From Clostridiales bacterium (GTDB lineage: Bacteria > Bacillota > Clostridia > Oscillospirales > Oscillospiraceae), in contig JALFVN010000040.1 in assembly GCA_022787565.1 (NCBI GenBank), positions 62,001 through 126,000 on the forward strand: 64,000 nt of DNA, in the 5' to 3' direction. Shown here in pieces: positions 1 through 64,000 of the stretch. Each line of letters begins with the position of its first letter. Position 1 is the first letter of the stretch. Position numbers and translations under genes: made by a program. A model generated the notes under the pieces. That model saw only the letters and a list, made by a program, of their open reading frames with translations. It was not told the DNA's origin and searched no databases.

Positions 1-1
1 C

Positions 2-187
2 GCATGGATCGTGGTCGCCCCCGTTCTGGATATCCTGATGTATGCCGAGCCTGTCAACAAGGTGTTCCTGCAGGGCGCAGTAGGCGGCGCATCCAACATT
101 GTCACCACCGCCATTATCGGCACGCTGCTCTGCGTGGCCTACGCAGCCACCAAGCCCAAAAAGGGCAGTCTGAAGGAAGAGCAGTAA
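2..187 (+). CDS. ECF transporter S component, C-terminal end (partial)
   Basis: This is the last 61 codons of a membrane protein whose start lies left of the window. The visible part ends in one hydrophobic segment (NIVTTAIIGTLLCVAYAA) followed by a lysine-rich cytoplasmic tail (KPKKGSLKEEQ), a normal end for a substrate-binding S component of an energy-coupling factor transporter. The assignment rests mainly on the next two genes, a fused ECF ATPase and an EcfT. The substrate cannot be told from this piece. It could be another small membrane protein, but an S subunit is the best fit. Confidence 0.6.
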   Translation, partial: AWIVVAPVLDILMYAEPVNKVFLQGAVGGASNIVTTAIIGTLLCVAYAATKPKKGSLKEEQ

Positions 188-205
188 TTCAGCGCAGCCA
201 TTGCA

Positions 206-284
206 AATACGGCGGGATTTTCTCCCGCCGTATTTGGGTATATGGGAAAGCCCGGACTTCAGAGGCGGCCTTTCCCATATACCC
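206..284 (+). promoter_or_regulatory. two tandem hairpins between S-component and ATPase genes
   Basis: Two near-perfect inverted repeats lie back to back. The first has arms 206-217 and 223-234 (AATACGGCGGGA and its complement). The second has 15-nt arms at 236-250 and 270-284 (GGGTATATGGGAAAG and its complement). Neither is followed by a long T run, so they look more like mRNA-stability or attenuation structures that could lower expression of the downstream ATPase relative to the S component. The ribosome site AGGAGGT follows at about 298. Confidence 0.6.
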
Positions 285-309
285 GAACTGTATTATAGGA
301 GGTGACGGC

Positions 310-2019
310 GTGAACGAGCCTGTACTGGAATTTAAAAATTTCGGCTTTCAGTATAATGCCCAGTCCAAGCCTACGCTGTATGACATCAATCTGACGGTCC
401 GCAAGGGGGAGAAGCTGCTGATTGCAGGGCCTTCCGGCTGCGGCAAGTCCACTCTGGCCCACTGTATAAACGGCCTTATCCCTTTTTCCTATAGAGGTGA
501 GATCAGCGGCAGTCTGAAGCTTTTCGGCAAGGAGACAAAGGAGCAGAGCATTTTTGATATCTCCCGCCATGTGGGCACTGTGCTTCAGGATTCCGACGGG
601 CAGTTTATCGGCCTGACGGTGGCGGAGGACATTGCCTTTGCTCTGGAAAACGACTGTGTGGGAGAGCCGGAGCTGCATCAGCGGGTGAAGCAGGCAGCGG
701 AACTGGTGGATATTGAAAGCCATCTTCTCCACGCGCCCAATGAGCTGTCCGGCGGGCAGAAGCAGAGAGTATCCCTCGCCGGCGTCATGGTGGACGATGT
801 GGACATTCTGCTGTTTGACGAGCCGCTGGCAAACCTTGACCCCGCCACCGGCAAACAGGCTATCGAGCTGATCGACGAGATCCAGAAAAAGACCGGCGCC
901 GCAGTGATCATCATCGAACACCGGCTTGAAGACGTACTGCACCGCAATGTGGACCGTGTGGTCCTTATGCAGGCGGGCAGGATCATTGCCGATACCACCC
1001 CGGCACAGCTGCTGAGCCAGAATTACCTCAGCGATAACGGGATCAGAGAGCCGCTGTACATCACCGCACTGAAATATGCCGGTGTGGAGATCAGACCGGA
1101 AATGCACCCCGAGAGCATAGGGACGGTGGAGCTCACGGAACAGACAAAGGAAAAGGTCCGGGCCTGGTTTCATGCCGCCCCGCCTGCCGCGCCTGACCCG
1201 GAGCGGGAGACCCTGCTGGAGGCGAAGGATCTGCGCTTTGCCTATGCAAACGGCCATACCGCACTGCAGCAGGTGTCCGTGTCGGTGAAAAAAGGAGAGC
1301 TTATCGCCATTGTGGGCACCAACGGCGCGGGAAAATCCACCTTTTCCAAGGTGGTCTGCGGCTTTGAACACCAGCAGGAGGGCACGCTCCGTTTTGACGG
1401 CACGGATCTGATGACGCTGTCCATCAAGGAGCGGGCCGACCATATCGGCTATGTGATGCAAAACCCAAATCAGATGATCTCCAAGACCATGATTTTTGAC
1501 GAGGTGGCGCTGGGCCTGCGTACCCGGGGCGTCCCGGAGGAAGAAGTCACCCCCCGGGTGGAGGAGACGCTGAAGATCTGCGGATTGTGGCCTTTTCGCA
1601 AATGGCCGGTATCGGCTCTGAGCTTCGGACAGAAAAAGCGGGTGACCATCGCCTCCATTCTGGTATTGGAGCCGGAGATGATCATTCTGGACGAGCCCAC
1701 TGCCGGACAGGATTACCGCCATTACACCGATATTATGACCTTCCTGGAGGAGCTGAACGGCAGGGGCATAACCGTGGTAATGATCACCCACGATATGCAC
1801 CTGATGCTGGAGTACGCCCACCGGGCTGTGGTGTTTTCCCAGGGCCGGGTGATCGCGGACGACAGCTCCGCCGCCATCCTGACCGACCCGGACGTCATCA
1901 GCCGGGCCAATTTGAAGGAAACTTCCCTCTATGAGCTGGCTCTCCGCTGCGGGATCGGGGATGCCAGGGCATTTGTGCAGCGCTTTATTGATTATGAGCG
2001 GGAGGTGTGCCGCAAATGA
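310..2019 (+). CDS. energy-coupling factor ABC transporter, fused double ATPase
   Basis: A 569-residue protein carrying two complete ABC ATPase domains, the two EcfA subunits fused in one chain. It hydrolyses ATP on the cytoplasmic face to drive uptake by the S component and EcfT. Domain 1 has Walker A GPSGCGKS (40-47), signature LSGGQ (146-150) and Walker B ILLFDEP (166-172). Domain 2 has Walker A GTNGAGKS (336-343), a degenerate signature LSFGQ (437-441) and Walker B MIILDEP (457-463). The start is GTG 310, behind AGGAGGT; the open frame extends further upstream but only through the hairpin region. The last codons overlap the EcfT start (ATGA). YkoD-like fused ATPases are known in Firmicutes. 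Confidence 0.9.
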   Translation: MNEPVLEFKNFGFQYNAQSKPTLYDINLTVRKGEKLLIAGPSGCGKSTLAHCINGLIPFSYRGEISGSLKLFGKETKEQSIFDISRHVGTVLQDSDGQFIGLTVAEDIAFALENDCVGEPELHQRVKQAAELVDIESHLLHAPNELSGGQKQRVSLAGVMVDDVDILLFDEPLANLDPATGKQAIELIDEIQKKTGAAVIIIEHRLEDVLHRNVDRVVLMQAGRIIADTTPAQLLSQNYLSDNGIREPLYITALKYAGVEIRPEMHPESIGTVELTEQTKEKVRAWFHAAPPAAPDPERETLLEAKDLRFAYANGHTALQQVSVSVKKGELIAIVGTNGAGKSTFSKVVCGFEHQQEGTLRFDGTDLMTLSIKERADHIGYVMQNPNQMISKTMIFDEVALGLRTRGVPEEEVTPRVEETLKICGLWPFRKWPVSALSFGQKKRVTIASILVLEPEMIILDEPTAGQDYRHYTDIMTFLEELNGRGITVVMITHDMHLMLEYAHRAVVFSQGRVIADDSSAAILTDPDVISRANLKETSLYELALRCGIGDARAFVQRFIDYEREVCRK

Positions 2020-2843
2020 CCAATATTTTCAACTACATCGACCGCCCATCCCCCATTCACCGTCTCACCGGAGCCACAAAGCTCGTTTGCCTGCTGCTGT
2101 GGAGCCTTGCGGCTATGACCACCTATGATACCCGATTCCTGGCCGTGCTGCCGGTGATCAGTATCGTCCTTTTCCGCATTTCAAAGATCAGAATACGGGA
2201 CGTGTCCTTCATGCTGGGCTTTACGGCGGTATTCATGGTGCTGAACAATGTGCTGATCTTTCTGTTCTCACCCCAGCACGGCGTGGGCATTTACGGCACA
2301 AAGAGCGTGCTGTTCAGCCTGGGCGGAAACTATGCGGTCACCAAGGAACAGCTGTTTTATCACCTCAATCTGCTGCTGAAATACCTTTCCACCATCCCCA
2401 TTGTGCTGCTTTTTGTCTGCACTACCAATCCCAGCGAGTTTGCGGCCTCTCTGAACCGGATCGGTGTGAAGTATACCATTGCCTATTCCGTGGCTCTGGC
2501 CCTGCGCTACATACCGGACATTCAGCGGGAGTACCATGAGATCTCCCAGGCCCAGCAGGCCAGGGGCGTGGAAATGAGCAAAAAGCAGTCCCTTTTCAAG
2601 CGGCTGAAAAGCGCTGCGGCTATTCTGATCCCCCTGGTGCTTTCCAGCATGGACAGGATTGAGCTGATCTCCAACGCCATGGAGCTGCGCGGCTTTGGCA
2701 AGAATAAAAAGCGAACCTGGTACATGGGCCGGAAATTCGGCAGGGCGGATATCCTGTGTATGGCCTTCTGCGCGCTGCTCTTTGTCCTGGCGCTGGCCCT
2801 CAATGCCCTGAACGGCGGGCGCTACTGGAACCCGTTTATATAA
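2016..2843 (+). CDS. ecfT: energy-coupling factor transporter transmembrane protein EcfT
   Basis: A 275-residue polytopic membrane protein of the CbiQ/EcfT family, the scaffold that links the S component to the ATPases. It has several hydrophobic segments and two EcfT-type coupling motifs: QQARGVEM after the middle membrane region and a second AMELRGFG. These Ala-Arg-Gly helices normally dock into the grooves of the two ATPase domains. The ATG at 2016 overlaps the ATPase stop by four bases (ATGA), with GGAGGT ending at 2006, so translation is coupled. A GTG at 2007 is in frame but sits on the ribosome site. An intrinsic terminator follows, so this is the last gene of the operon. Confidence 0.93.
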   Translation: MTNIFNYIDRPSPIHRLTGATKLVCLLLWSLAAMTTYDTRFLAVLPVISIVLFRISKIRIRDVSFMLGFTAVFMVLNNVLIFLFSPQHGVGIYGTKSVLFSLGGNYAVTKEQLFYHLNLLLKYLSTIPIVLLFVCTTNPSEFAASLNRIGVKYTIAYSVALALRYIPDIQREYHEISQAQQARGVEMSKKQSLFKRLKSAAAILIPLVLSSMDRIELISNAMELRGFGKNKKRTWYMGRKFGRADILCMAFCALLFVLALALNALNGGRYWNPFI

Positions 2844-2847
2844 AAAG

Positions 2848-2876
2848 GGTGCCCTTGATGAAAGGGCACCTTTTTT
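2848..2876 (+). terminator. intrinsic terminator of the ECF operon
   Basis: A 9-bp stem (GGTGCCCTT with a GATG loop) is followed by six T residues. It lies five bases after the ecfT stop codon. Confidence 0.9.
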
Positions 2877-3112
2877 GATGAGGTATACTTAAAAACGCAG
2901 ATTTTGGGGGAATTTGTGCATAAGATAAGACGAATTCTACTCTCCGTAGAGAAAAAAACGGCTACTCTACACCCGGCTCTCCGGCAGTATAGACCGGCAG
3001 GGGAGGAGTAGCTTGAACTTTTTGAAGCTTTTGGGTATCATTTTACCGGGGATGCGGAGATAATCTGTTTATGCCCGGAAAAATAGAAAAGCTCACTCAG
3101 GAGGCATATGCC

Positions 3113-3997
3113 ATGTCATTTGTGATCGTAACCGATACATCCGCGAATATCCCCAAAAGGATCGTTGAACAGCGCGGGCTCGAAGTCATCCCCTTTTCCT
3201 ATTATGTGGATGGCGTTGAGCATACCTGTACCGATATTGAGGCCTTTGACGGAGATGGCTTTTACGCCATGATGAAGGGTCATGCCGACGTGACCACTTC
3301 CCAGATCCCGCCCCAGCGCTACGCGGATTTTTTCGAGCCTTTTGTCAAGGAGGGGAAGGACGTTTTGTTCGTCAGCATGTCCTCCGGCATCAGCGGCTCC
3401 TTCTCTTCTTCCAATATCGCCGCCGTTCAGCTGATGGAGACCTACCCGGACAGAATCGTCCGCGCTGTGGACACCAAGGGCGCCTCTCTGGGCGAGGGGC
3501 TGCTGGCCCTGCGGGCGGCGGACTGCCGGGACAAGGGCATGGGCATTGAAGAGACCGTGGAGCTGCTCTGCCAGATGAGAGAGCGGATCTGCCAGGTGTT
3601 CACCGTGGACGACCTGATGTTCCTGCGCAAGGGCGGACGCATCTCCAACGTCACCGCCATTGTGGGCACGGTATTGAACATCAAACCCCTGCTCAAAGGA
3701 GATGAGGAGGGCCACATCGTGGCCTTTGGCAAGGTGAGGGGCAGAAAGCACTCCATTGAGGCCATTGCCGAACGTTATGACCATCTGGTGGACCACCCGG
3801 AGGAACAGATGGTGTGCATTGCCCACGCCGCCTGCGAGAAGGACGCGGATTATCTCATCAGCCTCCTCAACAAAAACCATCCGCCCAAGGAGATCTTGAA
3901 GGTCTGCTATGAGCCGGTCACCGGCTCCCATGTAGGCCCCGGCGCCCTGGCTCTGTTCTTCGAGGGCAGAGACGGCGCAAGAGCGGATATTAAGTGA
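3113..3997 (+). CDS. DegV family fatty-acid-binding protein
   Basis: A 294-residue DegV family protein. Members bind a fatty acid between two domains, and several act as FakB partners of a fatty acid kinase; no kinase gene is visible here. Family features seen are the N-terminal VTDTSANIP, the SSGISGSFSSS segment in the ligand region, and the DDLMFLRKGGRIS motif near the middle, with an EPVTGSHVGPGALALFF-type tail. Length matches the family (about 280-300). ATG 3113 is chosen because CAGGAGGC sits just upstream; an in-frame ATG at 3071 has no ribosome site. The 236 bases between the ECF terminator and this gene hold no other gene I can support. Confidence 0.92.
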   Translation: MSFVIVTDTSANIPKRIVEQRGLEVIPFSYYVDGVEHTCTDIEAFDGDGFYAMMKGHADVTTSQIPPQRYADFFEPFVKEGKDVLFVSMSSGISGSFSSSNIAAVQLMETYPDRIVRAVDTKGASLGEGLLALRAADCRDKGMGIEETVELLCQMRERICQVFTVDDLMFLRKGGRISNVTAIVGTVLNIKPLLKGDEEGHIVAFGKVRGRKHSIEAIAERYDHLVDHPEEQMVCIAHAACEKDADYLISLLNKNHPPKEILKVCYEPVTGSHVGPGALALFFEGRDGARADIK

Positions 3998-4011
3998 AGT
4001 GATATGAAAGA

Positions 4012-4220
4012 TGCAGGGCTCAGGCCCTGCACTTCAAGGCGTCGACAAAGTTCGACGCCTTGAAAACTTATTCAGGAGTATTCAAAAATACTCCTGAATA
4101 AGCATAGATTGAACGCAGAGAGGGGACTCCCGTCCCCTCTCTGCGCTCTCCCCATGCATTTCTATACGCTGCCGATAGCTTTGTCTACAGTCTGAAATGC
4201 AGGGCTCAGGCCCTGCATTT
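4012..4220. repeat. cluster of five perfect hairpins, outer pair identical
   Basis: Five inverted repeats are packed into about 210 bases: 4012-4031 (TGCAGGGCT/AGGCCCTGCA), 4033-4064 (around AAGGCGTCGA), 4067-4102 (16-nt arms CTTATTCAGGAGTATT), 4115-4144 (GCAGAGAGGGGA) and 4195-4220 (AAATGCAGGGCT). The first and last share the same 20-nt palindrome. The last is followed by TTTTTA and can act as a terminator. Each arm pair differs in sequence, so this is not a CRISPR array. Confidence 0.85.
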
Positions 4221-4322
4221 TTATATTTCTTCTTGCTTTTGTCAGGAACACAGTTTATGATAAACTGAAAGCAGAAGAGGCAAGTGTTTTTGCAGAAAAA
4301 GGGATAAAGGAGCGGCAACACC

Positions 4323-4814
4323 TTGGCAATACAGTGGCATGGCAGATATGGAAGACTGGTATCTGCATTAACCAAACATTCAAATATAGTAAACCGGGCG
4401 CTCAATACAAGGCATGATATGGGCGGGGGGATTATGCTCTCGTCTCAGGAACTTCAGGTCCTTGAAAATCTGATCTCCCATGAAGACGAGAATCGCATTA
4501 TGAATGAGATCGCTCTGGCCTGCGGCATTCCGCAGAGCACCATGACAAAAGCGACCCAGCAATTGCTGAAATATAGATTTGCTGCGCGCTACAGGCTGGA
4601 CGGCAATATGAAGAACATTATCCTCCGGCCCACTGAAATGGGGAAGCAGTTCTACAATAGCTATGTGGACAACGAAGCGAAAATGATGTTCGAAGAATTT
4701 TTTGCGGATTTAGCCCCCCTAAGCGATGAGCAGCTTCTTATTTTCTGCAGAGCTCTTGAAAACTTCAACAGGAAATTGAAGCGCGAAAGCGAGCAAAAGC
4801 TGATAGAGTTATAA
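4323..4814 (+). CDS. MarR-like winged-helix regulator
   Basis: A 163-residue cytoplasmic protein that reads as a small winged-helix DNA-binding regulator of MarR type. The core SSQELQVLENLISHEDENRI is followed by a helix-turn-helix (EIALACGIPQSTMTKATQQLLKY), a wing (RYRLDGNMKNIILRPTEMG) and C-terminal helices suited to dimerisation. The start is a TTG at 4323, ten bases after AAGGAG; an ATG at 4339 is out of frame. It is a single-gene unit closed by a terminator, facing a long AT-rich gap before the next regulator. Ligand and targets cannot be read from the sequence. Confidence 0.7.
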   Translation: MAIQWHGRYGRLVSALTKHSNIVNRALNTRHDMGGGIMLSSQELQVLENLISHEDENRIMNEIALACGIPQSTMTKATQQLLKYRFAARYRLDGNMKNIILRPTEMGKQFYNSYVDNEAKMMFEEFFADLAPLSDEQLLIFCRALENFNRKLKRESEQKLIEL

Positions 4815-4828
4815 AGTCTGACAGAACC

Positions 4829-4862
4829 GAAAAGCGCCGTGAGTTTTTCACGGCGCTTTTCG
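4829..4862 (+). terminator. intrinsic terminator after the MarR-like gene
   Basis: Stem GAAAAGCGCCGTGA / TCACGGCGCTTTTC with a short GTTTT loop. It lies 15 bases after the stop codon. Confidence 0.85.
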
Positions 4863-5138
4863 GAGAACACAGACTCTTCCTTCGACAATGAAGGTGGAGA
4901 TCAGTGATTTTCTTTTTATCGAGATTTAAATTACACAGAAAGAATTTTGATCAGATATAAAGAATTAACATTTTATTAAAATAATATTCATAAATTATAC
5001 ATAAAATTTACGCGTATTTAGGATTTACTGTATTTATGTCCTGCGGTCCTTCACGATCCATCATGATTTGTCTTCTTGCCTTTCCGGGGATCGCATGGGA
5101 CCTGATCAAAATACGTTCAACAAGAGAGGTTTACTGCC
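4863..5138 (+). promoter_or_regulatory. AT-rich upstream region of the PocR/AraC regulator
   Basis: About 275 bases without a gene. The central part (about 4930-5030) is far richer in A+T than its surroundings, with runs such as TTTTATTAAAATAATATTC, as expected of a promoter or bent regulator-binding region. I cannot fix one -35/-10 pair. The ribosome site AGAGAGG lies at about 5122. Confidence 0.4.
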
Positions 5139-6137
5139 ATGGCCCGACGGGAATTTGATATGCAGAGCATTCTGGATATTCCGCTTTGGGAAAAGATGCA
5201 GGACCAGCTGGCAAAGCTGACCGGAACAGCCATTATCTGCATCGACCTGAAGGGCAATCCGGTTACGAAGCACAGCTGCCGGACTGACTTTTGCAGCGTG
5301 ATCCGAGAAAACCCCGTGTCCCGCAAGCGCTGCTACCGCTGTGACGCGCTGGCCGGACTGGAGGCAGTTCGCCTTGAAAAGCCCTATATTTATCTGTGCC
5401 ACTGCGGTATTGTGGATGTGGCAGTGCCTGTTATGGTTGGCGACAAATACCTGGGGGCAGTGATGTTCGGCCAGGTGCGCCTGATGAACAAGGACGCGGA
5501 AAAAGCCGTGCGGCTGGTGAACGAGATCAGTTCCTTCCAGGCGGAGGAGGACGCTGCCCGCAAGGATCTTCTGGAGATGTATGAACGGCTGCCAGAGATG
5601 GAATATGAACGCATCGTGGAAATTGCGGAATTTGTGGATTCCGTGGTGAAATATACGGTGGCCAGGGCCGTAAAGAGCCGTAACCGTGATGAGACCTTCC
5701 AATGGATGCTGAATATGAATGCGGAGCAGGGGAGCAGTGACGTGGAAATCCAGGAGATCCATGAGCCGCTGAGCACCGCGCCGGCATGGCCTGGGGAAAA
5801 GCTCCCCGTAAAGCCAAGCAGTGCCATTTATCCTGCAATCTCGTATATCCACAATCACCCCCGGGAAAGCGTTTCCATGAAGGAGATGGCCAGCCTCTGC
5901 CACCTGAGCCCCAGCTATTTTTCCCGCCTCTTCAACCGGGAGACAGGCGAAACCTTTGTCAACTACATCAACCGGCAGAAAATTGAACTGGCCAAGGTAC
6001 AGCTCCGGGGGACAAACAAAAGCGTTGCTCAAATCGCCGGGGATGTGGGCTATCTGAACGTCAGTAATTTTATTGCTGTGTTCAAACGTATAGAAGGCGT
6101 CACGCCCTCCTTATATCGCCAGTATCTCTTCAAATAA
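5139..6137 (+). CDS. AraC-family regulator with PocR sensory domain
   Basis: A 332-residue two-domain regulator. The N-terminal half (about 10-170) matches the PocR ligand-binding domain, with a family-type cysteine pattern: HSCRTDFCSVIR, RKRCYRCDA and IYLCHCGIVDVAVPV. PocR domains sense small metabolites such as propanediol or one-carbon compounds and may hold metal. The C-terminal about 100 residues are a double helix-turn-helix of AraC type (SMKEMASLCHLSPSYFSRLFNRETG, then IAGDVGYLNVSNFIAVFKRIEGVTP). It stands alone, upstream of a membrane hydrolase and glycerol kinase, which are plausible but unproven targets. Confidence 0.88.
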   Translation: MARREFDMQSILDIPLWEKMQDQLAKLTGTAIICIDLKGNPVTKHSCRTDFCSVIRENPVSRKRCYRCDALAGLEAVRLEKPYIYLCHCGIVDVAVPVMVGDKYLGAVMFGQVRLMNKDAEKAVRLVNEISSFQAEEDAARKDLLEMYERLPEMEYERIVEIAEFVDSVVKYTVARAVKSRNRDETFQWMLNMNAEQGSSDVEIQEIHEPLSTAPAWPGEKLPVKPSSAIYPAISYIHNHPRESVSMKEMASLCHLSPSYFSRLFNRETGETFVNYINRQKIELAKVQLRGTNKSVAQIAGDVGYLNVSNFIAVFKRIEGVTPSLYRQYLFK

Positions 6138-6143
6138 ACGTTC

Positions 6144-6174
6144 AGGCAGAACGGCTTGCCCGTTCTGCCTTTTA
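6144..6174 (+). terminator. intrinsic terminator after the PocR/AraC gene
   Basis: AGGCAGAACGG / CCGTTCTGCCT stem with a CTTG loop, then TTTTA. It lies seven bases after the stop. Confidence 0.85.
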
Positions 6175-6403
6175 TATACTCTGCCCAATCTGCTTGTTTA
6201 TCATTTGTTCAAGTTAATTTGTTGTCAATTGAAAAGGGCAAAAATAAAGAAAAACGCAAAAAAAGAGGATAAAAATGATAAACAATACAACAAATGCTCT
6301 TATTGATTTTTTGTGCAAATCAGATATTTTAGAAACAAGAACGGCGAGATATACACAAAAAACTCGTCGAAACAAACAAAAACATTGGAAAGGAAAGAGA
6401 AGA

Positions 6404-8218
6404 ATGAACCTGAAAAAGAATAAGCTGCTATTGTGGGCTGCTATTGCGCTGATGCTCATTAGTATGATTGGCGCATCTCTGGTGCAGTCCTCAGGCGGCA
6501 CCGTCAAGGTGACAGATGTCAAGTGGGTCAATAGTTACGGAAAGACCATGACAGGCATTATGCTGATTCCGGAAAATGCGACAGCAGAAAACCCTGCTCC
6601 CGCTATCGTGTGCAGCCACGGATTCCTGAACAATAAGGAGATGCAGGATCTGAACTATGTTGAATTGGCCCGCCGCGGTTATGTGGTTCTCAGCAGTGAT
6701 ATGGTTTCTCACGGCAACTCCGAGGTTGGTGACGGCGTACCCCTTATGACCAACTGTGTTTATGAAGGTGTTCAGTTTTTATCCAAGATTGATTTTGTGG
6801 ATAACACCCGGATCGGTGTTACGGGCCATTCTTTCGGCGGATTGAACTGCAACATCGCCGCTGCGCTGGACAACATGAATGATCCCTGGCTGATTTCTGC
6901 GGTTCTGGTTAACAGTATGGATCCTACATATGTTGACGGAGAAGGGAATTATGCCAATATATACGGCAACCGGAATGTGGGCGTTATAGCTGGCATGTAC
7001 GATGAGTTCGGCTTTAATACGGTTGACAGCGAAGGAAATGCCATTCCCAAGCCCGACTATATCCACTCTCCCAGCGCCCAGTCCTTCCTGTACTTTGGAC
7101 AGGATCCCACTGGCCTGGAAGAGCGCAGCAACGATACCATATATACCGAAAATGTTGACGGCAAGGAATGCATCCGCGTTATCTATACGCCGGAGATCAC
7201 TCACCCCTGGTCCCATTTCTCCCAGCGGTCTACCACGGCGACCATAAGCTTTTTTGAGAAAGCTATCCCCGCGCCCAACCCTCTGCCTGCGACAAATCAA
7301 ATCTGGCAGTGGAAAGTCGTTTTTAACACCATTGGCCTGATAGGCTTTGGCCTGTTCATTGCCGCTGCCTCCGTGGCCTTTGTCAACACCGCTCCTTTCC
7401 AGTCTCTCCGCGCCGCTGAGGCCCCTGCACCTCTAAAGCTTAAAACCGGAAAGGCAAAGGCTTGGTTCTGGGCAAGCCTTGTAATCGGCGCGGTTTACGG
7501 AGCATTCTCTTACCTGCCCGTAATGAAATTGGCAAAGGCAGCAACCTTTGCACCTACCCTGCTGGGGCAGTCTGCGGTCTATGGCATCTCCATATGGGCT
7601 ATGAGCTGCGCGCTTGTCAGCGTAATTTGCATGTTCATCAGTAAAGCCATCAATGGCGGTGCGAATGAACTGGCTTCTTGCCTCAAGCTTGGCGCAAAGA
7701 ATCTCTTTAAGACCATTGTGCTGGCTGCGCTGGTTGCTGCTTCCGCGTTTATGTGGGTGTTTATTGCAAACTACTTCTTCCATGTTGATTTCCGTATTTG
7801 GGTACTGGCAGCAAAGGCATTTAACTCCCGCATATTTGTTATTGCTATCCCCTATATGCTGCTGCTCAGTGTATTCTATGTGGTCAACTCCATTTCGGTC
7901 AACTGCTTCAACTTCAACGAGATTGGCGGAAAGAAGTGGCTTAACATCCTGGTCCTGGCAGTGTTCAATGTGCTGCCCGCGGTCATCGTTCTGGTATTAC
8001 AGTACACTTACTTCAAGGCTTACGGATTCCCCCGCTGGACTGCTGACCAGACCCATCTGTTTGTCGTTTGGCTCTATCCTCTGCTGGTGATGCTTCCTGC
8101 TTCTGCCATCATTTCCCGCTATGTGTTTAAAGCAACCAAAAATCCTTATCTTCCCGGCATTACCAACGCAATTGTGATTGCATTGATGAGCTGTGCCAAC
8201 ACATGCACGTTCATGTAA
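6404..8218 (+). CDS. membrane-bound alpha/beta hydrolase with polytopic C-terminus
   Basis: A 604-residue protein with three parts. Residues 5-28 form an N-terminal membrane segment. An alpha/beta-hydrolase domain (about 35-300) follows, with an SHGF oxyanion region (71-74) and the nucleophile elbow GHSFGG (141-146, Ser143); a His in the HPWSHFS region could complete the triad. About residue 315 to the end carries roughly seven hydrophobic segments. The catalytic domain should face outside or sit at the membrane surface. ATG 6404 is preferred (GAAAGGAAAGAG upstream); the longer frame from 6275 adds a charged, low-complexity leader. The substrate is unknown, perhaps an ester or lipid, given glycerol kinase next door. 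Confidence 0.75.
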   Translation: MNLKKNKLLLWAAIALMLISMIGASLVQSSGGTVKVTDVKWVNSYGKTMTGIMLIPENATAENPAPAIVCSHGFLNNKEMQDLNYVELARRGYVVLSSDMVSHGNSEVGDGVPLMTNCVYEGVQFLSKIDFVDNTRIGVTGHSFGGLNCNIAAALDNMNDPWLISAVLVNSMDPTYVDGEGNYANIYGNRNVGVIAGMYDEFGFNTVDSEGNAIPKPDYIHSPSAQSFLYFGQDPTGLEERSNDTIYTENVDGKECIRVIYTPEITHPWSHFSQRSTTATISFFEKAIPAPNPLPATNQIWQWKVVFNTIGLIGFGLFIAAASVAFVNTAPFQSLRAAEAPAPLKLKTGKAKAWFWASLVIGAVYGAFSYLPVMKLAKAATFAPTLLGQSAVYGISIWAMSCALVSVICMFISKAINGGANELASCLKLGAKNLFKTIVLAALVAASAFMWVFIANYFFHVDFRIWVLAAKAFNSRIFVIAIPYMLLLSVFYVVNSISVNCFNFNEIGGKKWLNILVLAVFNVLPAVIVLVLQYTYFKAYGFPRWTADQTHLFVVWLYPLLVMLPASAIISRYVFKATKNPYLPGITNAIVIALMSCANTCTFM

Positions 8219-8265
8219 ACTGGTGTGTTTCATAATGAATTTGTGAAAGCACTTTCTACTCCCAA

Positions 8266-8293
8266 GCGCCGCAGTCACTTAGGACTGCGGCGC
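8266..8293 (+). terminator. hairpin between hydrolase gene and glpK
   Basis: GCGCCGCAGTC / GACTGCGGCGC with an 11-bp stem. No T run follows, so termination may be partial and glpK could be co-transcribed. Confidence 0.6.
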
Positions 8294-8362
8294 AAATGTT
8301 AGAAACTCATATCTGCTGAGCTGATAAATCGGTACGGTCAGATTGCTCAAAGGAGAATTGCG

Positions 8363-9853
8363 ATGAAATATATCATGTCCCTTGACCAGGGAACCACAAG
8401 CTCCCGGTGTATTCTTTTCGATAAATCCGGCAACATCTGCGCCTCGGTGCAGAAGGAATTTAAGCAGTTCTATCCTCATCCCGGCTGGGTGGAGCACGAC
8501 GCCAATGAAATCTGGGATACCACCCTTGAAGTATCCCGGGCTGCTATGGCCAAGCTGGGGGTGGAGGCCGATTCCATTGCCGCCATCGGCATCACCAATC
8601 AGCGGGAGACCACCGTGATCTGGGATAAGGAGACCGGCGAGCCCATTGCCAACGCCATCGTCTGGCAGTGCCGCCGCACTTCCGATATCATCGACGACCT
8701 GGTAAAGCGCGGCTATGCAGAAACCATCCGCTATAAGACTGGGCTGGAGCCTGACGCCTATTTCTCTGGCTCCAAGATCAAATGGCTGCTGGACAATGTA
8801 CCGGGAGCCAGAAAACGGGCCAATGCCGGCAAGCTGCTCTTCGGCACCATTGATACCTGGCTGATCTGGAAGCTGACCGAGGGCAAGGTTCATGTGACGG
8901 ATTACACCAATGCCAGCCGTACCATGCTCTATAACATCCGTGAGCTCTGCTGGGACAAGGAGCTGCTGGCGCTTCTGGATGTACCCGAGTGCATTCTGCC
9001 GGAGGTCAAGCCCTCCAGCCATGTCTACGGCACCACGGAGTTTGCGCTTTACGGCGGAGAAATTCCCATTGCCGGCGCGGCAGGGGACCAGCAGTGCGCT
9101 CTCTTCGGCCAGTGCTGCTTTGCGCCGGGACAGATGAAGAATACCTACGGCACCGGCTGCTTCCTGCTGATGAATACCGGCAGCGAGATCGTGGAGAGTA
9201 AAAACGGCCTGGTGACCACCATCGGCGTGGGATACGGGGATCATGTGGAGTATGCCCTGGAGGGCAGTATCTTTGTGGCCGGGGCGGCTGTCCAGTGGCT
9301 GCGGGATGAGCTGGGTGTGGTGTCCAACGCAGCAGAGAGCCAGGAGTATGCGGAGAAAGTGCCGGACACAGCCGGCGGCTATGTGGTTCCGGCCTTTACC
9401 GGCCTGGGCGCACCCTATTGGAATCAGCACGCCAGGGGAGCCGTGGTAGGCATCACCCGGGGATTTTCCCGGGCTCATCTCATTCGCGCAACCTTGGAGT
9501 CTCTGGCATATCAGACCTATGACATTGTCCGGGCCATGGAGCGCGATTCCAAAATACAGATTACGGAGCTGAAGGTAGATGGTGGAGCCTGCGCCAATGA
9601 TTTCCTGATGCAGTTCCAGTCCGATCTCATCGGCAGCGATGTTTACCGCCCCCGCTGCATTGAGACCACGGCCCTGGGCGCGGCATACCTGGCCGGCCTG
9701 GCGGTGGGCTACTGGACAAGCCTTGAGGACGTGAAGAACAACTGGGCCATTGACAAGGTGTTCACCTCCGGAATGGAGGAGAAACGCCGCATAAACCTTC
9801 TGAATGGCTGGCATAAGGCCGTTAAATGTGCACTCATGTGGGCGGAAGAATAA
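8363..9853 (+). CDS. glpK: glycerol kinase
   Basis: A 496-residue FGGY-family kinase that phosphorylates glycerol to sn-glycerol 3-phosphate with ATP in the cytoplasm. The N-terminal phosphate loop [11 protein letters not shown], the [12 protein letters not shown] segment, WQCRRT, the nucleotide-binding region [28 protein letters not shown], and the C-terminal [16 protein letters not shown] are all diagnostic. Length equals the family norm (about 500). AAGGAG lies eight bases upstream of the ATG. No glycerol facilitator or glycerol-3-phosphate dehydrogenase is adjacent. It follows the membrane hydrolase and PocR/AraC regulator on the same strand. Confidence 0.97.
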
Positions 9854-9933
9854 TCAAAACTTTCGGGTTCAACTGCCTGGTTTTCTTCGATCTCCAATTT
9901 CATTATCCATTAACTCCTTTGCCCATAACATAA

Positions 9934-9968
9934 GCCGGAGCCGCCATTGTTTCAATGACGGCTCCGGC
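9934..9968. terminator. bidirectional hairpin between convergent glpK and GH36 genes
   Basis: Long stem GCCGGAGCCG / CGGCTCCGGC, extended by CATTG / CAATG, in the convergent gap. It serves either strand. Confidence 0.8.
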
Positions 9969-9983
9969 GAATTCATTTGCCGA

Positions 9984-11567
9984 TCAGTCGATTTCCAGCT
10001 TCTCGCGTACCCCTTCCACGGTGTAAGAGACGGAAAGACCATCGTCCGCGTCCACCTGTACATCGGCAGCGTCCCGGTTTTGCAGGAGACGGGCATACAG
10101 TGCCTTGGCATCGCCGCTGTATTCGGACATATTATCCGAGCAGAGCAGCAGTCCGCCAAAGAGGCTGTTCACCGTGGCCAGAATATACTTTTCGTCCCGG
10201 CTCAGCTTCAGGTTGTCCTCCCGCAGGAAGAACACATCCGGGTCGCTGAGAAAGGCCCGGCCATTGAGCTGGCGGCGGAAGATGCTGTTTAAAATGGCGT
10301 TGCGGGTGGACACATATTCCCGGTTGGTCCGGCGTATGACCCAGCTGTTTGCCCAGTCCAGTCCCACGTCGCAGCTGATGCGGCAGTAGTCCACCAGACC
10401 GAAGGCTGGCATCAGCGGCACGCCGCAGCCTAAAATCAGCTTGTCACCGCAGCAGCGGCGCAGCAGCTCCATGACCCGGATCATCCGTCCGGCCCGGCTC
10501 TCCCTGTCGCTTCCGAAGGGGGCGGCGGCATAGAGAAAGTCCAGCTTCACCAGGTCAAAGCCCCAGTCGTCAAAGATCTGCCGGAAGCTGCGCTCCAGAT
10601 AGTCCACCACCTGGGGATTGTCGATATCCAGGGCGTAAAAGCCGCCCCAGTTGCTGCCGCAGTACCAGTTTTTACCATCTGCCTGCAAAAGCCAGTCGGG
10701 ATGCTCCCGGTAGATCTCCGATTCCTTCTGGCACACAAAGGGGGCCAGCCACAGCCCGGCCTTCAGCCCCCGGCGGTGGATGTCCTCCGCGATCGGCTTG
10801 AGACCATGGGGGAATTTGCTCCCGTTGGTGGTCAGCCAGTCACCCACATAGGGCTGCCAGCCGTCGTCGATCTGGAAAAGGTCGCCCGGACGCAGCATAG
10901 GGGCGCAGCCCTCCAGATCGGAAAGGATGCTGCCCTCGTCGATGTTCTGGTAGCGGTTATACCAGCTGGAATAACCGGCCAGCTTCTCCGTGGTGAGGGG
11001 CTTTACGCCCATGGCGGCAAACCAGCGGTCAAATACCTCGTCCTCGCTGCCCTCTGCATAAAACAGGTCAAAGGCGTGAAACTCCCCGCCGCAGCGCAGT
11101 CCTTCACAGTCCCGGCTGATGCTGAGCAGTCCGGCCTTGGCGTCATACTGAAACAGGGTGTAGCCCGGACGCTCGTCCAGAGAGCCGAAAAGCCGGAAAT
11201 GCTCCCCGGTGCGGAAGTAGCAATAGCTCTCCCCGTGGGTAACGCCCGCCTTTTCCGGGTAATCCACAAAGAAATAGTCCCCGTAGCGGTCGATGCCGAA
11301 TTTCTCGTTGATGAAGCGGGGCAAATGGCAGCGGCGTATTTTATCCCGGCGGGAATATTCAGGACAGGACGTCCAGGTCTGATAGCCGTTCATGAAGATT
11401 TTTTCCCGCTCCCCCACGATCAGGGGCATGGTGGCTTTGACCGAGCGGATATGCCCCTCCGGGAGAGCGCACAGGATGCGGTGCTCACCTTCCCGGATGT
11501 CCTGAGAGCCCCGAATGACGGTGGGGCCGTCCTGCCGCGCGATTTCGATGGTGTATTCAAGTCTCAT
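9984..11567 (-). CDS. GH36-type alpha-galactosidase
   Basis: A 527-residue clan GH-D glycosidase, probably releasing alpha-linked galactose from oligosaccharides inside the cell (no signal peptide). It shows FQIDDGWQ (231-238), GLWLAPF (271-277), the nucleophile segment VKLDFLYAA with Asp343, and CRISCDVGLDW with the likely acid/base Asp400. It is shorter than canonical GH36 enzymes (about 700+), with a reduced N-terminal beta-domain. Its start overlaps the end of the upstream GH2 gene by 11 bases, and AGGAGGGC precedes the ATG. It is the last gene of a four-gene minus-strand operon. Confidence 0.9.
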   Translation of the reverse strand: MRLEYTIEIARQDGPTVIRGSQDIREGEHRILCALPEGHIRSVKATMPLIVGEREKIFMNGYQTWTSCPEYSRRDKIRRCHLPRFINEKFGIDRYGDYFFVDYPEKAGVTHGESYCYFRTGEHFRLFGSLDERPGYTLFQYDAKAGLLSISRDCEGLRCGGEFHAFDLFYAEGSEDEVFDRWFAAMGVKPLTTEKLAGYSSWYNRYQNIDEGSILSDLEGCAPMLRPGDLFQIDDGWQPYVGDWLTTNGSKFPHGLKPIAEDIHRRGLKAGLWLAPFVCQKESEIYREHPDWLLQADGKNWYCGSNWGGFYALDIDNPQVVDYLERSFRQIFDDWGFDLVKLDFLYAAAPFGSDRESRAGRMIRVMELLRRCCGDKLILGCGVPLMPAFGLVDYCRISCDVGLDWANSWVIRRTNREYVSTRNAILNSIFRRQLNGRAFLSDPDVFFLREDNLKLSRDEKYILATVNSLFGGLLLCSDNMSEYSGDAKALYARLLQNRDAADVQVDADDGLSVSYTVEGVREKLEID

Positions 11568-13899
11568 TTTGCCCTCCTATGGTGAAATGAATCTCCACGT
11601 CCTCTGTCTGTGCCGTGCGGATATGCAGTGCGCCCTGACCGGTTCTGCCGGTAGTTTTCACATAGCAGCCGCACATGCCGCCCTCGGCGGTCACAACCGA
11701 CGGGCCTACAAGGGTAATCTCCCCCTCAGCACACAGGCTCACCGGGAGCTGGGCGTAGACCGCCGGATTATCCTGCTCGTCCAGTATCCTTATGCGTACC
11801 GCCGCCATGTCGTAGCGGTCGCCCTCATACAGGGTGGTTTTGCTCGTTTTCACTTCCAGATGCAAGGCTTTTCCCGGACAGCAGATGCGCTGGGCCACGG
11901 TTACGCCGTTCTTTTTCGCGGCAAAACGCCAGCGGGTGGCCTCGCCGCCCCAGTTGCCCACATACTTGCCGAAAAGGTCCACCCCGTCCTGCATACTCAT
12001 CTTATACCGGACCATGGCCCAGAGCATCCGCAGCTTGTCGGGAAAAGGCATGTTGGCAAGGCCGTGTTTTCCTGCCGAGACCAGACAGCGACGCAGCAGC
12101 TCCGCTTTTTTCGGCCCGAAGCCCTCCTTACTCTCCAGCAGAGAACCGATGGTGTCGTCCACGGGAATGGGACCGTGGGGCAGTCCCTTCCAGCCCTTTG
12201 GCTTGAAGGAGGTTACAAAGCGGTCGTTTTTATACAGCTCCACCTCGTCGGCGTTGGTGAAGATACAGGGGCAGCCGATCTGTCCCGCCGGGTAGTCCCC
12301 GATGTCCATGGACGAGCCGATCTCCAGTACCGGCACATCCTCCCCCTGACTTTTGTACAGGGCAGCGGCCAGCTTGGGATTGCGGAAGGCGTCCATCACG
12401 CCGTGATAGCACATCCGGTCTCCGGAGCCGAAGTCCCGGTGGGTGGGGTAGTCAAACATACACCAGCCGAAGCAGCCTGCGTGTTCCCCGGAGGCCATGG
12501 CCGCGTCCTGCACACGGGCGTGGCGCAGAGCATGCTCCTGCCGACGCTCCCAGGGGTCAAAGGGCTTGGTGGGGTACATATGGCCGTTGCACTCGGAAAT
12601 CAGCAGGGCCTTGCCCATATCCGGCGTGACCTTGCTCTTGGGCTTGGCCCCCGGATTGTTGCCGGTGTGGGAGAAGTCGTTATAGGCGTATACATCCTCC
12701 AAAAGACTGCTCTTTTCCAGATAGCGCACGCCGCTGGTGGGGCGGCTGGGGTCAAGCTCACGGGCGATGGCGTTGGTGCGGCGGTAAAAATCGTCGTCGT
12801 CCAGACTCTCATTGATCCGCACGCCCCAGAGAATGATGCTGGGGTGGTTCCGGTACTGGAGCACCATTTCCCGGACGTTATCGCAGGCCTGATCCTTCCA
12901 TTTCTCGTCCCCGATGTGCTGCCAGCCGGGGATCTCCGTGAATACCAGCAGGCCCTGCCGGTCGCACTCATCGAGGAAATACTGGCTCTGGGGATAGTGG
13001 GAGGTGCGGACAGCGTTGCACGAAAGCTCGTGCCGCAGGATCCTCGCGTCCTCCCGCTGCAAATGCTCCGGGGCGGCATAGCCGATGGTGGGGTAGCACT
13101 GGTGCCGGTTTAGCCCCCGGAGAAAGGTCTTTTTCCCGTTGAGATAAAAGCCGTCCGCCCGAAATTCCGCTGTACGGAAACCAAAAGATACCTTTACCCG
13201 GTCGAGTACAGTGCCGCTTTCCTCCAGAAGCTCCGCCACGCAGGTGTAGAGTGTGGGGCTTTCACAGTCCCAGGGTCGGGCGTCCGGCACATCCAGTTCA
13301 AATTCTGTGCCGCCACTCGCCTCCGCTCTGGTGTTTCCCTCCATGTCCAGAATACGGACCCGGGCGGAACGGCCCTCCGCGCTCAGCACCACATGCACCC
13401 GGTCAAGGGCAGGGGTGGTGATATACACATCTTCAATATATTGCCGCTCCCGCACATCCAGCCATACTTCCCGGTAAAGTCCGCCGTAGGTCAGATAGTC
13501 GATCACATGCCCAAAAGGTGGGATCTCTCTGTTCTCCCGGCAGTCCAGACGCACCGCCACCTGATTTTCGCCGCCGTACCGGACCAGGTCCGTGATCTCC
13601 ACCCGGAAAGCAGTGTAGCCGCAGCGGTGAATGCCACATTCCCGGCCGTTTACATATACCGTGGCAATGTGGGCCGCTCCGTCAAATTGCAGGAACAGCC
13701 GCTTACCCCGGTATTCCTCCAGAATAGGCAGCCTGCGCCGGTAGCCGCAGATCATCTCGTAATCCTCCGGCCCCGCGTAGTGCAGGGGAATCTCCTTCAC
13801 CGTATGGGGCAGGCGGACGCTCTCCGCCTTGCCCAGACCGGCCTGAAACTCCTCAGACCAGTTGGGGGTGAATTCCCAGCTGTTACAGATGCAGATCAT
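11557..13899 (-). CDS. GH2 glycosidase (beta-galactosidase/glucuronidase family)
   Basis: A 780-residue cytoplasmic GH2 enzyme. The jelly-roll sugar-binding domain is followed by an Ig-like domain, the TIM barrel with acid/base Glu364 (WGVRINES) and nucleophile Glu436 (LLISECNGH), and C-terminal beta-domains. The RTSHYPQSQYFLDECDRQGL stretch is typical of the barrel start. Beta-galactosidase or beta-glucuronidase activity cannot be separated by eye. I choose the ATG at 13899, right behind GGGAGGGAAATAAT; the frame runs 25 codons further but overlaps the upstream peptidase gene. Paired with a GH36 enzyme, it points to galactoside degradation. Confidence 0.9.
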   Translation of the reverse strand: MICICNSWEFTPNWSEEFQAGLGKAESVRLPHTVKEIPLHYAGPEDYEMICGYRRRLPILEEYRGKRLFLQFDGAAHIATVYVNGRECGIHRCGYTAFRVEITDLVRYGGENQVAVRLDCRENREIPPFGHVIDYLTYGGLYREVWLDVRERQYIEDVYITTPALDRVHVVLSAEGRSARVRILDMEGNTRAEASGGTEFELDVPDARPWDCESPTLYTCVAELLEESGTVLDRVKVSFGFRTAEFRADGFYLNGKKTFLRGLNRHQCYPTIGYAAPEHLQREDARILRHELSCNAVRTSHYPQSQYFLDECDRQGLLVFTEIPGWQHIGDEKWKDQACDNVREMVLQYRNHPSIILWGVRINESLDDDDFYRRTNAIARELDPSRPTSGVRYLEKSSLLEDVYAYNDFSHTGNNPGAKPKSKVTPDMGKALLISECNGHMYPTKPFDPWERRQEHALRHARVQDAAMASGEHAGCFGWCMFDYPTHRDFGSGDRMCYHGVMDAFRNPKLAAALYKSQGEDVPVLEIGSSMDIGDYPAGQIGCPCIFTNADEVELYKNDRFVTSFKPKGWKGLPHGPIPVDDTIGSLLESKEGFGPKKAELLRRCLVSAGKHGLANMPFPDKLRMLWAMVRYKMSMQDGVDLFGKYVGNWGGEATRWRFAAKKNGVTVAQRICCPGKALHLEVKTSKTTLYEGDRYDMAAVRIRILDEQDNPAVYAQLPVSLCAEGEITLVGPSVVTAEGGMCGCYVKTTGRTGQGALHIRTAQTEDVEIHFTIGGQNET

Positions 13900-13900
13900 A

Positions 13901-14827
13901 TTATTTCCCTCCCTCTGCCGAGAATAGAAAATCGATGGTACTATTGCAGAGATATTCAATGTTTCTTCCGTCAAAAACCCGGTCCCGGCCGGTGTGGATG
14001 CGGTCCAGATAAAGCCCCAGCAGCGGCAGCTTTTTCAGGGCTGCCACCGCCACGCTCATGGGGAAGCCGGCCTGATCGGAGGGGTACATGGCGGAGGAGG
14101 ACTTTTCCAGGTGGACGGTCTTTTCCGCCGTGCTTTGAAAGGCGGCTTCCAGTCTGCCGCCGTATTTTTTCCGGGCGGCCTTGTTGACCACCAGCAGAAT
14201 ATGATCCCCGTCAGACACGCAGTCGAAATTGAGAATCAGCTTGTCGTTGATCTCCTTTTTGTGGAGCTTCCGGAAAAAGGCAGAGCCCAGAAGCCCGTTT
14301 TCCTCGTTGTCGAAGAAGACAAACAGCACCTTTTTCCGCATTTCCTCCGGCATCCGTTCCATCAGCTCGCAGAGCGTAATTACGCCGGAGGTGTTGTCAT
14401 TGGCGGTGTGCTTATTGGGCAGACCCAGAAAGAACACCAGAATGAACAGACCGATAATCAGAAGGAGCGACGTCCAGTAATGAACCAAAAAATCGTCCGT
14501 CACCAGCGACAAAAGAACATTGAAGCCGAAGGCGATGAGGAAAAAGGGGATGCAGATCAGCAGACTGTACAGCACCGTGATCAGAAGGTTTTTTGGCATG
14601 ATGAAGTTGGGAAAGGGGAGAACTGCGCAGGTGTCATAGTGGGCCGAGAGAATGAACTCCGCCGTCTCCCAATCTCCGGCCACCAGGTTGCGGTTGTGGA
14701 GAATTTTGGACTCCTCTACCCGGAGCTCCGGAAAATGGGACTGCATGAGCCGGATGAACGCCAGTTTCTGCTTTTTTGTTTTTCTCACCTGATAGTCTGA
14801 AAAGATCTGTTCAGAAAATGTAGTCAT
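13901..14827 (-). CDS. membrane-anchored M28-family metallopeptidase-like protein
   Basis: A 308-residue protein with an M28 zinc aminopeptidase core interrupted by two membrane helices (about 80-108 and 118-137) inserted between the first and second metal-ligand motifs. Visible ligands: SAHYDT (His63, Asp65), NDNTSG (Asp144), DNEENGLLGS (Glu175/176) and NFDCVSDGD. The Asp-Asn-Thr-Ser-Gly box and double Glu are characteristic. The catalytic part probably lies on one membrane face with the hairpin as anchor. Its stop codon is one base from the GH2 start, so the two are translationally linked. The role in a glycosidase operon is unclear. Confidence 0.8.
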   Translation of the reverse strand: MTTFSEQIFSDYQVRKTKKQKLAFIRLMQSHFPELRVEESKILHNRNLVAGDWETAEFILSAHYDTCAVLPFPNFIMPKNLLITVLYSLLICIPFFLIAFGFNVLLSLVTDDFLVHYWTSLLLIIGLFILVFFLGLPNKHTANDNTSGVITLCELMERMPEEMRKKVLFVFFDNEENGLLGSAFFRKLHKKEINDKLILNFDCVSDGDHILLVVNKAARKKYGGRLEAAFQSTAEKTVHLEKSSSAMYPSDQAGFPMSVAVAALKKLPLLGLYLDRIHTGRDRVFDGRNIEYLCNSTIDFLFSAEGGK

Positions 14828-14843
14828 GGTATCTGCCCGCCTT

Positions 14844-15467
14844 TCAGAGCGCCTCGATCAGCCGGCACAGCTCCTCGTTGAAGCGGCCCAGATGGATTCC
14901 GTCGATAAAACGGTGGTTCACCTCCAGAGAGATGTGCAGCTGCTTTTTGCCGTTGATGTCGATAAATTTTCCCCAGGCGATGCGGGGAATGGCGTCGTCC
15001 GGGTCAAGATTCCGCTCGTTGGTCAGCCCGGTCACGTCCATCCAGGGCAGGCAGGAGAAATAGATCAGGTCGTTTGTCTCCGCCGTGGGGTCGAAAAAGA
15101 AATGCTGACTTTCGCTTTTCACCTTTGCCGCACGGCAGAAGTCGTCGATGCTGCCCTCGCAGGGCACAAAAACCATGCGGAAAAGCTCGCTGCCTTTTTC
15201 CAGGTCGGTAAAGCTGGGCTGACGTTTGTCGAATTGGCGCACCCGGCCGTTCTCAAGGGTGTAGAGGAAAGCCTCCACCCGGTTCACCGCCTGGGTGCAG
15301 AGGTAAACCAGCCCGTAGTAAAAGGACAGCTCCCGCTCCTTGACGTAGCGGCAGAGATTGGACACATCCAGCGTAAAGGTGACGCTGTAAAAGGGGTTGG
15401 AGATGGGGGAGAAGAAGTCGAAAATCTCCTTTCTCGGCCAGGTGTTCATGTCGATGTCTTTGATCAT
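14844..15467 (-). CDS. CatA-like chloramphenicol/O-acetyltransferase family protein
   Basis: A 207-residue protein of the chloramphenicol acetyltransferase fold, which acts as a trimer transferring acetyl from acetyl-CoA to a hydroxyl. The catalytic HxxxDG motif is present as NHRFIDGIH (about 183-191), with FSCLPWMDVTGL as the conserved central segment. Family length is about 210-220. Because it is first in an operon with two glycosidases and a peptidase, the natural acceptor may be a sugar, like thiogalactoside acetyltransferase beside lacZ; drug resistance should not be assumed. The start is preceded by AGAGGAAC. Confidence 0.8.
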   Translation of the reverse strand: MIKDIDMNTWPRKEIFDFFSPISNPFYSVTFTLDVSNLCRYVKERELSFYYGLVYLCTQAVNRVEAFLYTLENGRVRQFDKRQPSFTDLEKGSELFRMVFVPCEGSIDDFCRAAKVKSESQHFFFDPTAETNDLIYFSCLPWMDVTGLTNERNLDPDDAIPRIAWGKFIDINGKKQLHISLEVNHRFIDGIHLGRFNEELCRLIEAL

Positions 15468-15502
15468 ATCTGTTCCTCTTTGGTAAAAGTGTCTTTAACC
15501 CG

Positions 15503-15532
15503 AATATACCACCCCGTAGTATGATGGGTCAA
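15503..15532 (-). promoter_or_regulatory. promoter of the acetyltransferase-M28-GH2-GH36 operon
   Basis: On the minus strand TTGACC (15527-15532) and TATATT (15503-15508) are separated by 18 bases, and the start codon of the first gene lies 36 bases downstream. The only promoter-like match found for this operon. Confidence 0.65.
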
Positions 15533-15614
15533 GGGATAGCTGCAATTTCGGCAGAAAGTCAAGATAAGGCATTAGCAATACCCATTACAGGAATAGACAG
15601 CAACAGCGTGTTGC

Positions 15615-15643
15615 TTGGCTTTCCGGGGCGGCGATGGTATAAT
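15615..15643 (+). promoter_or_regulatory. promoter of the XRE/zinc-ribbon gene
   Basis: TTGGCT (15615-15620) and a perfect TATAAT (15638-15643) with 17-base spacing, 22 bases before the start codon. Confidence 0.75.
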
Positions 15644-15664
15644 CTCCGTAAGGTGGTGATCGAC

Positions 15665-16114
15665 ATGGAAACAAAGGATATTATAAAAGAACTCAGGACC
15701 CAAAAAGGCTATTCCCAGGACGAGCTTGCGGAGAAAATCCATGTTACCCGGCAGGCGGTATCCCGTTGGGAAACCGGCGAAACCCTGCCGAATACAGAGA
15801 CGCTGAAATTGCTGTCACGGTTGTTTGATGTATCCATCAATACTCTTTTGGGCTCTCCCCGGAAGCTGATCTGCCAATGCTGCGGTATGCCCCTTGAGGA
15901 CTCCACAACCAGCAGGGAAGCGGACGGCACATTCAATGAGGAATACTGTAAATGGTGCTATGCCGGCGGGAAATTTGCTTACACCGATCGGCAGGAGCTG
16001 ACGGATTTCCTGGTTGGGCATATGGCCAATGAAAACTGGCCTGCAGAGCAGGCGCGGGCCTATTTTGAAGCCCAACTGCCGAATCTTCATTATTGGCGGC
16101 AGAGGGAGAAATGA
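15665..16114 (+). CDS. XRE-family regulator with C-terminal zinc-ribbon domain
   Basis: A 149-residue cytoplasmic protein. Residues 4-60 are a Cro/C1-type helix-turn-helix (LRTQKGYSQDELAEKIHVTRQAVSRWETGETLPNTETL is the typical sequence). The second half is a small zinc-binding domain with cysteine pairs CQCCGMP and CKWC, followed by helices. This combination is common in clostridia and annotated as a putative zinc-ribbon regulator. The chosen ATG lies 22 bases downstream of a clean promoter and has AAGGTGGTGA before it; the frame stays open further upstream but that part precedes the promoter. Targets are unknown. Confidence 0.88.
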   Translation: METKDIIKELRTQKGYSQDELAEKIHVTRQAVSRWETGETLPNTETLKLLSRLFDVSINTLLGSPRKLICQCCGMPLEDSTTSREADGTFNEEYCKWCYAGGKFAYTDRQELTDFLVGHMANENWPAEQARAYFEAQLPNLHYWRQREK

Positions 16115-16145
16115 GCTGCCGCTTCCGGAATGCATCCATAGAAAA

Positions 16146-16181
16146 AGCAGTACCCTGCCAGCCGCAGGGTACTGCTTTTTT
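16146..16181 (+). terminator. intrinsic terminator after the XRE/zinc-ribbon gene
   Basis: AGCAGTACCCTGC / GCAGGGTACTGCT stem with a CAGCC loop and six T residues. Confidence 0.9.
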
Positions 16182-16222
16182 ACATTTTACAGGGAAAAAC
16201 GCCGGGCTCTTGTGTGCCTGTG

Positions 16223-16660
16223 TTACAGCTTTTTGGTAAAGCAGATGATCCGGTTTGCCTCTTCAAAGCCTGTTCCCAGATGAAAGCGAAGGCTTAGCTC
16301 GTTATGAAGCTCGCAGTCACTGGCAAACTCCCGGCATCCTTGCTGCCGCGCCCAGTTTTCGCAGGCGGAGAGAAGCCCGGCGGCGACGCCCTCGCGCCGG
16401 TATTCTTCCAGAACATAGATCCCCTCCAGATAGCCCACAGGGCATGAGTTCGTCCCCTCCACATAGTCGTGCCGGAGTGCACACTGAGCAAAGCCGATGG
16501 GCAATTCACACTCCCGGACCAGAAAAAAGGCCGACTTGTTTTCTGCCATGAGCAGGGCAAATTCCTGCTCCAGTGCTTCCGCCTGATGCTCCGGCCAGAG
16601 CAGTACAGCCAGCTTCGCAAGGCTGTTTACGTCTCCCAAACCGGCCATGGTGATATCCAT
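16223..16660 (-). CDS. GNAT acetyltransferase, AAC(6')-like
   Basis: A 145-residue GNAT-fold acetyltransferase closely resembling the aminoglycoside 6'-N-acetyltransferase type I group in length and motifs: YVEGTNSCPVGYLEGIYV, the acetyl-CoA loop EEYRREGVAAGLL, and REFASDCELHNELSLRFH with a C-terminal GFEEANRIICFTKKL. Such proteins may acetylate aminoglycosides at the 6' amine, but chromosomal relatives often have other or weak activities. ATG 16660 is preferred over 16666 and over the long upstream extension because AAAGGAA is six bases away. It is a single gene between two transcription units, converging on the XRE gene. Confidence 0.8.
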   Translation of the reverse strand: MDITMAGLGDVNSLAKLAVLLWPEHQAEALEQEFALLMAENKSAFFLVRECELPIGFAQCALRHDYVEGTNSCPVGYLEGIYVLEEYRREGVAAGLLSACENWARQQGCREFASDCELHNELSLRFHLGTGFEEANRIICFTKKL

Positions 16661-16852
16661 AGGCATTTCCTTTCTCCCATGATTATCTGCTGTTATGCAA
16701 CTCTCTATAATAATTTTTACCACAATTACACACGATTTCCAAGAGACGATTAAAAAAACGTGACACACGATTCCCCTTTTTTCGTTTTTTTTGAATAAAA
16801 GCAAAAAAGGTCTCAAAAACCGTCAAAAAGAAGGAATTTGAGAACTTTTTCG

Positions 16853-16944
16853 TGGCGGAGAAGAAGGGATTCGAACCCTTGATACCCTTATGGGGTATAC
16901 ACGATTTCCAATCGTGCGCGCTCGACCAACTACGCGACTTCTCC
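16853..16944 (-). tRNA. tRNA-Ser (GGA)
   Basis: A long class II tRNA with variable arm. The acceptor stem GGAGAAG pairs with CTTCTCC; the anticodon loop reads TTGGAAA, so the anticodon is GGA; the T-arm GGTTCGAATCC is normal. The CCA end is encoded (TGG at 16853-16855). Confidence 0.95.
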
Positions 16945-16988
16945 ACGTTTGCTCAAGTAAAAGCAATTATTCACTTGTCAGCCTGGCT

Positions 16989-17017
16989 ATTATAATGCAC
17001 CGGGGACGCAAAGTCAA
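16989..17017 (-). promoter_or_regulatory. promoter of tRNA-Ser
   Basis: On the minus strand TTGACT (17012-17017) and TATAAT (16989-16994) with 17-base spacing, 45 bases upstream of the tRNA 5' end. Confidence 0.8.
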
Positions 17018-17122
17018 GGAATATTTTCATTTTTCCGGGAAAAGTTTAAAAGTGCATATTTTCCCGCGCCCTGTGCAAAATACAAATAAAACCCTGCGCC
17101 TGGATAAAAGGGAGAGATGAAA

Positions 17123-17560
17123 ATGAAAATGACCAACGACGAATACAAAAAATACAGCGAACGGCACGCGCCGCGCTCGCCGGTTGGGCCCCACATGCTC
17201 TGGGCCTTTGCGGTCGGCGGGCTGATCTGCTGCTTCGGCCAGTTTTTGCTGAACCTCTACGGAGCGGCGGGACTGGACAAGGAGGCGGCGGCCACCGCCA
17301 CTTCCGTGAGCCTGGTGTTTTTGGGGGCGCTGTTCACCGGCCTGGGGCTTTACGACAAGCTGGCGGAAAAGGCCGGGGCCGGTACGCTGGTGCCCATCAC
17401 CGGTTTTTCCAACTCCGTTGCGGCCCCGGCTCTGGAATTCAAGACCGAGGGCCTTGTCACCGGCACGGCGGCAAAAATGTTCATCATCGCCGGGCCTGTG
17501 ATCGTGTATGGCATCAGCGCCAGCGTGATTTACGGCCTGATTCTGTGCCTGATCGGATAG
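17123..17560 (+). CDS. spoVAC: stage V sporulation protein AC
   Basis: A 145-residue small membrane protein of the SpoVAC family, part of the forespore inner-membrane channel that moves dipicolinic acid. It shows four hydrophobic segments with the typical SPVGPHMLWAFAVGGLICC and ITGFSNSVAAPALEFKTEG stretches, the most conserved region of the family. ATGs at 17117, 17123 and 17129 are in frame; AAGGGAG fits best with 17123. The usual partners spoVAD and spoVAE do not follow; instead a 48-codon gene is next. Expression in the forespore is expected, but I did not find a convincing sporulation-sigma promoter by eye. Confidence 0.9.
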   Translation: MKMTNDEYKKYSERHAPRSPVGPHMLWAFAVGGLICCFGQFLLNLYGAAGLDKEAAATATSVSLVFLGALFTGLGLYDKLAEKAGAGTLVPITGFSNSVAAPALEFKTEGLVTGTAAKMFIIAGPVIVYGISASVIYGLILCLIG

Positions 17561-17572
17561 GAGGAGAAAGAA

Positions 17573-17719
17573 ATGGCAAAAAAGAAGGAAAAAGACGAGA
17601 GGCAACCCGCCCCGGTGGAGACCGGCTTTGACGAGCGCGGCAGAAAGCGCAGCAAAGGGGACAGCCCCTGGAAGCGGGAATCCGACGCGCCCGACGGCGT
17701 TTCCGGCAATTGGAGCTGA
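17573..17719 (+). CDS. small hydrophilic protein downstream of spoVAC
   Basis: A 48-codon gene starting at ATG 17573, 12 bases after the spoVAC stop, with a near-ideal AGGAGGAGAAAG ribosome site. The product is highly charged: it begins MAKKKEKDERQ, contains GFDERGRKRSKGDSPWKR and ends in GNWS, with no membrane segment. A strong terminator follows, so spoVAC and this gene form a two-gene unit. The function is unknown. Position and charge suggest a spore or sporulation-associated peptide; that is inference. Confidence 0.6.
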   Translation: MAKKKEKDERQPAPVETGFDERGRKRSKGDSPWKRESDAPDGVSGNWS

Positions 17720-17737
17720 CCGGTAAGCGGACGCATA

Positions 17738-17794
17738 AAAGGCTGTGAAGTCCGGGGGGAGTTTTTCCTCACCTTTTCTTCACAGCCTCTTTTA
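17738..17794 (+). terminator. intrinsic terminator of the spoVAC unit
   Basis: An 11-bp stem, AGGCTGTGAAG (17740-17750) and CTTCACAGCCT (17778-17788), with a 27-base loop and CTTTT after it. Confidence 0.8.
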
Positions 17795-17814
17795 CACCTG
17801 CGCTGAAAGAGCTC

Positions 17815-18651
17815 CTACTTTGTGGCTTCTTCAAAAACAGGCAACTCATAGTTTGGAAAATAGAGGCCCCATATTTCGCCATTTTGGTTGAGCTCTAATA
17901 TGTGATAGCTCTTGCAATGAATACATCCATAATTGTCTGTGGTAAGCTTGTATTGCTTATATATCCCTTTGTTGTATGGGGTTTCTTTGTTCCAGCCGGC
18001 AATTCGAATGTGCTTTTTGACTGTATGGATCCCCATAATAGAGGAAAGCGGAAAAGCATATTTTCCCTCTAAATTGGCAAGGTAGAGGTATTCAGCGTCG
18101 GTAAAGATTTTGAATGTGGGATTGAAATACGGTGCAACCTGCATTCCCTTTTCGCAAACTTTGATGCTGCCATCTTTTTCTTTGTAAAAGAAGGAAAGAA
18201 TATCTACCTCTTTGGCGTCGGCAGGAACGGAAAGTTCAGCGTAAACAGCATCCGTGGTATGTTCCCAATGGGAGAAAACCTGTGTGTTTTCATCCGCACT
18301 CAGCACTGTTTTTTCTTTATGCATACTCAAAAGCTTTAACACAAGCCAAATAATCAGGCAGATTCCGGAAGCCCAGAAAATCCATGGGGCATTTTGTTAT
18401 CCCTCTGCAAGGGAAACATCTGCTTTCAATATGCCGGCAAGAAAAAGTGCCGCAGTAATACCGCAGACAAACTGCAATATTCGAAAAAACTTTGGAAGTT
18501 TCGATTGTGCAACCGTCGCAGCTACAGTTTCATGTGACTGCTCCAGTGCTTGGGACATAGCCAAAGATGGTTTGGCAGATAAAAATCCAATTCCGTTGAG
18601 CTGTTCATTTTCCTTGTTCATTGTCAAATCAATTCCTAAAAACGGCTTCAT
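17815..18651 (-). pseudogene. two-TM protein gene interrupted by an in-frame TAA
   Basis: Two minus-strand open frames (18651-18397 and 18342-17815) lie in the same reading frame, separated only by TAA at 18397-18399 and 18 sense codons. Read through, they give one protein of about 278 residues. It has a cytoplasmic N-terminus with a strong ribosome site (AAGGAGGTTTTGAT before ATG 18651), TM1 (FFRILQFVCGITAALFLAGIL), TM2 (WIFWASGICLIIWLVLKLL, encoded across the gap) and a soluble domain of about 170 residues. The second TM is coded exactly in the short span after the stop, so this was one gene. I do not recognise the family. A sequencing error is possible. Confidence 0.75.
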
Positions 18652-18821
18652 ATCAAAACCTCCTTCGGGGTAATAATACTATATCTTTCTTTCAATGTAA
18701 ATTGCTGTATTCATGTCACTTTGCGTTGTTCGGAACGAATACAAGCAGAGGGACCGGAATTTCTACAGCCGCGCCGCTTTGCGGGCCGCCGCGGAGCACA
18801 CCCGGAAACAGCATAGCGGCA

Positions 18822-18907
18822 AGGTGAGCAGGCGAAGTGACGAAGGATCCCGTATGCAGAGACTGAACGTCCTGTTTACGGGATCCTTCGCTATGCTCAG
18901 GATGACC
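18822..18907. repeat. long imperfect palindrome with GGATCCTTCG arms
   Basis: Arms around CGAAGGATCCCGTA (18841-18854) and TACGGGATCCTTCG (18877-18890) are perfect. Pairing extends imperfectly outward on both sides, as far as AGGTGAGCAGG and GCTCAGGATGACCT. The central loop is about 22 bases. It lies across the end of the truncated gene at 18897-19307. Similar GGATCCTTCGCT-type palindromes recur in gut clostridial genomes as I recall, not checked here. Confidence 0.7.
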
Positions 18908-19307
18908 TGTTTTTAAAACAGATCCAGCTTGCCGCTTCTGCGGCAGGCGCGCTCCGCGCCCCGGAACACGGCCAGAGCCAGAAGTCCAGATCCAGATACT
19001 GCCACAGAAATTCCTCCGGCGGCAGGTCCAGCAAATAATCCCGGTAGCCCTCAAGACTGACGTTTTCCAGAGGCAGATCCAGCAGAAAGTCGGGCAGGTT
19101 CAGGGCGTTGGTTTTCTCCACAGCCTGAAAGCTCTCGAAAAGAAACCTGTACCGGCGCGACAGCGGGGCGATAAATTCTGCCCTGTAGATCTCCGTACAG
19201 AGCCGGTGGACCTTTTCCCCGGTCAGCAGGCTCAGCGCCGCCCAGACCGGCTCAAATTCAGGCAAAAAAACAAAAGAGCTGTTTTCTCCCAGCTTTTCCA
19301 GACGCAT
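18897..19307 (-). pseudogene. hypothetical protein, probably truncated at a palindromic repeat
   Basis: A 136-residue reading frame starting at an ATG with AAGGAGGGATACC upstream. Its first about 115 residues look like real protein (MRLEKLGENSSFVFLPEFEPV, LLTGEKVHRL, acidic and aromatic-rich through DLDFWLW). The last about 20 (from GARSAPAAE on) are low-complexity and run straight into the palindrome at 18822-18907, where the stop happens to lie. I read it as a gene whose 3' part was replaced by the repeat. The family is not recognised. It may still be expressed. Confidence 0.5.
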
Positions 19308-19445
19308 CCGGTATCCCTCCTTCTTCTGAGATGGGCTTGTCATATCACATCCGCAGGGAAATTAAAAGAGCCACACTGTTCTAAGAGACGGCCGCAGGCA
19401 TAGATGGCAGGATTTCTTTATATTATGGTGATAAGATGAGGCCGG

Positions 19446-20336
19446 CTATATGCTGTACATCTGCGCAAGGGTATTCTGCGCGCAGCTGATAAAGCGTTTG
19501 ATGACTTTGTCGTTTCGCCTGCGCTCACTGGTGATGATGCCGATCTCCCGGTAACCCGGAGGGTCGATAGGGATCACCTGGACATCGTCGGTCATGCTGC
19601 GCATGACCAGCTCGGACAGCATGGTTAGCCCCAGCCCGTGCTCCACCATGGAGACCAGGGCGGCATCGTCCAGATTGGTGTAGCGGATATGGGGAGATAC
19701 CTTATGCTCCTGGGCGTTGAATACAGGCATGATGTCCAGGTCAAAGCCAAGAGAGGGCATGAGAAATTCCTCGTCGGAAAAGCCGCTGACGGGAAAAACC
19801 CCGTTTTCCACCGGGTAGTCCTTGGGCAGCACCGCCACCAGAGGGTCTTTTTTCACGGAGATCCAGTCCAGTCCGTGCCGCAGGGAGGGATGACAGCTTG
19901 CAAAGGCACAGTCCAGCTCACCGTTTCTGACCAGGTCATGTATGCCCTTGTTGCCGCCCATGCTGATGGAGATATCCGTGTCCGGGCAGATTTTTCTGAA
20001 CTCCGTCAGGATTGTGGGCAGCCAGTGCCGGGCCACGCTGGAATAGGCCCCAACACGCAGGGAGCTGGCTCCTGCATCCCGCAGGTGCTGCGTGCTGACC
20101 TCCAGCCGGTCTGCCGCCTCCACAAAGGCCCGGATATCCGGCAGCAGCCGCCGCCCGGCAGCGGACAGCCGCACACCGCTTTTACTGCGGATCAGAAGGC
20201 CGATGCCCAGCTCATTTTCCAGCGAGTTCATCATGTTCGTCATCCCGGCCTGGGTGTAGCCCAGCTCCGCGGCGGCGGAGGTCAGGCTGCCCTTGTCTAC
20301 GGCGGTGAGAAGGGCCCGGAATTTCTTGCTGTCCAT
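19446..20336 (-). CDS. LysR-family transcriptional regulator
   Basis: A 296-residue LysR regulator. The N-terminal winged helix (MDSKKFRALLTAVDKGSLTSAAAELGYTQ is the classical start) is followed by a linker helix and a two-lobed effector domain (RVGAYSSVARHWLPTIL, LDCAFASCHP, VEHGLGLTMLSELV). It is divergent from the NSS transporter gene with a 150-base gap rich in A+T, the typical arrangement for a LysR regulator and its target. The effector is probably the transporter substrate (an amino acid or amine), which is inference. Confidence 0.93.
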   Translation of the reverse strand: MDSKKFRALLTAVDKGSLTSAAAELGYTQAGMTNMMNSLENELGIGLLIRSKSGVRLSAAGRRLLPDIRAFVEAADRLEVSTQHLRDAGASSLRVGAYSSVARHWLPTILTEFRKICPDTDISISMGGNKGIHDLVRNGELDCAFASCHPSLRHGLDWISVKKDPLVAVLPKDYPVENGVFPVSGFSDEEFLMPSLGFDLDIMPVFNAQEHKVSPHIRYTNLDDAALVSMVEHGLGLTMLSELVMRSMTDDVQVIPIDPPGYREIGIITSERRRNDKVIKRFISCAQNTLAQMYSI

Positions 20337-20486
20337 GTTAATTATTTCACTTCCTTATGATTCGACAATCCATAACGATTCCTTATGATATATATAATAA
20401 TATAGTGTTTGGAGAAATGCAAGACAAATGTTAAAATAACATTGGTCACAAACTGTTAATAATTTATGGGAAAGAGGTTATTATCA

Positions 20487-22055
20487 ATGGAAAACAATCG
20501 CAGTTCCTGGGCCAGTAATTTTGGCTTCCTCATGGCAGCCATTGGCTCTGCTGTCGGTCTGGGCAACATCTGGGGCTTCCCCTTCAAGATGGGCAAGAGC
20601 GGTGGCTTCACCTTCCTGATCATCTATCTCCTGCTGGCTGTGTTCGTGGGCATGATCATCATGACCAGCGAGCTGGCCCTGGGCCGCAAGACCGGCAAAG
20701 GCGTGGTAGGCGCATATCAGGCGGCGTCAAAGAAGTTCGGATGGATCGGCTGGCTCGGCATTATTGCACCTTTCCTGATCATGAGCTTCTACTCCGTTCT
20801 GGGCGGCTACTGCATCCAGTACATGTCCCTTAACCTGGCAGAGCTGAGCTTCGGCCTCAGCGGCATCTTCGGCAGCTCCATCACCGGCGGCGCAACCTTC
20901 GGCGCAATGCTCACCAACCCGTTTGGCTGCTTCGTGTTCACCCTGCTGTTCATGGTCATCTGCATGCTGATCGTCAGCGGCGGCGTTGACAGCGGCATCG
21001 AGAAGTTCAACAAGGTCGGTATGCCGGCCCTGGCCGTGATGCTGGTCGTCATCATCATCCGCGCCCTTACGCTGGACGGCGCAGTTGAAGGCCTTAAGTT
21101 CATGTTTGTCCCCGGCTACGCGGTGAAAGCGGGCTTCATTGAGGAAGCTCCCGGCCTGGTCTCTATTTTGGCTACCGCCGGCGGTCAGATGTTCTTCTCC
21201 CTGTCCCTGGCCATGGGCGCCATGGTCACCTACGGCTCCTACCTGAGCAAAGAGGAAAACCTGGTCAAGAACTCCGCACTTATCGTTGTGGCCGATACCA
21301 TCGTTGCTCTGATGGCCGGTCTGGCCGTTATCCCTGCAGCTGTCGCCAACGGTCTGTCCAGCGGCCTTGCTCCCAACGAGATCGCTCTGGGCGGTCCCAA
21401 GCTCCTGTTTGTCACCCTGCAGGACGTCTTTGCCAACATGGGCGCCGCAGGCCCCCTGTTCGGCGTGATCTTCTACCTGCTGGTCCTCCTGGCAGCCATC
21501 TCCTCCGCCATCTCCCTGATGGAGGTCGTCGCGGCCTACTTCCTGGACCGCGCTGCCGCCAAGGGCAAGCAGGGCAACCGCAAAAAGGTTGTTCTCTGGG
21601 TCTCTGTTGCCATCACCATTGAGGCGCTGATCGTTGCTGTTGACGGTCTTGGCTCCAACGGCATCTGGGTACCTTTCCAGAAATACGGCATCGCGATGTG
21701 GAACGACTGCTGGCTGGACTTCATGGACTGCTGGTCTGAGGGCATCGCAATGCCTCTGGGCGCCATGCTCATGGCCCTGATGGTCGGCTGGGAGATCAAG
21801 CCCGACTACATCCTGGATGAGGTACACAGCGGTGAGCACTCCAAGTTCTTCGATATCTTCTTCCGCGTCTGCGTCACCTTCATTGTGCCCATCGTCATGG
21901 CCTTTGTTCTGGCCGGACAGATGATCGACTTCTTCTCCACTGCCGCCAACTCCGCAGTAGTGGTGCCTGCCTGCTACGGCATCGCCGGGGTACTGCTGGT
22001 GCTGTTCTGGATCGTCGCCTTTGTGGGCGGACGTAAAAAGACAACCGTTCAGTAA
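20487..22055 (+). CDS. neurotransmitter:sodium symporter (NSS/SNF) family transporter
   Basis: A 522-residue sodium-dependent amino acid/amine transporter of the LeuT fold with 11-12 membrane helices. The N-terminal signature is clear: WASNFGFLMAAIGSAVGLGNIWGFPF, which carries substrate- and sodium-binding residues in TM1; TM6 region SLSLAMGAMVTYGSY is also typical. ATG 20487 is preferred with GAAAGAGG upstream; an earlier ATG at 20466 has no ribosome site. Bacterial members take up tryptophan, tyrosine, leucine and the like. Regulation is likely by the divergent LysR protein. A strong terminator ends the unit. Confidence 0.95.
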   Translation: MENNRSSWASNFGFLMAAIGSAVGLGNIWGFPFKMGKSGGFTFLIIYLLLAVFVGMIIMTSELALGRKTGKGVVGAYQAASKKFGWIGWLGIIAPFLIMSFYSVLGGYCIQYMSLNLAELSFGLSGIFGSSITGGATFGAMLTNPFGCFVFTLLFMVICMLIVSGGVDSGIEKFNKVGMPALAVMLVVIIIRALTLDGAVEGLKFMFVPGYAVKAGFIEEAPGLVSILATAGGQMFFSLSLAMGAMVTYGSYLSKEENLVKNSALIVVADTIVALMAGLAVIPAAVANGLSSGLAPNEIALGGPKLLFVTLQDVFANMGAAGPLFGVIFYLLVLLAAISSAISLMEVVAAYFLDRAAAKGKQGNRKKVVLWVSVAITIEALIVAVDGLGSNGIWVPFQKYGIAMWNDCWLDFMDCWSEGIAMPLGAMLMALMVGWEIKPDYILDEVHSGEHSKFFDIFFRVCVTFIVPIVMAFVLAGQMIDFFSTAANSAVVVPACYGIAGVLLVLFWIVAFVGGRKKTTVQ

Positions 22056-22074
22056 AAGAAAATCAACACAACGT

Positions 22075-22107
22075 AAAAAAGCTGAGCCTTTCCGGCTCAG
22101 CTTTTTT
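22075..22107 (+). terminator. intrinsic terminator of the NSS gene
   Basis: GCTGAGCC / GGCTCAGC stem (22081-22101) preceded by six A and followed by six T residues. Confidence 0.95.
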
Positions 22108-22212
22108 GCGGGTTAAAAATTTTGGGGGAAACGGGGTAATACTGCTCAGCCGCTAAACACCAGCGAGGGATTCGTTTGCATTTTCATCTTGCGGTGCAAG
22201 ACGAAAATATCG

Positions 22213-22390
22213 GTGAAATATTTGCCATTTGGCAAATGTGAAATAATGCCCTGTGGGCATTGTGAAATTTGATGCTGTGTATCAAGTGAAATGAAATAAA
22301 TCCACTCACGCCCGCAGGCATTTCACATGGCGAAGCCGTATTTCACGCCGCGAAGCGGTATTTCACAAATCCCGCAAGGGATTTATTTCG
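22213..22390. repeat. array of small hairpins punctuated by GTGAAAT / ATTTCAC
   Basis: Left half: GTGAAAT appears at 22213, 22238, 22262 and 22286, each followed by a different palindrome (TTTGCC/GGCAAA, ATGCCC/GGGCAT, TTGAT/ATCAA). Right half: the complement TTTCAC appears at 22321, 22341 and 22361, each preceded by a different palindrome (TGCCCGCAGGCA, TGGCGAAGCCG, GCCGCGAAGCGG), then AAATCCCGCAAGGGATTT. The halves face each other, so the array is itself an inverted repeat (AAATCC at 22298 against GGATTT at 22379). The palindromes vary while the punctuation is fixed. Confidence 0.8.
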
Positions 22391-22392
22391 TT

Positions 22393-22426
22393 GAAAAAGA
22401 CCTGATGCTTTCATCAGGTCTTTTTC
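22393..22426. terminator. strong hairpin terminator next to the array
   Basis: A 15-bp stem GAAAAAGACCTGATG / CATCAGGTCTTTTTC with a CTTT loop; T-rich on both strands, so bidirectional. Confidence 0.85.
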
Positions 22427-22427
22427 T

Positions 22428-22553
22428 GGCACATCTGCATAAACTTGATACAATGAACAGATTTTGCCGGTATCTGTTCATTTTAGCTTTGTATAAGAAA
22501 TGCAGTTATAGATAATCTTCAAATGGGTGTGACAAAACGGACAAAATGGACGT
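22428..22553 (+). repeat. left copy of a dispersed direct repeat flanking the glycosidase cluster
   Basis: 37 bases starting TGGCACATCTGCATAAAC are identical at 22428 and 41880. After a diverged hairpin loop both continue CTGTTCATTTT-GCTTT, and later both carry GTGACAAAACGGACAAAA-GGAC (22531 here). The last part could encode M-(x)-VTKRTK, possibly the start of a serine-recombinase gene. From 22554 to 22731 I see no gene or clear signal. Confidence 0.7.
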
Positions 22554-22731
22554 TACCATGTGTCAACCAGCACCTGCACGAGAGCAAATGCAAAGCAATA
22601 GTTTGTTAGATGATTGCTAAATGCAATCGGTACTCATCTTCTAAAACCTATTCCAGCAACAGGTAATGATGGTTTCACCGCCAAGCTGGTTCTATATACA
22701 GCTGGTTTTGTGCGCTATAATCTCTTGTACT

Positions 22732-23694
22732 TCAATGATTCTTTCCCACGTCCTGCCAGTTGGCGTTGCGGAGGATCTCCGCGTTCTCTCCGATGAATAC
22801 CGTTCCGGCCTCCTCATCGCTGGTGAGCTGATACAGCATCCAGGCGGTCATGTATCCGTCCGAGCGCATCAGCATCTGCTCATGCTCGGCCCCGACAGCT
22901 CTTGCCCGGACCTTTGGCACTTCGTCCGTGATGCTGTCATAGTTTGCAATCATTGCGGAAAGCGGCGATACTCCGCCGAAGCTGGTTTCCGGATCATTGC
23001 CGGAATCGTCAGACTTGCCGGTACCGGCAGCCATGAAATATGGGATCGCAACCTTGGACACGTCATACTCCCAACCCATGTTTTTGGCCAGCGTAGGATA
23101 GGCGGCGCTTCCTGTAAACATCGCCTTATATTGGGCACCGTTTTCAAAGTTTGTTACGGCACAAATCGCACCGGCACCGCCCTGGGAATAGCCGATAATG
23201 CCCATGCTGTCATAATCGATCTTACCAGAAAGTACACTGCCGTCGGGTATGTTCAGCATGAAATCCAAGGTAAGAGAGGCTGTTTCACCGTTTCCGGTCT
23301 GACCGTCCTCGTTGCCGACTACGATAAAGCCCCAAGATGCTAAACGCGGGAAGAACGGCTCATAAGAGGCGGCAGGCGTTCCGCTGGCATTGACGACCAT
23401 GATCATCGGCCAAGACTTGCCTCCTGATTCCAGTTCCGCAGGATACCAGACTCTGATTTTCCCGATGGATTCGTTATCAGAAGGAAACTCTGTATAAGCA
23501 GTCGTATAATCGCCCGGCTGAGAATACTTCACTTCAAGCGGCGCGTCGGATTTGAAGCTCAGATAATAGCCCTCTACGATATCGTTGTTCCCATCCCCGC
23601 CGGGCATCATGGACTTGACGTATTGAACCGCAGCGGCACCCAGCACGAGGAGTATCACCGACAGAATCAACACAATTGTCAGCACTTTCCTCAT
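22732..23694 (-). CDS. membrane-anchored alpha/beta hydrolase (esterase-like)
   Basis: A 320-residue protein with an N-terminal membrane anchor (VLTIVLILSVILLVLGAAAVQYV, about 4-27) and an extracytoplasmic alpha/beta-hydrolase domain. The nucleophile elbow is GYSQGG, in a setting like chlorophyllase or dienelactone-hydrolase-type esterases, and a His is available in AVGAEHEQML. It begins at the ATG behind GAGGACAA; the longer frame overlaps the neighbouring gene. It is the last gene of the eleven-gene minus-strand operon, 17 bases after the preceding anchored esterase. A role in removing ester groups from the imported or surface-bound glycoside is inferred. Confidence 0.75.
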   Translation of the reverse strand: MRKVLTIVLILSVILLVLGAAAVQYVKSMMPGGDGNNDIVEGYYLSFKSDAPLEVKYSQPGDYTTAYTEFPSDNESIGKIRVWYPAELESGGKSWPMIMVVNASGTPAASYEPFFPRLASWGFIVVGNEDGQTGNGETASLTLDFMLNIPDGSVLSGKIDYDSMGIIGYSQGGAGAICAVTNFENGAQYKAMFTGSAAYPTLAKNMGWEYDVSKVAIPYFMAAGTGKSDDSGNDPETSFGGVSPLSAMIANYDSITDEVPKVRARAVGAEHEQMLMRSDGYMTAWMLYQLTSDEEAGTVFIGENAEILRNANWQDVGKNH

Positions 23695-23711
23695 TTGTCC
23701 TCTATCCCTTG

Positions 23712-24827
23712 TTATTTGTCGAGCAGCGCGAGGCCGTGACTCTCCACATTGCCATTCATAGCAGCATAGATCCAATCCGCAACGCTGACGCCGTCCTCCA
23801 GCTTGTCAAACACATTGCTGGAAATGATGGTGTGCTGCGTGTTATGGGTTTCCGGATCTTCTCCGTAATTCCAGATGTAGATACCGACGCCGGGAATGTT
23901 CTTTTGCAGCCCTGCTACCATCTTGGAAAGATCCGCCTGGAACCGGTCTCCCAGCGCCTTGGTTTTGTCCATCTTCCCCGTATGGATGAAAGACTGGTAC
24001 TGCATCAGCGTATCGTCTCGATAGGAGCAGTCGAACAGGATTTTGACGCTGTCGCCGCGCTTTTCATACAGCGCGGTCAGGCTGTCCAATACCAGATTGT
24101 CCGTCACCAGACGGTCGGAGATTTCCTTGGGTGACTGCCAGAGATTTACCGCCGTCTCGTGCCATCCGTCATAGAGCAGCAGCGAGCTGTCCACACAGAC
24201 CGTGATATTCTTCGCGCTGGGGAAACGGTCGATCACGTCATCAGCCAGGAGGGACGTGGCAAAGCCGCCCGCGGAGAAGCCCGTTACCAGCAGAGTATCC
24301 GGCTCGCCCACATAGGGCTTGATTTGCTCCACGAACGCGGCGTAATTGCTGTAGCCGGTATGGTAGACTGTCTTTTTCCCAGCATAGACGCCTGTACCGG
24401 AATGGAAGTCACCGGTAGCGTAAGGAATCACGAGGAAGCTCCAATCCTTGAAGGGGTTATTCTCTGCGTTGCTGCCGATACCACCTTCCGCCACGAAGTC
24501 CTGCCCCGTCATATTCGTTGCATAGAACTTGTTTCCGGCTTCCGAGGTTTCCGGCGTAATGCTCACACCGCCGCCGAAGAAATAGACGACGACCTTGTTC
24601 TCGGTGCCTTTTTTGAAGATTCCGTGCCACTCGCTGCCGTCCGAAGACTGCGTACCATCTACCTTGACCTCATACCATTTTCCGATTTCTGGCTCGCCCG
24701 TCAGATCCAGGAAGCTTTTGAGAAAGGTGTTTTTCAGCAGTACAAACACAGCGATTGCAAGTATGACAATGACGCAGGCGAGAATGAGCAGAACTTTTTT
24801 CACTTTTCTGTGCTTTTTCTTTTCCAT
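23712..24827 (-). CDS. membrane-anchored pectin-acetylesterase-like hydrolase
   Basis: A 371-residue serine hydrolase of the pectinacetylesterase/Notum type. A lysine-rich start and one membrane segment (VLLILACVIVILAIAVFVLL, about 12-31) anchor it. The catalytic domain shows the oxyanion region YFFGGGVS, YATGDFHSGTG, the nucleophile elbow TGFSAGGFATSLL, then CVDSSLLL; a late His (NTQHTII) likely completes the triad. It is a paralogue of the unanchored protein at 33076-34200, sharing the YATGDFH and TGFSAG blocks. Expected reaction: removal of O-acetyl or similar acyl groups outside the membrane. Confidence 0.78.
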   Translation of the reverse strand: MEKKKHRKVKKVLLILACVIVILAIAVFVLLKNTFLKSFLDLTGEPEIGKWYEVKVDGTQSSDGSEWHGIFKKGTENKVVVYFFGGGVSITPETSEAGNKFYATNMTGQDFVAEGGIGSNAENNPFKDWSFLVIPYATGDFHSGTGVYAGKKTVYHTGYSNYAAFVEQIKPYVGEPDTLLVTGFSAGGFATSLLADDVIDRFPSAKNITVCVDSSLLLYDGWHETAVNLWQSPKEISDRLVTDNLVLDSLTALYEKRGDSVKILFDCSYRDDTLMQYQSFIHTGKMDKTKALGDRFQADLSKMVAGLQKNIPGVGIYIWNYGEDPETHNTQHTIISSNVFDKLEDGVSVADWIYAAMNGNVESHGLALLDK

Positions 24828-24840
24828 TTGCCCTTCTCCT

Positions 24841-27261
24841 TTATATTCCCATGGTTACCTGAACATTTGCTTTTGACCGACCGTTCAGAATCGACTCTGT
24901 CAGAAGCGACCCGTTCTTCAGATCGATTCTTACACCATTAACTCGCATTTCTTTGACGCCGTGCTGGACGTGATCGGGGTTTTCCACCCGGATCGTCAGA
25001 TGGCAGCCGCGGAAGCTGCGCTCTACCGTGAAACCGTCCCATTCGGCGGGGATCGACGGGTCGATCAGCAATCCTTTCAGCGTGGGGCGGATACCCAGCA
25101 GATACTGGGTCGCCACCACGTCCATCCAGGCCGCCGTGCCGGTGACCTGGGAAACGCAGCCCCAGCCGAACTTCTCGTTGTCCTTGCCCAGCATGGTGGA
25201 GCAGTATGCATAGGCCTCCGCGTGATAGCGCTCCACGCCGACCTTTTTGATGACCTCATGCGGCATGATCTGCTTGTAGTATTTCCAGGCCCGATCGCCG
25301 CGCCCCAGCAAAGCCTCGGCCATGATGGCCCAGCAGTTGGCCTGGCAGAAAACGCCGCCGTTTTCCGAGTAGCCGGCGGGGAGACCGTTGACCATGGCCG
25401 CCTCCTTGCTGGGCCAGCCGGGATAGCCGGGGGTGTTGAGCAGCAGGCCCATGCCGGTATCCAGCTCCCGAGCGGCGCTGTCCATGGCCTCGATCTGATG
25501 CTCCCAGCAGGCGTCCGCAATGACCATCCAGCTCTGGGCGTTCAGCCAGATCCGGGCGTGCTCTTGGGTGTGGGTGCCGATGGGCTGAGCCTCGTCGTCC
25601 AGACCCCGCAGGAACCATGCGCCGTCCCAAGCGTATGCCTCCAGCGCCTTTTCCTGCTTCTCCATGAGTTTCCGGAACGGCTCCGCGCTCTCGCCGCGTG
25701 CCTCGGCCAGCTCTGTAAGCTGACGCAGGGCAACAATATGCTGCTGGGAGACCATGATGCTCTCGCCTTTGCCCTTGCGGCCAAAGGGACCGAGATGGTC
25801 GTTCCAGTCAGAAAACAGGATCAGCGGCAGACCGTGTGCGCCCAGGTGCTTTTCGGTGAAGTCCACGCCGCGCAGCAGATGCTCCCACAGCGTGGCGGAG
25901 CCGACAGGCGTTACCAAATCCGTCCCAAGGAACGAGATCTCCTTGTCCAGAAAGCTCAGTTCACCGGTTTCCGCGGCGATAGCATAGGCCAGATACACCA
26001 TCCAGATATGATCGTCCGAGCGGGTAATGTCCTGCGGCGGGCGTTTTTCTTCGGGCCATGCGGTGTGGATGGCGTGGCCGTCCTCCAACTGTTGGGAGGC
26101 CAGATACCACAGCATCTCTGTTGCCCACTCCGGCTTGCGGTAGGCCTGGGCCAGCATGTCCTGGGCCGTGTCACGGAAGCCGATGCCGCGCACGCCGGAG
26201 GCGTCCGAGCTGATGGAGCGGGAATAGCGGGCGGTCTGCACGCTCTGCAGCGGATTCCAGGTGTTGATCATCCTCTGAGCGTCATCGTCGGGCAGAACGC
26301 ATTGATAGACGGCAAGATGTTCGCTCCACCAGCTTTGAAGCTTTGCAAACTGCCGATCGACCGCGCCCTCTTTGCGAAGGGCGGTCAGCGTCTCTTTTGC
26401 TCCGGCTATGGCCTTGTCATAGTCGGACAGCGCACCCTCGGTCACACCGAGGAAGAAATGAAGCTGTTTCTCCTCATTTTTGTCGAGAGAAACATGGGTG
26501 TGAAGCGCGCCGCAGGGCTCGCCGCCCTGCAGATTGGTGTTGGAGAGACGGCCGTTCTGAACCTCCACGGGATTTCTCTCATCCCGGTAATTGCCGCAGA
26601 ACAGGTCCCGGTTGCAGCAGAAGGAAGATATTTTCGCATCCGAAGCGAAGGTCACCAGCGGGGACTCGTCCTTGCGCGGGTGCATCCAGGCGGTATAGGC
26701 GTAGGTGATGGCCTGCAGTTCCTCGTCGAACACCGCGCGGGTATTCCACTTGAGATAATAGCCGAGGATGTTCTCCTCCCGCGCCAGAAACTGGCTGAGT
26801 TCCACATAGGCAAAGACGTCGCAGGAGATCTCCTCTCCACTCGCGTTTACGAGCTTGAGATCCCACACCAGCGTGTCATAGTCCTGGGCCATGAAGAGCT
26901 TCAAGGTGGCGGTCAGCCCGTCCTTTTTCGCGGTAAACGTGGAATATCCCGGCGCGTGGCAGGCCTCGCGGAAATCCACTGGCGTTTCAATGGGGCGAAA
27001 CGCGGGCGACCAGACCGTGCCGTCGGCCATGCGGAGATACACATAGAAACCCGGGGAATCAATGGGCATGTTGTAAAAGCGGTAGCGGGTCAGGCGAAAC
27101 ATCATCGGGGACAGCCACCAGCTCATTCCGCCGCCCGCCTGGGAGACGAAGGAGTGCATCCTGCCGTTGGAGAGATAGTTGATCCAGGGCGCGGGCAGGT
27201 CAAAGCGATCAAAGCGGATCTCCCGCCGATCGTCGTGAAACTGATAGGGCAGCTTATCCAT
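24841..27261 (-). CDS. GH94-like glycoside phosphorylase
   Basis: An 806-residue protein resembling cellobiose/chitobiose phosphorylases, which split beta-glucosides with phosphate to give a sugar 1-phosphate. Visible: the N-terminal beta-sandwich (WINYLSNGRMHSFVSQAGGG), the (alpha/alpha)6 barrel with GVRGIGFRDTAQDML (357-370), RSDDHIWMVYLAYA, the catalytic Asp in LILFSDWNDHL (480-490), and a late ENGGVFCQANCW plus GWGCVSQVTGTAAWM. All match GH94 order. It is shorter and diverged from characterised enzymes, so linkage and acceptor are open. No signal peptide. Its ATG overlaps the GH78 stop by eight bases and carries AAGGAGAA. Confidence 0.8.
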   Translation of the reverse strand: MDKLPYQFHDDRREIRFDRFDLPAPWINYLSNGRMHSFVSQAGGGMSWWLSPMMFRLTRYRFYNMPIDSPGFYVYLRMADGTVWSPAFRPIETPVDFREACHAPGYSTFTAKKDGLTATLKLFMAQDYDTLVWDLKLVNASGEEISCDVFAYVELSQFLAREENILGYYLKWNTRAVFDEELQAITYAYTAWMHPRKDESPLVTFASDAKISSFCCNRDLFCGNYRDERNPVEVQNGRLSNTNLQGGEPCGALHTHVSLDKNEEKQLHFFLGVTEGALSDYDKAIAGAKETLTALRKEGAVDRQFAKLQSWWSEHLAVYQCVLPDDDAQRMINTWNPLQSVQTARYSRSISSDASGVRGIGFRDTAQDMLAQAYRKPEWATEMLWYLASQQLEDGHAIHTAWPEEKRPPQDITRSDDHIWMVYLAYAIAAETGELSFLDKEISFLGTDLVTPVGSATLWEHLLRGVDFTEKHLGAHGLPLILFSDWNDHLGPFGRKGKGESIMVSQQHIVALRQLTELAEARGESAEPFRKLMEKQEKALEAYAWDGAWFLRGLDDEAQPIGTHTQEHARIWLNAQSWMVIADACWEHQIEAMDSAARELDTGMGLLLNTPGYPGWPSKEAAMVNGLPAGYSENGGVFCQANCWAIMAEALLGRGDRAWKYYKQIMPHEVIKKVGVERYHAEAYAYCSTMLGKDNEKFGWGCVSQVTGTAAWMDVVATQYLLGIRPTLKGLLIDPSIPAEWDGFTVERSFRGCHLTIRVENPDHVQHGVKEMRVNGVRIDLKNGSLLTESILNGRSKANVQVTMGI

Positions 27262-29584
27262 GGTGTTCTCCTTCCAAGCGATAGGTTCCGGCGCACAGCG
27301 TCCTTGCACTGCCGTCCGGCAGGGTCAGGCAGGCCGTTGTTCCCTCGGGCACGGTGCAGGTATAGACGAAACGCTCTCCCTCCCGCTCCCAGCGGGAGCG
27401 GATCATGCCAAATTGGGTCTTGTAGCTGCCCTCCGCCCAGGTCAGGCTGCCGCCGAGGATAGGACGCAGCTCAAACTCCCGGAAGCCCGGAGCGTCAAAG
27501 CTCGGGCGGATGCCCGCCACGTATTCAAACAGGAACTGACAGACCGCGCCGAAGCTGTAGTGATTGAAGCTGTCCCGGTATACGTCCATGCCGTTCCAGT
27601 TTTCCGGCATCGTTGTCGCGCCCAGCGTGATGGGGTGCAGCCAGCCGGGAGCGGTAGTCTGCTCCAGAATGCGGAAGGCTTCATCGACCAGCCCGTTGTC
27701 GCAGAGGGTGGGCAGCAGATAAACGGTGGAGAGGAAGCCGGTGTTCAGGTGGTAGTTGGCCGCCTCCAATTCCTTTTTGAGCTGGGCGATCACCATCGGC
27801 TTCTTCTCCTCACTGACCATGCCCAGCGCCAGGGCGCGGATATACGCCGCCTGATGGCCCGGCTGGATTGTGCCGTCGGGGCCGATCAGGTACTTGTCAT
27901 AGGCGGCCTTGATTCTCTCGGAAAGCGCCGCATAGTGCGCTGCGTCCTCGTCTTTGCCGAGGATGCGTGCCATGTGGGCAAGATTGTCGCAGCTGCGCCT
28001 GGTGTAGGCGGTGGCCACCTCCGGCTTGCCGTATTTGGCCATATGGGTCACGTAGTCCGCCGCCGTGCCGCCCTTGGCAAAGAGCTCGATGACCTCCGGG
28101 GCTGGCGGCAGCGGCTCGTTCCATTCTCCGTAATGGAAGCGGGTGTCGTAGATGAGATCCCCGTCGCCGTTTGCGTACCAGGCCTTGTCCGCATACATTG
28201 GATTGGTTTCCTTCATACAGCGCAGGGAGAACTCGACCCACTTCTTCGCCGTCTCATAGTGCTCTTCCAGGAAAGATTTATCGCCGTACATCAGGTACAT
28301 CTGGTATGGGATCCACACGGCGGAATCGCCCCAGCCCACGCTGTCCTCCCCGATGTTTCCGTTACCGGTCGGCCCGGCCAGCGCCATAGCGGGGTCCTTT
28401 GCCTGCACCGCTTTCAGTTCTTCCGGATTGTGGACGCTGGAGGTAGATGGGAAGGTGATGCCCAGCTTGCCGGAGGCGTACTGCTCGATGGTCTGGTCGC
28501 AGAGCCACTTCTTGAAAAACTGCTGTACGTCCATGAAATACGCCGCCGTGCGGCAGTAGATCATGGCGTCGCCCGTCCAGGTGTTGCGCTCGCGGGTGGG
28601 GCAGTCCACCGGCACGTCCAGAAAGTTGCCCTTCTGGCTCCAGCGGGCGTTTTCCACGAGCTTGTTGATGAGTGGATTGGAGCAACGGAAATTACCGGTC
28701 TCCTCCATATCGGAGTAAACGGCGATGGCCTCGAAGTCGGCATCTTCGATGCCCTCCACAAGGGCATACCGGAAGCCGAATACGGCAAAGTGCGGTGTGT
28801 ATTCCTCGACCTCCGCGCCTTTGCAGATGTAGGTGATCTCCTGAAATTCCGCCCTTCCGCCGTCACAGTTGGCGGTGGAAAAGCATCCGTCCTTGTCCAA
28901 TCCTTCTCCGTGTTTCAGGTGCACGACCTGCCCGGGCGCGGTATTCCGAAGTGTCATTCGGACATAGCCCGCGATGTTCTGACCGAAGTCGATGACCAGA
29001 TTCCCTGCGGTATCGCGCATGGGCTTACCCTGGAAGCGTTCTTTTTCCCGCACGGGGACGCTCTGATTTTCAATCAGCGTCCCTTCTGTATGCTCTGTGC
29101 AGAGAGACGCCTCTTGCCAGCCGTGTAGCACGATCCGGGCGTCGTAGCTTTCGCCCTTTTGCAGATCCGTCCGCACGACGGGGCCGAGGCCGACCTCCCA
29201 TCTTTCGTCCGTGGAGAGCGTCTCCACGCTGCCATCAGCGTAATAGAGCCTAAACTCGCCCCAGAGTGCAAGCATATAGCCGAAGTTGTTGTTCCAGCGC
29301 CACCAACCGTCGCCTACAGTCACAAGCAGCTCATTACCGCCCTCTTTTACGAGAGCGGTAATGTCATATTCCTGCATCTGGATACGGTAATAATAGCTCG
29401 TAAGGCCCGGTAAAAACCGGTTTTCGGTCACACTCGCGCCATTGACATTCGCTTCATAGAGTCCATGGGCAGAGAGCCGCAAAACGGCCTTTTTCACCTT
29501 CTGATGCAGTTCAAATCTCCGTCTGAAAACCGGCACCAGAGGATTGTCTTTATCATCTTCGGGATGACAGATCCACTTTGCCAT
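27254..29584 (-). CDS. GH78 alpha-L-rhamnosidase
   Basis: A 776-residue cytoplasmic enzyme removing terminal alpha-L-rhamnose. Family marks: N-terminal beta-domains with GLYEANVNG, the SYYYRIQMQEYDIT region, NLVIDFGQNIAGYV (195-208), the barrel entry VPVDCPTRERNTWTGDA (325-340) and GWGDSAVWIPYQMY (417-430), where GH78 catalytic acids lie, then ENWNGMDVYRDSFNHYSFGAV. The final beta-domain is present, so the length is complete. The ATG at 29584 shares its A with the TGA stop of the GH3 gene (TGATG), indicating coupled translation. This gene is the main evidence that the substrate carries rhamnose. Confidence 0.92.
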   Translation of the reverse strand: MAKWICHPEDDKDNPLVPVFRRRFELHQKVKKAVLRLSAHGLYEANVNGASVTENRFLPGLTSYYYRIQMQEYDITALVKEGGNELLVTVGDGWWRWNNNFGYMLALWGEFRLYYADGSVETLSTDERWEVGLGPVVRTDLQKGESYDARIVLHGWQEASLCTEHTEGTLIENQSVPVREKERFQGKPMRDTAGNLVIDFGQNIAGYVRMTLRNTAPGQVVHLKHGEGLDKDGCFSTANCDGGRAEFQEITYICKGAEVEEYTPHFAVFGFRYALVEGIEDADFEAIAVYSDMEETGNFRCSNPLINKLVENARWSQKGNFLDVPVDCPTRERNTWTGDAMIYCRTAAYFMDVQQFFKKWLCDQTIEQYASGKLGITFPSTSSVHNPEELKAVQAKDPAMALAGPTGNGNIGEDSVGWGDSAVWIPYQMYLMYGDKSFLEEHYETAKKWVEFSLRCMKETNPMYADKAWYANGDGDLIYDTRFHYGEWNEPLPPAPEVIELFAKGGTAADYVTHMAKYGKPEVATAYTRRSCDNLAHMARILGKDEDAAHYAALSERIKAAYDKYLIGPDGTIQPGHQAAYIRALALGMVSEEKKPMVIAQLKKELEAANYHLNTGFLSTVYLLPTLCDNGLVDEAFRILEQTTAPGWLHPITLGATTMPENWNGMDVYRDSFNHYSFGAVCQFLFEYVAGIRPSFDAPGFREFELRPILGGSLTWAEGSYKTQFGMIRSRWEREGERFVYTCTVPEGTTACLTLPDGSARTLCAGTYRLEGEHHG

Positions 29585-32025
29585 CAACTTAACTCCTTTG
29601 AAAGTGCCAGGATCCTTCCGGTGCAGGCTTCCAGTTCGGCACGGGTAATCGTTCCGTCCTTTATGCCGGTCAGAATACCTTCCACATCTTCCTTCGATCC
29701 GGCCATCATCAGATCGTTGCCGGCCTTAATGCAGAGCGCCGGGCTGGACGCGCCGTAGACACCCAAATTGAACTTATCGTTCGTGGTGCCCCAGTCGGTC
29801 ATGACGATGCCCTCAAACCCCCACTCGCCGCGCAGTACCGTATTGATCAGATCGCTGCGGTTCGCAGTATGAATACCGTTCAGAAGGTTATATGAAGTCA
29901 TCAGCGCTTTCGGCGCAGCTTCCTTTACACAAATCTCGAATCCTTTCAGGTAGATTTCCCGCAAAGCCCGTTGGGAAACCACACTGTTGGAACCGTAACG
30001 GTTGGTTTCCTGATTGTTGCATGCATAATGCTTGATCGTAACAGTACACTTTTCATGCTTCTGCACACCGCGGGTCATCGCTGCTGCGGTTTTGCCGGAA
30101 ATCAGCGGATCCTCCGAATAATATTCAAAGTTCCGGCCGCAAAGCGGGCTGCGGTGGATGTTCAATGCGGGTGCCAGCCACACGTTGGCACCGAAGAGTT
30201 CCATTTCTTCACCGACCAGATCGCCGCAGGCCTCCACAACAACCGGGTTCCAGGCCTGTGCCAGGGCCGTGCCGATGGGAATCGCGGAAGCATAATGATA
30301 CAGCACGGTGTTTGTTTTGGCTTTTTCCTCATTCTGCCGCAGCTTCATACGGATCAGCTGCTGGATCTCGGGCGGCAGGATATTGAGGACGCTGTTAAAG
30401 GCGTCGGAATCCAGCCCATCCTGGCCGTCCTCCGTTTCCATGTACCTGGTTGCCAGCCGCAGTCCCGCAGGGCCGTCGGCCATGACGATGGCGCCATAGC
30501 CCTTTTTTGTAACAACAGACGCGGTTTCGCCCGCGCCGCCAGCAAGACGGGAGGCGGAGTTTCCGATAATGGCCGCCATGCCCTCCGCGTCCGAGTGCTT
30601 TCCTGCGCAGATCGTGGCCAGCTCCCGGTCGGAAAAGTCGGAAAGGTTCTCCAAACCGATATGCTCCCGGCCAACGCTTTCTCGATCATAGTGGCCGATG
30701 GGGCCAAGTGAGGCTGCGGAAACCGGAATACACGGCAGGTTCCTGGGAATCTCGCGCGTGATCTGCGGCTGCCAGTCTGTAAAGTCCGCTTCTCCGCCGG
30801 AATGGCTGAGCGCATCGGAAGTCACAGGACCGTCCAGCGATACGACCCCAATAGGCATAGCGCCGATGCTGAACAGGTATTCACCCTGCTCCAGCAGCCA
30901 GCAGTCGTTTTCTTCATCCCAGCTTGCCAGGTTTTCCGGCGGGAGATTCAGCACGAGCGTCTCGCTCTCACCGGGGGCAAGTTCTCTTGTTTTGGCATAT
31001 CCACCCAGCTCCCGCAGGGGCTTGACGAGCCTGCCGCTCGGCGCGGAACAGTAGAGCTGCACGGTCTCTTTTCCGGGGAAACGGCCGGTGTTTCTGATCT
31101 TAACTTCAATGGACACGAGTCCGTTCTCCACGGAGAAGCCCATACAATCCTCTGCAAATTCCGTATAACTCAGCCCGTAACCGAAAGGAAAGAGCGGCTC
31201 GATACCCGCCGCGTCATAATAGCGGTATCCGACGAAAACACCTTCCCGGTAGCGGGTATCGTCCCGCTCGGCAAAGTCACCGATCGGCATAATATCACCC
31301 GCCTTCGCCCAGGTCGTAGTGAGTTTGCCGGAAGGGTTGGCCTTACCAAGCAGCACATCCGCGAAGGCGTCACCGGTTACGCTGCCGAGCTGGCTCAGGA
31401 GGAGGACATTTTCCACCTTGTCCAGCACGGGCGAAATATCCACCGGGCCGCCCACGTTCAGCACCAGCAGAAACTTCTCATACCGCTCAGCGCAGCACAG
31501 AATGTCCCGCTTTTCATCCGATGTCAGCAGATAATCGCCCTCGCCGCCTGGACGGTCCGCGCCTTCACCGGAATTGCGGGAAAGCACATAGACGCACACC
31601 TTTCCCTCACCGTCCAACGGAAGAGTATAGCGGGGCTCCGGGGGCGTCCGCCCCATGCCGACGAGGAAAACAGATTTCCCCAGCTCCTTCGCTTCTTGGG
31701 CAATGCCATCATAAAAATCCTTGATCCCGGCATCCCGGATCGCCTTGTATCCATCCATCCACGCCTTTGTGGTGACGGTAAAACCTGCGTTTTCAAGGCC
31801 CTCTTCCACGGTCACATAGTGGCGCACGTTCACGTCGCCGCTTCCGGTGCCACCCTTGATGGTCTCCCGCGCGCCCGCGCCGTAGAGAGCGATCTCGCAG
31901 GGAGAAGAAAGCGGGAAGTCTCCATTCTTTTTCAGCAGCACCATGCACTCCGGTGCAAGGGAGCGGAGCGCCGCCAGATGCTCTTTTTCAAACTCCTGAA
32001 CGTCAGGAGAATCGATTCTGATCAT
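29584..32025 (-). CDS. GH3 beta-glucosidase with permuted domain order
   Basis: An 813-residue GH3 enzyme whose domains run in reverse order. The first about 260 residues are the GH3 C-terminal alpha/beta sandwich (LAPECMVLLKKNGDFPL, VLLLSQLGSVTGDAFADVLLG, NPSGKLTTTW). A fibronectin-III-like domain follows (GKETVQLYCSAPSG, about 310-400). The N-terminal (beta/alpha)8 domain comes last (ADGPAGLR, NVWLAPALNIHRSPLCGRNFEYYSEDP, TIKHYACNNQETNR), with the nucleophile Asp744 in GIVMTDWG. Such permuted GH3s are known in rumen and gut clostridia. No signal peptide. Likely removes beta-glucose or a related beta-sugar after rhamnose release. Confidence 0.92.
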   Translation of the reverse strand: MIRIDSPDVQEFEKEHLAALRSLAPECMVLLKKNGDFPLSSPCEIALYGAGARETIKGGTGSGDVNVRHYVTVEEGLENAGFTVTTKAWMDGYKAIRDAGIKDFYDGIAQEAKELGKSVFLVGMGRTPPEPRYTLPLDGEGKVCVYVLSRNSGEGADRPGGEGDYLLTSDEKRDILCCAERYEKFLLVLNVGGPVDISPVLDKVENVLLLSQLGSVTGDAFADVLLGKANPSGKLTTTWAKAGDIMPIGDFAERDDTRYREGVFVGYRYYDAAGIEPLFPFGYGLSYTEFAEDCMGFSVENGLVSIEVKIRNTGRFPGKETVQLYCSAPSGRLVKPLRELGGYAKTRELAPGESETLVLNLPPENLASWDEENDCWLLEQGEYLFSIGAMPIGVVSLDGPVTSDALSHSGGEADFTDWQPQITREIPRNLPCIPVSAASLGPIGHYDRESVGREHIGLENLSDFSDRELATICAGKHSDAEGMAAIIGNSASRLAGGAGETASVVTKKGYGAIVMADGPAGLRLATRYMETEDGQDGLDSDAFNSVLNILPPEIQQLIRMKLRQNEEKAKTNTVLYHYASAIPIGTALAQAWNPVVVEACGDLVGEEMELFGANVWLAPALNIHRSPLCGRNFEYYSEDPLISGKTAAAMTRGVQKHEKCTVTIKHYACNNQETNRYGSNSVVSQRALREIYLKGFEICVKEAAPKALMTSYNLLNGIHTANRSDLINTVLRGEWGFEGIVMTDWGTTNDKFNLGVYGASSPALCIKAGNDLMMAGSKEDVEGILTGIKDGTITRAELEACTGRILALSKELS

Positions 32026-32029
32026 ATGA

Positions 32030-33061
32030 TTACCCCTCCAGATCGTTGACCATCTGATGCAGCGCCTTGTCGATCTCTGTGATCGCCTCTGCGGGGATCT
32101 GCACCATTTCCATGATTTCCCGGGCGGTGTTGTTGCCCACGGCCGCCATCAATCCTTCCACAGAAAACTGCCGGGCTTTCGCAACGGCCTCGATGGCCGC
32201 AAACATGGGGGCCAGGACGGTCTTCGCTTCCTCGCTCTGTCTGCGAAGGTGAGAGAGCGTGCAGTCCACACTGAGTACGGGCGCAAAGTTTCCGTTCATG
32301 GATATGGCCGCTGTCGGCTCGGTGAAGCCGCCGCGCTTCAGCTTCCCCATGACCTCGCCCAGCCACTCGATGCCGTCCGGCACCCATTGAGGCAGGCGCG
32401 GGCAGACGGAGTTGGTGTTGATCCAATCCTCACCGGTGGAGAAGCCATGTCCGCCGTAGGAATAGATATGGCTCTCAAAAGCCACGCCTTTTTCCGCCAG
32501 CGCCAGTTCCATGCGGAGCGTGTTGGAAATATCCACCGTGCGGTCGTCCCGCGCTGCGGCAAAGAAGCAGGGGCAGGTCTCCGCTGTGACATGTTCATGG
32601 GGATAGGGCATCCCCGGCTGGCACAGATCGCAGATGTCCTTGAGAATAGCGGGATAGACAAGAACAGCGGCGGCGGGCTTATGCTCTGCCACAGTCGCGG
32701 CGCAGGCGGCGAGATGCCCGCCCGCGGAAAAACCGACGACCGCGATCTTTGTTTTATCCAGATGCCACTCGTCCGCCCGCTCCTCGATCAGCGCCATGGC
32801 CTGTTCGTAGTCTTCCAGCGGCAGCGGCCACTTCCCCTTGGGCGTGCAGGTGTAGCGGAGAACAAAGGCCTGGTATCCCGCCTTGAGATAGGCCGCGGCC
32901 ACGGGATCGGCCTCCCGGTCGGAGCACATGGCATAACCGCCGCCGGGGATCACCAGCATGGCGGGCCGCTTGGAAAAGCCGAATTCGCCATCGACTTCCT
33001 GAATGTAGGCGGTCAGCGTAACATCTCTTTTTTCATTCAAAATGATCTCTTGTGCCTTCAT
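32030..33061 (-). CDS. cytoplasmic alpha/beta hydrolase/carbohydrate esterase with C-terminal extension
   Basis: A 343-residue protein. Residues 1-240 are an alpha/beta-hydrolase of the BD-FAE/axe type: oxyanion box VIPGGGYAMCSDRE, nucleophile elbow GFSAGGHLAA, a CFFAAARDDRTVD loop with an Asp, and GGHGFSTG with the catalytic His. The last about 90 residues are a helical extension with no clear relative that I know. It starts five bases upstream of the GH3 gene in transcription order with GGAGGGGTAATC between. Likely removes acetyl or aromatic acyl groups from the sugar. Confidence 0.8.
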   Translation of the reverse strand: MKAQEIILNEKRDVTLTAYIQEVDGEFGFSKRPAMLVIPGGGYAMCSDREADPVAAAYLKAGYQAFVLRYTCTPKGKWPLPLEDYEQAMALIEERADEWHLDKTKIAVVGFSAGGHLAACAATVAEHKPAAAVLVYPAILKDICDLCQPGMPYPHEHVTAETCPCFFAAARDDRTVDISNTLRMELALAEKGVAFESHIYSYGGHGFSTGEDWINTNSVCPRLPQWVPDGIEWLGEVMGKLKRGGFTEPTAAISMNGNFAPVLSVDCTLSHLRRQSEEAKTVLAPMFAAIEAVAKARQFSVEGLMAAVGNNTAREIMEMVQIPAEAITEIDKALHQMVNDLEG

Positions 33062-33075
33062 GTTGCGATCTCCTT

Positions 33076-34200
33076 TCAGAAAAGTCCAAGGCCTAATTTC
33101 AGCACCTCACCGCTGACGCCGCGCATCATCCAGTCGGCGCAGCTCACCCCATCCACGACGGTGGTGAAAGCGGCATTGGAGCCGCAAAGGCAGTGGACGG
33201 TCAGATCGGCGTCCCTGCTGTTTTTGTCCGGCGTATCAAAGATAAACGTACTCAGGTCAGGAATCTCCTTATGCAGATTATCCAGCATTTCCTTGAGCTT
33301 CCGTTGGAAGCTCACGCCTGCGGCCTTGTCCGGAACCCAGCGCCTGTCCTCCAGATACATCTCCATCTGGGTCAGCGCGGCGTCCCGCACGGAGCAGCAG
33401 TACATGATCTTGATCTCGGGATGATTCTTATGAAGTGCCAGCAGACTGTCAGAGACGATCTCGCCTCCGGTGAGCCGCGCTGCGATCGCTTCCGGCGACT
33501 TCCAGACCTCCCGGGCCACCCGCTGCCAGTCGTAATGCATCATGGCACTGTCCACACAGGCGGTGATGTCCCGGCAATCCGGGAATGCGGCGGCAACCGC
33601 GTCGGTCAGAAGAGAGGTTGCGAAGGCTCCCGCAGAAAAGCCGGTCACCAGGATCTGCTCCGGGTTCGGAACCAGTTCCTTGATCTTTTTGAGCAGCACC
33701 TGAAAGTTTGTATAGCCGTGGTGATGTAGCACGGCGGGTTTTCCATCCAGGTCCGTATAGGGATAATCCCCGGTCCCGCAGTGAAAGTCCCCGGTGGCGT
33801 AGGTCACAAACAGCAGGTTCCAGTCCCGGAAGGGATTCTTTTTTGACTGTCCGAAGGTCCCCATGCGGAGAATGACGTCCCCGAAGCGCACGTCGTCGGA
33901 GTAGAACATCTCACCCTTTCCGCCCACGCGCTGGGGTCTGGCCGCGGTATGCTCATCCACCGAAACACCGCCGCCGGAAAAACCGATCACCAACTTATTC
34001 GCACTGCCCAGCCGAATGCAGCCGTGATAGGGATTGCCGTTGGCGCAGAGAGCGCCCTCCGGCCAGTATTCGTAGTTTCTCCCCTGCTTCGGGCGCTCCG
34101 GCAGCTCCGGGAAGCGGGTCAGCTCGATATAATCCGCCAGGAGCCGGTTGAACAGAGGCCAGCCGCGCCTATCCTCCTTATGTGTTTTCCGCTTCGCCAT
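33076..34200 (-). CDS. cytoplasmic pectin-acetylesterase-like hydrolase
   Basis: A 374-residue paralogue of the anchored hydrolase at 23712-24827, here without a membrane segment (it begins with charged MAKRKTHKEDRRGW). Shared blocks: GFSGGGVSV for the oxyanion, NPFRDWNLLFVTYATGDFH, and the nucleophile elbow TGFSAGAFATSLL followed by CVDSAMM. Its reading frame overlaps the preceding gene by 23 bases. Having one anchored and one cytoplasmic copy in a single operon suggests deacylation both outside and inside the cell. Confidence 0.78.
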   Translation of the reverse strand: MAKRKTHKEDRRGWPLFNRLLADYIELTRFPELPERPKQGRNYEYWPEGALCANGNPYHGCIRLGSANKLVIGFSGGGVSVDEHTAARPQRVGGKGEMFYSDDVRFGDVILRMGTFGQSKKNPFRDWNLLFVTYATGDFHCGTGDYPYTDLDGKPAVLHHHGYTNFQVLLKKIKELVPNPEQILVTGFSAGAFATSLLTDAVAAAFPDCRDITACVDSAMMHYDWQRVAREVWKSPEAIAARLTGGEIVSDSLLALHKNHPEIKIMYCCSVRDAALTQMEMYLEDRRWVPDKAAGVSFQRKLKEMLDNLHKEIPDLSTFIFDTPDKNSRDADLTVHCLCGSNAAFTTVVDGVSCADWMMRGVSGEVLKLGLGLF

Positions 34201-35086
34201 GGTTTTCCTCCTTGCTCATCGCATAGAGCTCTTTCGCCTTTTCCACCTTATAGCGGAAGCAATCCTCCCGCAGCTTGTCCTGCTCCGGCTTTTCCTCGGC
34301 CTTGTCGGTGCCGAAGCCGTGATAGCCATCCTTGTACATCTTCAGATCCAGCAGCTTTCCACGCTGCTTCAAAAGCTCCGCGTAATGCTCTCCCTGGGGA
34401 TGCAGGGGGTCCCGGCCACAGACGATAACCACCGCCGGAGAGAGCTTTTCCAGCGTTTCCGCTGTGATCTTCGCCGCCGGGGACAGCACCTCGCTGTCCA
34501 AAGGCAGCTTGGGCGGATAGAGCTCAAACATCAATTTGTAGAGTTTGTCCCCCTCCGGGAAGTCGATGGGGATCGTGTGGGTGAAGTCCAGGAAAGGAAC
34601 CTCCATGATCTGCCCCGCGATCTGTACGCCCTGCTGGGCAAGCAATATGGCAGAGCCCGCCGTGAGATGTCCGCCTGCGCTGCCGCCGGAAAGGATGATC
34701 CTGTCGGGGTCGATGCCCAGCTGTTTTGCGTGGGCTTTCAGCCACTTGACGGTATCTACGACCTCCTCCTGCGGATAGGGGAAGCTCTTGTCATAGAGCC
34801 GCTTGTAGTTCACGTTGACCACAAAGGCCCCCAGCTCTTCGCTCAGCCGCTGGCAGTAGCGGTCGTCGTCCACCGCGTCCAGGCCGACCCAGGCGCCGCC
34901 GTGGATCTGGACAAACACCGGCATGTTTTCCCGCTGCTTGGGATAGTAGAACAGCACTTCCACCGAGTCTTTGCCTTCGCGCTGGATGTAGCTGCGGTCT
35001 CCGACAACAGGATCGGTTTTGTAATGCTTATTGACCTTATGGAAGCGGGCGTTCATCACCGCCCGTTTGATTGCCGTAAATGCCAT
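34178..35086 (-). CDS. alpha/beta hydrolase of the HSL/acetyl-esterase type
   Basis: A 302-residue cytoplasmic esterase. The HGGAW oxyanion motif (VQIHGGAWVG), NVNYKRLYDKSFPYPQEEV, nucleophile elbow SGGSAGGHLTA, Asp in VCGRDPLHPQ and His in YKDGYHGFGT give a complete triad. This is the hormone-sensitive-lipase/acetyl-esterase pattern (HGG and GxSxG). ATG 35086 with AGGTG upstream is better than an in-frame TTG 15 bases earlier. The start is one base after the GH2 stop, so translation is coupled. Confidence 0.85.
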   Translation of the reverse strand: MAFTAIKRAVMNARFHKVNKHYKTDPVVGDRSYIQREGKDSVEVLFYYPKQRENMPVFVQIHGGAWVGLDAVDDDRYCQRLSEELGAFVVNVNYKRLYDKSFPYPQEEVVDTVKWLKAHAKQLGIDPDRIILSGGSAGGHLTAGSAILLAQQGVQIAGQIMEVPFLDFTHTIPIDFPEGDKLYKLMFELYPPKLPLDSEVLSPAAKITAETLEKLSPAVVIVCGRDPLHPQGEHYAELLKQRGKLLDLKMYKDGYHGFGTDKAEEKPEQDKLREDCFRYKVEKAKELYAMSKEENHGEAENT

Positions 35087-35087
35087 G

Positions 35088-37385
35088 TCATTGCACCTCA
35101 ATTTTCAATTCTCCGTCACCGCGCGTCACGATGAGCGCCCGGCCGTGCCAGGTTCGGATGGTCTTGTCGAAATAGTTTTCCTCGCTCTTCGGGTCTGCCG
35201 AACCAAAGCCCTGGATCGTACGCTCCCCCTTCGTTTCTGCTGTGAGAGTCAGCACAGTCTCCGGGTTGAGGATGCCCTCTTTGTCCTTAACGGAGAGCTC
35301 GATGATCCCGCCGCCAAAGTCTGTCTGTTCCAGGTGAACTTCGTCGGAGGCAGTCATCAGCCGATCCAGTTCCGCGCTCTTTCCGGCCCGGATATTGATC
35401 GCTGTCAGCTCACCCGGCTCGTATACGGTTTCGAACAGCGCCTTGCAGCGCTCTGTCTTCTGTTTTCCAACCGAGCGGCCGTTGACAAGCAGTTCGACCT
35501 CGTCGGCGTCGGAATAGACCTCCACCACGATGGGCTTGCCTTCGCAGCCCCGATAGTTCCAGCTGCGCAGAGCGTCCGACCAGCCCCAGCGGGTGGGAGA
35601 CTGCTTTTCTCCGTAGTGGGTCGGGTCCTGCACCGCGAGATAGGGCTCCTTCCGAAGTCCCCAGACGATCTGCCGCCAGTAGGATACCGGACGGCGGTCG
35701 CCGATCAGATCGAAGTCACCGCAGTTTGCCGTCCGCCAGGGGTAAGCGCCGTACAGATCGTACTCGGGCGCCTCGCCGTAGCGGTGCTGCCCGACGCCGG
35801 CCTCGCCCAGGTAGTCCCAGGCCGTCCAGCCGAAGTCTCCGATCAGCTGCGGAAGCTTCTCGCAGAGCATCCAATTTTCATAAAGGGCGCCGGGATAGCA
35901 CTCCGCCCCCAGCATGACACGGTGAGGGTATTGCGCAGCGTCCGCTTCATAGCGGAAGACGGCGTAGTTGTAGCCCGCCACGTCCAGATAGCTGAATGCC
36001 TCCTCCAGCGGCTCGCCGATCTCCCGGGATGCCATCAGTCTGGCCAGCTCCTCGGCATTTCCGTTTAAAATGGAATTGATGTCCGCCCCGGCTTTGACAG
36101 CCAGCTCCGGAATACGATCCATCAGCGACAGCACCGGGTTCACGCAGTTGGTGAGATAGCGCGTGGGATCCAGCTTGCGGATATGATCGCAGAGCTGTCT
36201 GCCATACTGCACTTCGTGAGGATCGCTGACCTCACAGATCTCGTTGCCGATGGAGTAGAGGATCACCGAAGGATGATGAAAGGCCAGCTCCACCATGGCC
36301 GCGGCGTCTTCCTCCCAGTGAGAAAGAAAGTGGGCGGAATAATCAGAGTCTACCTTCGGCGCCGTCCAGGCGTCGCAGAGCTCCAGCATGACGAGCATCC
36401 CCAGCTCGTCACAGGCCTCCAGCACCATCCGGCTTGTGGGAAAATGGGCGCAGCGGATCGCGTTATAGCCTGCTTCCCTGAGCTTTCGGATGCGCCGGAA
36501 GGTCAAAGCCCGGTTCTCCACCGCTCCTATCACGCCGTGATCCTGGTGGAGGCAGCCGCCCCGAAGCTTGACAGGCTCGCCGTTTATACGCAGCCCGCGT
36601 CTGGCGTCCAGGGCGAGGGTTCGGACGCCGAAGCGCGTGTGCTCGCTGTCCAGTCCCTCCAGTTCGGTCTCGCAATCGTACAGGTAAGGGTGGTCAAGGC
36701 TCCAGAGCTTCGGATGCTCCAGCGTAAAGCGCAGTGTTGCCGTCTTGGTTTCGCCCGCCAGGAGCGTCACCGGGGCGCTGATCTCCGCTTCGCCGATCCG
36801 ATGGCGCAGGCAAAGCGTTTGCTGCCGTGCTTCCCGGTTGACCAGCGTGGTCTGGATCAGCAGTGCCGCCGCTTCCTCATCCGCTTCCGACACTGTGATC
36901 TTCACGCCGTTCGGCGCGATATGGACGCTGCCCGCCCGAAGCAGCCACACGTCCCGGTAGATGCCGGTGCCCGTATACCAGCGGCTGGACGAAACGCCGT
37001 TTCGCACCAGTACCTTGACGGTGTTCTTTCCCTGTTTCAGGAAAGGCGAAATATCGACCGTAAAAGCGGTATAGCCATTATAGTGCTGCGCCGCGAGGCA
37101 GCCGTTGATATAGACTGCTGCATTGTGATAAACGCCTTCAAACTCCAGGTACGCCGCGCCGGAGGGGTCATCCCATTCGAATTCTTTGGTATAGTGAACG
37201 GTCTCGGCGGGGTAATACCCGGTGGCATTGCCGGTAGGCGTTTGGGGATCCCGCGCCCGGCTGATCATGGCGTCATGGGGCAGCGTTACCTGAACCGGCG
37301 TCTGTGCGCCGCTGATCGTGCGCTCCAGAGCCGTCCCGCTGCCGCGGCCGAACAGCCAGCCGCTGTTAAAGCTCTCCCGTTTCAT
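35088..37385 (-). CDS. GH2 glycosidase (beta-galactosidase family)
   Basis: A 765-residue cytoplasmic GH2 enzyme. N-terminal sugar-binding domain (FNSGWLFGRG, LPHDAM, YPAETVHYTKEF), GVYHNAAVYING, SSSRWYTGTGIYRDVWL, Ig-like domain, then the barrel with acid/base Glu382 (YSIGNEI) and nucleophile Glu495 (LGAECYPG), followed by C-terminal beta-domains. It differs clearly from the GH2 at 11557-13899. Substrate may be a beta-galactoside or another beta-linked sugar. Its ATG shares a base with the transporter stop (TGATG). Confidence 0.92.
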   Translation of the reverse strand: MKRESFNSGWLFGRGSGTALERTISGAQTPVQVTLPHDAMISRARDPQTPTGNATGYYPAETVHYTKEFEWDDPSGAAYLEFEGVYHNAAVYINGCLAAQHYNGYTAFTVDISPFLKQGKNTVKVLVRNGVSSSRWYTGTGIYRDVWLLRAGSVHIAPNGVKITVSEADEEAAALLIQTTLVNREARQQTLCLRHRIGEAEISAPVTLLAGETKTATLRFTLEHPKLWSLDHPYLYDCETELEGLDSEHTRFGVRTLALDARRGLRINGEPVKLRGGCLHQDHGVIGAVENRALTFRRIRKLREAGYNAIRCAHFPTSRMVLEACDELGMLVMLELCDAWTAPKVDSDYSAHFLSHWEEDAAAMVELAFHHPSVILYSIGNEICEVSDPHEVQYGRQLCDHIRKLDPTRYLTNCVNPVLSLMDRIPELAVKAGADINSILNGNAEELARLMASREIGEPLEEAFSYLDVAGYNYAVFRYEADAAQYPHRVMLGAECYPGALYENWMLCEKLPQLIGDFGWTAWDYLGEAGVGQHRYGEAPEYDLYGAYPWRTANCGDFDLIGDRRPVSYWRQIVWGLRKEPYLAVQDPTHYGEKQSPTRWGWSDALRSWNYRGCEGKPIVVEVYSDADEVELLVNGRSVGKQKTERCKALFETVYEPGELTAINIRAGKSAELDRLMTASDEVHLEQTDFGGGIIELSVKDKEGILNPETVLTLTAETKGERTIQGFGSADPKSEENYFDKTIRTWHGRALIVTRGDGELKIEVQ

Positions 37386-38863
37386 CAATACTTCCTCGAA
37401 AGCTGCGCTTCACATTCCTCGCGGGTAATCTGTCCGGCGTTGCACTTGGCCATCAGCTCCGCGTCCTTATCCTTCAGATTGTAGAACGCATACAGCAGGA
37501 TCGCAGAGATCCCGAAGCCGATGCCCGGAATCAGATAGCCCAGATTCCAGAGAGCGCTCAGCGCGGTCTCGGACTGGGTCACGCCCTGGGCGGCCAGATC
37601 CGCAAAGCTGTCGCCCGTGACCTCTTTCCATCCGAATACCGCCAGGATATACAGGGCGACGGAACCGACCACGCCACCCAGCGCCTTGTTCAGGAAGGAC
37701 TGCAGCGCATAGAAGATGCCGGAGCAATCCTTGCCGGTCTTATACCGGGTGTAGTCGATGGTGTCCGGCGCGATGTAGGTCCTGACTACGCTGACCAGCG
37801 CGTTGGGGATCGCGCACAGGCCGCCGACTACGATGAACATGGTTTTGTTGTCATGGCAGAAGAAATAGATGATCAGCGTTGCGGCCGTCAGCAGCACGAA
37901 GATGAAGGCCAAAAGGTTGCGCTTGCCGAATTTGTCTGCCAGCTTGCCGCAGAAGGCGCTCAGGATGATGCCGGGGACGAAGCCGATCAGCATGACATAG
38001 GTGAAGATCATAGAGTCGTGGAAAATGTAGAAGCCGAGGAAGCTTTCCACAGCGGTGCGGGTGCAGAAGATGGTGGAGATGATGACGGCCAGGAAATAGA
38101 CCAGGATGTACTTGTTCGTGAACACACAGTTGATCATGTCCTTGAAGCTGTAATTCTCCTGGGAGCCCTCGTTTTCCACGTTCTTGAGCTCAATATTGTG
38201 CTCGTTGACCTTGAACACCATCGGGAGCATGAAGGCCAGGAAGATCACTGCGCCGCCGATACCGATGTTCTTCAGCGGAACCCCCACCTTTTCGCTCATC
38301 AGCGCGGAGACGACGGTCGCCATGCCGATGGCCGCAATGACAGTGATCACGCCTTTTGCGGTCAGAATGCTGTTGCGCTCGGAGGGGCTGTCCGTCAGCG
38401 TGGTGATCATCGACTGCATCGGGACCTCCGTCAGCGTGCAGGTGAAGTCATAGAACAGATAGGTCACGAAAAACCAGACGATTTTCAGACTGTCCGGCGC
38501 GCCCTTGGGCATCAGGAAAAACAGGATCGTCGCGACCGGGAAGCTCCAGAAGAACAGCCGGTACCAGGGCATATACTTGCCTTCGCCGGCAAATCTCTGA
38601 AACAGCTTCCAGTCCTTGATGTGGATCCGGTCGATGATATAGCCGAACAGCACATCATCCACCGAGTCAATGATCTTGACGAGCAGGATCGCCGTGGCCA
38701 GGGACGCGGTGTTGATGCCCTGGAACATCAGGAACACGGTCATGTAGGAGCCAACCAGGGAGGTGCAGAAGAGACGCGCCGTATCGCCCACATAGTACCA
38801 GTTCTTTTCCGACCGGCTCAGCCGCCAGTCCGGATGCTTGTTCACGCTTTCTTTTCTTGCCAT
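37385..38863 (-). CDS. GPH family sugar:cation symporter (MFS)
   Basis: A 492-residue transporter with about 12 membrane helices of the glycoside-pentoside-hexuronide:cation family. Family marks include the N-terminal YYVGDTARLFCTSLVGSYM, the KIIDSVDDVLFGYIIDR loop after TM2 with paired acidic residues, and RYKTGKDCSGIFYALQSFLNKALGG in the C-terminal half. These carriers bring in intact glycosides by proton or sodium symport, without phosphorylation. It is the only sugar transporter in the operon, so all cytoplasmic enzymes must act on what it imports. Confidence 0.92.
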   Translation of the reverse strand: MARKESVNKHPDWRLSRSEKNWYYVGDTARLFCTSLVGSYMTVFLMFQGINTASLATAILLVKIIDSVDDVLFGYIIDRIHIKDWKLFQRFAGEGKYMPWYRLFFWSFPVATILFFLMPKGAPDSLKIVWFFVTYLFYDFTCTLTEVPMQSMITTLTDSPSERNSILTAKGVITVIAAIGMATVVSALMSEKVGVPLKNIGIGGAVIFLAFMLPMVFKVNEHNIELKNVENEGSQENYSFKDMINCVFTNKYILVYFLAVIISTIFCTRTAVESFLGFYIFHDSMIFTYVMLIGFVPGIILSAFCGKLADKFGKRNLLAFIFVLLTAATLIIYFFCHDNKTMFIVVGGLCAIPNALVSVVRTYIAPDTIDYTRYKTGKDCSGIFYALQSFLNKALGGVVGSVALYILAVFGWKEVTGDSFADLAAQGVTQSETALSALWNLGYLIPGIGFGISAILLYAFYNLKDKDAELMAKCNAGQITREECEAQLSRKY

Positions 38864-38876
38864 CGTTCTCTACCCC

Positions 38877-39842
38877 TTATATGTATTTTTGAATGAAGTT
38901 CATCATCCGGTCAAAGGCTTCTTTCGCATGCGGCTCGGAAGCCATCTGATCCATGTAACCGTGCGGCAGCTTTGCCCCGGGGAAGAAGATCAGATCATTG
39001 GGAACGCCGATTTCGTCCAGCTTTCTCTTGAGGCCGCGGCCCTCCGTGATGAAATAGCCGTTTTCGTCGTTGGGCTCGTTGGAGGCGTTGATCCAGCTGG
39101 GAATGAAGCTGTCGCGAATATAGGTTTTCGCGTTGATGATCGCCACGGTCTCCGGCGTATTTCGCTTTGCGCCGATAGCGCAGCCCAGCATGGCGTACAT
39201 ATTGCCGTCAAATACGCTGGCATCCAGCGCGGCCTCGTCGATGGCAAGCACCTTCAGGTTTTCCCTTGTCATCACGGGATCGACGCCCAGCAGGCCAGCG
39301 TACTCGGGATTACAGACGCAGGCGGCATAGATTTCTGTCATATTTGCCCCGGCACTGCCTCCCGAGAGGCAGACACGGGACATATCCAGATGCAGTTCTT
39401 CCTGGTGCGCGATCAGATAGCGGAACAACTCGTCCGTCTGCCGGATCGGCACCGGAAACCGGTACTGCGGCGCCAGCGCGTAGTCGGCATTGACCAGGAT
39501 ATAGCCTGCTCGCACGACGGCTTCGAGCTTTCCCACACCGCCTCCGCCGGTCTGCATCGGGTCGCCGGCGGACTTGTTGCCGAAGATGAAGCCGCCGCCG
39601 TGGAAGTACACCACCACGGGCCGCTTCTCGCCGCTGTCGTCGGGATACCAGATGTCCGCGAAGCTGTTGGGCCAGGTCTCGCCGTATTTGACATCACTGC
39701 GGCAGATCAGGCCGCTGGGAAGCTTCTTCACTTCCGGCGCATGCCAGGGCTCCCACTCGTTGGGCTTGTGCCCCTTGTAGAGCTTGGCATAGACTGCTTT
39801 TTGCACAAGCATACATTTCAGATCGTTCAGGAGCTTTGCCAT
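38877..39842 (-). CDS. HSL-type alpha/beta hydrolase, first gene of the glycosidase operon
   Basis: A 321-residue esterase of the acetyl-esterase/HSL group. VVYFHGGGFIFGNK carries the oxyanion HGGG, NADYALAPQYRFPVPI is the typical next block, and SGGSAGANMTEIY is the nucleophile elbow. A late His lies in AKLPHGYMDQ. No signal peptide. The chosen ATG has AAAGGAAATAATGAG before it; an earlier ATG is possible, 21 bases upstream. On the minus strand a TATAAT lies 50 bases upstream (39892-39897), but its -35 is poor, which fits dependence on an activator such as the divergent AraC protein. Confidence 0.85.
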   Translation of the reverse strand: MAKLLNDLKCMLVQKAVYAKLYKGHKPNEWEPWHAPEVKKLPSGLICRSDVKYGETWPNSFADIWYPDDSGEKRPVVVYFHGGGFIFGNKSAGDPMQTGGGGVGKLEAVVRAGYILVNADYALAPQYRFPVPIRQTDELFRYLIAHQEELHLDMSRVCLSGGSAGANMTEIYAACVCNPEYAGLLGVDPVMTRENLKVLAIDEAALDASVFDGNMYAMLGCAIGAKRNTPETVAIINAKTYIRDSFIPSWINASNEPNDENGYFITEGRGLKRKLDEIGVPNDLIFFPGAKLPHGYMDQMASEPHAKEAFDRMMNFIQKYI

Positions 39843-39945
39843 CTCATTATTTCCTTTCATCATACAGGCTTTTTATGTCCCGGCATATTTTATTATACTG
39901 ATTTCACTGCATAAAAAAATACCGTTATTTTTCTTCTTGAATAGG

Positions 39946-39974
39946 TTGATTTTTACTTCCCCATCCTGTATTGT
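39946..39974 (+). promoter_or_regulatory. promoter of the AraC-family regulator
   Basis: TTGATT (39946-39951) and TATTGT (39969-39974) with 17-base spacing, then AAGGAGG at about 39988. The opposing operon promoter lies about 50 bases to the left, so one regulator-bound site could serve both. Confidence 0.65.
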
Positions 39975-40002
39975 AAATCTTGAACAAAAGGAGGCGGATC
40001 CT

Positions 40003-41067
40003 ATGGCTGACTATACTCGCTTAGTGGAAGAGCTTCGGCAGTTGAATCCCTATGAACGAGTCGGGAAGGACTTCTATGATCAAACCGGAAGCCCCCTGCG
40101 CCACGGCCAGTATTTATACCTGGCAAAGCACCAGCTGAATGCGAGGCTGCTCAGCACGATGAACAGCCCGTCTGCCCTGCGCGAACAGGGGCAGATCGTA
40201 GCCGCCTTTCATGAACGGTACGGAAAGACCGGCCTGACGGAAGCGGATTTCATCAGCCCCGGCTGCGATATTGAAGTCGAGCAGCTGCTGCGGTATGTGG
40301 AGATCCCGCCCCATTCCCATGAGTTTGTGGAATGCGCATTTGTGCTCCGGGGCAGCTGCATCCACCGCATTGACGAGAGCGAGGTGGTGCAGAACGAGGG
40401 AAGCTTTATCCTGGTCCCCGTTCCCGTTCGTCATCAGCTGATCGCGCTGGACGACGCGGTCTGTCTCACAATCAAGATTCGTTTGAGCTTATTCGTAAAG
40501 CTGTCCATTCCCCACCTGCCGGCCATGGTGTATCCCCTGAGCTTTCAATGCGGCCAGGATCCGGCTACCGAAAGCATGCTTCTGTTTTTGTATGAGCAGC
40601 AGCAGAGTCGGCTGCCCTATCGAAAAGAACTGATGGAGTCCGCGCTGACCTGCCTGATCACCTATATTCTACAGAAATACCGCGATACGATGCAGCCGCT
40701 GTATAACATTCCGATCCGGGACCAGCAGCTTCTCGACATGGTCAATTACATGTACGATAACTATCGGACGATCACGCTCCACTCCCTTGCCGCGCACTTT
40801 CACTACAACGACTCCTATCTCAGCCGGATGTTTCAGGAGCAGGCCGGGCGCTCCTTCTCGGCGACCGTCAAAGATTTCAAGCTGAGAAAGGCCGCCGAAC
40901 TTTTGAAATCCGAAAACTGGAAACTGGAACAGATCTGCGAAGAGATCGGATACAAGGACACGCGTCAGTTCATCCGCAGCTTCAAGGCGATGTTCGGGTT
41001 GACGCCGGACAAGTTCCGAAAGCGAAATCAGGGGAGCCTGCAGCAAGTTTGGTCTTTTGGCCCGTAA
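40003..41067 (+). CDS. AraC-family regulator of the glycosidase operon
   Basis: A 354-residue regulator. The middle (about 100-180) is a cupin-like sensor (YVEIPPHSHEFVECAFVLRG, EGSFILVPVPVRHQL), and the last about 100 residues are the AraC double helix-turn-helix (LHSLAAHFHYNDSYLSRMFQEQAG; ICEEIGYKDTRQFIRSFKAMFGLTP). It is transcribed away from the eleven-gene operon, across a 160-base divergent promoter region, the standard place for its activator. The effector is probably a sugar from the imported substrate. ATG 40003 follows an ideal AAGGAGG. Confidence 0.92.
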   Translation: MADYTRLVEELRQLNPYERVGKDFYDQTGSPLRHGQYLYLAKHQLNARLLSTMNSPSALREQGQIVAAFHERYGKTGLTEADFISPGCDIEVEQLLRYVEIPPHSHEFVECAFVLRGSCIHRIDESEVVQNEGSFILVPVPVRHQLIALDDAVCLTIKIRLSLFVKLSIPHLPAMVYPLSFQCGQDPATESMLLFLYEQQQSRLPYRKELMESALTCLITYILQKYRDTMQPLYNIPIRDQQLLDMVNYMYDNYRTITLHSLAAHFHYNDSYLSRMFQEQAGRSFSATVKDFKLRKAAELLKSENWKLEQICEEIGYKDTRQFIRSFKAMFGLTPDKFRKRNQGSLQQVWSFGP

Positions 41068-41074
41068 AACAAGA

Positions 41075-41110
41075 AAGCTCCCAGATTTTTTGGTCTGAGA
41101 GCTCCTTTTT
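41075..41110 (+). terminator. intrinsic terminator after the AraC gene
   Basis: AAGCTC / GAGCTC-type stem with a CCAGA / TCTG extension, loop of T residues, then seven T residues. Confidence 0.7.
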
Positions 41111-41228
41111 TTCAAGGTTTTACTTCTTCATCTCCGCAATCTTCCCGTCGATATCCCGGAACCACATGCAGATAATACCTAACGCCTTGACAATATCAAG
41201 CTCCTCGATTCGCTGTCTGTCTTCCTGC

Positions 41229-41636
41229 CTGGAAGCCGTCAAACAGGGGCTATGTGAAGAAACTGACCTGATAGAAAAGCAGAAAAATCTGCTTGCGGAG
41301 ATGGAAGTGTTGGAGCACCTGATGCATAAGGCGGTCATGGAGAAAGCCGAGACTGCACAGGATCAGGAAGTCTACGCCAAACGTTATGATGATCTCGCAA
41401 CCAAACACACAAAGCTGAAAAAGCAGTACGCTGATGCTCAGGCTGAACGGCAGGCACGGCAGGACAAGACTCAGATCCTCGAAGGCATGATCGATAGTAT
41501 CAGAAGCTCAGAGCCTACGGTCATTGGTTTTGATGCGAAGCTGTGGAACACCACGGTCGATCATGTGACGGTTAATCGGGATGACACTCTTGTATTCACC
41601 ATGCGGGACGGCAGAGAAATACGGATAAAAAGATAA
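41229..41636 (+). pseudogene. serine recombinase, C-terminal fragment
   Basis: A reading frame of about 135 residues matching the C-terminal coiled-coil and end domain of large serine recombinases: LIEKQKNLLAEMEVLEHLM, YAKRYDDLATKHTKLKKQY, then the typical end LWNTTVDHVTVNRDDTLVF with a DGREI(R)IKR finish. The catalytic resolvase domain, recombinase domain and zinc ribbon are absent; the upstream sequence in the same frame has no recombinase similarity. A short minus-strand tail (41215-41123, ending WFRDIDGKIAEMKK) overlaps the left edge and may be another gene remnant. Confidence 0.75.
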
Positions 41637-41654
41637 CTCCAGGGGCCTTGCTTC

Positions 41655-41880
41655 TGGAGTATCTTTTTAGATAGTAGTAGTTTAACGAATATAGATAAAA
41701 TAACGATATAAATCCACCATATCTTGTGCCGCCTTGTGTTTTTTGATCCAAGAAACCACAATATGATGGAACGGGTTTCTGGCTGGTGAACAGACTGCAT
41801 CCCTGAAAGCCTTGCGGCAAGGGGATAAAATAACAAAGCACAGGGCCGATACATTGTATCAACTCTGTGCTGATGTTATG
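41655..41880 (+). repeat. direct repeat, left copy (pairs with 43848-44034)
   Basis: Shares with the second copy an AGTAGTTTAACGAATATAG block, a TAACGATATAAA block, CATATCTTGT-type sequence, GACTGCATCCCTGAAAGCC, the GCCTTGCGGC hairpin and a palindromic end around GCCGATACATTGTATC. The copies differ at scattered positions and in a middle segment. Same orientation in both. Confidence 0.8.
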
Positions 41881-41999
41881 GCACATCTGCATAAACTTGA
41901 TACAATGAACAGATTCTTGGGGAATCTGTTCATTTTTGCTTTTTGGAAGGCAGAAAACATGTGCACATGAGGCGCGTGACAAAACGGACAAAAGGGACA
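41880..41999 (+). repeat. right copy of the cluster-flanking dispersed repeat
   Basis: The first 37 bases are identical to 22428-22464, in the same orientation, followed by a hairpin AGATT.../AATCT with a T run, then at 41977 GTGACAAAACGGACAAAA. Here the latter can be read as MRRVTKRTKGT, possibly a recombinase N-terminus cut short. Together with the left copy it brackets the glycosidase operon and its regulator. Confidence 0.7.
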
Positions 42000-42071
42000 A
42001 TGACGAGATTTTCTTTGAACTGTATTCCTGCTTATCATTTACATCGCAAAACAAAGAAGAAGCACCCACAA

Positions 42072-42346
42072 TCAGAACACCTGATCTCCGTTTTTGACCA
42101 TCTCCGTCGGCATCAGCAGGACGACTCCCTGTTCGGAGTCCGTACCAAGAATACGAACCTCACTCTTGACGCTGCCTATGTGCATAGGCGTCAGATTTAC
42201 ACAGCAGATAACCTGTCTGCCAAGCAAATCCTCCGGTGAATACAGTGCCGTGATTTGCGCGGAGGACTTTTTGATACCAAGCTCCTCCCCAAAATCAATC
42301 GTCACTACATAGGCGGGGTTTCGGGACTTCTTGTTGAGTTTGACAT
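42072..42346 (-). pseudogene. csaA: csaA-like tRNA-binding-domain protein, 5' truncated
   Basis: About 90 codons on the minus strand match the C-terminal four-fifths of CsaA (a tRNA-binding-fold export chaperone): NPAYVVTIDFGEELGIKKSSAQIT, ALYSPEDLLGRQVICCVN, then SEVRILGTDSEQGVVLL and NGDQVF before the stop. The usual first 15-20 residues are missing; upstream, the sequence switches abruptly to the recombinase fragment on the other strand at about 42346. No start codon or ribosome site is available. Decayed by recombination. Confidence 0.75.
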
Positions 42347-42349
42347 GCC

Positions 42350-42645
42350 AAGGTGGCGCAGGACCAGAAGGAATACAACGAGCGTTACGATGCGCTGGTC
42401 AATCGGTACGAGAAACCGAGCGCAAGCGCGATGCCGTCATGGAGCAGATCGACCAGATCATGATCCGCCGCAGGAAGATCGAGCGGTTCATCGAGAGTAT
42501 GAAGGACCTGCCGGAGATCATCACCGAGTTCGACGAGAGCCTGTGGGCTGGGCTGGTGGACAGCATGACGGTGCACAGTAAGGACCGGATCGTATTCCGG
42601 CTGACGTGCAGCGACGGCCTTGGCCCAGGAGAGATTGAAGTATAA
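42350..42645 (+). pseudogene. second serine-recombinase C-terminal fragment, frameshifted
   Basis: Reads KVAQDQKEYNERYDALVNRYE in one frame, then continues as TERKRDAVMEQIDQIMIRRRKIERFIE and ITEFDESLWAGLVDSMTVHSKDRIVF in the next frame. One missing base in the A run near 42420 explains the shift. It is the coiled-coil and terminal part of a large serine recombinase and differs in sequence from the fragment at 41229-41636, so two different recombinases were once here. Confidence 0.75.
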
Positions 42646-42790
42646 ACCCATTGAGGGAAGTGCGTCTCTCCTTTGTGGCGGGACGCTTCTCTCATCTTCC
42701 TCTAAACAAAGTATCTTCCGAAAGCCGGGGAGTTATGGTATACTCCATCTCGACAAATCGGGATTTATCATTGATGAAGAGGATAACACA

Positions 42791-43783
42791 ATGGAGCATT
42801 ATCACATTTACCATTATGGAATACCGGATTTTCTGCGTGAGTGCATAGAAACACCGATCGTTCAAAGGATTAAGTCTATAGGAATGAATTGTGGCTGTGA
42901 ATATACAGCATTTCCACAGTTTGCTGACATAGATTCATACTCGCGTTATGACCACAGTATAGGAGTGGCATTGATTATTTGGCATTTCACTCATGACCGC
43001 AAACAAGCGATTGCCGGTCTTCTGCATGATGTAGCATCACCGGTTTTTGCTCATGTAGTCGATTTCATGCATGGAGATTATTTAACACAGGAATCTACCG
43101 AAGACGGTACAGAAATGCTGATAGCCGATTCAACAGAATTGCAGACTGTCTTAAGGAAATACGAACTCACGACAGGGGATGTATGTGATTACCACAGATA
43201 CCCCATTGCGGATAATGATACTCCACTCTTGTCTGCTGACCGTCTGGAATACACGATCGGCAACAGCATTAATTACAGGATCTGCACAATAGAAGATGCA
43301 AAGCGCTTCTACAGTGATCTTATCATCGGGACAAACGAATATGGAATTGAGGAACTCATGTTCAAAGACGCACTTGTTGCGGAAACCTTCGCAAAAGCAG
43401 CGCTTGCGTGTTCAAAAATATATATTTCAGACGCAGACCGTTATGCCATGCAATTACTCTCTGAGGTTTTGAGATATGCAATAGAGCATCAGATCATCAG
43501 TGAAGACGATCTATATTCAACGGAACCGGAGGTTATTGGTAAATTCCTCTCCGATGAACGTACGGCTTCTTTATGGAATAGTTTTTGCACATACAGCCGG
43601 ACTACAAGTGCACCGCAGCCAAAAGATTCAGGATGCTGGCGAAAGATTTCCGCAAAAAAGAGATTCATTGATCCTATGGTACAGGGAGAAGGCAGAATCA
43701 GCGAACTGTCTTCTGAATTTGCTGACAGTCTGAATACTTTTCGCAGGAATAACTATGATTATTGGGTGTGTGGACAACATTGA
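42791..43783 (+). CDS. HD-domain hydrolase
   Basis: A 330-residue HD-superfamily phosphohydrolase. YSRYDHSIGVALIIWHF supplies the first His, AGLLHDVASPVFAHVVD the His-Asp pair and further ligands, and LLSADRLEYTIG a late Asp. These enzymes use metals to hydrolyse nucleotides or related phosphate esters. ATG 42791 with GAAGAGG upstream starts the protein with MEHYHIYHYGIPDFL. Codon use is more A+T-rich than the flanking core genes. It sits alone between recombinase debris and a repeat, so it looks like intact cargo of a lost mobile element. Confidence 0.8.
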   Translation: MEHYHIYHYGIPDFLRECIETPIVQRIKSIGMNCGCEYTAFPQFADIDSYSRYDHSIGVALIIWHFTHDRKQAIAGLLHDVASPVFAHVVDFMHGDYLTQESTEDGTEMLIADSTELQTVLRKYELTTGDVCDYHRYPIADNDTPLLSADRLEYTIGNSINYRICTIEDAKRFYSDLIIGTNEYGIEELMFKDALVAETFAKAALACSKIYISDADRYAMQLLSEVLRYAIEHQIISEDDLYSTEPEVIGKFLSDERTASLWNSFCTYSRTTSAPQPKDSGCWRKISAKKRFIDPMVQGEGRISELSSEFADSLNTFRRNNYDYWVCGQH

Positions 43784-43847
43784 AAATTCCAGTTTAACGA
43801 TATGCATTCTTTGAGCGTCTCTTCTTCTTGATGATATGATCCCCCTG

Positions 43848-44034
43848 AAGTAGTTTAACGAATATAGATAATTTAACGATATAAAACCACTATATCTTGT
43901 ACTTGGCAACCTTTTCCTCTGGCGAAACTACTACATGATGGAACAGACTGCATCCCTGAAAGCCTTGCGGCAAGGGGATAAAAAAACAAAGCACAGAGCC
44001 GATACATTGTATCAACTCTGTGCAGATGTTATGG
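43848..44034 (+). repeat. direct repeat, right copy, abutting tRNA-Lys
   Basis: Second copy of the repeat at 41655-41880. The shared sequence runs right up to the 3' end of tRNA-Lys; GATGTTATGG is common to both copies and its TGG is the tRNA's CCA end. Confidence 0.75.
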
Positions 44035-44107
44035 TGCTCCAGCGGGGATTCGAACCCCGGACACCCTGCTTAAAAGGCAGGTGCTCTGCCTACTGAGCTA
44101 CTGGGGC
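44032..44107 (-). tRNA. tRNA-Lys (TTT)
   Basis: Cloverleaf with anticodon loop CTTTTAA (TTT), T-arm GGTTCGAATCC and encoded CCA. Acceptor stem GCCCCAG against CTGGAGC has one mismatch (third pair C-A). Confidence 0.92.
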
Positions 44108-44131
44108 GTTTAGCTGTTGGGAGTTAAGTCA

Positions 44132-44205
44132 TGGCTGGGATGGCGGGACTCGAACCCACTATATCGGAGTCAAAGTCCGGTGTGTTACCATTACACTACA
44201 TCCCA
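44132..44205 (-). tRNA. tRNA-Gln (TTG)
   Basis: Acceptor TGGGATG / CATCCCA, anticodon loop ACTTTGACT (TTG), T-arm GGTTCGAGTCC and encoded CCA. Confidence 0.95.
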
Positions 44206-44218
44206 GTATAGACTTTGA

Positions 44219-44246
44219 GGAAAAAGGCCGGCGCCGCCGGCCTTTT
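44219..44246. terminator. GC-rich hairpin with U-run inside the tRNA array
   Basis: AAAAAGGCCGGC / GCCGGCCTTTT stem; on the minus strand it ends in five T residues, between tRNA-His and tRNA-Gln. Confidence 0.7.
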
Positions 44247-44253
44247 CTTCATA

Positions 44254-44330
44254 TGGGGTGGGATATGGGGCTCGAACCCACGACACCCGGAACCACAATC
44301 CGGTGCTCTACCAACTGAGCTAATCCCACC
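44254..44330 (-). tRNA. tRNA-His (GTG)
   Basis: Anticodon loop ATTGTGGT (GTG). The extra G at position -1 is encoded and faces discriminator C73, as in all histidine tRNAs; CCA is encoded. Confidence 0.95.
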
Positions 44331-44342
44331 ATAATATTCTTT

Positions 44343-44419
44343 TGGCACGCCAAGAGGGATTCGAACCCCCGACCTACTGCTTAGAAGGCAGTTGCTCTAT
44401 CCTGCTGAGCTATTGGCGC
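44343..44419 (-). tRNA. tRNA-Arg (TCT)
   Basis: Anticodon loop CTTCTAA (TCT), acceptor GCGCCAA / TTGGCGT with a terminal G-T pair, encoded CCA. Confidence 0.95.
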
Positions 44420-44441
44420 ATATCTGACCCGGAGCGAAAGC

Positions 44442-44515
44442 TGGAGCGGGTGATGGGAATCGAACCCACGTATCCAGCTTGGAAGGCTGGTGTTCTACCA
44501 TTGAACTACACCCGC
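44442..44515 (-). tRNA. tRNA-Gly (TCC)
   Basis: Acceptor GCGGGTG / CACCCGC, anticodon loop CTTCCAA (TCC), T-arm GGTTCGATTCC, encoded CCA. First tRNA transcribed in the array. Confidence 0.95.
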
Positions 44516-44535
44516 ACGGGCCGTTCAGCCATGAG

Positions 44536-44565
44536 ATAATACCATATTTGACCGCAGTATGTCAA
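44536..44565 (-). promoter_or_regulatory. promoter of the tRNA array
   Basis: On the minus strand a perfect TTGACA (44560-44565) and TATTAT (44536-44541) with 18-base spacing, 20 bases upstream of tRNA-Gly. Confidence 0.85.
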
Positions 44566-44637
44566 CAGTTTTTCGAGAAAAATATTTTTCGTGATAAAAC
44601 ATCCTCCCCGCGGCGGCGAGGAGGATGGGAAGAATCA

Positions 44638-46236
44638 TTATTTTTTCCGGAAGCGGTCAAGGAACTGCTGAATACTGTCGTGCTTCATCACAAAGACATA
44701 GGCGCCCAGAGCGGCGAGTGCCACTGCCGCGGCGATAACGATCACCACGACCAGGGTTCCGGTGTGCTTCTCCCGGGGAATATCGGGCTTGGGCGTGACC
44801 TGAGGCGTTTCCGTGGGCTCTGCAGGCTCTGCGCTCTCCTCCGGGGCGGGGGTTTTCTCGGGCGCGGCGGAAACAGCCAGCTCAAAGGTACAGGTCTTGC
44901 CCATGTAGCTTACTGTGATCTGCTGACGGCCTTCCTTTTCTAGAATGGTCGGCGTGCAGCTGAAGCCGGCGCGGACCTCCTCGGTCTTTCCCGTGTTCAT
45001 CGTCACTTCCAGAACCATACCGCTGGTGTCCAGCTTATCCCCTGCGCTGTAGCTGAGCTTGGTGGGCATGGTCTTTACGGAGATGCTCTCGACCTTTTCC
45101 TCGGCGGGAAGAACATTGACAACAAAGCTGGTGCTCTTGCTGCCGTAGTTCAGCGTGATCTCCTGTCTGCCCTCCTTTTCCAGAATGTTGGGGTAGCAGC
45201 TGAAGCCGGTGGTCACATCAAAGGAGCCTTTGTTGGTCTGGATACGCAGCTTCAGACCGCTGGTGTCCAGCCATTCGCCTACGGTATATTCAAGCTTGGT
45301 GGGCTCGGAGACAATGAGAATACTCTCCACCACCTGCTCCGCTTCCTCCACCAGCACGGGGAATGTGCAGGTTTTGCCCATGTAGCTTACGGTGATGTTC
45401 TGGGTGCCGGCGGTGTTCAGCGTGGAGGGGGAGACGTCGAAGCCGCTGCTGAGGACCACGCTGGTGCCGTTGGAATATCTGGCGAGGATCTCCAGCCCGG
45501 CGGTGTTGAGCCGGTCGCCCACCTTGTATTCCTTGGCGGCAGGCATGGAGCTGACGGAGATCGAGGAGAGCACAGGCTCGCTGACGCTTACCTGTATAGT
45601 GGAGCTGAGAACAGTGGTGGCGCTGCCGTTGTTGGTGTTGGTCACTTCGCAATAGTAAAAGTTTGAGCCAACAGCGGAGGTGGAGACCTGAAGGGAACTG
45701 CCGGTGGCGCCCTCAATGAAGGTGCCGTTTGTGGTGCTGTTGTAGGGGCAGGTAAACCAGCGGTAGCTGAGACTGCCGCTGTCGGGCACGGTGGCTTTGA
45801 CATTGATGGTGACCGCGTCGCCCAAAAAGCAGCTCACATTGTCGCTGGGGATCACGGAAGGCTCTGCCGGTGTCACGGTGAGGGAACAGGTGAGCGTGGC
45901 GAGCTGTGCCGAGCTGTCGTCCTTGACGGAGAGGGTGAATTCATATACCCCGGCACTCATGGGTGTGCCCCGGAGATAGTGACAGGCCCCGCTGCTTTTC
46001 ATCTCCGTGACAACGGAGCAGCCTGCGGGAAGCGTGCCGCCCACACAGGAGGCGGTGCCGGTGGCTGTGGTGCCTATCAGCTGATCCATATATCTTCCGG
46101 CGGGCACCTTACCGAGATTTGCAATGATGGTGTTGTCGGCCAGCGCGGTGCAGGGCGCCGCGGCGCACAACAGCAGAATGATCAGCAAAAGCGAAAGAAA
46201 ACGCTTGTTCATTTTCTGGTATATCCTTTCAAACAT
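44638..46236 (-). CDS. secreted/membrane-anchored Ig-like repeat protein
   Basis: A 532-residue surface protein. Signal peptide at 8-33 (FLSLLLIILLLCAAAPCTALA), then two different N-terminal beta-domains (one starting GKVPAGRYMDQLIG, one with SLSYRWFTCPYNS). Three tandem bacterial Ig-like (group 3) repeats follow, each with the pattern LEYTVGEWLDTSGL ... ILEKEGRQEITLNYGSK. A Pro/Glu-rich spacer (APEKTPAPEESAEPAEPTETPQ is its core), one membrane helix (TGTLVVVIVIAAAVALAALG) and a basic tail end the protein. Likely binds carbohydrate or acts as a spacer on the wall. ATG 46236 has AAGGTGATTC upstream. Confidence 0.88.
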   Translation of the reverse strand: MFERIYQKMNKRFLSLLLIILLLCAAAPCTALADNTIIANLGKVPAGRYMDQLIGTTATGTASCVGGTLPAGCSVVTEMKSSGACHYLRGTPMSAGVYEFTLSVKDDSSAQLATLTCSLTVTPAEPSVIPSDNVSCFLGDAVTINVKATVPDSGSLSYRWFTCPYNSTTNGTFIEGATGSSLQVSTSAVGSNFYYCEVTNTNNGSATTVLSSTIQVSVSEPVLSSISVSSMPAAKEYKVGDRLNTAGLEILARYSNGTSVVLSSGFDVSPSTLNTAGTQNITVSYMGKTCTFPVLVEEAEQVVESILIVSEPTKLEYTVGEWLDTSGLKLRIQTNKGSFDVTTGFSCYPNILEKEGRQEITLNYGSKSTSFVVNVLPAEEKVESISVKTMPTKLSYSAGDKLDTSGMVLEVTMNTGKTEEVRAGFSCTPTILEKEGRQQITVSYMGKTCTFELAVSAAPEKTPAPEESAEPAEPTETPQVTPKPDIPREKHTGTLVVVIVIAAAVALAALGAYVFVMKHDSIQQFLDRFRKK

Positions 46237-46251
46237 ACTGAATCACCTTAT

Positions 46252-46280
46252 ATTATAATACAATATCCGCAAAAGGTCAA
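46252..46280 (-). promoter_or_regulatory. promoter of the Ig-like surface protein gene
   Basis: On the minus strand TTGACC (46275-46280) and TATAAT (46252-46257), 17-base spacing, 16 bases before the start codon, so the leader is very short. Confidence 0.8.
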
Positions 46281-46349
46281 CTTCCGGCAGAGAACTGCCC
46301 TTTTGGCGGAAATCGGAAAACAGGGAAAAGAGAAGCATGATCCCGGGCG

Positions 46350-46378
46350 TTGCCATAAGGGGAAAGCTGTGGTAAAAT
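46350..46378 (+). promoter_or_regulatory. promoter of the GH13 glucosidase gene
   Basis: TTGCCA (46350-46355) and TAAAAT (46373-46378), 17-base spacing, 30 bases before the start codon. Confidence 0.65.
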
Positions 46379-46408
46379 AGAAACATCTGTGTACAAGGGG
46401 GAGATTCC

Positions 46409-48088
46409 ATGGCAGAAAAGCAGTGGTATAAGGAGATGGCGGTCTATCAGATCTGGCCGCGCAGCTTCTGCGACGGCAACGGCGACGGGATTGGAGACCT
46501 TTGGGGCGTATTGTCGAAGCTTGACTATATCAAGAGTCTGAACGTGGACGCCATATGGTTTTCTCCGCTCTACCCCTCTCCCAACGCGGATTTCGGTTAT
46601 GATATTTCCGACTATATGAATATCCACCCGGACTACGGCAACCTTGAGGTGTTCAAACAGGTGCTGGACGGCGCCCATGAACGGGGAATGCGGGTGTTTA
46701 TGGACCTGGTGGTGAACCATACCTCCGATGAACACATGTGGTTCAAAGAGAGCCGCAAGGGGAAAAACAACCCTTACCATGACTATTATTACTGGCGCCC
46801 CGGCCGCAGAAAAGGCCGCCGGCTGCTGCCTCCCAACAACTGGACCAGCATTTTTGAGGGCGGAGCCTGGGAGTATGACAGGAATTTAGACGAATTTTAT
46901 CTCCATTTGTTCGCCAAAAAACAGCCGGATCTGAACATGGATAACCCTCAGGTGAGGGAGGAAGTCAAAAAGATCATGCGGTTCTGGCTGGACATGGGGG
47001 TGGACGGCTTCCGGGAGGATGTGATCACCTTTATCTCCAAGACCCCCGGTCTGCCCAGTACCTACCCCAAAAGCCCCATAGCCAACGGCATGAAGCACTT
47101 TGTGAACCGGCCCAGGGTACACGACTATCTGAAAGAGTTCAAACGGGACGTTCTGGATTATTACGACTGCTTCACCGTGGGCGAAAGCCCGCTGACCACG
47201 CCCGATGTGGCCCTCCGCTATGTCACCGAGGGGCCGGACAAGGTGCTGGACGAGATGATCGGCTTTTCCCATATGGAAGCGGACTGCTTCATGACGGATA
47301 TGATCCAGCGGCCCTTCGACCTGGTGAAAATGAAAAAAGCCTTCACCCAGTGGCAGAATGCGTTTGCGGGCAAAGCCTGGAACGCCCTGTATATTGAAAA
47401 CCACGACCATCCCAGGATCATCAGTCGCTACGGCAGCGAAAAATACCGCACGGAGAGCGGAAAAATGCTGGCTGCCATGTATATCCTCCAGCGGGGCACG
47501 CCCTTCATCTATCAGGGGCAGGAGATCGGGATGCTGAATATCCAGCTGCCCAGGCTGGACATGTACCAGGATGTGATGAGCAAAAACAACGCTGCCATCC
47601 TCTCCAGAGTCCTTCCGAAGAAAAAGGTGCTGGAGCTGATCCAGCGCTCCAGCCGGGACAGCGCCAGAACGCCTGTCCAGTGGTCGGATGAGAAAAATGC
47701 CGGCTTTACCAATAGCATCCCCTGGTTCTACGTGAACCGGAATTATAAGGACATCAATGTGAAAAGTCAAGAGGAGGACCCCAACTCTTTGCTGAATTTT
47801 TACCGGAAGCTGCTGAAATTCCGCAAAGAGACTCCCGTCGCACTATACGGGGATTACCGCGAGCTTATGCCTGAGGACAAGAATTTCTATGTCTACCGGC
47901 GCAGCCTGGATGGGCAGGTGCTTCTGGTGATCTGCTCATTTTCCGCCGAGCTGCTGCGCTTTGACGCGCCGGAGAATACAGAGCTTGCCAAGGGCACCCT
48001 GGTCCTGGCAAACTATGAGCACAATTTCATCATCTCCAACGGCTTTACGGCCAGACCTTATGAGCTGCGGGTCTACCTGTTTGCGTGA
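46409..48088 (+). CDS. GH13 alpha-glucosidase / oligo-1,6-glucosidase
   Basis: A 559-residue cytoplasmic alpha-glucosidase of the oligo-1,6-glucosidase group. Regions in order: YQIWPRSFCDGNGDGIGDL (calcium-site loop), DLVVNHTSDEH (99-109), GVDGFREDVI with nucleophile Asp204, FTVGES with acid/base Glu259, and ENHDHPRIISRYG with Asp333. The usual GFRMDVI reads GFREDVI here, a notable substitution beside the nucleophile. Length is normal. It is followed immediately by ispE, whose start comes 15 bases after the stop. Confidence 0.93.
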   Translation: MAEKQWYKEMAVYQIWPRSFCDGNGDGIGDLWGVLSKLDYIKSLNVDAIWFSPLYPSPNADFGYDISDYMNIHPDYGNLEVFKQVLDGAHERGMRVFMDLVVNHTSDEHMWFKESRKGKNNPYHDYYYWRPGRRKGRRLLPPNNWTSIFEGGAWEYDRNLDEFYLHLFAKKQPDLNMDNPQVREEVKKIMRFWLDMGVDGFREDVITFISKTPGLPSTYPKSPIANGMKHFVNRPRVHDYLKEFKRDVLDYYDCFTVGESPLTTPDVALRYVTEGPDKVLDEMIGFSHMEADCFMTDMIQRPFDLVKMKKAFTQWQNAFAGKAWNALYIENHDHPRIISRYGSEKYRTESGKMLAAMYILQRGTPFIYQGQEIGMLNIQLPRLDMYQDVMSKNNAAILSRVLPKKKVLELIQRSSRDSARTPVQWSDEKNAGFTNSIPWFYVNRNYKDINVKSQEEDPNSLLNFYRKLLKFRKETPVALYGDYRELMPEDKNFYVYRRSLDGQVLLVICSFSAELLRFDAPENTELAKGTLVLANYEHNFIISNGFTARPYELRVYLFA

Positions 48089-48102
48089 AAGAGAGGCTGC
48101 CT

Positions 48103-48966
48103 GTGGTAATCAAAGAAAAAGCATATGCAAAAATCAATATCTCCCTGGATGTGACCGGCAGACGGGAGGACGGATACCACGACATGGCGATGATCATGCA
48201 GACTGTCTCCCTCTGTGACGAGCTGACCATCAGCATCGGCGGCGAAGGGGTTTCGGCCAGGAGCAACCTGCGCTTTATCCCCGGAGACGAGAGAAATCTT
48301 GCCGTCAAGGCGGCGGTGAAATATCTTGAAGCCGCAGGCGAACAGGACAAGGGCGTCAGCATTGATATCCGCAAGAATATCCCCGTGGGAGCGGGGATGG
48401 GCGGAGGCTCCGCTGACGCCGCGGCAGTGCTGCGGGGGATGAACCGGGCTTTCGGGGGCAGACTGAGCGAAGAAACGCTGATGTCCCTGGCCGCGGACAC
48501 CGGCTCGGACGTGGCTTTTTGCCTTGTGGGCGGAACCATGCTGGCTACCGGCAGGGGAGAGCGGCTCAGCCCGCTGCCGCCCATACCGCCCTGTTTCATT
48601 ACCGTCTGCAAGCCGGACTTTTCCATCTCCACGCCGGAGCTGTTCAAAAAGCTGGACAGCGTGCGCCTTAAAGGCCACCCGGACACGGCCGGCCTGATCG
48701 CCGCCCTGGAGAAGGGCAGTCTGCCGGAGCTTTGCCGCAGAATGTATAACGTTTTTGAGGACGTGGGGGACCGGCGTATGCGTACCGTCAGCCAGATCAA
48801 AGGACAGCTGCTGGACCACGGCGCCCTGGGCGCGGTGATGACCGGCACCGGCTCCGCCGTTTTCGGCGTGTTTTCCGACCGGAGGCTGGCAGAGACGGCC
48901 TGTGGGGAACTGAAAAAGGAGTACAGCTTCTGCTGCGTGACAGAAGCGGTGGGCAGACTGTTATAA
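48103..48966 (+). CDS. ispE: 4-diphosphocytidyl-2-C-methyl-D-erythritol kinase
   Basis: A 287-residue GHMP kinase of the non-mevalonate isoprenoid pathway; it phosphorylates CDP-methylerythritol with ATP. AYAKINISLDVTGRREDGYHDM is the family N-terminus, and NIPVGAGMGGGSADAAAVLRG is the ATP-binding GHMP loop; a C-terminal GAVMTGTGSAVFGVF block is also typical. GTG 48103 is chosen with AGAGAGG six bases upstream; an in-frame GTG at 48085 overlaps the previous gene. No other isp genes are adjacent. Confidence 0.95.
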   Translation: MVIKEKAYAKINISLDVTGRREDGYHDMAMIMQTVSLCDELTISIGGEGVSARSNLRFIPGDERNLAVKAAVKYLEAAGEQDKGVSIDIRKNIPVGAGMGGGSADAAAVLRGMNRAFGGRLSEETLMSLAADTGSDVAFCLVGGTMLATGRGERLSPLPPIPPCFITVCKPDFSISTPELFKKLDSVRLKGHPDTAGLIAALEKGSLPELCRRMYNVFEDVGDRRMRTVSQIKGQLLDHGALGAVMTGTGSAVFGVFSDRRLAETACGELKKEYSFCCVTEAVGRLL

Positions 48967-48975
48967 AAAAGAAAA

Positions 48976-49016
48976 AAACCGCCGATACTATGAGCAAATA
49001 CATAGTAAGGCGGTTT
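48976..49016 (+). promoter_or_regulatory. hairpin that ends ispE and covers the spoIIR ribosome site
   Basis: Stem AAACCGCC-ATACTATG (48976-48992) with CATAGTAAGGCGGTTT (49001-49016), loop AGCAAATA; T-rich sequence follows. The only Shine-Dalgarno-like sequence before spoIIR (AAGGCGG, 49006-49012) is in the 3' arm, and the spoIIR ATG is five bases after the stem. So the stem can both end ispE transcripts and hide the spoIIR start. Confidence 0.7.
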
Positions 49017-49021
49017 GTTTT

Positions 49022-49639
49022 ATGGAAAAAAGCAAAAATAAAAGTCTGAGAGCATGGGAGATCGCGGCCCTGATGGCATTGAGCTTGGCACTCTGTGCCG
49101 GGACCTGGGCCCAGACACGGCAGCAGAACATAAGCTCGGCGCTGGTGCGGCTGCATGTCATTGCCGATTCCGACGCGGCGGAGGAGCAGGAGATCAAGCT
49201 GGAAGTGCGGGACGCGGTACTGGCCTATCTGACGCCGGTGCTGGAAGAGACGGAAAGCCAGCAGCAGGCCCGGCAGATCATCCGGGATAATCTGGAGGGC
49301 ATTGCCCAAGCCGCCGGTTCCGCGGCCCGGGGGCGGCAGGTCAGCGTCACCCTCAGCCGGGAGAGCTACCCCACCCGGGAATATGAAGGCTTTACCCTGC
49401 CCGCCGGGCGCTACGAGTCCCTGCGGGTCATTCTGGGCCGGGGCCAGGGGAAAAACTGGTGGTGCGTGGTGTTCCCACCCCTGTGCCTTTCGGCGGCGGA
49501 GAGCGAAAAGGTGCAGGATGTTCTGAACGGGGAGGACTTGTCCATCGTCACCGAAGAGGAGGGCTATGTACTGCGCTTCCGGCTGGTGGAGCTTTGGGGA
49601 GAATTCCTCAATACCGTCTTGAACGCGGCGGGCGGATGA
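49022..49639 (+). CDS. spoIIR: stage II sporulation protein R
   Basis: A 205-residue secreted signalling protein. SpoIIR is made in the forespore and activates the SpoIIGA protease, which processes pro-sigma-E in the mother cell. An N-terminal membrane/signal segment (EIAALMALSLALCAGTWA, about 13-30) is followed by the diagnostic ALVRLHVIADSDAAEEQEIKLEVRDAVL, a middle with SYPTREYEGFTLPAGRYESLRVILG, and CVVFPPLCLS. Length fits the family. No strong ribosome site outside the upstream hairpin. The stop overlaps the promoter of the next gene. Confidence 0.93.
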   Translation: MEKSKNKSLRAWEIAALMALSLALCAGTWAQTRQQNISSALVRLHVIADSDAAEEQEIKLEVRDAVLAYLTPVLEETESQQQARQIIRDNLEGIAQAAGSAARGRQVSVTLSRESYPTREYEGFTLPAGRYESLRVILGRGQGKNWWCVVFPPLCLSAAESEKVQDVLNGEDLSIVTEEEGYVLRFRLVELWGEFLNTVLNAAGG

Positions 49640-49647
49640 TATATAAT
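49619..49647 (+). promoter_or_regulatory. promoter of the FAH-family gene
   Basis: TTGAAC (49619-49624) and TATAAT (49642-49647) with 17-base spacing, overlapping the last codons of spoIIR. Confidence 0.75.
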
Positions 49648-49674
49648 GGCCTCAAAAATCTGGGAGGTCAAAAA

Positions 49675-50508
49675 ATGAAGCTTTGCAATATATCCGTGGA
49701 TGGGGAGACCCACCTTGCCATAGAGACCGGACGGGGCCTGATCGACGCCACCGCCGCCGGCTTTATGAAGAATATGGATGCGGTGATCCGCGGCGACGGG
49801 GCGGAGGAACTGCGCCGGATCGCTAAGGATGAGAGCCTGCCCCTTGTGGAAAAACCGGTATATGCCAATGTGGTGAACAGACCCGGCAAGCTGGTGTGCG
49901 TGGGGCTGAACTACCGCGCCCATGCCGCAGGCGTGAACATGAAGCTGCCGGACTACCCCATCCTGTTTTCCAAATTCGACAATGCGCTGACCCCGGCGGA
50001 AACGGACGTGACCCTGCCGCCCTGGGAGAGCAGCTACGACTATGAGGCGGAGCTGGTGATCGTAATGGGCAAAACTGCCTGGAATGTGAGCGAGGATGAG
50101 GCGAAGGACTATATCTTCGGCTATACCTGCGGCAACGATTTCAGCCTCCGGGACGCCCAGATGCGCAGCGGACAGTGGCTCATCGGCAAGACCATGCCCG
50201 GCTTCGGCCCCTGCGGCCCCTGCATCGTCACGGCGGACAGCTTTGATCCGGAGGAAGGAAAGAATGTCAGAAGCTATGTCAACGGCGTCCTGCGTCAGAA
50301 CGGCAGTACAGCCGAAATGATTTTTTCCTGCGCCCGGATCGTCAGCTACGCGTCCAAATACATCCGTCTTGAGCCGGGCGACCTGATCTTCACCGGTACG
50401 CCCAGCGGCGTGGCGCTGGAGGAGAAGGAAAAGGTGTGGCTCAAGCCCGGCGACGTGGTGGATGTGTTCATTGAAGACATCGGCACGCTGACCAACAGAC
50501 TGGTCTGA
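49675..50508 (+). CDS. fumarylacetoacetate hydrolase family protein
   Basis: A 277-residue metal-dependent enzyme of the FAH superfamily, which cleaves or isomerises C-C bonds in acylpyruvate-type acids. The core shows LVCVGLNYRAHA, ILFSKFDNAL, metal ligands in YDYEAELVIVMGK, GYTCGNDFSLRDAQ, KTMPGFGPCGPCIV and LEPGDLIFTGTPSGVA, all standard. The N-terminal about 60 residues form the usual small domain. GGGAGGTC precedes the ATG. Exact substrate unknown (possibly a 2-keto-3-deoxy acid or oxaloacetate-like compound). It is followed 13 bases later by an MBL-fold gene. Confidence 0.9.
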   Translation: MKLCNISVDGETHLAIETGRGLIDATAAGFMKNMDAVIRGDGAEELRRIAKDESLPLVEKPVYANVVNRPGKLVCVGLNYRAHAAGVNMKLPDYPILFSKFDNALTPAETDVTLPPWESSYDYEAELVIVMGKTAWNVSEDEAKDYIFGYTCGNDFSLRDAQMRSGQWLIGKTMPGFGPCGPCIVTADSFDPEEGKNVRSYVNGVLRQNGSTAEMIFSCARIVSYASKYIRLEPGDLIFTGTPSGVALEEKEKVWLKPGDVVDVFIEDIGTLTNRLV

Positions 50509-50521
50509 GCGGAGGCGCCCA

Positions 50522-51283
50522 TTGAACGACTGGTTCACCGTTGAGAGGGCGGAAGAGGATACCTATATCATCAGCGAATACCGGCACTGGGAAAAGACCC
50601 ACTGTTATCTGCTCCTCGGCGCGGATCGCGGTCTGCTGATCGACACGGGCCTTGGCGTCGGCAATATCGGCGAAGCAGTGCGGCACTTGACGGACAAGCC
50701 TGTTGCCGCCGTGGCCACCCATGTACACTGGGACCATATCGGCGGGCACCGGTATTTTCCCGATTTTTATGCCCATCCGGCGGAGCTTCCCTGGCTCACC
50801 GAGGGCTTTCCCCAGCCCCTGCAGGAGATCAGGGACTGCTTTGCCCACGGCTGTATCCTGCCCAAAAGCTTTGACCCGGACAAATATGAAATTTTTCAGG
50901 GCACCCCTACCCGACTGCTCCGGGACGGAGACGTGATCGACCTGGGCGGGCGGGAAATCAGGGTGCTGCACACGCCGGGCCACTCCCCGGGGCATATGTG
51001 CTTCTGGGAGCGTGAGCGGGGCAGCCTCTATACCGGGGATCTGGTGTATAAAAAGACCCTGGCGGCCTATTTTCCCACCACTGATCTGGAGGATTACCTC
51101 CATTCCCTGGAGAAAATCGGAACGCTGCCGGTAAAACGGGTGTTTCCGGGCCATTTTGGTCTGGATGTGGAGCCCGGCATTATTCTGCGCATGCGGGACG
51201 CCTTCCAAACGCTGAAAGCCGAAGGCCGGCTCTGCTACGGCGGCGGAATTATCGACTACGGCGACTGGGCTCTGCGGCTATAA
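50522..51283 (+). CDS. MBL-fold metallo-hydrolase
   Basis: A 253-residue metallo-beta-lactamase-fold hydrolase. THVHWDHIGGH supplies the HxHxDH metal ligands (about 67-77), TPGHSPGHMCFW the third His, YTGDLVYK the bridging Asp and VFPGHFG the last His. The set matches glyoxalase II-like hydrolases. The start is a TTG (50522) with GGAGG seven bases upstream. Co-transcription with the FAH gene is likely. Confidence 0.9.
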   Translation: MNDWFTVERAEEDTYIISEYRHWEKTHCYLLLGADRGLLIDTGLGVGNIGEAVRHLTDKPVAAVATHVHWDHIGGHRYFPDFYAHPAELPWLTEGFPQPLQEIRDCFAHGCILPKSFDPDKYEIFQGTPTRLLRDGDVIDLGGREIRVLHTPGHSPGHMCFWERERGSLYTGDLVYKKTLAAYFPTTDLEDYLHSLEKIGTLPVKRVFPGHFGLDVEPGIILRMRDAFQTLKAEGRLCYGGGIIDYGDWALRL

Positions 51284-51286
51284 GAA

Positions 51287-51335
51287 ATATTCACTGCCTG
51301 TACCGATCAAAGCATGGTACAGGCAGTTGATATAT
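51287..51335. terminator. bidirectional terminator between convergent genes
   Basis: ACTGCCTGTACC (51293-51304) and GGTACAGGCAGT (51316-51327), 12-bp perfect stem in the convergent gap. Confidence 0.8.
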
Positions 51336-51337
51336 GC

Positions 51338-52354
51338 TTACATATCCAGGGCTTGAATCAGGTCCTTTGCGGACAGGGCCAGTTCTCTGGCAAACTCTGC
51401 GTCGGGAGAATTGACGGCCACATGCACGGCGGAGCGGACGGCAGAAGGGGAGATGTGCAGCTCGTATCCCCTGCCGTGGAGGCGGATGCCATCGGCGTAG
51501 TCTGCCCCCATATCCATCATCAGCTCCGCCAGCGTACCCATCAGCCCGGCCCGGTCTTTGCAGGGGCAATCCAGCCCCTCCTCCTCAGCCTCCGGCGCTT
51601 TCACCGGCGCGGCGGGAAGAAAGCCCTGGGGGATGTCCAGCTTCAGCTTGCCCTTCAGCGCGTCCACACAGCATTGATAGTAGGACAGGGGCGTGCCCAC
51701 ATCGCACCAGTAGCCCTCCATGGCAAGACCGGTGAGCTGTTCGCCCCGGCGGAGCAGCTCCGGGAACAGGTCTTTGGCAAAGTCAAAGGGCTGCCCCTCC
51801 GGAACCAGCGCCATGGCCCGGGGGGAGAGCACATAGATCCCGGTGTTTACCAGATCCGTCACCACCCGGGGCCAGTCCGGCTTTTCAATAAAGGCCCGGA
51901 TACGGCCCTCGCTGTCCGTCACGGTCAGACCGTAACTCAGCGGCTCCGGGTGCCTGTACAGGGCTATGGTGACGGCGGGGCGGGCCTCTTCGTGGGTGCG
52001 GATGAGGGAGGAGAGGTCAAAATCGCAGGCGGCGTCGCCGCTGATGACCAGCACATCCTCATTTCCGTAAAAACCGGCGCAGTTTTTCACGCCGCCCGCC
52101 GTGCCCAGAGCCTGCTCCTCCACCCGGTACTGCAAATTGACGCCGAAACGACTCCCGTCGCCGAAGCAGGCGGAGATGTCCTCGTGCCGGTATTTCACCG
52201 CCGCGCAGATCTCCGTGATGCCGTGCTTTTTCAAAAGCAGCAGGATATGCTCCATCATAGGTCTGCCCAGCAGAGGTACCATGGGCTTTGGCAGCTCCCC
52301 GGTTATGCTTTTCAGTCTCCTGCCCTCTCCGCCGGCCATGATCACAGCTTTCAT
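51338..52354 (-). CDS. sugar-phosphate nucleotidyltransferase with phosphohexomutase-like tail
   Basis: A 338-residue protein. Residues 1-230 are a nucleotidyltransferase domain making an NDP-sugar from sugar 1-phosphate: AVIMAGGEGRRL, LPKPMVPLLG, GTAGGV, VISGDAACDFDL, FIEKPDWP, GYWCDVGTPLSYY. After a variable linker rich in Glu/Ala, the last about 65 residues (DYADGIRLHGRGYELHISPS and VHVAVNSPDAEFARELA) look like the C-terminal subdomain of phosphomannomutase. In related clostridial fusions of about 800 residues a hexapeptide domain and three mutase domains lie between; here they are missing without frame loss. GGAGG precedes the ATG. Confidence 0.8.
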   Translation of the reverse strand: MKAVIMAGGEGRRLKSITGELPKPMVPLLGRPMMEHILLLLKKHGITEICAAVKYRHEDISACFGDGSRFGVNLQYRVEEQALGTAGGVKNCAGFYGNEDVLVISGDAACDFDLSSLIRTHEEARPAVTIALYRHPEPLSYGLTVTDSEGRIRAFIEKPDWPRVVTDLVNTGIYVLSPRAMALVPEGQPFDFAKDLFPELLRRGEQLTGLAMEGYWCDVGTPLSYYQCCVDALKGKLKLDIPQGFLPAAPVKAPEAEEEGLDCPCKDRAGLMGTLAELMMDMGADYADGIRLHGRGYELHISPSAVRSAVHVAVNSPDAEFARELALSAKDLIQALDM

Positions 52355-52429
52355 CAGCAGCCTCCGTTCATCAAATCAGAAATGGGGTTTACGCTGCTTA
52401 TTATCCGCCGGAGAGCGCAAATTATTTGT

Positions 52430-52457
52430 TGTAAAGGGGAATCAAATTTGCTATAAT
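52430..52457 (+). promoter_or_regulatory. promoter of gdpP
   Basis: A perfect TATAAT (52452-52457) with an extended -10 TG (TGCTATAAT). The -35 is weak (TTGTAA 52430-52435, 16 bases away). Confidence 0.7.
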
Positions 52458-52509
52458 GTAATATCTACTGCTATGACCAATGGAAAAACGGAACGGGAGG
52501 CGCAAAGCA

Positions 52510-54501
52510 GTGAACAAAAACTTGCAGAGACTGGCTGAACCGGGAGTGGGAATGTATGTGTTCTTCCTGGTGGCTTTTGCTGCGGTGAATCTGGTTTTTA
52601 AACTGTATATCGTTGCCGCGGCGGAAGTCGGCGTCATTTTGCTGCTGCTGGTCTACTCCCAGTTCGCCAGGCGCAAAAGGGCAAAGCAGCTGACGGCCTA
52701 CATTGAAGCCGTCACCTACGATACGGAAAACGCAAAGAACAACACGCTGATGAATTTCCCCCTGCCCATCGCGGTGTTCCGGCTGGACGACTCCCGTATC
52801 GTCTGGGGCAACGAGATGTTTTTTGATATGTGCGGCAGTACAGGCACCCGGGTGGATGCACGGATCTCCGATATGGTGCCGGAATTCAGCGGCAAATGGC
52901 TGCTGGAGGGGAAAAACCAGTTCCCGTCCCTGCTGGAAGTGGGCGGCAGAAAATATCAGCTCCACGGCAATATCATCCGCTCTGCCAACAACGACGAGAG
53001 CAGCGCCTTCATGGGTATAACCTACTGGGTGGATGTAACGGATTACGACAATATCCGCCTGGAATACGAGCGGTCAAGGCCGGTGGCGGCGGTGATCGTC
53101 ATTGACAACCTGGATGAGCTGACCAAAAACCAGCCGGACCGGATCAAGAACGACATCCGGGATGCGGTGGAGGACAAGCTGAACCAGTGGTGCGAGGAAA
53201 ACGGCTGCATCATCAAGCGCTATGACCGGGACCGCTACCTGGTCATCTTCGAAAGCCGCTATCTGGAGGGCATGAAGGACCACAAGTTCAAAATTGTTGA
53301 GGACGTGCATCAGGTGGAGAGCCCCAGCGGCATCAACGCCACCATCAGCATCGGCCTGGGCGTGGACGCCGCCAATTTGAGCGAGGCGCTCCAGTTTGCC
53401 AACATGGGCATTGAGCTTGCGCTCTCCCGGGGCGGCGATCAGGCCGTCATCAAAAACCGGCTCAGCTTTGAATTTTATGGCGGCCGGGGTACCGAGGTGG
53501 AAAAACGAACCAAGGTCAAATCCCGCGTTATGGCCAATACCCTGGCCGAGCTGATCCGGGATTCCTCCAGGGTTCTGGTCATGGGCCACCGTTTTGCGGA
53601 TCTGGACAGCGTGGGCAGTGCCGTGGGCGTGTGCTGCCTGGCCAGAAAGTGCGGCGTAAAGGCCAATATTGTGATCGATCTGGACAAGAACGCCTCCCAC
53701 CAGCTGATCGACCGGCTGCGCCGGGAGCCGGAATACAGGGATGCCTTCATCACCTGCGACGACGCCATGCTCATGGCTGACGGCCGCACGCTGCTGGTGG
53801 TGGTTGACACCAACCGGCCCGAGCAGGTGGAGGATCCCAACCTGCTGGAAGCCTGCAACCGTGTGGCGGTGATCGATCACCACCGTGTGGCGGCAACCTA
53901 TATCCACAATGCGGCCCTGGGCTTTATCGAGCCCTATGCCTCCTCCGTCTGCGAGCTGATGACGGAGATCCTGCAGGAGGTGGCGGAGCAGGCCGACATC
54001 CTGCGCTGCGAGGCGGAGGCCATGCTTGCCGGCATCGTGCTGGACACCAAGAGCTTTACCATCCGCACCGGCGAGCGCACCTTTGACGCGGCGGCCTATC
54101 TGCGCCGGGCCGGGGCGGACACCACCGATGTGAAACGGCTTTTGCAGACCGACATGGCCGACACGGTGGCCCGGTATAAAATTTTGCAGAGCGCGGAGCT
54201 TTACCGCAAGGTGGCCATTGCCGCCCCCAAAATGCCTCAGGACCGGGTAGTCGCGGCCCAGGCGGCGGACGAGCTGCTGAATATCTCCGGCGTTGACGCT
54301 TCCGTTGTTGTCGCACCGGACGGGAAGGGAGGCACCTTTGCCTCTGCCCGTTCCATCGGTGAGCTGAATGTGCAGATCATCATGGAAAAGCTGGGCGGCG
54401 GCGGCAACCGCAGCGCGGCGGCGGCCCAATTCCCGGGCTGCGACCTGAGCACGGCCGTGAAGAAGGTCTATGGAGCCATAGACGAATATTTGGACAAATA
54501 A
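52510..54501 (+). CDS. gdpP: c-di-AMP phosphodiesterase GdpP
   Basis: A 663-residue membrane protein that hydrolyses cyclic di-AMP. Two N-terminal membrane segments (about 14-50), a degenerate PAS-like domain (about 80-170), a degenerate GGDEF domain (about 180-310, with GGDQAVIKN in place of the catalytic GGDEF), then the DHH domain with VMGHRFADLDSVG (from about 356) and VIDHHRVAATY (from about 455), and a DHHA1 domain with GGGGNRSAAAAQ. All expected parts are present. GTG 52510 with CGGGAGG upstream is preferred to ATG 52480, which has no ribosome site. It heads gdpP-rplI-dnaB, a common Firmicutes order. Confidence 0.94.
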   Translation: MNKNLQRLAEPGVGMYVFFLVAFAAVNLVFKLYIVAAAEVGVILLLLVYSQFARRKRAKQLTAYIEAVTYDTENAKNNTLMNFPLPIAVFRLDDSRIVWGNEMFFDMCGSTGTRVDARISDMVPEFSGKWLLEGKNQFPSLLEVGGRKYQLHGNIIRSANNDESSAFMGITYWVDVTDYDNIRLEYERSRPVAAVIVIDNLDELTKNQPDRIKNDIRDAVEDKLNQWCEENGCIIKRYDRDRYLVIFESRYLEGMKDHKFKIVEDVHQVESPSGINATISIGLGVDAANLSEALQFANMGIELALSRGGDQAVIKNRLSFEFYGGRGTEVEKRTKVKSRVMANTLAELIRDSSRVLVMGHRFADLDSVGSAVGVCCLARKCGVKANIVIDLDKNASHQLIDRLRREPEYRDAFITCDDAMLMADGRTLLVVVDTNRPEQVEDPNLLEACNRVAVIDHHRVAATYIHNAALGFIEPYASSVCELMTEILQEVAEQADILRCEAEAMLAGIVLDTKSFTIRTGERTFDAAAYLRRAGADTTDVKRLLQTDMADTVARYKILQSAELYRKVAIAAPKMPQDRVVAAQAADELLNISGVDASVVVAPDGKGGTFASARSIGELNVQIIMEKLGGGGNRSAAAAQFPGCDLSTAVKKVYGAIDEYLDK

Positions 54502-54521
54502 GCGAAAGGAGCTTTGGATAA

Positions 54522-54968
54522 ATGAAAGTTATTTTTAATGTTGACGTAAGAGGTCAGGGCAAAAAGGGTGAGATGAAAGAGGTTTCCGACGGCTATGCCC
54601 GCAACTACCTGCTGCCCAGGAAGCTGGCCACCGAGGCCACGGCCGACAATATAAACGCCCTCAAGCTGAAGGAGAAGGCCAAGGCGGCCCAGATGGCAAA
54701 GGAGAAGGCCCAGGCCGAGGAAAACGCCAAAAAGCTCTCCGGCGTCCAGGTCATCATCCGGGCCAAGGCCGGCAGCGGCGGAAAGCTCTTCGGCGCGGTC
54801 ACCTCTCAGGAGATCAGCAAGGCCCTGAAGGAGCAGTTTGACATCGATATCGAGAAGAACAAGATCGTTCAGGCCGACCCCATCAAGACCTTCGGCGCTT
54901 TCACCGTGAAGGCCAAGCTGGGCTATGAGGTCAGCGGGACCATTAATCTGCTGGTAGTCGAAGGATAA
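54522..54968 (+). CDS. rplI: 50S ribosomal protein L9
   Basis: A 148-residue L9 protein, which binds 23S rRNA at the L1-stalk base with an N- and a C-domain joined by a long helix. [30 protein letters not shown] is the usual start (here V-F-N-V-D where many have L-L-E-D-V), followed by a charged central helix rich in [16 protein letters not shown] and a C-terminal domain ending [11 protein letters not shown]. Spacing to gdpP is 20 bases, to dnaB 39; AAAGGAG precedes the ATG. Confidence 0.97.
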
Positions 54969-55007
54969 TATCGCGCGTCCCGGGCGCGCAGGACAGAGGT
55001 GAGGCAA

Positions 55008-56354
55008 GTGGAGGAGCTGCTGGGCAAAAAGACCCCCTATTCCGCTCCGGCGGAGCAGGCTGTGGTGGGCTCCATGCTCATAGACCCCAGGTGTATCCCT
55101 GAGGTACTGGAAAAGCTGAAAGCGGACGAGTTTTATCTCAAGATCAACCGCGACATATACGAGACCATGTACACCATGTTTGCCTACGGTCAGACCATTG
55201 ACCCGGTAACGGTGCTGGATCAGATGAAGGTCCGGGGCGTGTACGACGACAGCAGCGAGAGCTATGTGGCGGAGGTCATGCGCATCACCCCCACAGCCGC
55301 AAATGTGCTGGAGTATGCCGCCATCGTCCGGGACCGTGCGCTGCTGCGCCGTCTTGGAGAAGCGGCGGACGAGATCAACAACATGGTCTATGAGGGCTCC
55401 GGCGAGGCGGAATCCGTACTGGAGGCGGCGGAGCGGAGAATCTACGCCCTGCGCCAGGACAGAAACGTGGGCGGACTGATGCCCATATCCTCCGTGATGC
55501 AGACCGTGTTCGACCAATTGTCCGAAGCGGCAAATTCCGGCAGCAAGATACCCGGTATCTCTACCGGCCTGCCCGATCTGGACAGGACCATTCTGGGCCT
55601 GAACAAGTCGGAGCTTATCCTCGTCGCGGCACGCCCCGGCATGGGCAAAACCAGTATCGCCCTGAACATGGCCCTGTACGCCGCCATGAACCTGAAAAAG
55701 ACGGTGGCCGTGTTCTCCCTGGAAATGTCCAGAGAGCAGCTGGTCACCCGCCTTTTGTCCAGGGCCGCGCTGGTCCCCTCCCAGAATCTGCTTACCGGCC
55801 AGCTTTCCGAGCAGCAGTGGCGGGATATCGCGGAGGCGGCTCAGTCTCTCAGCGCAACGGATATCCGGATCGACGACAACCCCACTCTGACGGTGTCAGA
55901 CATGAACGCCCAGTGCCGCCGGGTGCCCAACCTGGATCTGGTGGTTATCGACTATCTCCAGCTGATGCAGTCTGCCGGAAGCGGGCACAGCTGGTCCAAC
56001 GAGAGCCGCACCCAGGCGGTCAGCGACATCAGCCGTATGCTGAAGATCATGGCCAAAGAACTGAACGTGCCGGTCATCTGCCTGTCCCAGCTCTCCCGCG
56101 CCAACGAGTCCAGGCAGGATAAGCGCCCGCAGCTGTCCGACCTGCGTGAATCCGGCGCCATCGAGCAGGATGCGGACGTGGTCATAGGACTGTACCGGGA
56201 CGGGTATTATAATAAGGAAAGTGAAAATCCCAATCTGGCGGAAGCCATCATACTGAAAAACCGCAAGGGCCAGACCGGCACCGTGGAGCTGAGCTGGCTG
56301 CCGGAGTATACCTCCTTTGGCTCCTGCGAAAAACGGCGGGAAGATGATTATTGA
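55008..56354 (+). CDS. dnaB: replicative DNA helicase DnaB
   Basis: A 448-residue hexameric replicative helicase (DnaB/DnaC family). The N-terminal helical domain (TPYSAPAEQAVVGSMLID) is followed by the RecA-like motor: Walker A VAARPGMGKTS (about 206-216), ALYAAMNLKKTVAVFSLEMS, Walker B LDLVVIDYLQLM and the arginine-rich LSQLSRANESR with SDLRESGAIEQDADVV. GTG 55008 (AGAGGTGAGG upstream, MEELLGKK) is chosen over GTG 54999. Its last codons overlap tilS by 11 bases. Confidence 0.97.
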   Translation: MEELLGKKTPYSAPAEQAVVGSMLIDPRCIPEVLEKLKADEFYLKINRDIYETMYTMFAYGQTIDPVTVLDQMKVRGVYDDSSESYVAEVMRITPTAANVLEYAAIVRDRALLRRLGEAADEINNMVYEGSGEAESVLEAAERRIYALRQDRNVGGLMPISSVMQTVFDQLSEAANSGSKIPGISTGLPDLDRTILGLNKSELILVAARPGMGKTSIALNMALYAAMNLKKTVAVFSLEMSREQLVTRLLSRAALVPSQNLLTGQLSEQQWRDIAEAAQSLSATDIRIDDNPTLTVSDMNAQCRRVPNLDLVVIDYLQLMQSAGSGHSWSNESRTQAVSDISRMLKIMAKELNVPVICLSQLSRANESRQDKRPQLSDLRESGAIEQDADVVIGLYRDGYYNKESENPNLAEAIILKNRKGQTGTVELSWLPEYTSFGSCEKRREDDY

Positions 56355-57675
56355 TTTCCGGGAAAAACAGGATATGCTGCCCCGGGGGACAAGGCTCTTG
56401 TGCGCCGTGTCCGGCGGGGCCGACTCCATGTGCCTGCTGCACCTGATGAAAAGCCGGGAGGCGGAGCTGGGGATCCAGGTCTATGCCGCCCACTACGAGC
56501 ACGGCCTGCGGGGGGAGGAATCCCTGCGGGACTGTGCCTTTGTGGAAAACTGGTGCCGGGAAAAGGGTATCCTGTGCGTAAGCGGGCACGGCGACGTGAG
56601 GGCCTATGCCAAAGAAACAGGGATGGGAATCGAGGAGGCGGCCAGAGAGCTGCGCTATGCCTTTTTGCAAAAAACGGCGGAGGAGCTGGGCTGCACCCGG
56701 ATCGCCACTGCCCACAACGCGGACGACAACGCGGAAACCCTGCTTCTGAACCTCTGCCGGGGCAGCGGCGCCGCCGGGCTCCGGGGGATCCCACCGGTGA
56801 GAGGAAAGATCATCCGCCCGCTTCTGGGCTGCACCAGGGCGGAGATCGAGAGATATCTGCAGGAAAACCATATCCCCCATGTGGAGGACAGCAGCAACGC
56901 CGGCGATGAATACAGCCGGAACCGGATCCGCCACCGGGTGACACCGGCGCTGCGGGAGATCAACCCCGCATTTTCATCGGCAGCCCTGCGGACGGCGGAG
57001 CTGATGCGCCGGGATGAAGACTGCCTCGGCGCTATGGCAGAGGAGTTTATCAAGGAGAATTTCGACGGCGTGAGCCTGTCCCTTGAAAAGCTGAGAGCCC
57101 TGCATCCGGCGGTGGCCGGGCGGGTGTTCCGGCGGCTCTGCTCCGAAAGTCTGAGCATGGAGCAGGTGGACGGACTCATCAAATTGGCGGAGGGTAACGA
57201 GCTTGCCTTTGCCGATCTGCCCGGAATCAGGCTGCGCTTCGAGCAGGGGAGACTGTATTTCGGCGGGGAAGAGCCTGTCCGTCTGCCGGAGAGAGCCATC
57301 GTCCCCGGCACAGTCACCCATATCCCCGAGGCGGGACTGAGGATCAGGGCAAGGATCGAAGATTTTTCCGAAGAAATTAACAGCAAGTTCAAAACTTATC
57401 TCTTCAAATGTGAGAGTATATGTGGTAATATTACATGCGATTCCCGCCGGCCGGGAGACAGAATCAGCCCGGCTGGAAGAAATTGTACCAAGAGCCTCAA
57501 AAGCCTGTTCCTTGAGGCGGGGATGACCCAGCGGGAGAGAGATCTGACGCCGGTCATCCGGGATGAAAAAGGCATTATCGCGGTATACGGCCTGGCCACA
57601 GACCGGCGCTGTGAAGCCGGACCGGGGGATAAAGTGCTCCGGCTGGACATAGAAAAAGAGAAAACAGGGAGATAA
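56344..57675 (+). CDS. tilS: tRNA(Ile)-lysidine synthase
   Basis: A 443-residue enzyme that converts C34 of the CAU-anticodon isoleucine tRNA to lysidine with ATP. N-type ATP-pyrophosphatase loop AVSGGADSM (21-29), AAHYEHGLRG, IATAHNADDNAETLLLNLCRGSGAAGLRGI (key family block), and C-terminal domains ending in a TilS_C-type GDRISPAGRNCTKSLKSLFLEAGM. Start taken as ATG 56344, inside the dnaB end, with weak GGCGGGAAG upstream. Directly followed by hpt, the classical order. Confidence 0.95.
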   Translation: MIIDFREKQDMLPRGTRLLCAVSGGADSMCLLHLMKSREAELGIQVYAAHYEHGLRGEESLRDCAFVENWCREKGILCVSGHGDVRAYAKETGMGIEEAARELRYAFLQKTAEELGCTRIATAHNADDNAETLLLNLCRGSGAAGLRGIPPVRGKIIRPLLGCTRAEIERYLQENHIPHVEDSSNAGDEYSRNRIRHRVTPALREINPAFSSAALRTAELMRRDEDCLGAMAEEFIKENFDGVSLSLEKLRALHPAVAGRVFRRLCSESLSMEQVDGLIKLAEGNELAFADLPGIRLRFEQGRLYFGGEEPVRLPERAIVPGTVTHIPEAGLRIRARIEDFSEEINSKFKTYLFKCESICGNITCDSRRPGDRISPAGRNCTKSLKSLFLEAGMTQRERDLTPVIRDEKGIIAVYGLATDRRCEAGPGDKVLRLDIEKEKTGR

Positions 57676-57682
57676 TACGAAT

Positions 57683-58216
57683 ATGGAGAGAGATATTGAG
57701 CGGGTGCTCATCTCCGCGCAGGAGCTGGAAGAGCATGTGGCGGAGATCGGCGCGCAGATATCCAGAGATTTCGAAGGCAAAGACCCCATTTTTATCGGCG
57801 TGTTGAAGGGCTGCTTTATTTTTATGGCTGACCTGATGCGCCATGTGAGCATTAAATGCTCCATGGACTTTATGGCCGTTTCCTCCTACAGCGGTACCAC
57901 CTCCACCGGCGCCGTAAAGATCAACAAGGACCTGAGCGAGGACATTGAGGGGCGGCATATCATCATCGTGGAGGACATTCTGGACTCCGGCGTCACCCTG
58001 AACTATCTGAAAAATTTCCTGATGGTGAGAAATCCGGCCTCCATCAGTATTGCCACCCTTATGGATAAACCTGCCCGCCGCAAAGCGGACGTTTACGCTG
58101 ACTACTCCTGCTTTGAGATCCCCGACGCCTTTGTGGTGGGCTACGGACTGGATTATAACGAGAGATACCGCAACCTGCCCTATATCGGCGTATTGAAGAG
58201 CGAAATATATTCATGA
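57683..58216 (+). CDS. hpt: hypoxanthine phosphoribosyltransferase
   Basis: A 177-residue purine salvage enzyme joining hypoxanthine or guanine to PRPP. The PRPP-binding motif IIIVEDILDSGVTL (about 93-106) is canonical. Also seen: GVLKGCFIFMADLMRH, DFMAVSSYSG and DAFVVGYGLDYNERYRNLPYIGVL at the C-terminus. It follows tilS by seven bases, and ftsH starts 33 bases later. Confidence 0.96.
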   Translation: MERDIERVLISAQELEEHVAEIGAQISRDFEGKDPIFIGVLKGCFIFMADLMRHVSIKCSMDFMAVSSYSGTTSTGAVKINKDLSEDIEGRHIIIVEDILDSGVTLNYLKNFLMVRNPASISIATLMDKPARRKADVYADYSCFEIPDAFVVGYGLDYNERYRNLPYIGVLKSEIYS

Positions 58217-58249
58217 GCGAAAAGCCCATGAAAAGGATGTGACTGTTTT

Positions 58250-60283
58250 TTGAAACCCAACCGCAACAGAACCCGTGACCTCGGCTTTTATGTTCTGCTC
58301 ATCGTGCTTTTGATCGCAACGATCTTCACCATGACCAGGGGAAACAAGGAAGAGCCTATGGTATATTCCGACCTTGTGGACCTGTTTAAGGAGGAGAAGG
58401 TCAAGTCCTTCGTCACCGAGGGAACGGATATTATCCTTGAACTGCGAACGGGGGAGACTGACCCGGCCACAGGGAAAGAGCTGACCCAGGAAAAGACCTA
58501 CAGCATGTACAGCTTTTCCGTGTTTTACGAGGATTTCCACGAGCTGATCCAACAGCAGTATGAAGCCGGGATCATCGAGGACTATGATTATACCGAGGGC
58601 TTCACCGTTCCCTGGTGGGCCGGATTCCTGCCTTATCTGCTGCTCATCGGCGCGGCCATGTGGCTGTGGTATATGATGATGAAGCAGAGCGGCGGCGCTG
58701 GCGGCGGCGTAGCCAAGTTCAGCAAGGCCCGTACCCGTCTGGGCAGCGAGGAGAAGAACAAAAAGACCTTCAACGATGTTGCCGGCTGCGAGGAAGAAAA
58801 GGAAGAGCTGGCGGAGATCGTGGACTTTTTGAAGGATCCCAAGGCCTATACCGCCATGGGCGCCCGCATCCCCAAGGGCGTGCTGCTGGTTGGCCCTCCG
58901 GGCACCGGCAAGACCCTGTTGGCAAAGGCTGTTGCGGGAGAGGCAAACGTCCAGTTTCTGTCTATCTCCGGCTCCGACTTTGTGGAGCTCTATGTGGGCG
59001 TGGGCGCAGGCCGTGTCCGCGACCTGTTTGATCAGGCCAAAAAGGTGGCTCCCGCCATCATCTTCATCGACGAGATCGACGCTGTTGGCCGCCAGAGAGG
59101 CAGCGGCCTGGGCGGCGGACATGACGAGCGCGAGCAGACTCTGAACCAGCTGCTTGTGGAGATGGACGGCTTCGGAAGCAACGAGGGCGTCATCGTCATG
59201 GCGGCCACCAACCGTGCCGACATTCTGGACAACGCCCTGCTCCGTCCCGGCCGTTTCGACCGGCAGGTATATGTTGGCCTGCCCGATATCCGGGGCCGCG
59301 AGGCCATTCTGAAGATCCATTCCCGCGACAAGCATCTGGCTGAGGACGTGGATCTGAACAGCATCGCCAAGGGTACCCCCGGCTTTGCCGGCGCGGATCT
59401 GGAAAACCTGATGAACGAGGCGGCTCTGCTGGCCGTGCGCCGCAAGCACCGCTTCATCACCATGGAGGATATCGACGAGGCCATTCTCAAGGTCCAGATG
59501 GGCCCGGAGAAGAAGAGCCGCAAGATGAGCGAGAAGGCCCGCCGCCTTACCGCCTATCACGAGGCGGGACACGCGGTCTGCGGCCGGTATCTGGAGCATG
59601 TGGACCCGGTACACTATATCACTATCATCCCCCGGGGCGCCGCAGGCGGCTTCACCCTGTTCAGACCCCAGGAGGATCTGGAAAACTTCAAGTCCAGGTC
59701 GGAAATGTTTGAAAGCATTGTTATGGCTCTGGGCGGCAGAATGGCCGAAAAGCTGTTTCTGGACGATATCTCCACCGGCGCCTCCGGGGACATCCAGCAG
59801 GCCAGCTCCATTGCCCGGGATATGGTCATGCGCTACGGCATGAGCGACCGCCTTGGCCCCATCCTCTACGACAGCTCAGACCACAGCATCTTCATCGGCC
59901 GGGACTTCGGCACCACCAAGAGCTATTCCGAGGAGACCGCCGGCGTGATCGACGAGGAAGTGAAGAGCATTTTCGACAGCGCTTCTGCCCTGTGCGAGAA
60001 GATCCTCACCGAGCACCGAGACCAGCTCATTGCCATCGCGGAGTACCTGCTCCGGAACGAGACCATGGAGGCGGAGGAGTTCAACTACTTCTTCGAACAC
60101 GGCGAGTTTATGCCCATCTCCCCCAAGGCTGCCCGCCAGGCCGCCAACGACAGCACCATTGAGCGCCCCGCCCGCAAGATCTCCATGACCGACGGCTACG
60201 CCGAGGAGAGCAAAGCGCAGGCCGAAGCGCCGAAGGAAGAAAAGGGCGAAGAGCCGGAAAATAAAGATGAGAATAAAGACTGA
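58250..60283 (+). CDS. ftsH: ATP-dependent zinc metalloprotease FtsH
   Basis: A 677-residue membrane protease degrading misfolded membrane and regulatory proteins. TM1 about 11-28, extracytoplasmic region, TM2 about 122-143, AAA domain with Walker A GPPGTGKT (215-222), Walker B IIFIDEID, second region of homology around [19 protein letters not shown], and the zinc site HEAGH (438-442). The end is a charged Glu/Lys tail (from about 640). The start is a TTG at 58250 with AAAGGATG ten bases upstream; no ATG fits. Last gene of the tilS-hpt-ftsH run. Confidence 0.97.
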
Positions 60284-60383
60284 AGACAAAACACAGGGCG
60301 ACTGCAAGACAGCCGCCCTGTCTGCCGCAATTCTGTCTCGCTAAAATTCCGAAGCGGTTTATTCAGCAGTCATTATAATAAAT

Positions 60384-60429
60384 GTTGGGGTGGACACTCA
60401 TAAAGAGTGATCCACACCCAACGTTTTTT
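60384..60429 (+). terminator. intrinsic terminator downstream of ftsH
   Basis: GTTGGGGTGGACACTC (60384-60399) pairs with GAGTGATCCACACCCAAC (60405-60422), then six T residues. A smaller GGGCG/CGCCC hairpin lies at 60297-60319. Confidence 0.85.
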
Positions 60430-60664
60430 ATCTAAAAAAGTAGAGCATGCCATGCGCTATGGCCGTTTTCGTTTCAATAGTGCCGCATGTTCCTGCGCAA
60501 TGGCGGCAAGCTCGGTCATGTAATCCATTTCGCTCTCCTCGCGATACCAACGCAAAGAAATTATAGATAATTTCGTTATCAAAGTCAACGAAGCAAGAGA
60601 ACTTTTTACACGGAATGGAATCCATCGCGATATCATAGCCTCGACTTACAGTTGTAGTTGCCAT
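60430..60664 (-). pseudogene. small decayed gene, frameshifted
   Basis: On the minus strand a frame begins MATTTVSRGYDIAMDSIP and runs to NEIIYNF. The sensible continuation then moves to the next frame: LRWYREESEMDYMTELAAIAQEHAALLKRKRP and a stop. The second part has regular helical composition; in the first frame the rest is cysteine- and histidine-rich and unlike a folded protein. No good ribosome site. I read it as a small gene with a frameshift near 60560, family unknown. It could also be two unrelated chance frames. Confidence 0.35.
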
Positions 60665-60720
60665 AATATGCAGAAAAAATAATTTTATCAGTTATAACTT
60701 ATAAAATTGTGATTTGAATG

Positions 60721-60749
60721 TTGTTTTTCAGCCGTGAATGTACTATACT
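60721..60749 (+). promoter_or_regulatory. promoter of the AAA/DUF4143 ATPase gene
   Basis: TTGTTT (60721-60726) and TATACT (60744-60749), 17-base spacing, 35 bases before the start codon. Confidence 0.65.
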
Positions 60750-60783
60750 ATGGTAGACCACAGGAAAGGAGGCCGTTTCTTTC

Positions 60784-61998
60784 ATGATTAAACGCGAAAT
60801 GTATATGAGCCGCATTCGTCCGTTTATCGGGACGGAGCTGATAAAGGTCATGACCGGCATTCGCCGCTGCGGAAAATCGGTCATGTTGGAACTGATCAAA
60901 CAGGAACTGATTGAATCCGGCGTTAATCCCTCTCAGTTTATCTCCATCAACTTTGAGGATATGAACTGTGCACATTTGCAAACCGCAAAGGCTTTGCATG
61001 AGGAGATCACCGGAAGAGCCGCAGAGATCAACGGTAAGGTTTATCTTTTTTTCGACGAGATTCAGGAGGTAAAGGACTGGGAAAAGTGTGTGAACTCTCT
61101 CCGCGTCACACTGGACTGTGATATTTACATCACCGGGTCTAATGCCAAGCTGCTGTCCGGCGAGCTTGCTACCTATCTGGGCGGACGCTATGTGGAATTT
61201 GTTATCTATCCATTCTCTTTTGCCGAGTTTATGGAACTATACCATACCATTGAACCGAATGCACAGATACAGCGGTGTTTCCAGAAGTATCTTCTGTCCG
61301 GTGGTATGCCCTACCTGGCCAACATCCGTTATGCGGATGAGCCGTCCAGGCAATATCTTCACGACCTTTTCAACTCTGTTCAGCTTAAGGACATTGTGAA
61401 GCGCAATAAGATTCGCGATGTGGATTTGCTGGAACGCATTATCGCCTATGTGATGGCGAATGTGGGCAACACCTTCTCCGCAACCTCGCTGGCAAAATTC
61501 TTAAAGAATGAGCAGCGAACCGTCGCGCCGGAAACGATCCTGAATTATATCAAATACTGCTGCGACGCTTTTCTGCTCTATCAGGTCAAGCGCGAGGACT
61601 TGCAGGGAAAGCAGATTCTTGCCTCCAATGAGAAGTATTATATTGCAGACCACGGGATCCGTGAGGCGGTCTTCGGCGGCAATATGAGGGACATCAATCT
61701 TGTTTTGGAAAATATGGTCTGTCTTGAACTGCTGCGCCGGGGCTATGAGGTCACAGTGGGCAGAAGCGGAGACAAAGAAATCGATTTTGTCTGCAACAAA
61801 CGCGGTGAAAAGCTGTATGTTCAGGTGGCCTATCTGCTGGCGTCAGACGAGACGGTTGCCCGTGAGTTCGGCGCATATGACAATATACGCGACAATTACC
61901 CAAAGTATGTTGTGTCTCTGGATGAGTTCGACATGAGCCGCAACGGCATCAAGCACCGCAATATCCGCGATTTCCTGTTGGCTAAGGAATGGAATTGA
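60784..61998 (+). CDS. AAA_14/DUF4143 family ATPase
   Basis: A 404-residue cytoplasmic ATPase. The N-terminal AAA_14 domain has Walker A TGIRRCGKSVML (about 24-35), a Walker B VYLFFDEIQEV and the sensor DIYITGSNAKLLSGELATYLGGR. The C-terminal half is DUF4143: RYVEFVIYPFSFAEFM, LLSGGMPYLAN, winged-helix part, then NMVCLELLRRGYEVTVGRSGDKEIDFV, which resembles a PD-(D/E)xK nuclease-like fold. These proteins are widespread, often patchy, and of unknown role. It has its own promoter and an AAAGGAGG site 11 bases upstream. It lies alone between core genes, with a decayed small gene on its left, so it is probably acquired. Confidence 0.88.
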   Translation: MIKREMYMSRIRPFIGTELIKVMTGIRRCGKSVMLELIKQELIESGVNPSQFISINFEDMNCAHLQTAKALHEEITGRAAEINGKVYLFFDEIQEVKDWEKCVNSLRVTLDCDIYITGSNAKLLSGELATYLGGRYVEFVIYPFSFAEFMELYHTIEPNAQIQRCFQKYLLSGGMPYLANIRYADEPSRQYLHDLFNSVQLKDIVKRNKIRDVDLLERIIAYVMANVGNTFSATSLAKFLKNEQRTVAPETILNYIKYCCDAFLLYQVKREDLQGKQILASNEKYYIADHGIREAVFGGNMRDINLVLENMVCLELLRRGYEVTVGRSGDKEIDFVCNKRGEKLYVQVAYLLASDETVAREFGAYDNIRDNYPKYVVSLDEFDMSRNGIKHRNIRDFLLAKEWN

Positions 61999-62035
61999 AG
62001 CGAAAGCCAAAAACATGCTTCAGGCATCAAAACTA

Positions 62036-62064
62036 TTGAGAAAAAGAAAAGCATCTGTTATAAT
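62036..62064 (+). promoter_or_regulatory. promoter of ychF
   Basis: TTGAGA (62036-62041) and TATAAT (62059-62064), 17-base spacing, giving a leader of about 75 bases. Confidence 0.75.
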
Positions 62065-62145
62065 CGGCATGTTATGGGGCGTTCTCCTCGCATCGCGACA
62101 AAAAGGGACGCTCCACGGGGACAAACCAAAGGAGAATGAAGATAT

Positions 62146-63237
62146 ATGAAATTAGGTATCGTCGGCCTGCCCAATGTGGGCAAATCCACTCTGTTTAACG
62201 CCATCACCAACGCGGGCGCGGCTTCCGCAAACTTCCCCTTCTGCACCATCGAGCCCAACGTGGGCATGGTGACCGTGCCGGACAAGCGGCTGGACTATCT
62301 GGCCGAGCTGTACCAGCCCAAGAAGTTCACCCCCGCCGTCATCGAATTTGTGGATATTGCGGGTCTGGTAAAGGGCGCCTCCAAGGGCGAGGGCCTGGGC
62401 AACAAGTTTTTGGGCAACATCCGCGCCACCGATGCCATTGTCCATGTTGTGCGCTGCTTTGACGATGACAACGTCATCCATGTGGAGGGCAGCACCGACC
62501 CCAAGCGGGATATTGAGATCATCGATCTGGAGCTGATCATGGCCGATATGGAGATGGTGGAGCGCCGCATCGAAAAGGCGACCAAGGCCGCAAAGGGAGA
62601 CAAAAAGTTCCTGCATGAAGCGGAGGTATTCAAGGCCCTGCTGGAGCATCTGAACGAGGGCAAGAGCGCCAGAAGCTTTGACTGCGACCCCGACGACGCG
62701 GAGCTGATCGAGTCCTGCGACCTGCTGACCATCAAGCCCATCATTTACGCCGCCAATATGGACGAGGACGGCGTGGCAAATTATCAGGAAAACAAGTATT
62801 TCCAGACCGTAGCCGCCATTGCCGCCGCCGAGAATGCCCAGGTGCTGCCCATCTGCGCCAAGGTGGAGGAGGAGATGGCCGAGCTGGAGCCGGAGGACAA
62901 GCTGATGTTCCTGGAGGAACTGGGGCTGGAGGAGTCCGGCCTGGACCGGATGATCAAATGCTCCTATGCCCTGCTGGGCCTGATCTCTTTTCTGACCTGC
63001 GGCTCCGACGAGTGCCGGGCCTGGACCATACGCCGGGGGACCAAGGCGCCCCAGGCGGCAGGCAAGATCCACAGCGACTTTGAGCGGGGCTTTATCCGGG
63101 CCGAGATCGTGGCTTTTGACGACCTGAAGAGCTGCGGCAGCATGAACGCCGCAAAGGAAAAGGGCCTTGTCCGCAGCGAGGGTAAGGACTACGTTATGCA
63201 GGACGGGGACGTGACCCTGTTCCGTTTCAACGTGTGA
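62146..63237 (+). CDS. ychF: redox-regulated ATPase YchF (Obg-family)
   Basis: A 363-residue P-loop protein of the Obg/YchF group that hydrolyses ATP rather than GTP and binds ribosomes. Walker A GLPNVGKSTLFNA (6-18), switch FCTIEPNVGMVTVPD, G3 DIAGLVKGASKGEGLGNKFL, a coiled-coil middle, and the nucleotide-base loop NMDEDG where GTPases have NKxD. The C-terminal TGS-like domain (ECRAWTIRRGTKAPQAAGKIH) is complete. Length is standard. The TRIC-type gene starts one base after its stop. Confidence 0.97.
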   Translation: MKLGIVGLPNVGKSTLFNAITNAGAASANFPFCTIEPNVGMVTVPDKRLDYLAELYQPKKFTPAVIEFVDIAGLVKGASKGEGLGNKFLGNIRATDAIVHVVRCFDDDNVIHVEGSTDPKRDIEIIDLELIMADMEMVERRIEKATKAAKGDKKFLHEAEVFKALLEHLNEGKSARSFDCDPDDAELIESCDLLTIKPIIYAANMDEDGVANYQENKYFQTVAAIAAAENAQVLPICAKVEEEMAELEPEDKLMFLEELGLEESGLDRMIKCSYALLGLISFLTCGSDECRAWTIRRGTKAPQAAGKIHSDFERGFIRAEIVAFDDLKSCGSMNAAKEKGLVRSEGKDYVMQDGDVTLFRFNV

Positions 63238-63238
63238 T

Positions 63239-63877
63239 ATGGAAATAACCGTCGTCATATTTGAATATATCGGCGTGGCCTCCGCCGCCATCACCGGGAC
63301 CATGGCGGGCATAGAAAAACGGGCCGACGCCTTCGGCGTGCTGTTTCTGGCCATGGTCACCGCTCTGGGCGGAGGCATCATGCGGGACATCTTCCTGGGC
63401 GAGTTCCCGCCCAGAATGTTCACCAGCTTTATCTACATCGGCATGGTGACCTTCTTTTCCCTGGTAGTGTTTGCGGACGCCTGCGTCCGGGGGCCGAGCT
63501 ACCGGGCCCACAAAGAGCGGCTTGACGCGATCAACAACATCTTTGACGCTTTGGGCCTTGCCTCCTTTACCATCGTGGGCATGGACATCACCATCGGCAA
63601 ATACGGCCTTGTAAACCCCGTGCTCATCATCCTGATGGGCATGACCACCGGCGTGGGGGGCGGCATGATCCGGGATATGCTGACAAACGCCATGCCCAAG
63701 GTGCTGTATAAGCGCATTTATGCCATCGCTTCCGTGGCCGGCGGCCTGTTCTATTACGGCTTTTTGCGCCTGGGCCTGAACAAGACCGTGGGCGCGCTGA
63801 TCGCCATCGGCTTTATCGTAACGCTGCGCATTCTGGCCACAAAATTCCGCTGGAACCTTCCCCATGCGGAACCGTAA
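63239..63877 (+). CDS. TRIC-type (UPF0126/YicG) membrane channel
   Basis: A 212-residue membrane protein with about seven helices arranged in two similar halves. The two conserved glycine-rich blocks are visible: TALGGGIMRDIFLGEFPPRMF and TTGVGGGMIRDMLTNAMPKVL, the hallmark of prokaryotic trimeric intracellular cation (TRIC) channels. Function in bacteria is ion permeation of unclear purpose. No ribosome site of its own; it starts one base after ychF and must depend on coupled translation. No terminator is obvious before the next promoter. Confidence 0.92.
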   Translation: MEITVVIFEYIGVASAAITGTMAGIEKRADAFGVLFLAMVTALGGGIMRDIFLGEFPPRMFTSFIYIGMVTFFSLVVFADACVRGPSYRAHKERLDAINNIFDALGLASFTIVGMDITIGKYGLVNPVLIILMGMTTGVGGGMIRDMLTNAMPKVLYKRIYAIASVAGGLFYYGFLRLGLNKTVGALIAIGFIVTLRILATKFRWNLPHAEP

Positions 63878-63905
63878 ACAAAATGTGAATTTGCCAGAAT
63901 TTTTC

Positions 63906-63934
63906 TTGACTTTGAAAAAAAGCAGGGATATACT
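63906..63934 (+). promoter_or_regulatory. promoter of the riboswitch-led transcript
   Basis: TTGACT (63906-63911) and TATACT (63929-63934) with 17-base spacing; RNA should begin at about 63941, just before the riboswitch-like sequence. Confidence 0.8.
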
Positions 63935-63944
63935 GTCCTCTACG

Positions 63945-64000
63945 GAAAGGGAGTAGCTTGCGCCGCAAGGCGTTGGCGCGTCGCCATCTCAGCCCGTCTT
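63945..64000 (+). ncRNA. yybP-ykoY (manganese) riboswitch, 5' part
   Basis: The leader begins GAAAGGGAGTAGCTTGCG and then shows GGCGCGTCGCC and CATCTCAGCCCG. The GGGAGTAGC start and the TCAGCCCG block about 30 bases later match the conserved core of the yybP-ykoY family, which senses Mn2+. It starts a few bases after a strong promoter, as expected for a leader RNA. The aptamer continues past the window. The controlled gene (often a Mn2+ exporter or transport ATPase) is out of view. Confidence 0.72.

Follow-up and report, generated by a model that had tools for sequence, protein, structure and literature searches.

The window (the whole 64,000-nucleotide stretch of Clostridiales DNA that was analysed) contains a block of eleven genes, g1 to g11, all on the minus strand between positions 39863 and 22732, alongside a divergent AraC gene. 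The block encodes a GPH-type carrier, a GH2, a domain-swapped GH3, a GH78 and a GH94, together with six esterases of the alpha/beta-hydrolase fold, of which two are membrane-anchored. With starts chosen by an accompanying Shine-Dalgarno-like stretch, judged by eye, the ten gaps measure 13, −1, 1, −23, 14, 4, −1, −8, 13 and 17 bases (−23 to +17), and TGATG junctions lie at 29584 and 37385, as the coordinates imply; at the sequence level, this spacing and these junctions support the claim of a preliminary description that the eleven genes, all present where it had placed them, act as a single unit. Its family assignments are reproduced by Pfam, with g11 barely at the cut-off (28.1 versus 28 bits), and three starts are corrected: g11 probably begins at the ATG at 23694 (320 aa), GH94 at 27261 and AraC near 40003.

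The carrier (g2, 37385..38863, minus strand) is a sugar:cation symporter that scores PF13347 (MFS_2) at 3e-43 and 148 bits, against a cut-off of 27; because it misses the cut-off of NCBIfam TIGR00792 (160 versus 231 bits) while lying far above that of PF13347, it is named "GPH-type". The AraC-family regulator (39937..41067, plus strand; HTH_18 3e-19, AraC_binding 4e-6) has a cupin-like sensor domain. Between it and the block, the divergent intergenic region (39864..40002) contains a TATAAT-like box that points towards g1 and is invariant in three of three aligned sequences (the window, L039 and L074 only); the box was not recovered as a promoter by a consensus sigma-70 scan, whose yield was close to the shuffled expectation (10 versus a mean of 8.7, sd 3.1) and, like that of a terminator scan (23 versus 17.3, sd 4.2), carries no weight. 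Degrading enzymes, sugar transporter and regulator lie together, as in the definition of a Gram-positive utilisation locus.

In 19-residue windows across the first ~70 residues of each operon protein, hydropathy reaches 3.62 in g10, 2.98 in g11 and 1.67 in the carrier, and is at most 0.62 in the remaining eight. Judged by this hydropathy measure, the glycosidases appear to lack a signal peptide and the two esterases at the far end of the block are membrane-anchored, both as first proposed.

Glycosidases and esterases

Catalytic residues were counted over 40 of the 41 related loci described below (L059 was omitted as a near copy of L058), using matches above length and identity limits and including the window in each total. 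The GH2 beta-glycosidase (g3, 35088..37388, minus strand, ATG 37385) has, by Pfam, DUF4982 and C5 domains. Its best NCBIfam models are the beta-galactosidases GalA and GalB (362 and 344 bits, under a cut-off of 900), and E383 and E496 are invariant in 13 aligned sequences; the GH2 family also takes in beta-glucuronidases. Pfam domain positions confirm that the GH3 glycosidase (g7, 29584..32025, minus strand) is permuted, with the C-terminal domain at residues 28-287, an Fn3-like domain at 320-389 and the N-terminal domain at 579-807. Despite the swapped order, D744 and E154, which we take to be the GH3 nucleophile and acid/base, are invariant in 24 aligned sequences, and the closest solved chain is the beta-glucosidase 2x40 (455 bits). 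The GH78 alpha-L-rhamnosidase-family protein (g8, 27254..29587, minus strand, ATG 29584) contains four GH78 Pfam domains and matches 3w5m at 386 bits; its E333 and E662, invariant in 31 sequences, align with Glu residues of 3w5m that are presumably catalytic, as expected of a GH78.

Four esterases, all on the minus strand like the other two, are apparently cytosolic. In g1 (38877..39863, start perhaps 39842; Abhydrolase_3/BD-FAE, 5e-20/6e-19), S170 of a GGSAG motif and the Asp/His candidates D209, D266 and H301 are invariant in seven aligned sequences; in g4 (34178..35101, ATG 35086; Abhydrolase_3, PF07859 1e-42), the same holds for S141 of GGSAG, D231 and H261 in 22, as it does in g6 (32030..33061; BD-FAE 4e-19), which has a ~100-residue C-terminal extension, for S112 of GFSAG, D172/D173 and H205, again in 22. 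The fourth, g5 (33076..34200), lacks an N-terminal hydrophobic stretch and belongs to the pectinacetylesterase family PF03283, as does the N-terminally anchored g10 (23712..24827). These two proteins, the sole PF03283 matches of the host assembly, score 40.4 and 42.9 bits against a cut-off of 26.6 and have Ser-Asp-His candidates that are invariant in the aligned sequences (S189, D273 and H336 in g5; S185, D271 and H332 in g10). Neither has a credible match among solved chains (none at E up to 1 with single sequences; the best profile match, at 0.017, is a designed protein). The second protein with an N-terminal anchor, g11 (22732..23775; PF12740), is PETase/lipase-like: a profile search matched, at about 1e-18, a lipase and chains of the PETase type, and S197 is invariant in 19 aligned sequences. 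At the level of sequence, two anchored and four apparently cytosolic esterases agree with the staged deacylation proposed earlier.

PF03283, which we equate with the pectinacetylesterase family CE13, suggests an alternative substrate, fragments of acetylated pectin (RG-I), from which the PF03283 esterases would take acetyl groups and GH78 the terminal rhamnose. The family name of g5 and g10 and the presence of GH78 speak for such a role; yet both PF03283 scores are low (40 and 43 bits), we know of no evident role for GH94 and GH3 on RG-I, and the operon's own Pfam matches include neither an endo-acting family nor one acting on galacturonic acid. For want of the latter in the operon an RG-I pathway was set aside, and we consider it very improbable.

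An atypical GH94 protein

The product of g9 (24841..27309, minus strand) passes both GH94 Pfam cut-offs (PF17167, 2e-97, 327 bits; PF06165, 4e-59, 200 bits) and matches the cellobiose phosphorylase 8ho9 at 438 bits. In the cellobiose phosphorylase CgCBP, the phosphate ligands are described as Arg351, His666, Thr731 and Gly732 (PMC5501786). We surveyed 30 members of the g9 clade and 43 other GH94 sequences, leaving out matches of fewer than 600 residues, duplicates (L001, L003, L036, L059 and later L004 and L005), L076 and L093. At the position of the phosphate-ligand His, matched by the motif spacing EN...F.H and not by structure, 28 of 29 scored clade members have Gln (Q656 in g9) and one has Arg, versus His in 43 of 43 others. 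The Arg, Thr and Gly of the site are kept, so that only the change at the His leaves the set of four ligands incomplete, and the general acid Asp of DWND is present in all 31 clade rows (one genome appears twice). Moreover, g9 retains the residues matching Arg367, Asp368, Trp488, Glu659, Asn660 and Phe664 of cellobiose phosphorylase; the sugar-binding Tyr653 is replaced by Leu, and a Trp two residues ahead of the Thr-Gly pair by Gln. Two acidic residues, Asp730 (27 of 27) and Asp427 (30 of 30), are specific to the clade. A missing loop after DWND was dropped as a clade mark, being also absent in several other GH94s.

On this survey, the possibility that g9 is an ordinary cellobiose phosphorylase was set aside, and the earlier label "GH94-like phosphorylase" stands as regards both GH94 domains but needs a caveat for the altered phosphate ligand. 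To our knowledge, no GH94 hydrolase has been described. The clade may nevertheless have left phosphorolysis for hydrolysis or another acceptor, with Asp730 or Asp427 as the candidate missing base. Such a shift, which we regard as unlikely, would fit the replacement of the His and the two clade-specific Asp residues and has a precedent in GH65, where a hydrolase lost the phosphate residues and gained Glu616 (PMC8626586); whereas that enzyme lost its site, the g9 clade retains the general acid and the other three phosphate ligands (Arg, Thr and Gly). We regard a phosphorylase as more likely than a hydrolase. A shade more doubtful still is the proposal that the clade, travelling with a mobile operon and having lost both the phosphate-binding His and the sugar-binding Tyr, founds a new activity, perhaps as the first GH94 hydrolase, whose target would be the core of a plant glycoside that bears rhamnose and has so far been linked to no enzyme. 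The clade would offer a test of how well a family of phosphorylases copes when one of its phosphate ligands is lost.

Recurrence and rhamnose links

When 84,980 species genomes were scanned by a pattern-based method, 41 loci in 39 genomes proved to carry a related GH94 at 66-95% identity. The gene set is found again, whole or in part, and on this ground a chance gathering of genes was set aside. The 41 clusters include GH78 in 32 cases, GH3 in 25, g6 and g4 in 24 each and g5 in 22, counts that are limited by the fact that 35 clusters reach within 400 bases of an end of the available stretch. Gene order varies, and several features argue against a fixed unit: GH2 is absent between the GPH gene and g4 in L038, L045 and L049, AraC was counted in four of 41 clusters and, of two loci with flanks present on both sides, L046 has GH78, GH94, g10 and g11, with GH3 not detected in the search used, and L071 has only a GH94 fragment. 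In L042, a 155-aa reading frame without a Pfam match lies between GH78 and GH94.

For 29 loci the titles disclose an origin, in every case the gut of a herbivore, with several kinds of animal represented. The cluster is uncommon: in samples of 394 genomes from the order and 391 from the class, the host's own GH94 was the only one to exceed 46% identity. Five GH94s at 39-46% identity (L035 and L095-L098) lie in contexts that do not match the other cluster enzymes; an AraC-type match occurs in one of these contexts, and a GH130 lies within 4 kb in two. The comparison with RpoB took in 31 of the 41 loci together with G000 (the host genome) and G187; the genomes of L039, L057 and L058 were unmatched and the G187 match was that of the L036 genome, leaving 28. 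GH94 identity (from tblastn) exceeds RpoB identity (from a genome search) in 25 of these 28 genomes, for example 90 versus 65 on a 242-kb contig, and RpoB is more similar in three; the two identities correlate weakly (Spearman 0.37). Because GH94 is the closer of the two in most genomes, this comparison points to sideways spread of the operon.

Divergent relatives of the cluster carry further genes. In L058, GH78 and GPH are followed by an FGGY kinase, the L-rhamnose isomerase RhaA (3e-168) and a class II aldolase. The only RhaA of the host genome adjoins a second GH78-GPH-GH3 set, so that a RhaBAD-type set lies outside the operon; together, these genes strengthen the link to rhamnose. A gene of the Tannase/feruloyl-esterase family lies in the L055 cluster and, like the six esterases with their conserved Ser-Asp-His candidates, speaks for an acylated substrate. 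Against the proposed pathway, none of the genes was recognised as degrading an aglycone. Besides staged deacylation, the sequences favour two further parts of the earlier whole-import proposal for an acylated rhamnose-containing glycoside, namely uptake before breakdown in the cytosol and the tie to rhamnose; the saponin, flavonoid, resin glycoside and RG-I fragment that it names are candidate substrates.

We consider it rather improbable that the substrate is instead an acylated oligosaccharide from a bacterial or plant polysaccharide, handled as in a human-gut xanthan locus by deacetylation, trimming of side sugars and splitting of a glucosyl disaccharide by GH94. In its favour, the R.UCG13 xanthan locus of a Ruminococcaceae genome, as a review describes it (PMC10881899), unites glycosidases and two carbohydrate esterases with a cellobiose phosphorylase of GH94; L055 and L058 carry genes for ABC importers whose binding proteins are of the DUF3502 type (a binding protein also occurs in L075); and the GH2 could act on glucuronic acid. 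The window operon, however, has a GPH-type carrier, its Pfam matches include no endo-acting family or lyase, and its GH94 departs from cellobiose phosphorylases at the phosphate ligand and sugar-binding Tyr. A locus of the R.UCG13 type itself was set aside on its differing families, as GH5 endo-xanthanase, PL8, GH88 and GH38 are not among the operon's Pfam matches.

Proposed pathway and known systems

The genes present and their spacing, the conservation of catalytic residues, the recurrence of the cluster, the GH94 substitutions and the rhamnose genes form the sequence basis for our preferred explanation: that this is probably a catabolic operon which spreads horizontally among Clostridia of herbivore guts, and by which a small plant glycoside or oligosaccharide, acylated and containing rhamnose, would be imported whole, deacylated and trimmed. 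In the pathway that we infer, including substrate class, step order, enzyme location, phosphorolysis and the sideways spread itself, AraC would sense the compound and the anchored g10 and g11 would strip part of its acyl groups outside the cell. The GPH-type symporter would then take in the product, a role that ABC importers may fill in some related clusters, and cytosolic g1, g4, g5 and g6 would complete deacylation. GH78 would free L-rhamnose, destined for the RhaBAD-type pathway whose genes lie outside the operon, and GH3 and GH2 further caps; the atypical GH94 would cleave the remaining beta-linked unit, most likely with phosphate to yield a sugar 1-phosphate.

Rumen microbes strip the sugars of saponins, ending their antiprotozoal effect, and glycosidase inhibitors have been tried to block this deglycosylation, for which the consulted text of the source names no responsible enzyme (PMC5590940). 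With its rhamnosidase-family protein, its beta-glycosidases and its six esterases, this apparently sideways-spreading herbivore-gut cluster is a candidate for the breakdown of saponins or other acylated forage glycosides.

A search of titles and abstract openings, with subscription literature mostly outside its scope, found no described locus of this composition, in agreement with the preliminary description. The R.UCG13 xanthan locus (Ostrowski et al. 2022, as reviewed in PMC10881899) likewise belongs to gut Clostridia and works on an oligosaccharide that is deacetylated by esterases, trimmed by glycosidases and finally acted on by a GH94; by that account it has GH5, PL8, GH88, GH38 and ABC transporter genes, whereas the window operon has GH78, GH3, GH2, six esterases, a GPH-type carrier and an atypical GH94. 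The host's own GH3-GPH-GH78-kinase-RhaA-aldolase set (G000, contig C18) resembles the operon in its adjacent GPH, GH3 and GH78 genes, a plain rhamnoside import pathway, and differs in having a GH3 in normal order, a GH78 just 37% identical and no esterase, GH2 or GH94 match within the 12 kb examined. With cellobiose phosphorylases of the CgCBP and 8ho9 types, g9 has in common both GH94 domains, the general acid Asp and the Arg/Thr/Gly phosphate site, and differs by the His to Gln, Tyr653 to Leu and Trp to Gln substitutions. Finally, the alpha-1,2-glucosidase FjGH65A is, like g9, a member of a phosphorylase-rich family with a changed phosphate site but, as described in PMC8626586, it belongs to another family, has lost that site and has gained a base Glu.

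Gene content and surroundings of the operon

The eleven genes of the operon (g1 to g11 in order of transcription) run from 39863 to 22732 on the minus strand, divergent from an AraC-family gene, and neighbours overlap by at most 23 bases or lie at most 17 bases apart, a spacing that rests on starts with a Shine-Dalgarno-like stretch picked by eye. Their Pfam matches are to an Abhydrolase_3/BD-FAE esterase (g1), an MFS_2/GPH-type symporter (g2), GH2 (g3), Abhydrolase_3 (g4), the PF03283 pectinacetylesterase family (g5), BD-FAE/Abhydrolase (g6), GH3 (g7), GH78 (g8), GH94 (g9), a second PF03283 protein (g10) and, barely at the family cut-off, the PETase family (g11); g5 and g10 are the only PF03283 matches in the host assembly. 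Coordinates, spacing and families thus bear out the single unit beside a divergent regulator proposed in the preliminary description. The permuted GH3 described there is likewise seen in the swapped Pfam domain order of g7, both presumed catalytic residues of which are invariant in 24 aligned sequences, and the two membrane-anchored esterases placed at the far end correspond to g10 and g11, the only operon proteins, carrier aside, with a strong N-terminal hydrophobic stretch. In the six esterase types, the serine of the GxSxG motif and candidate Asp and His residues are conserved where aligned.

The region between the AraC gene and g1 contains a TATAAT-like box reading towards g1, invariant in all three loci aligned; generic promoter and terminator scans gave counts close to shuffled expectation. 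Adjoining the AraC gene on the plus strand are two fragments (41049-41636 and 42331-42645) of a common family, phrog_18012 (1e-15 and 2e-6), a phage-protein family of unknown function; the first also weakly matches the integrase family phrog_95 (7e-4), and a five-tRNA cluster lies nearby at 44032-44515. The fragments may be recombinase tails, traces of an island's arrival. Just past the operon end, an SNF-type sodium symporter gene (20466-22055, plus strand) adjoins a LysR gene, and an inverted repeat of 14 pairs occupies 22075-22107.

Recurrence in other genomes

The cluster was found to recur, whole or in part, at 41 loci, with GH94s 66-95% identical to that of the window; these came from scanning 84,980 species genomes with the window GH94 as query, by a pattern-based method that detects close relatives only. 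By title these represent 39 genomes, two of which contain two loci each (L048 with L074, L050 with L076). Goat, sheep, roe deer, water buffalo or dairy cattle are named in 15 titles; nine bear RUG labels (presumably rumen uncultured genomes), five read Lapin (French for rabbit) and 12 are uninformative on host. With a cluster defined by gaps of under 1,200 bases between neighbours and by best matches at E up to 1e-12, GH78 is present in at least 32 of the 41 loci, GH3 in at least 25, g4 and g6 in at least 24 each, g5 in at least 22, g10 in at least 19, g11 in at least 18, GH2 in at least 17, GPH in at least 10, g1 in at least seven and AraC in at least four, all lower bounds because 35 of the 41 clusters reach within 400 bases of an end of the sequence available. 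At 24 loci, a single alignment to a GH3 spans the whole of the swapped protein. Against a fixed unit, GH2 is absent between GPH and g4 in L038, L045 and L049, the protein match search found no GH3 in L046, and L071 consists of a GH94 fragment alone, sequence being available on both sides of the last two.

Genome draws show the cluster to be uncommon: in 300 genomes of the host's family, one of the 299 others, from another genus, carries a close copy (92%). In draws of 394 genomes from the order and 391 from the class, the host's own aside, the GH94s recovered were all at 41-46% (three and 11 genomes, respectively). Matches to GH94 and GH2 in L060 (12034-14650) and to g5 in L057 (3565) are each broken into several, which suggests frameshifts or assembly errors. 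L042 and L046 share, at identical coordinates (9489-9956) between GH78 and GH94, a 155-aa reading frame whose L042 copy has no Pfam match.

Host RpoB was searched for in 33 genomes, namely the host assembly G000, genome G187 and 31 in which loci lie; 30 matched, representing 28 distinct other genomes. GH94 identity exceeds RpoB identity in 25 of these 28, the largest difference being 26 points, and the correlation between them is weak (Spearman 0.37, p 0.049). The cluster thus seems, from these identities, to move between lineages. Wrong binning is an unlikely explanation for L040 (RpoB 65, GH94 90), L045 (65, 88) and L047 (63, 85), because their contigs are long (242, 113 and 182 kb, respectively); RpoB is the higher in L043 (92, 90), L056 (77, 71) and L059 (74, 66).

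The GH94 clade

In the Cellvibrio gilvus cellobiose phosphorylase, Arg351, His666, Thr731 and Gly732 are the phosphate ligands, and Arg367, Asp368, Trp488, Tyr653, Glu659, Asn660 and Phe664 are among the sugar-binding residues (PMC5501786). By position along the motif EN...F.H, His666 corresponds to Gln656 of g9 and Tyr653 to Leu643. The former site is Gln in 28 of the 29 clade sequences with a letter there (Arg in L039) and His in all 43 other GH94s, including sisters at 39-46% identity; Leu643 occurs in 30/30 clade members (Tyr in 37/43 others), and Gln721, two residues ahead of the Thr-Gly pair, in 27/27 (Trp in 39/43 others). Two acids, Asp427 (30/30) and Asp730 (27/27), are clade-specific, and the general acid is retained. 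Of the earlier label "GH94-like phosphorylase", the family assignment stands by sequence; with a phosphate ligand and a sugar-binding residue altered, phosphorolysis is not a safe call. GH65 offers a precedent for an enzyme of such a family turned hydrolytic (PMC8626586), but there the phosphate site is lost, whereas the g9 clade keeps its Arg, Thr and Gly. In L095 and L096, the nearest sisters outside the clade (42-46%), the His is retained and a GH130 gene lies within 4 kb, hinting at a different specificity.

Substrate, rhamnose pathway and known systems

The operon's enzyme families are mostly exo-acting and its eleven genes have no Pfam match to a lyase or endo-acting family, which favours, as the likely substrate, a glycoside or oligosaccharide of small size. 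It would probably be neutral, despite the presence of glucuronidases within GH2; acylated saponins and flavonoid or phenylethanoid rhamnosides all fit, and none is preferred here. In the most likely mechanism, surface esterases would strip part of the acyl groups, the symporter would take up the partly deacylated product and cytosolic esterases would complete deacylation; GH78 would then release rhamnose, GH3 and GH2 remove other caps and GH94 cleave a remaining beta-linked unit.

The released rhamnose would enter a pathway on another host contig, C18, which carries the assembly's one RhaA. Its GH3 (of normal order), GPH carrier, second GH78, FGGY kinase, RhaA and class II aldolase form a separate, simple rhamnoside pathway that serves for comparison; the 12 kb retrieved there contain nothing that matches the esterases or GH94. 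In L058, the cluster GH78 and carrier are followed by an AraC gene, an FGGY kinase, an L-rhamnose isomerase (PF06134, 3e-168) and a class II aldolase; L059 matches L058 in the layout of the cluster itself. L055 includes a Tannase/feruloyl-esterase-family gene inside the cluster, and it carries ABC importer genes together with one for a DUF3502 binding protein; ABC importer genes are also present in L058, and a DUF3502 binding protein gene in L075.

Among the titles and abstract openings searched, a scope outside which most subscription papers fall, none describes such a locus. The nearest described logic found is that of the R.UCG13 xanthan locus, the families of which differ from those of the operon (PMC10881899). 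The components of the cluster belong to known families, and the GH94 clade is the point at which it could be more than an assembly of such parts.
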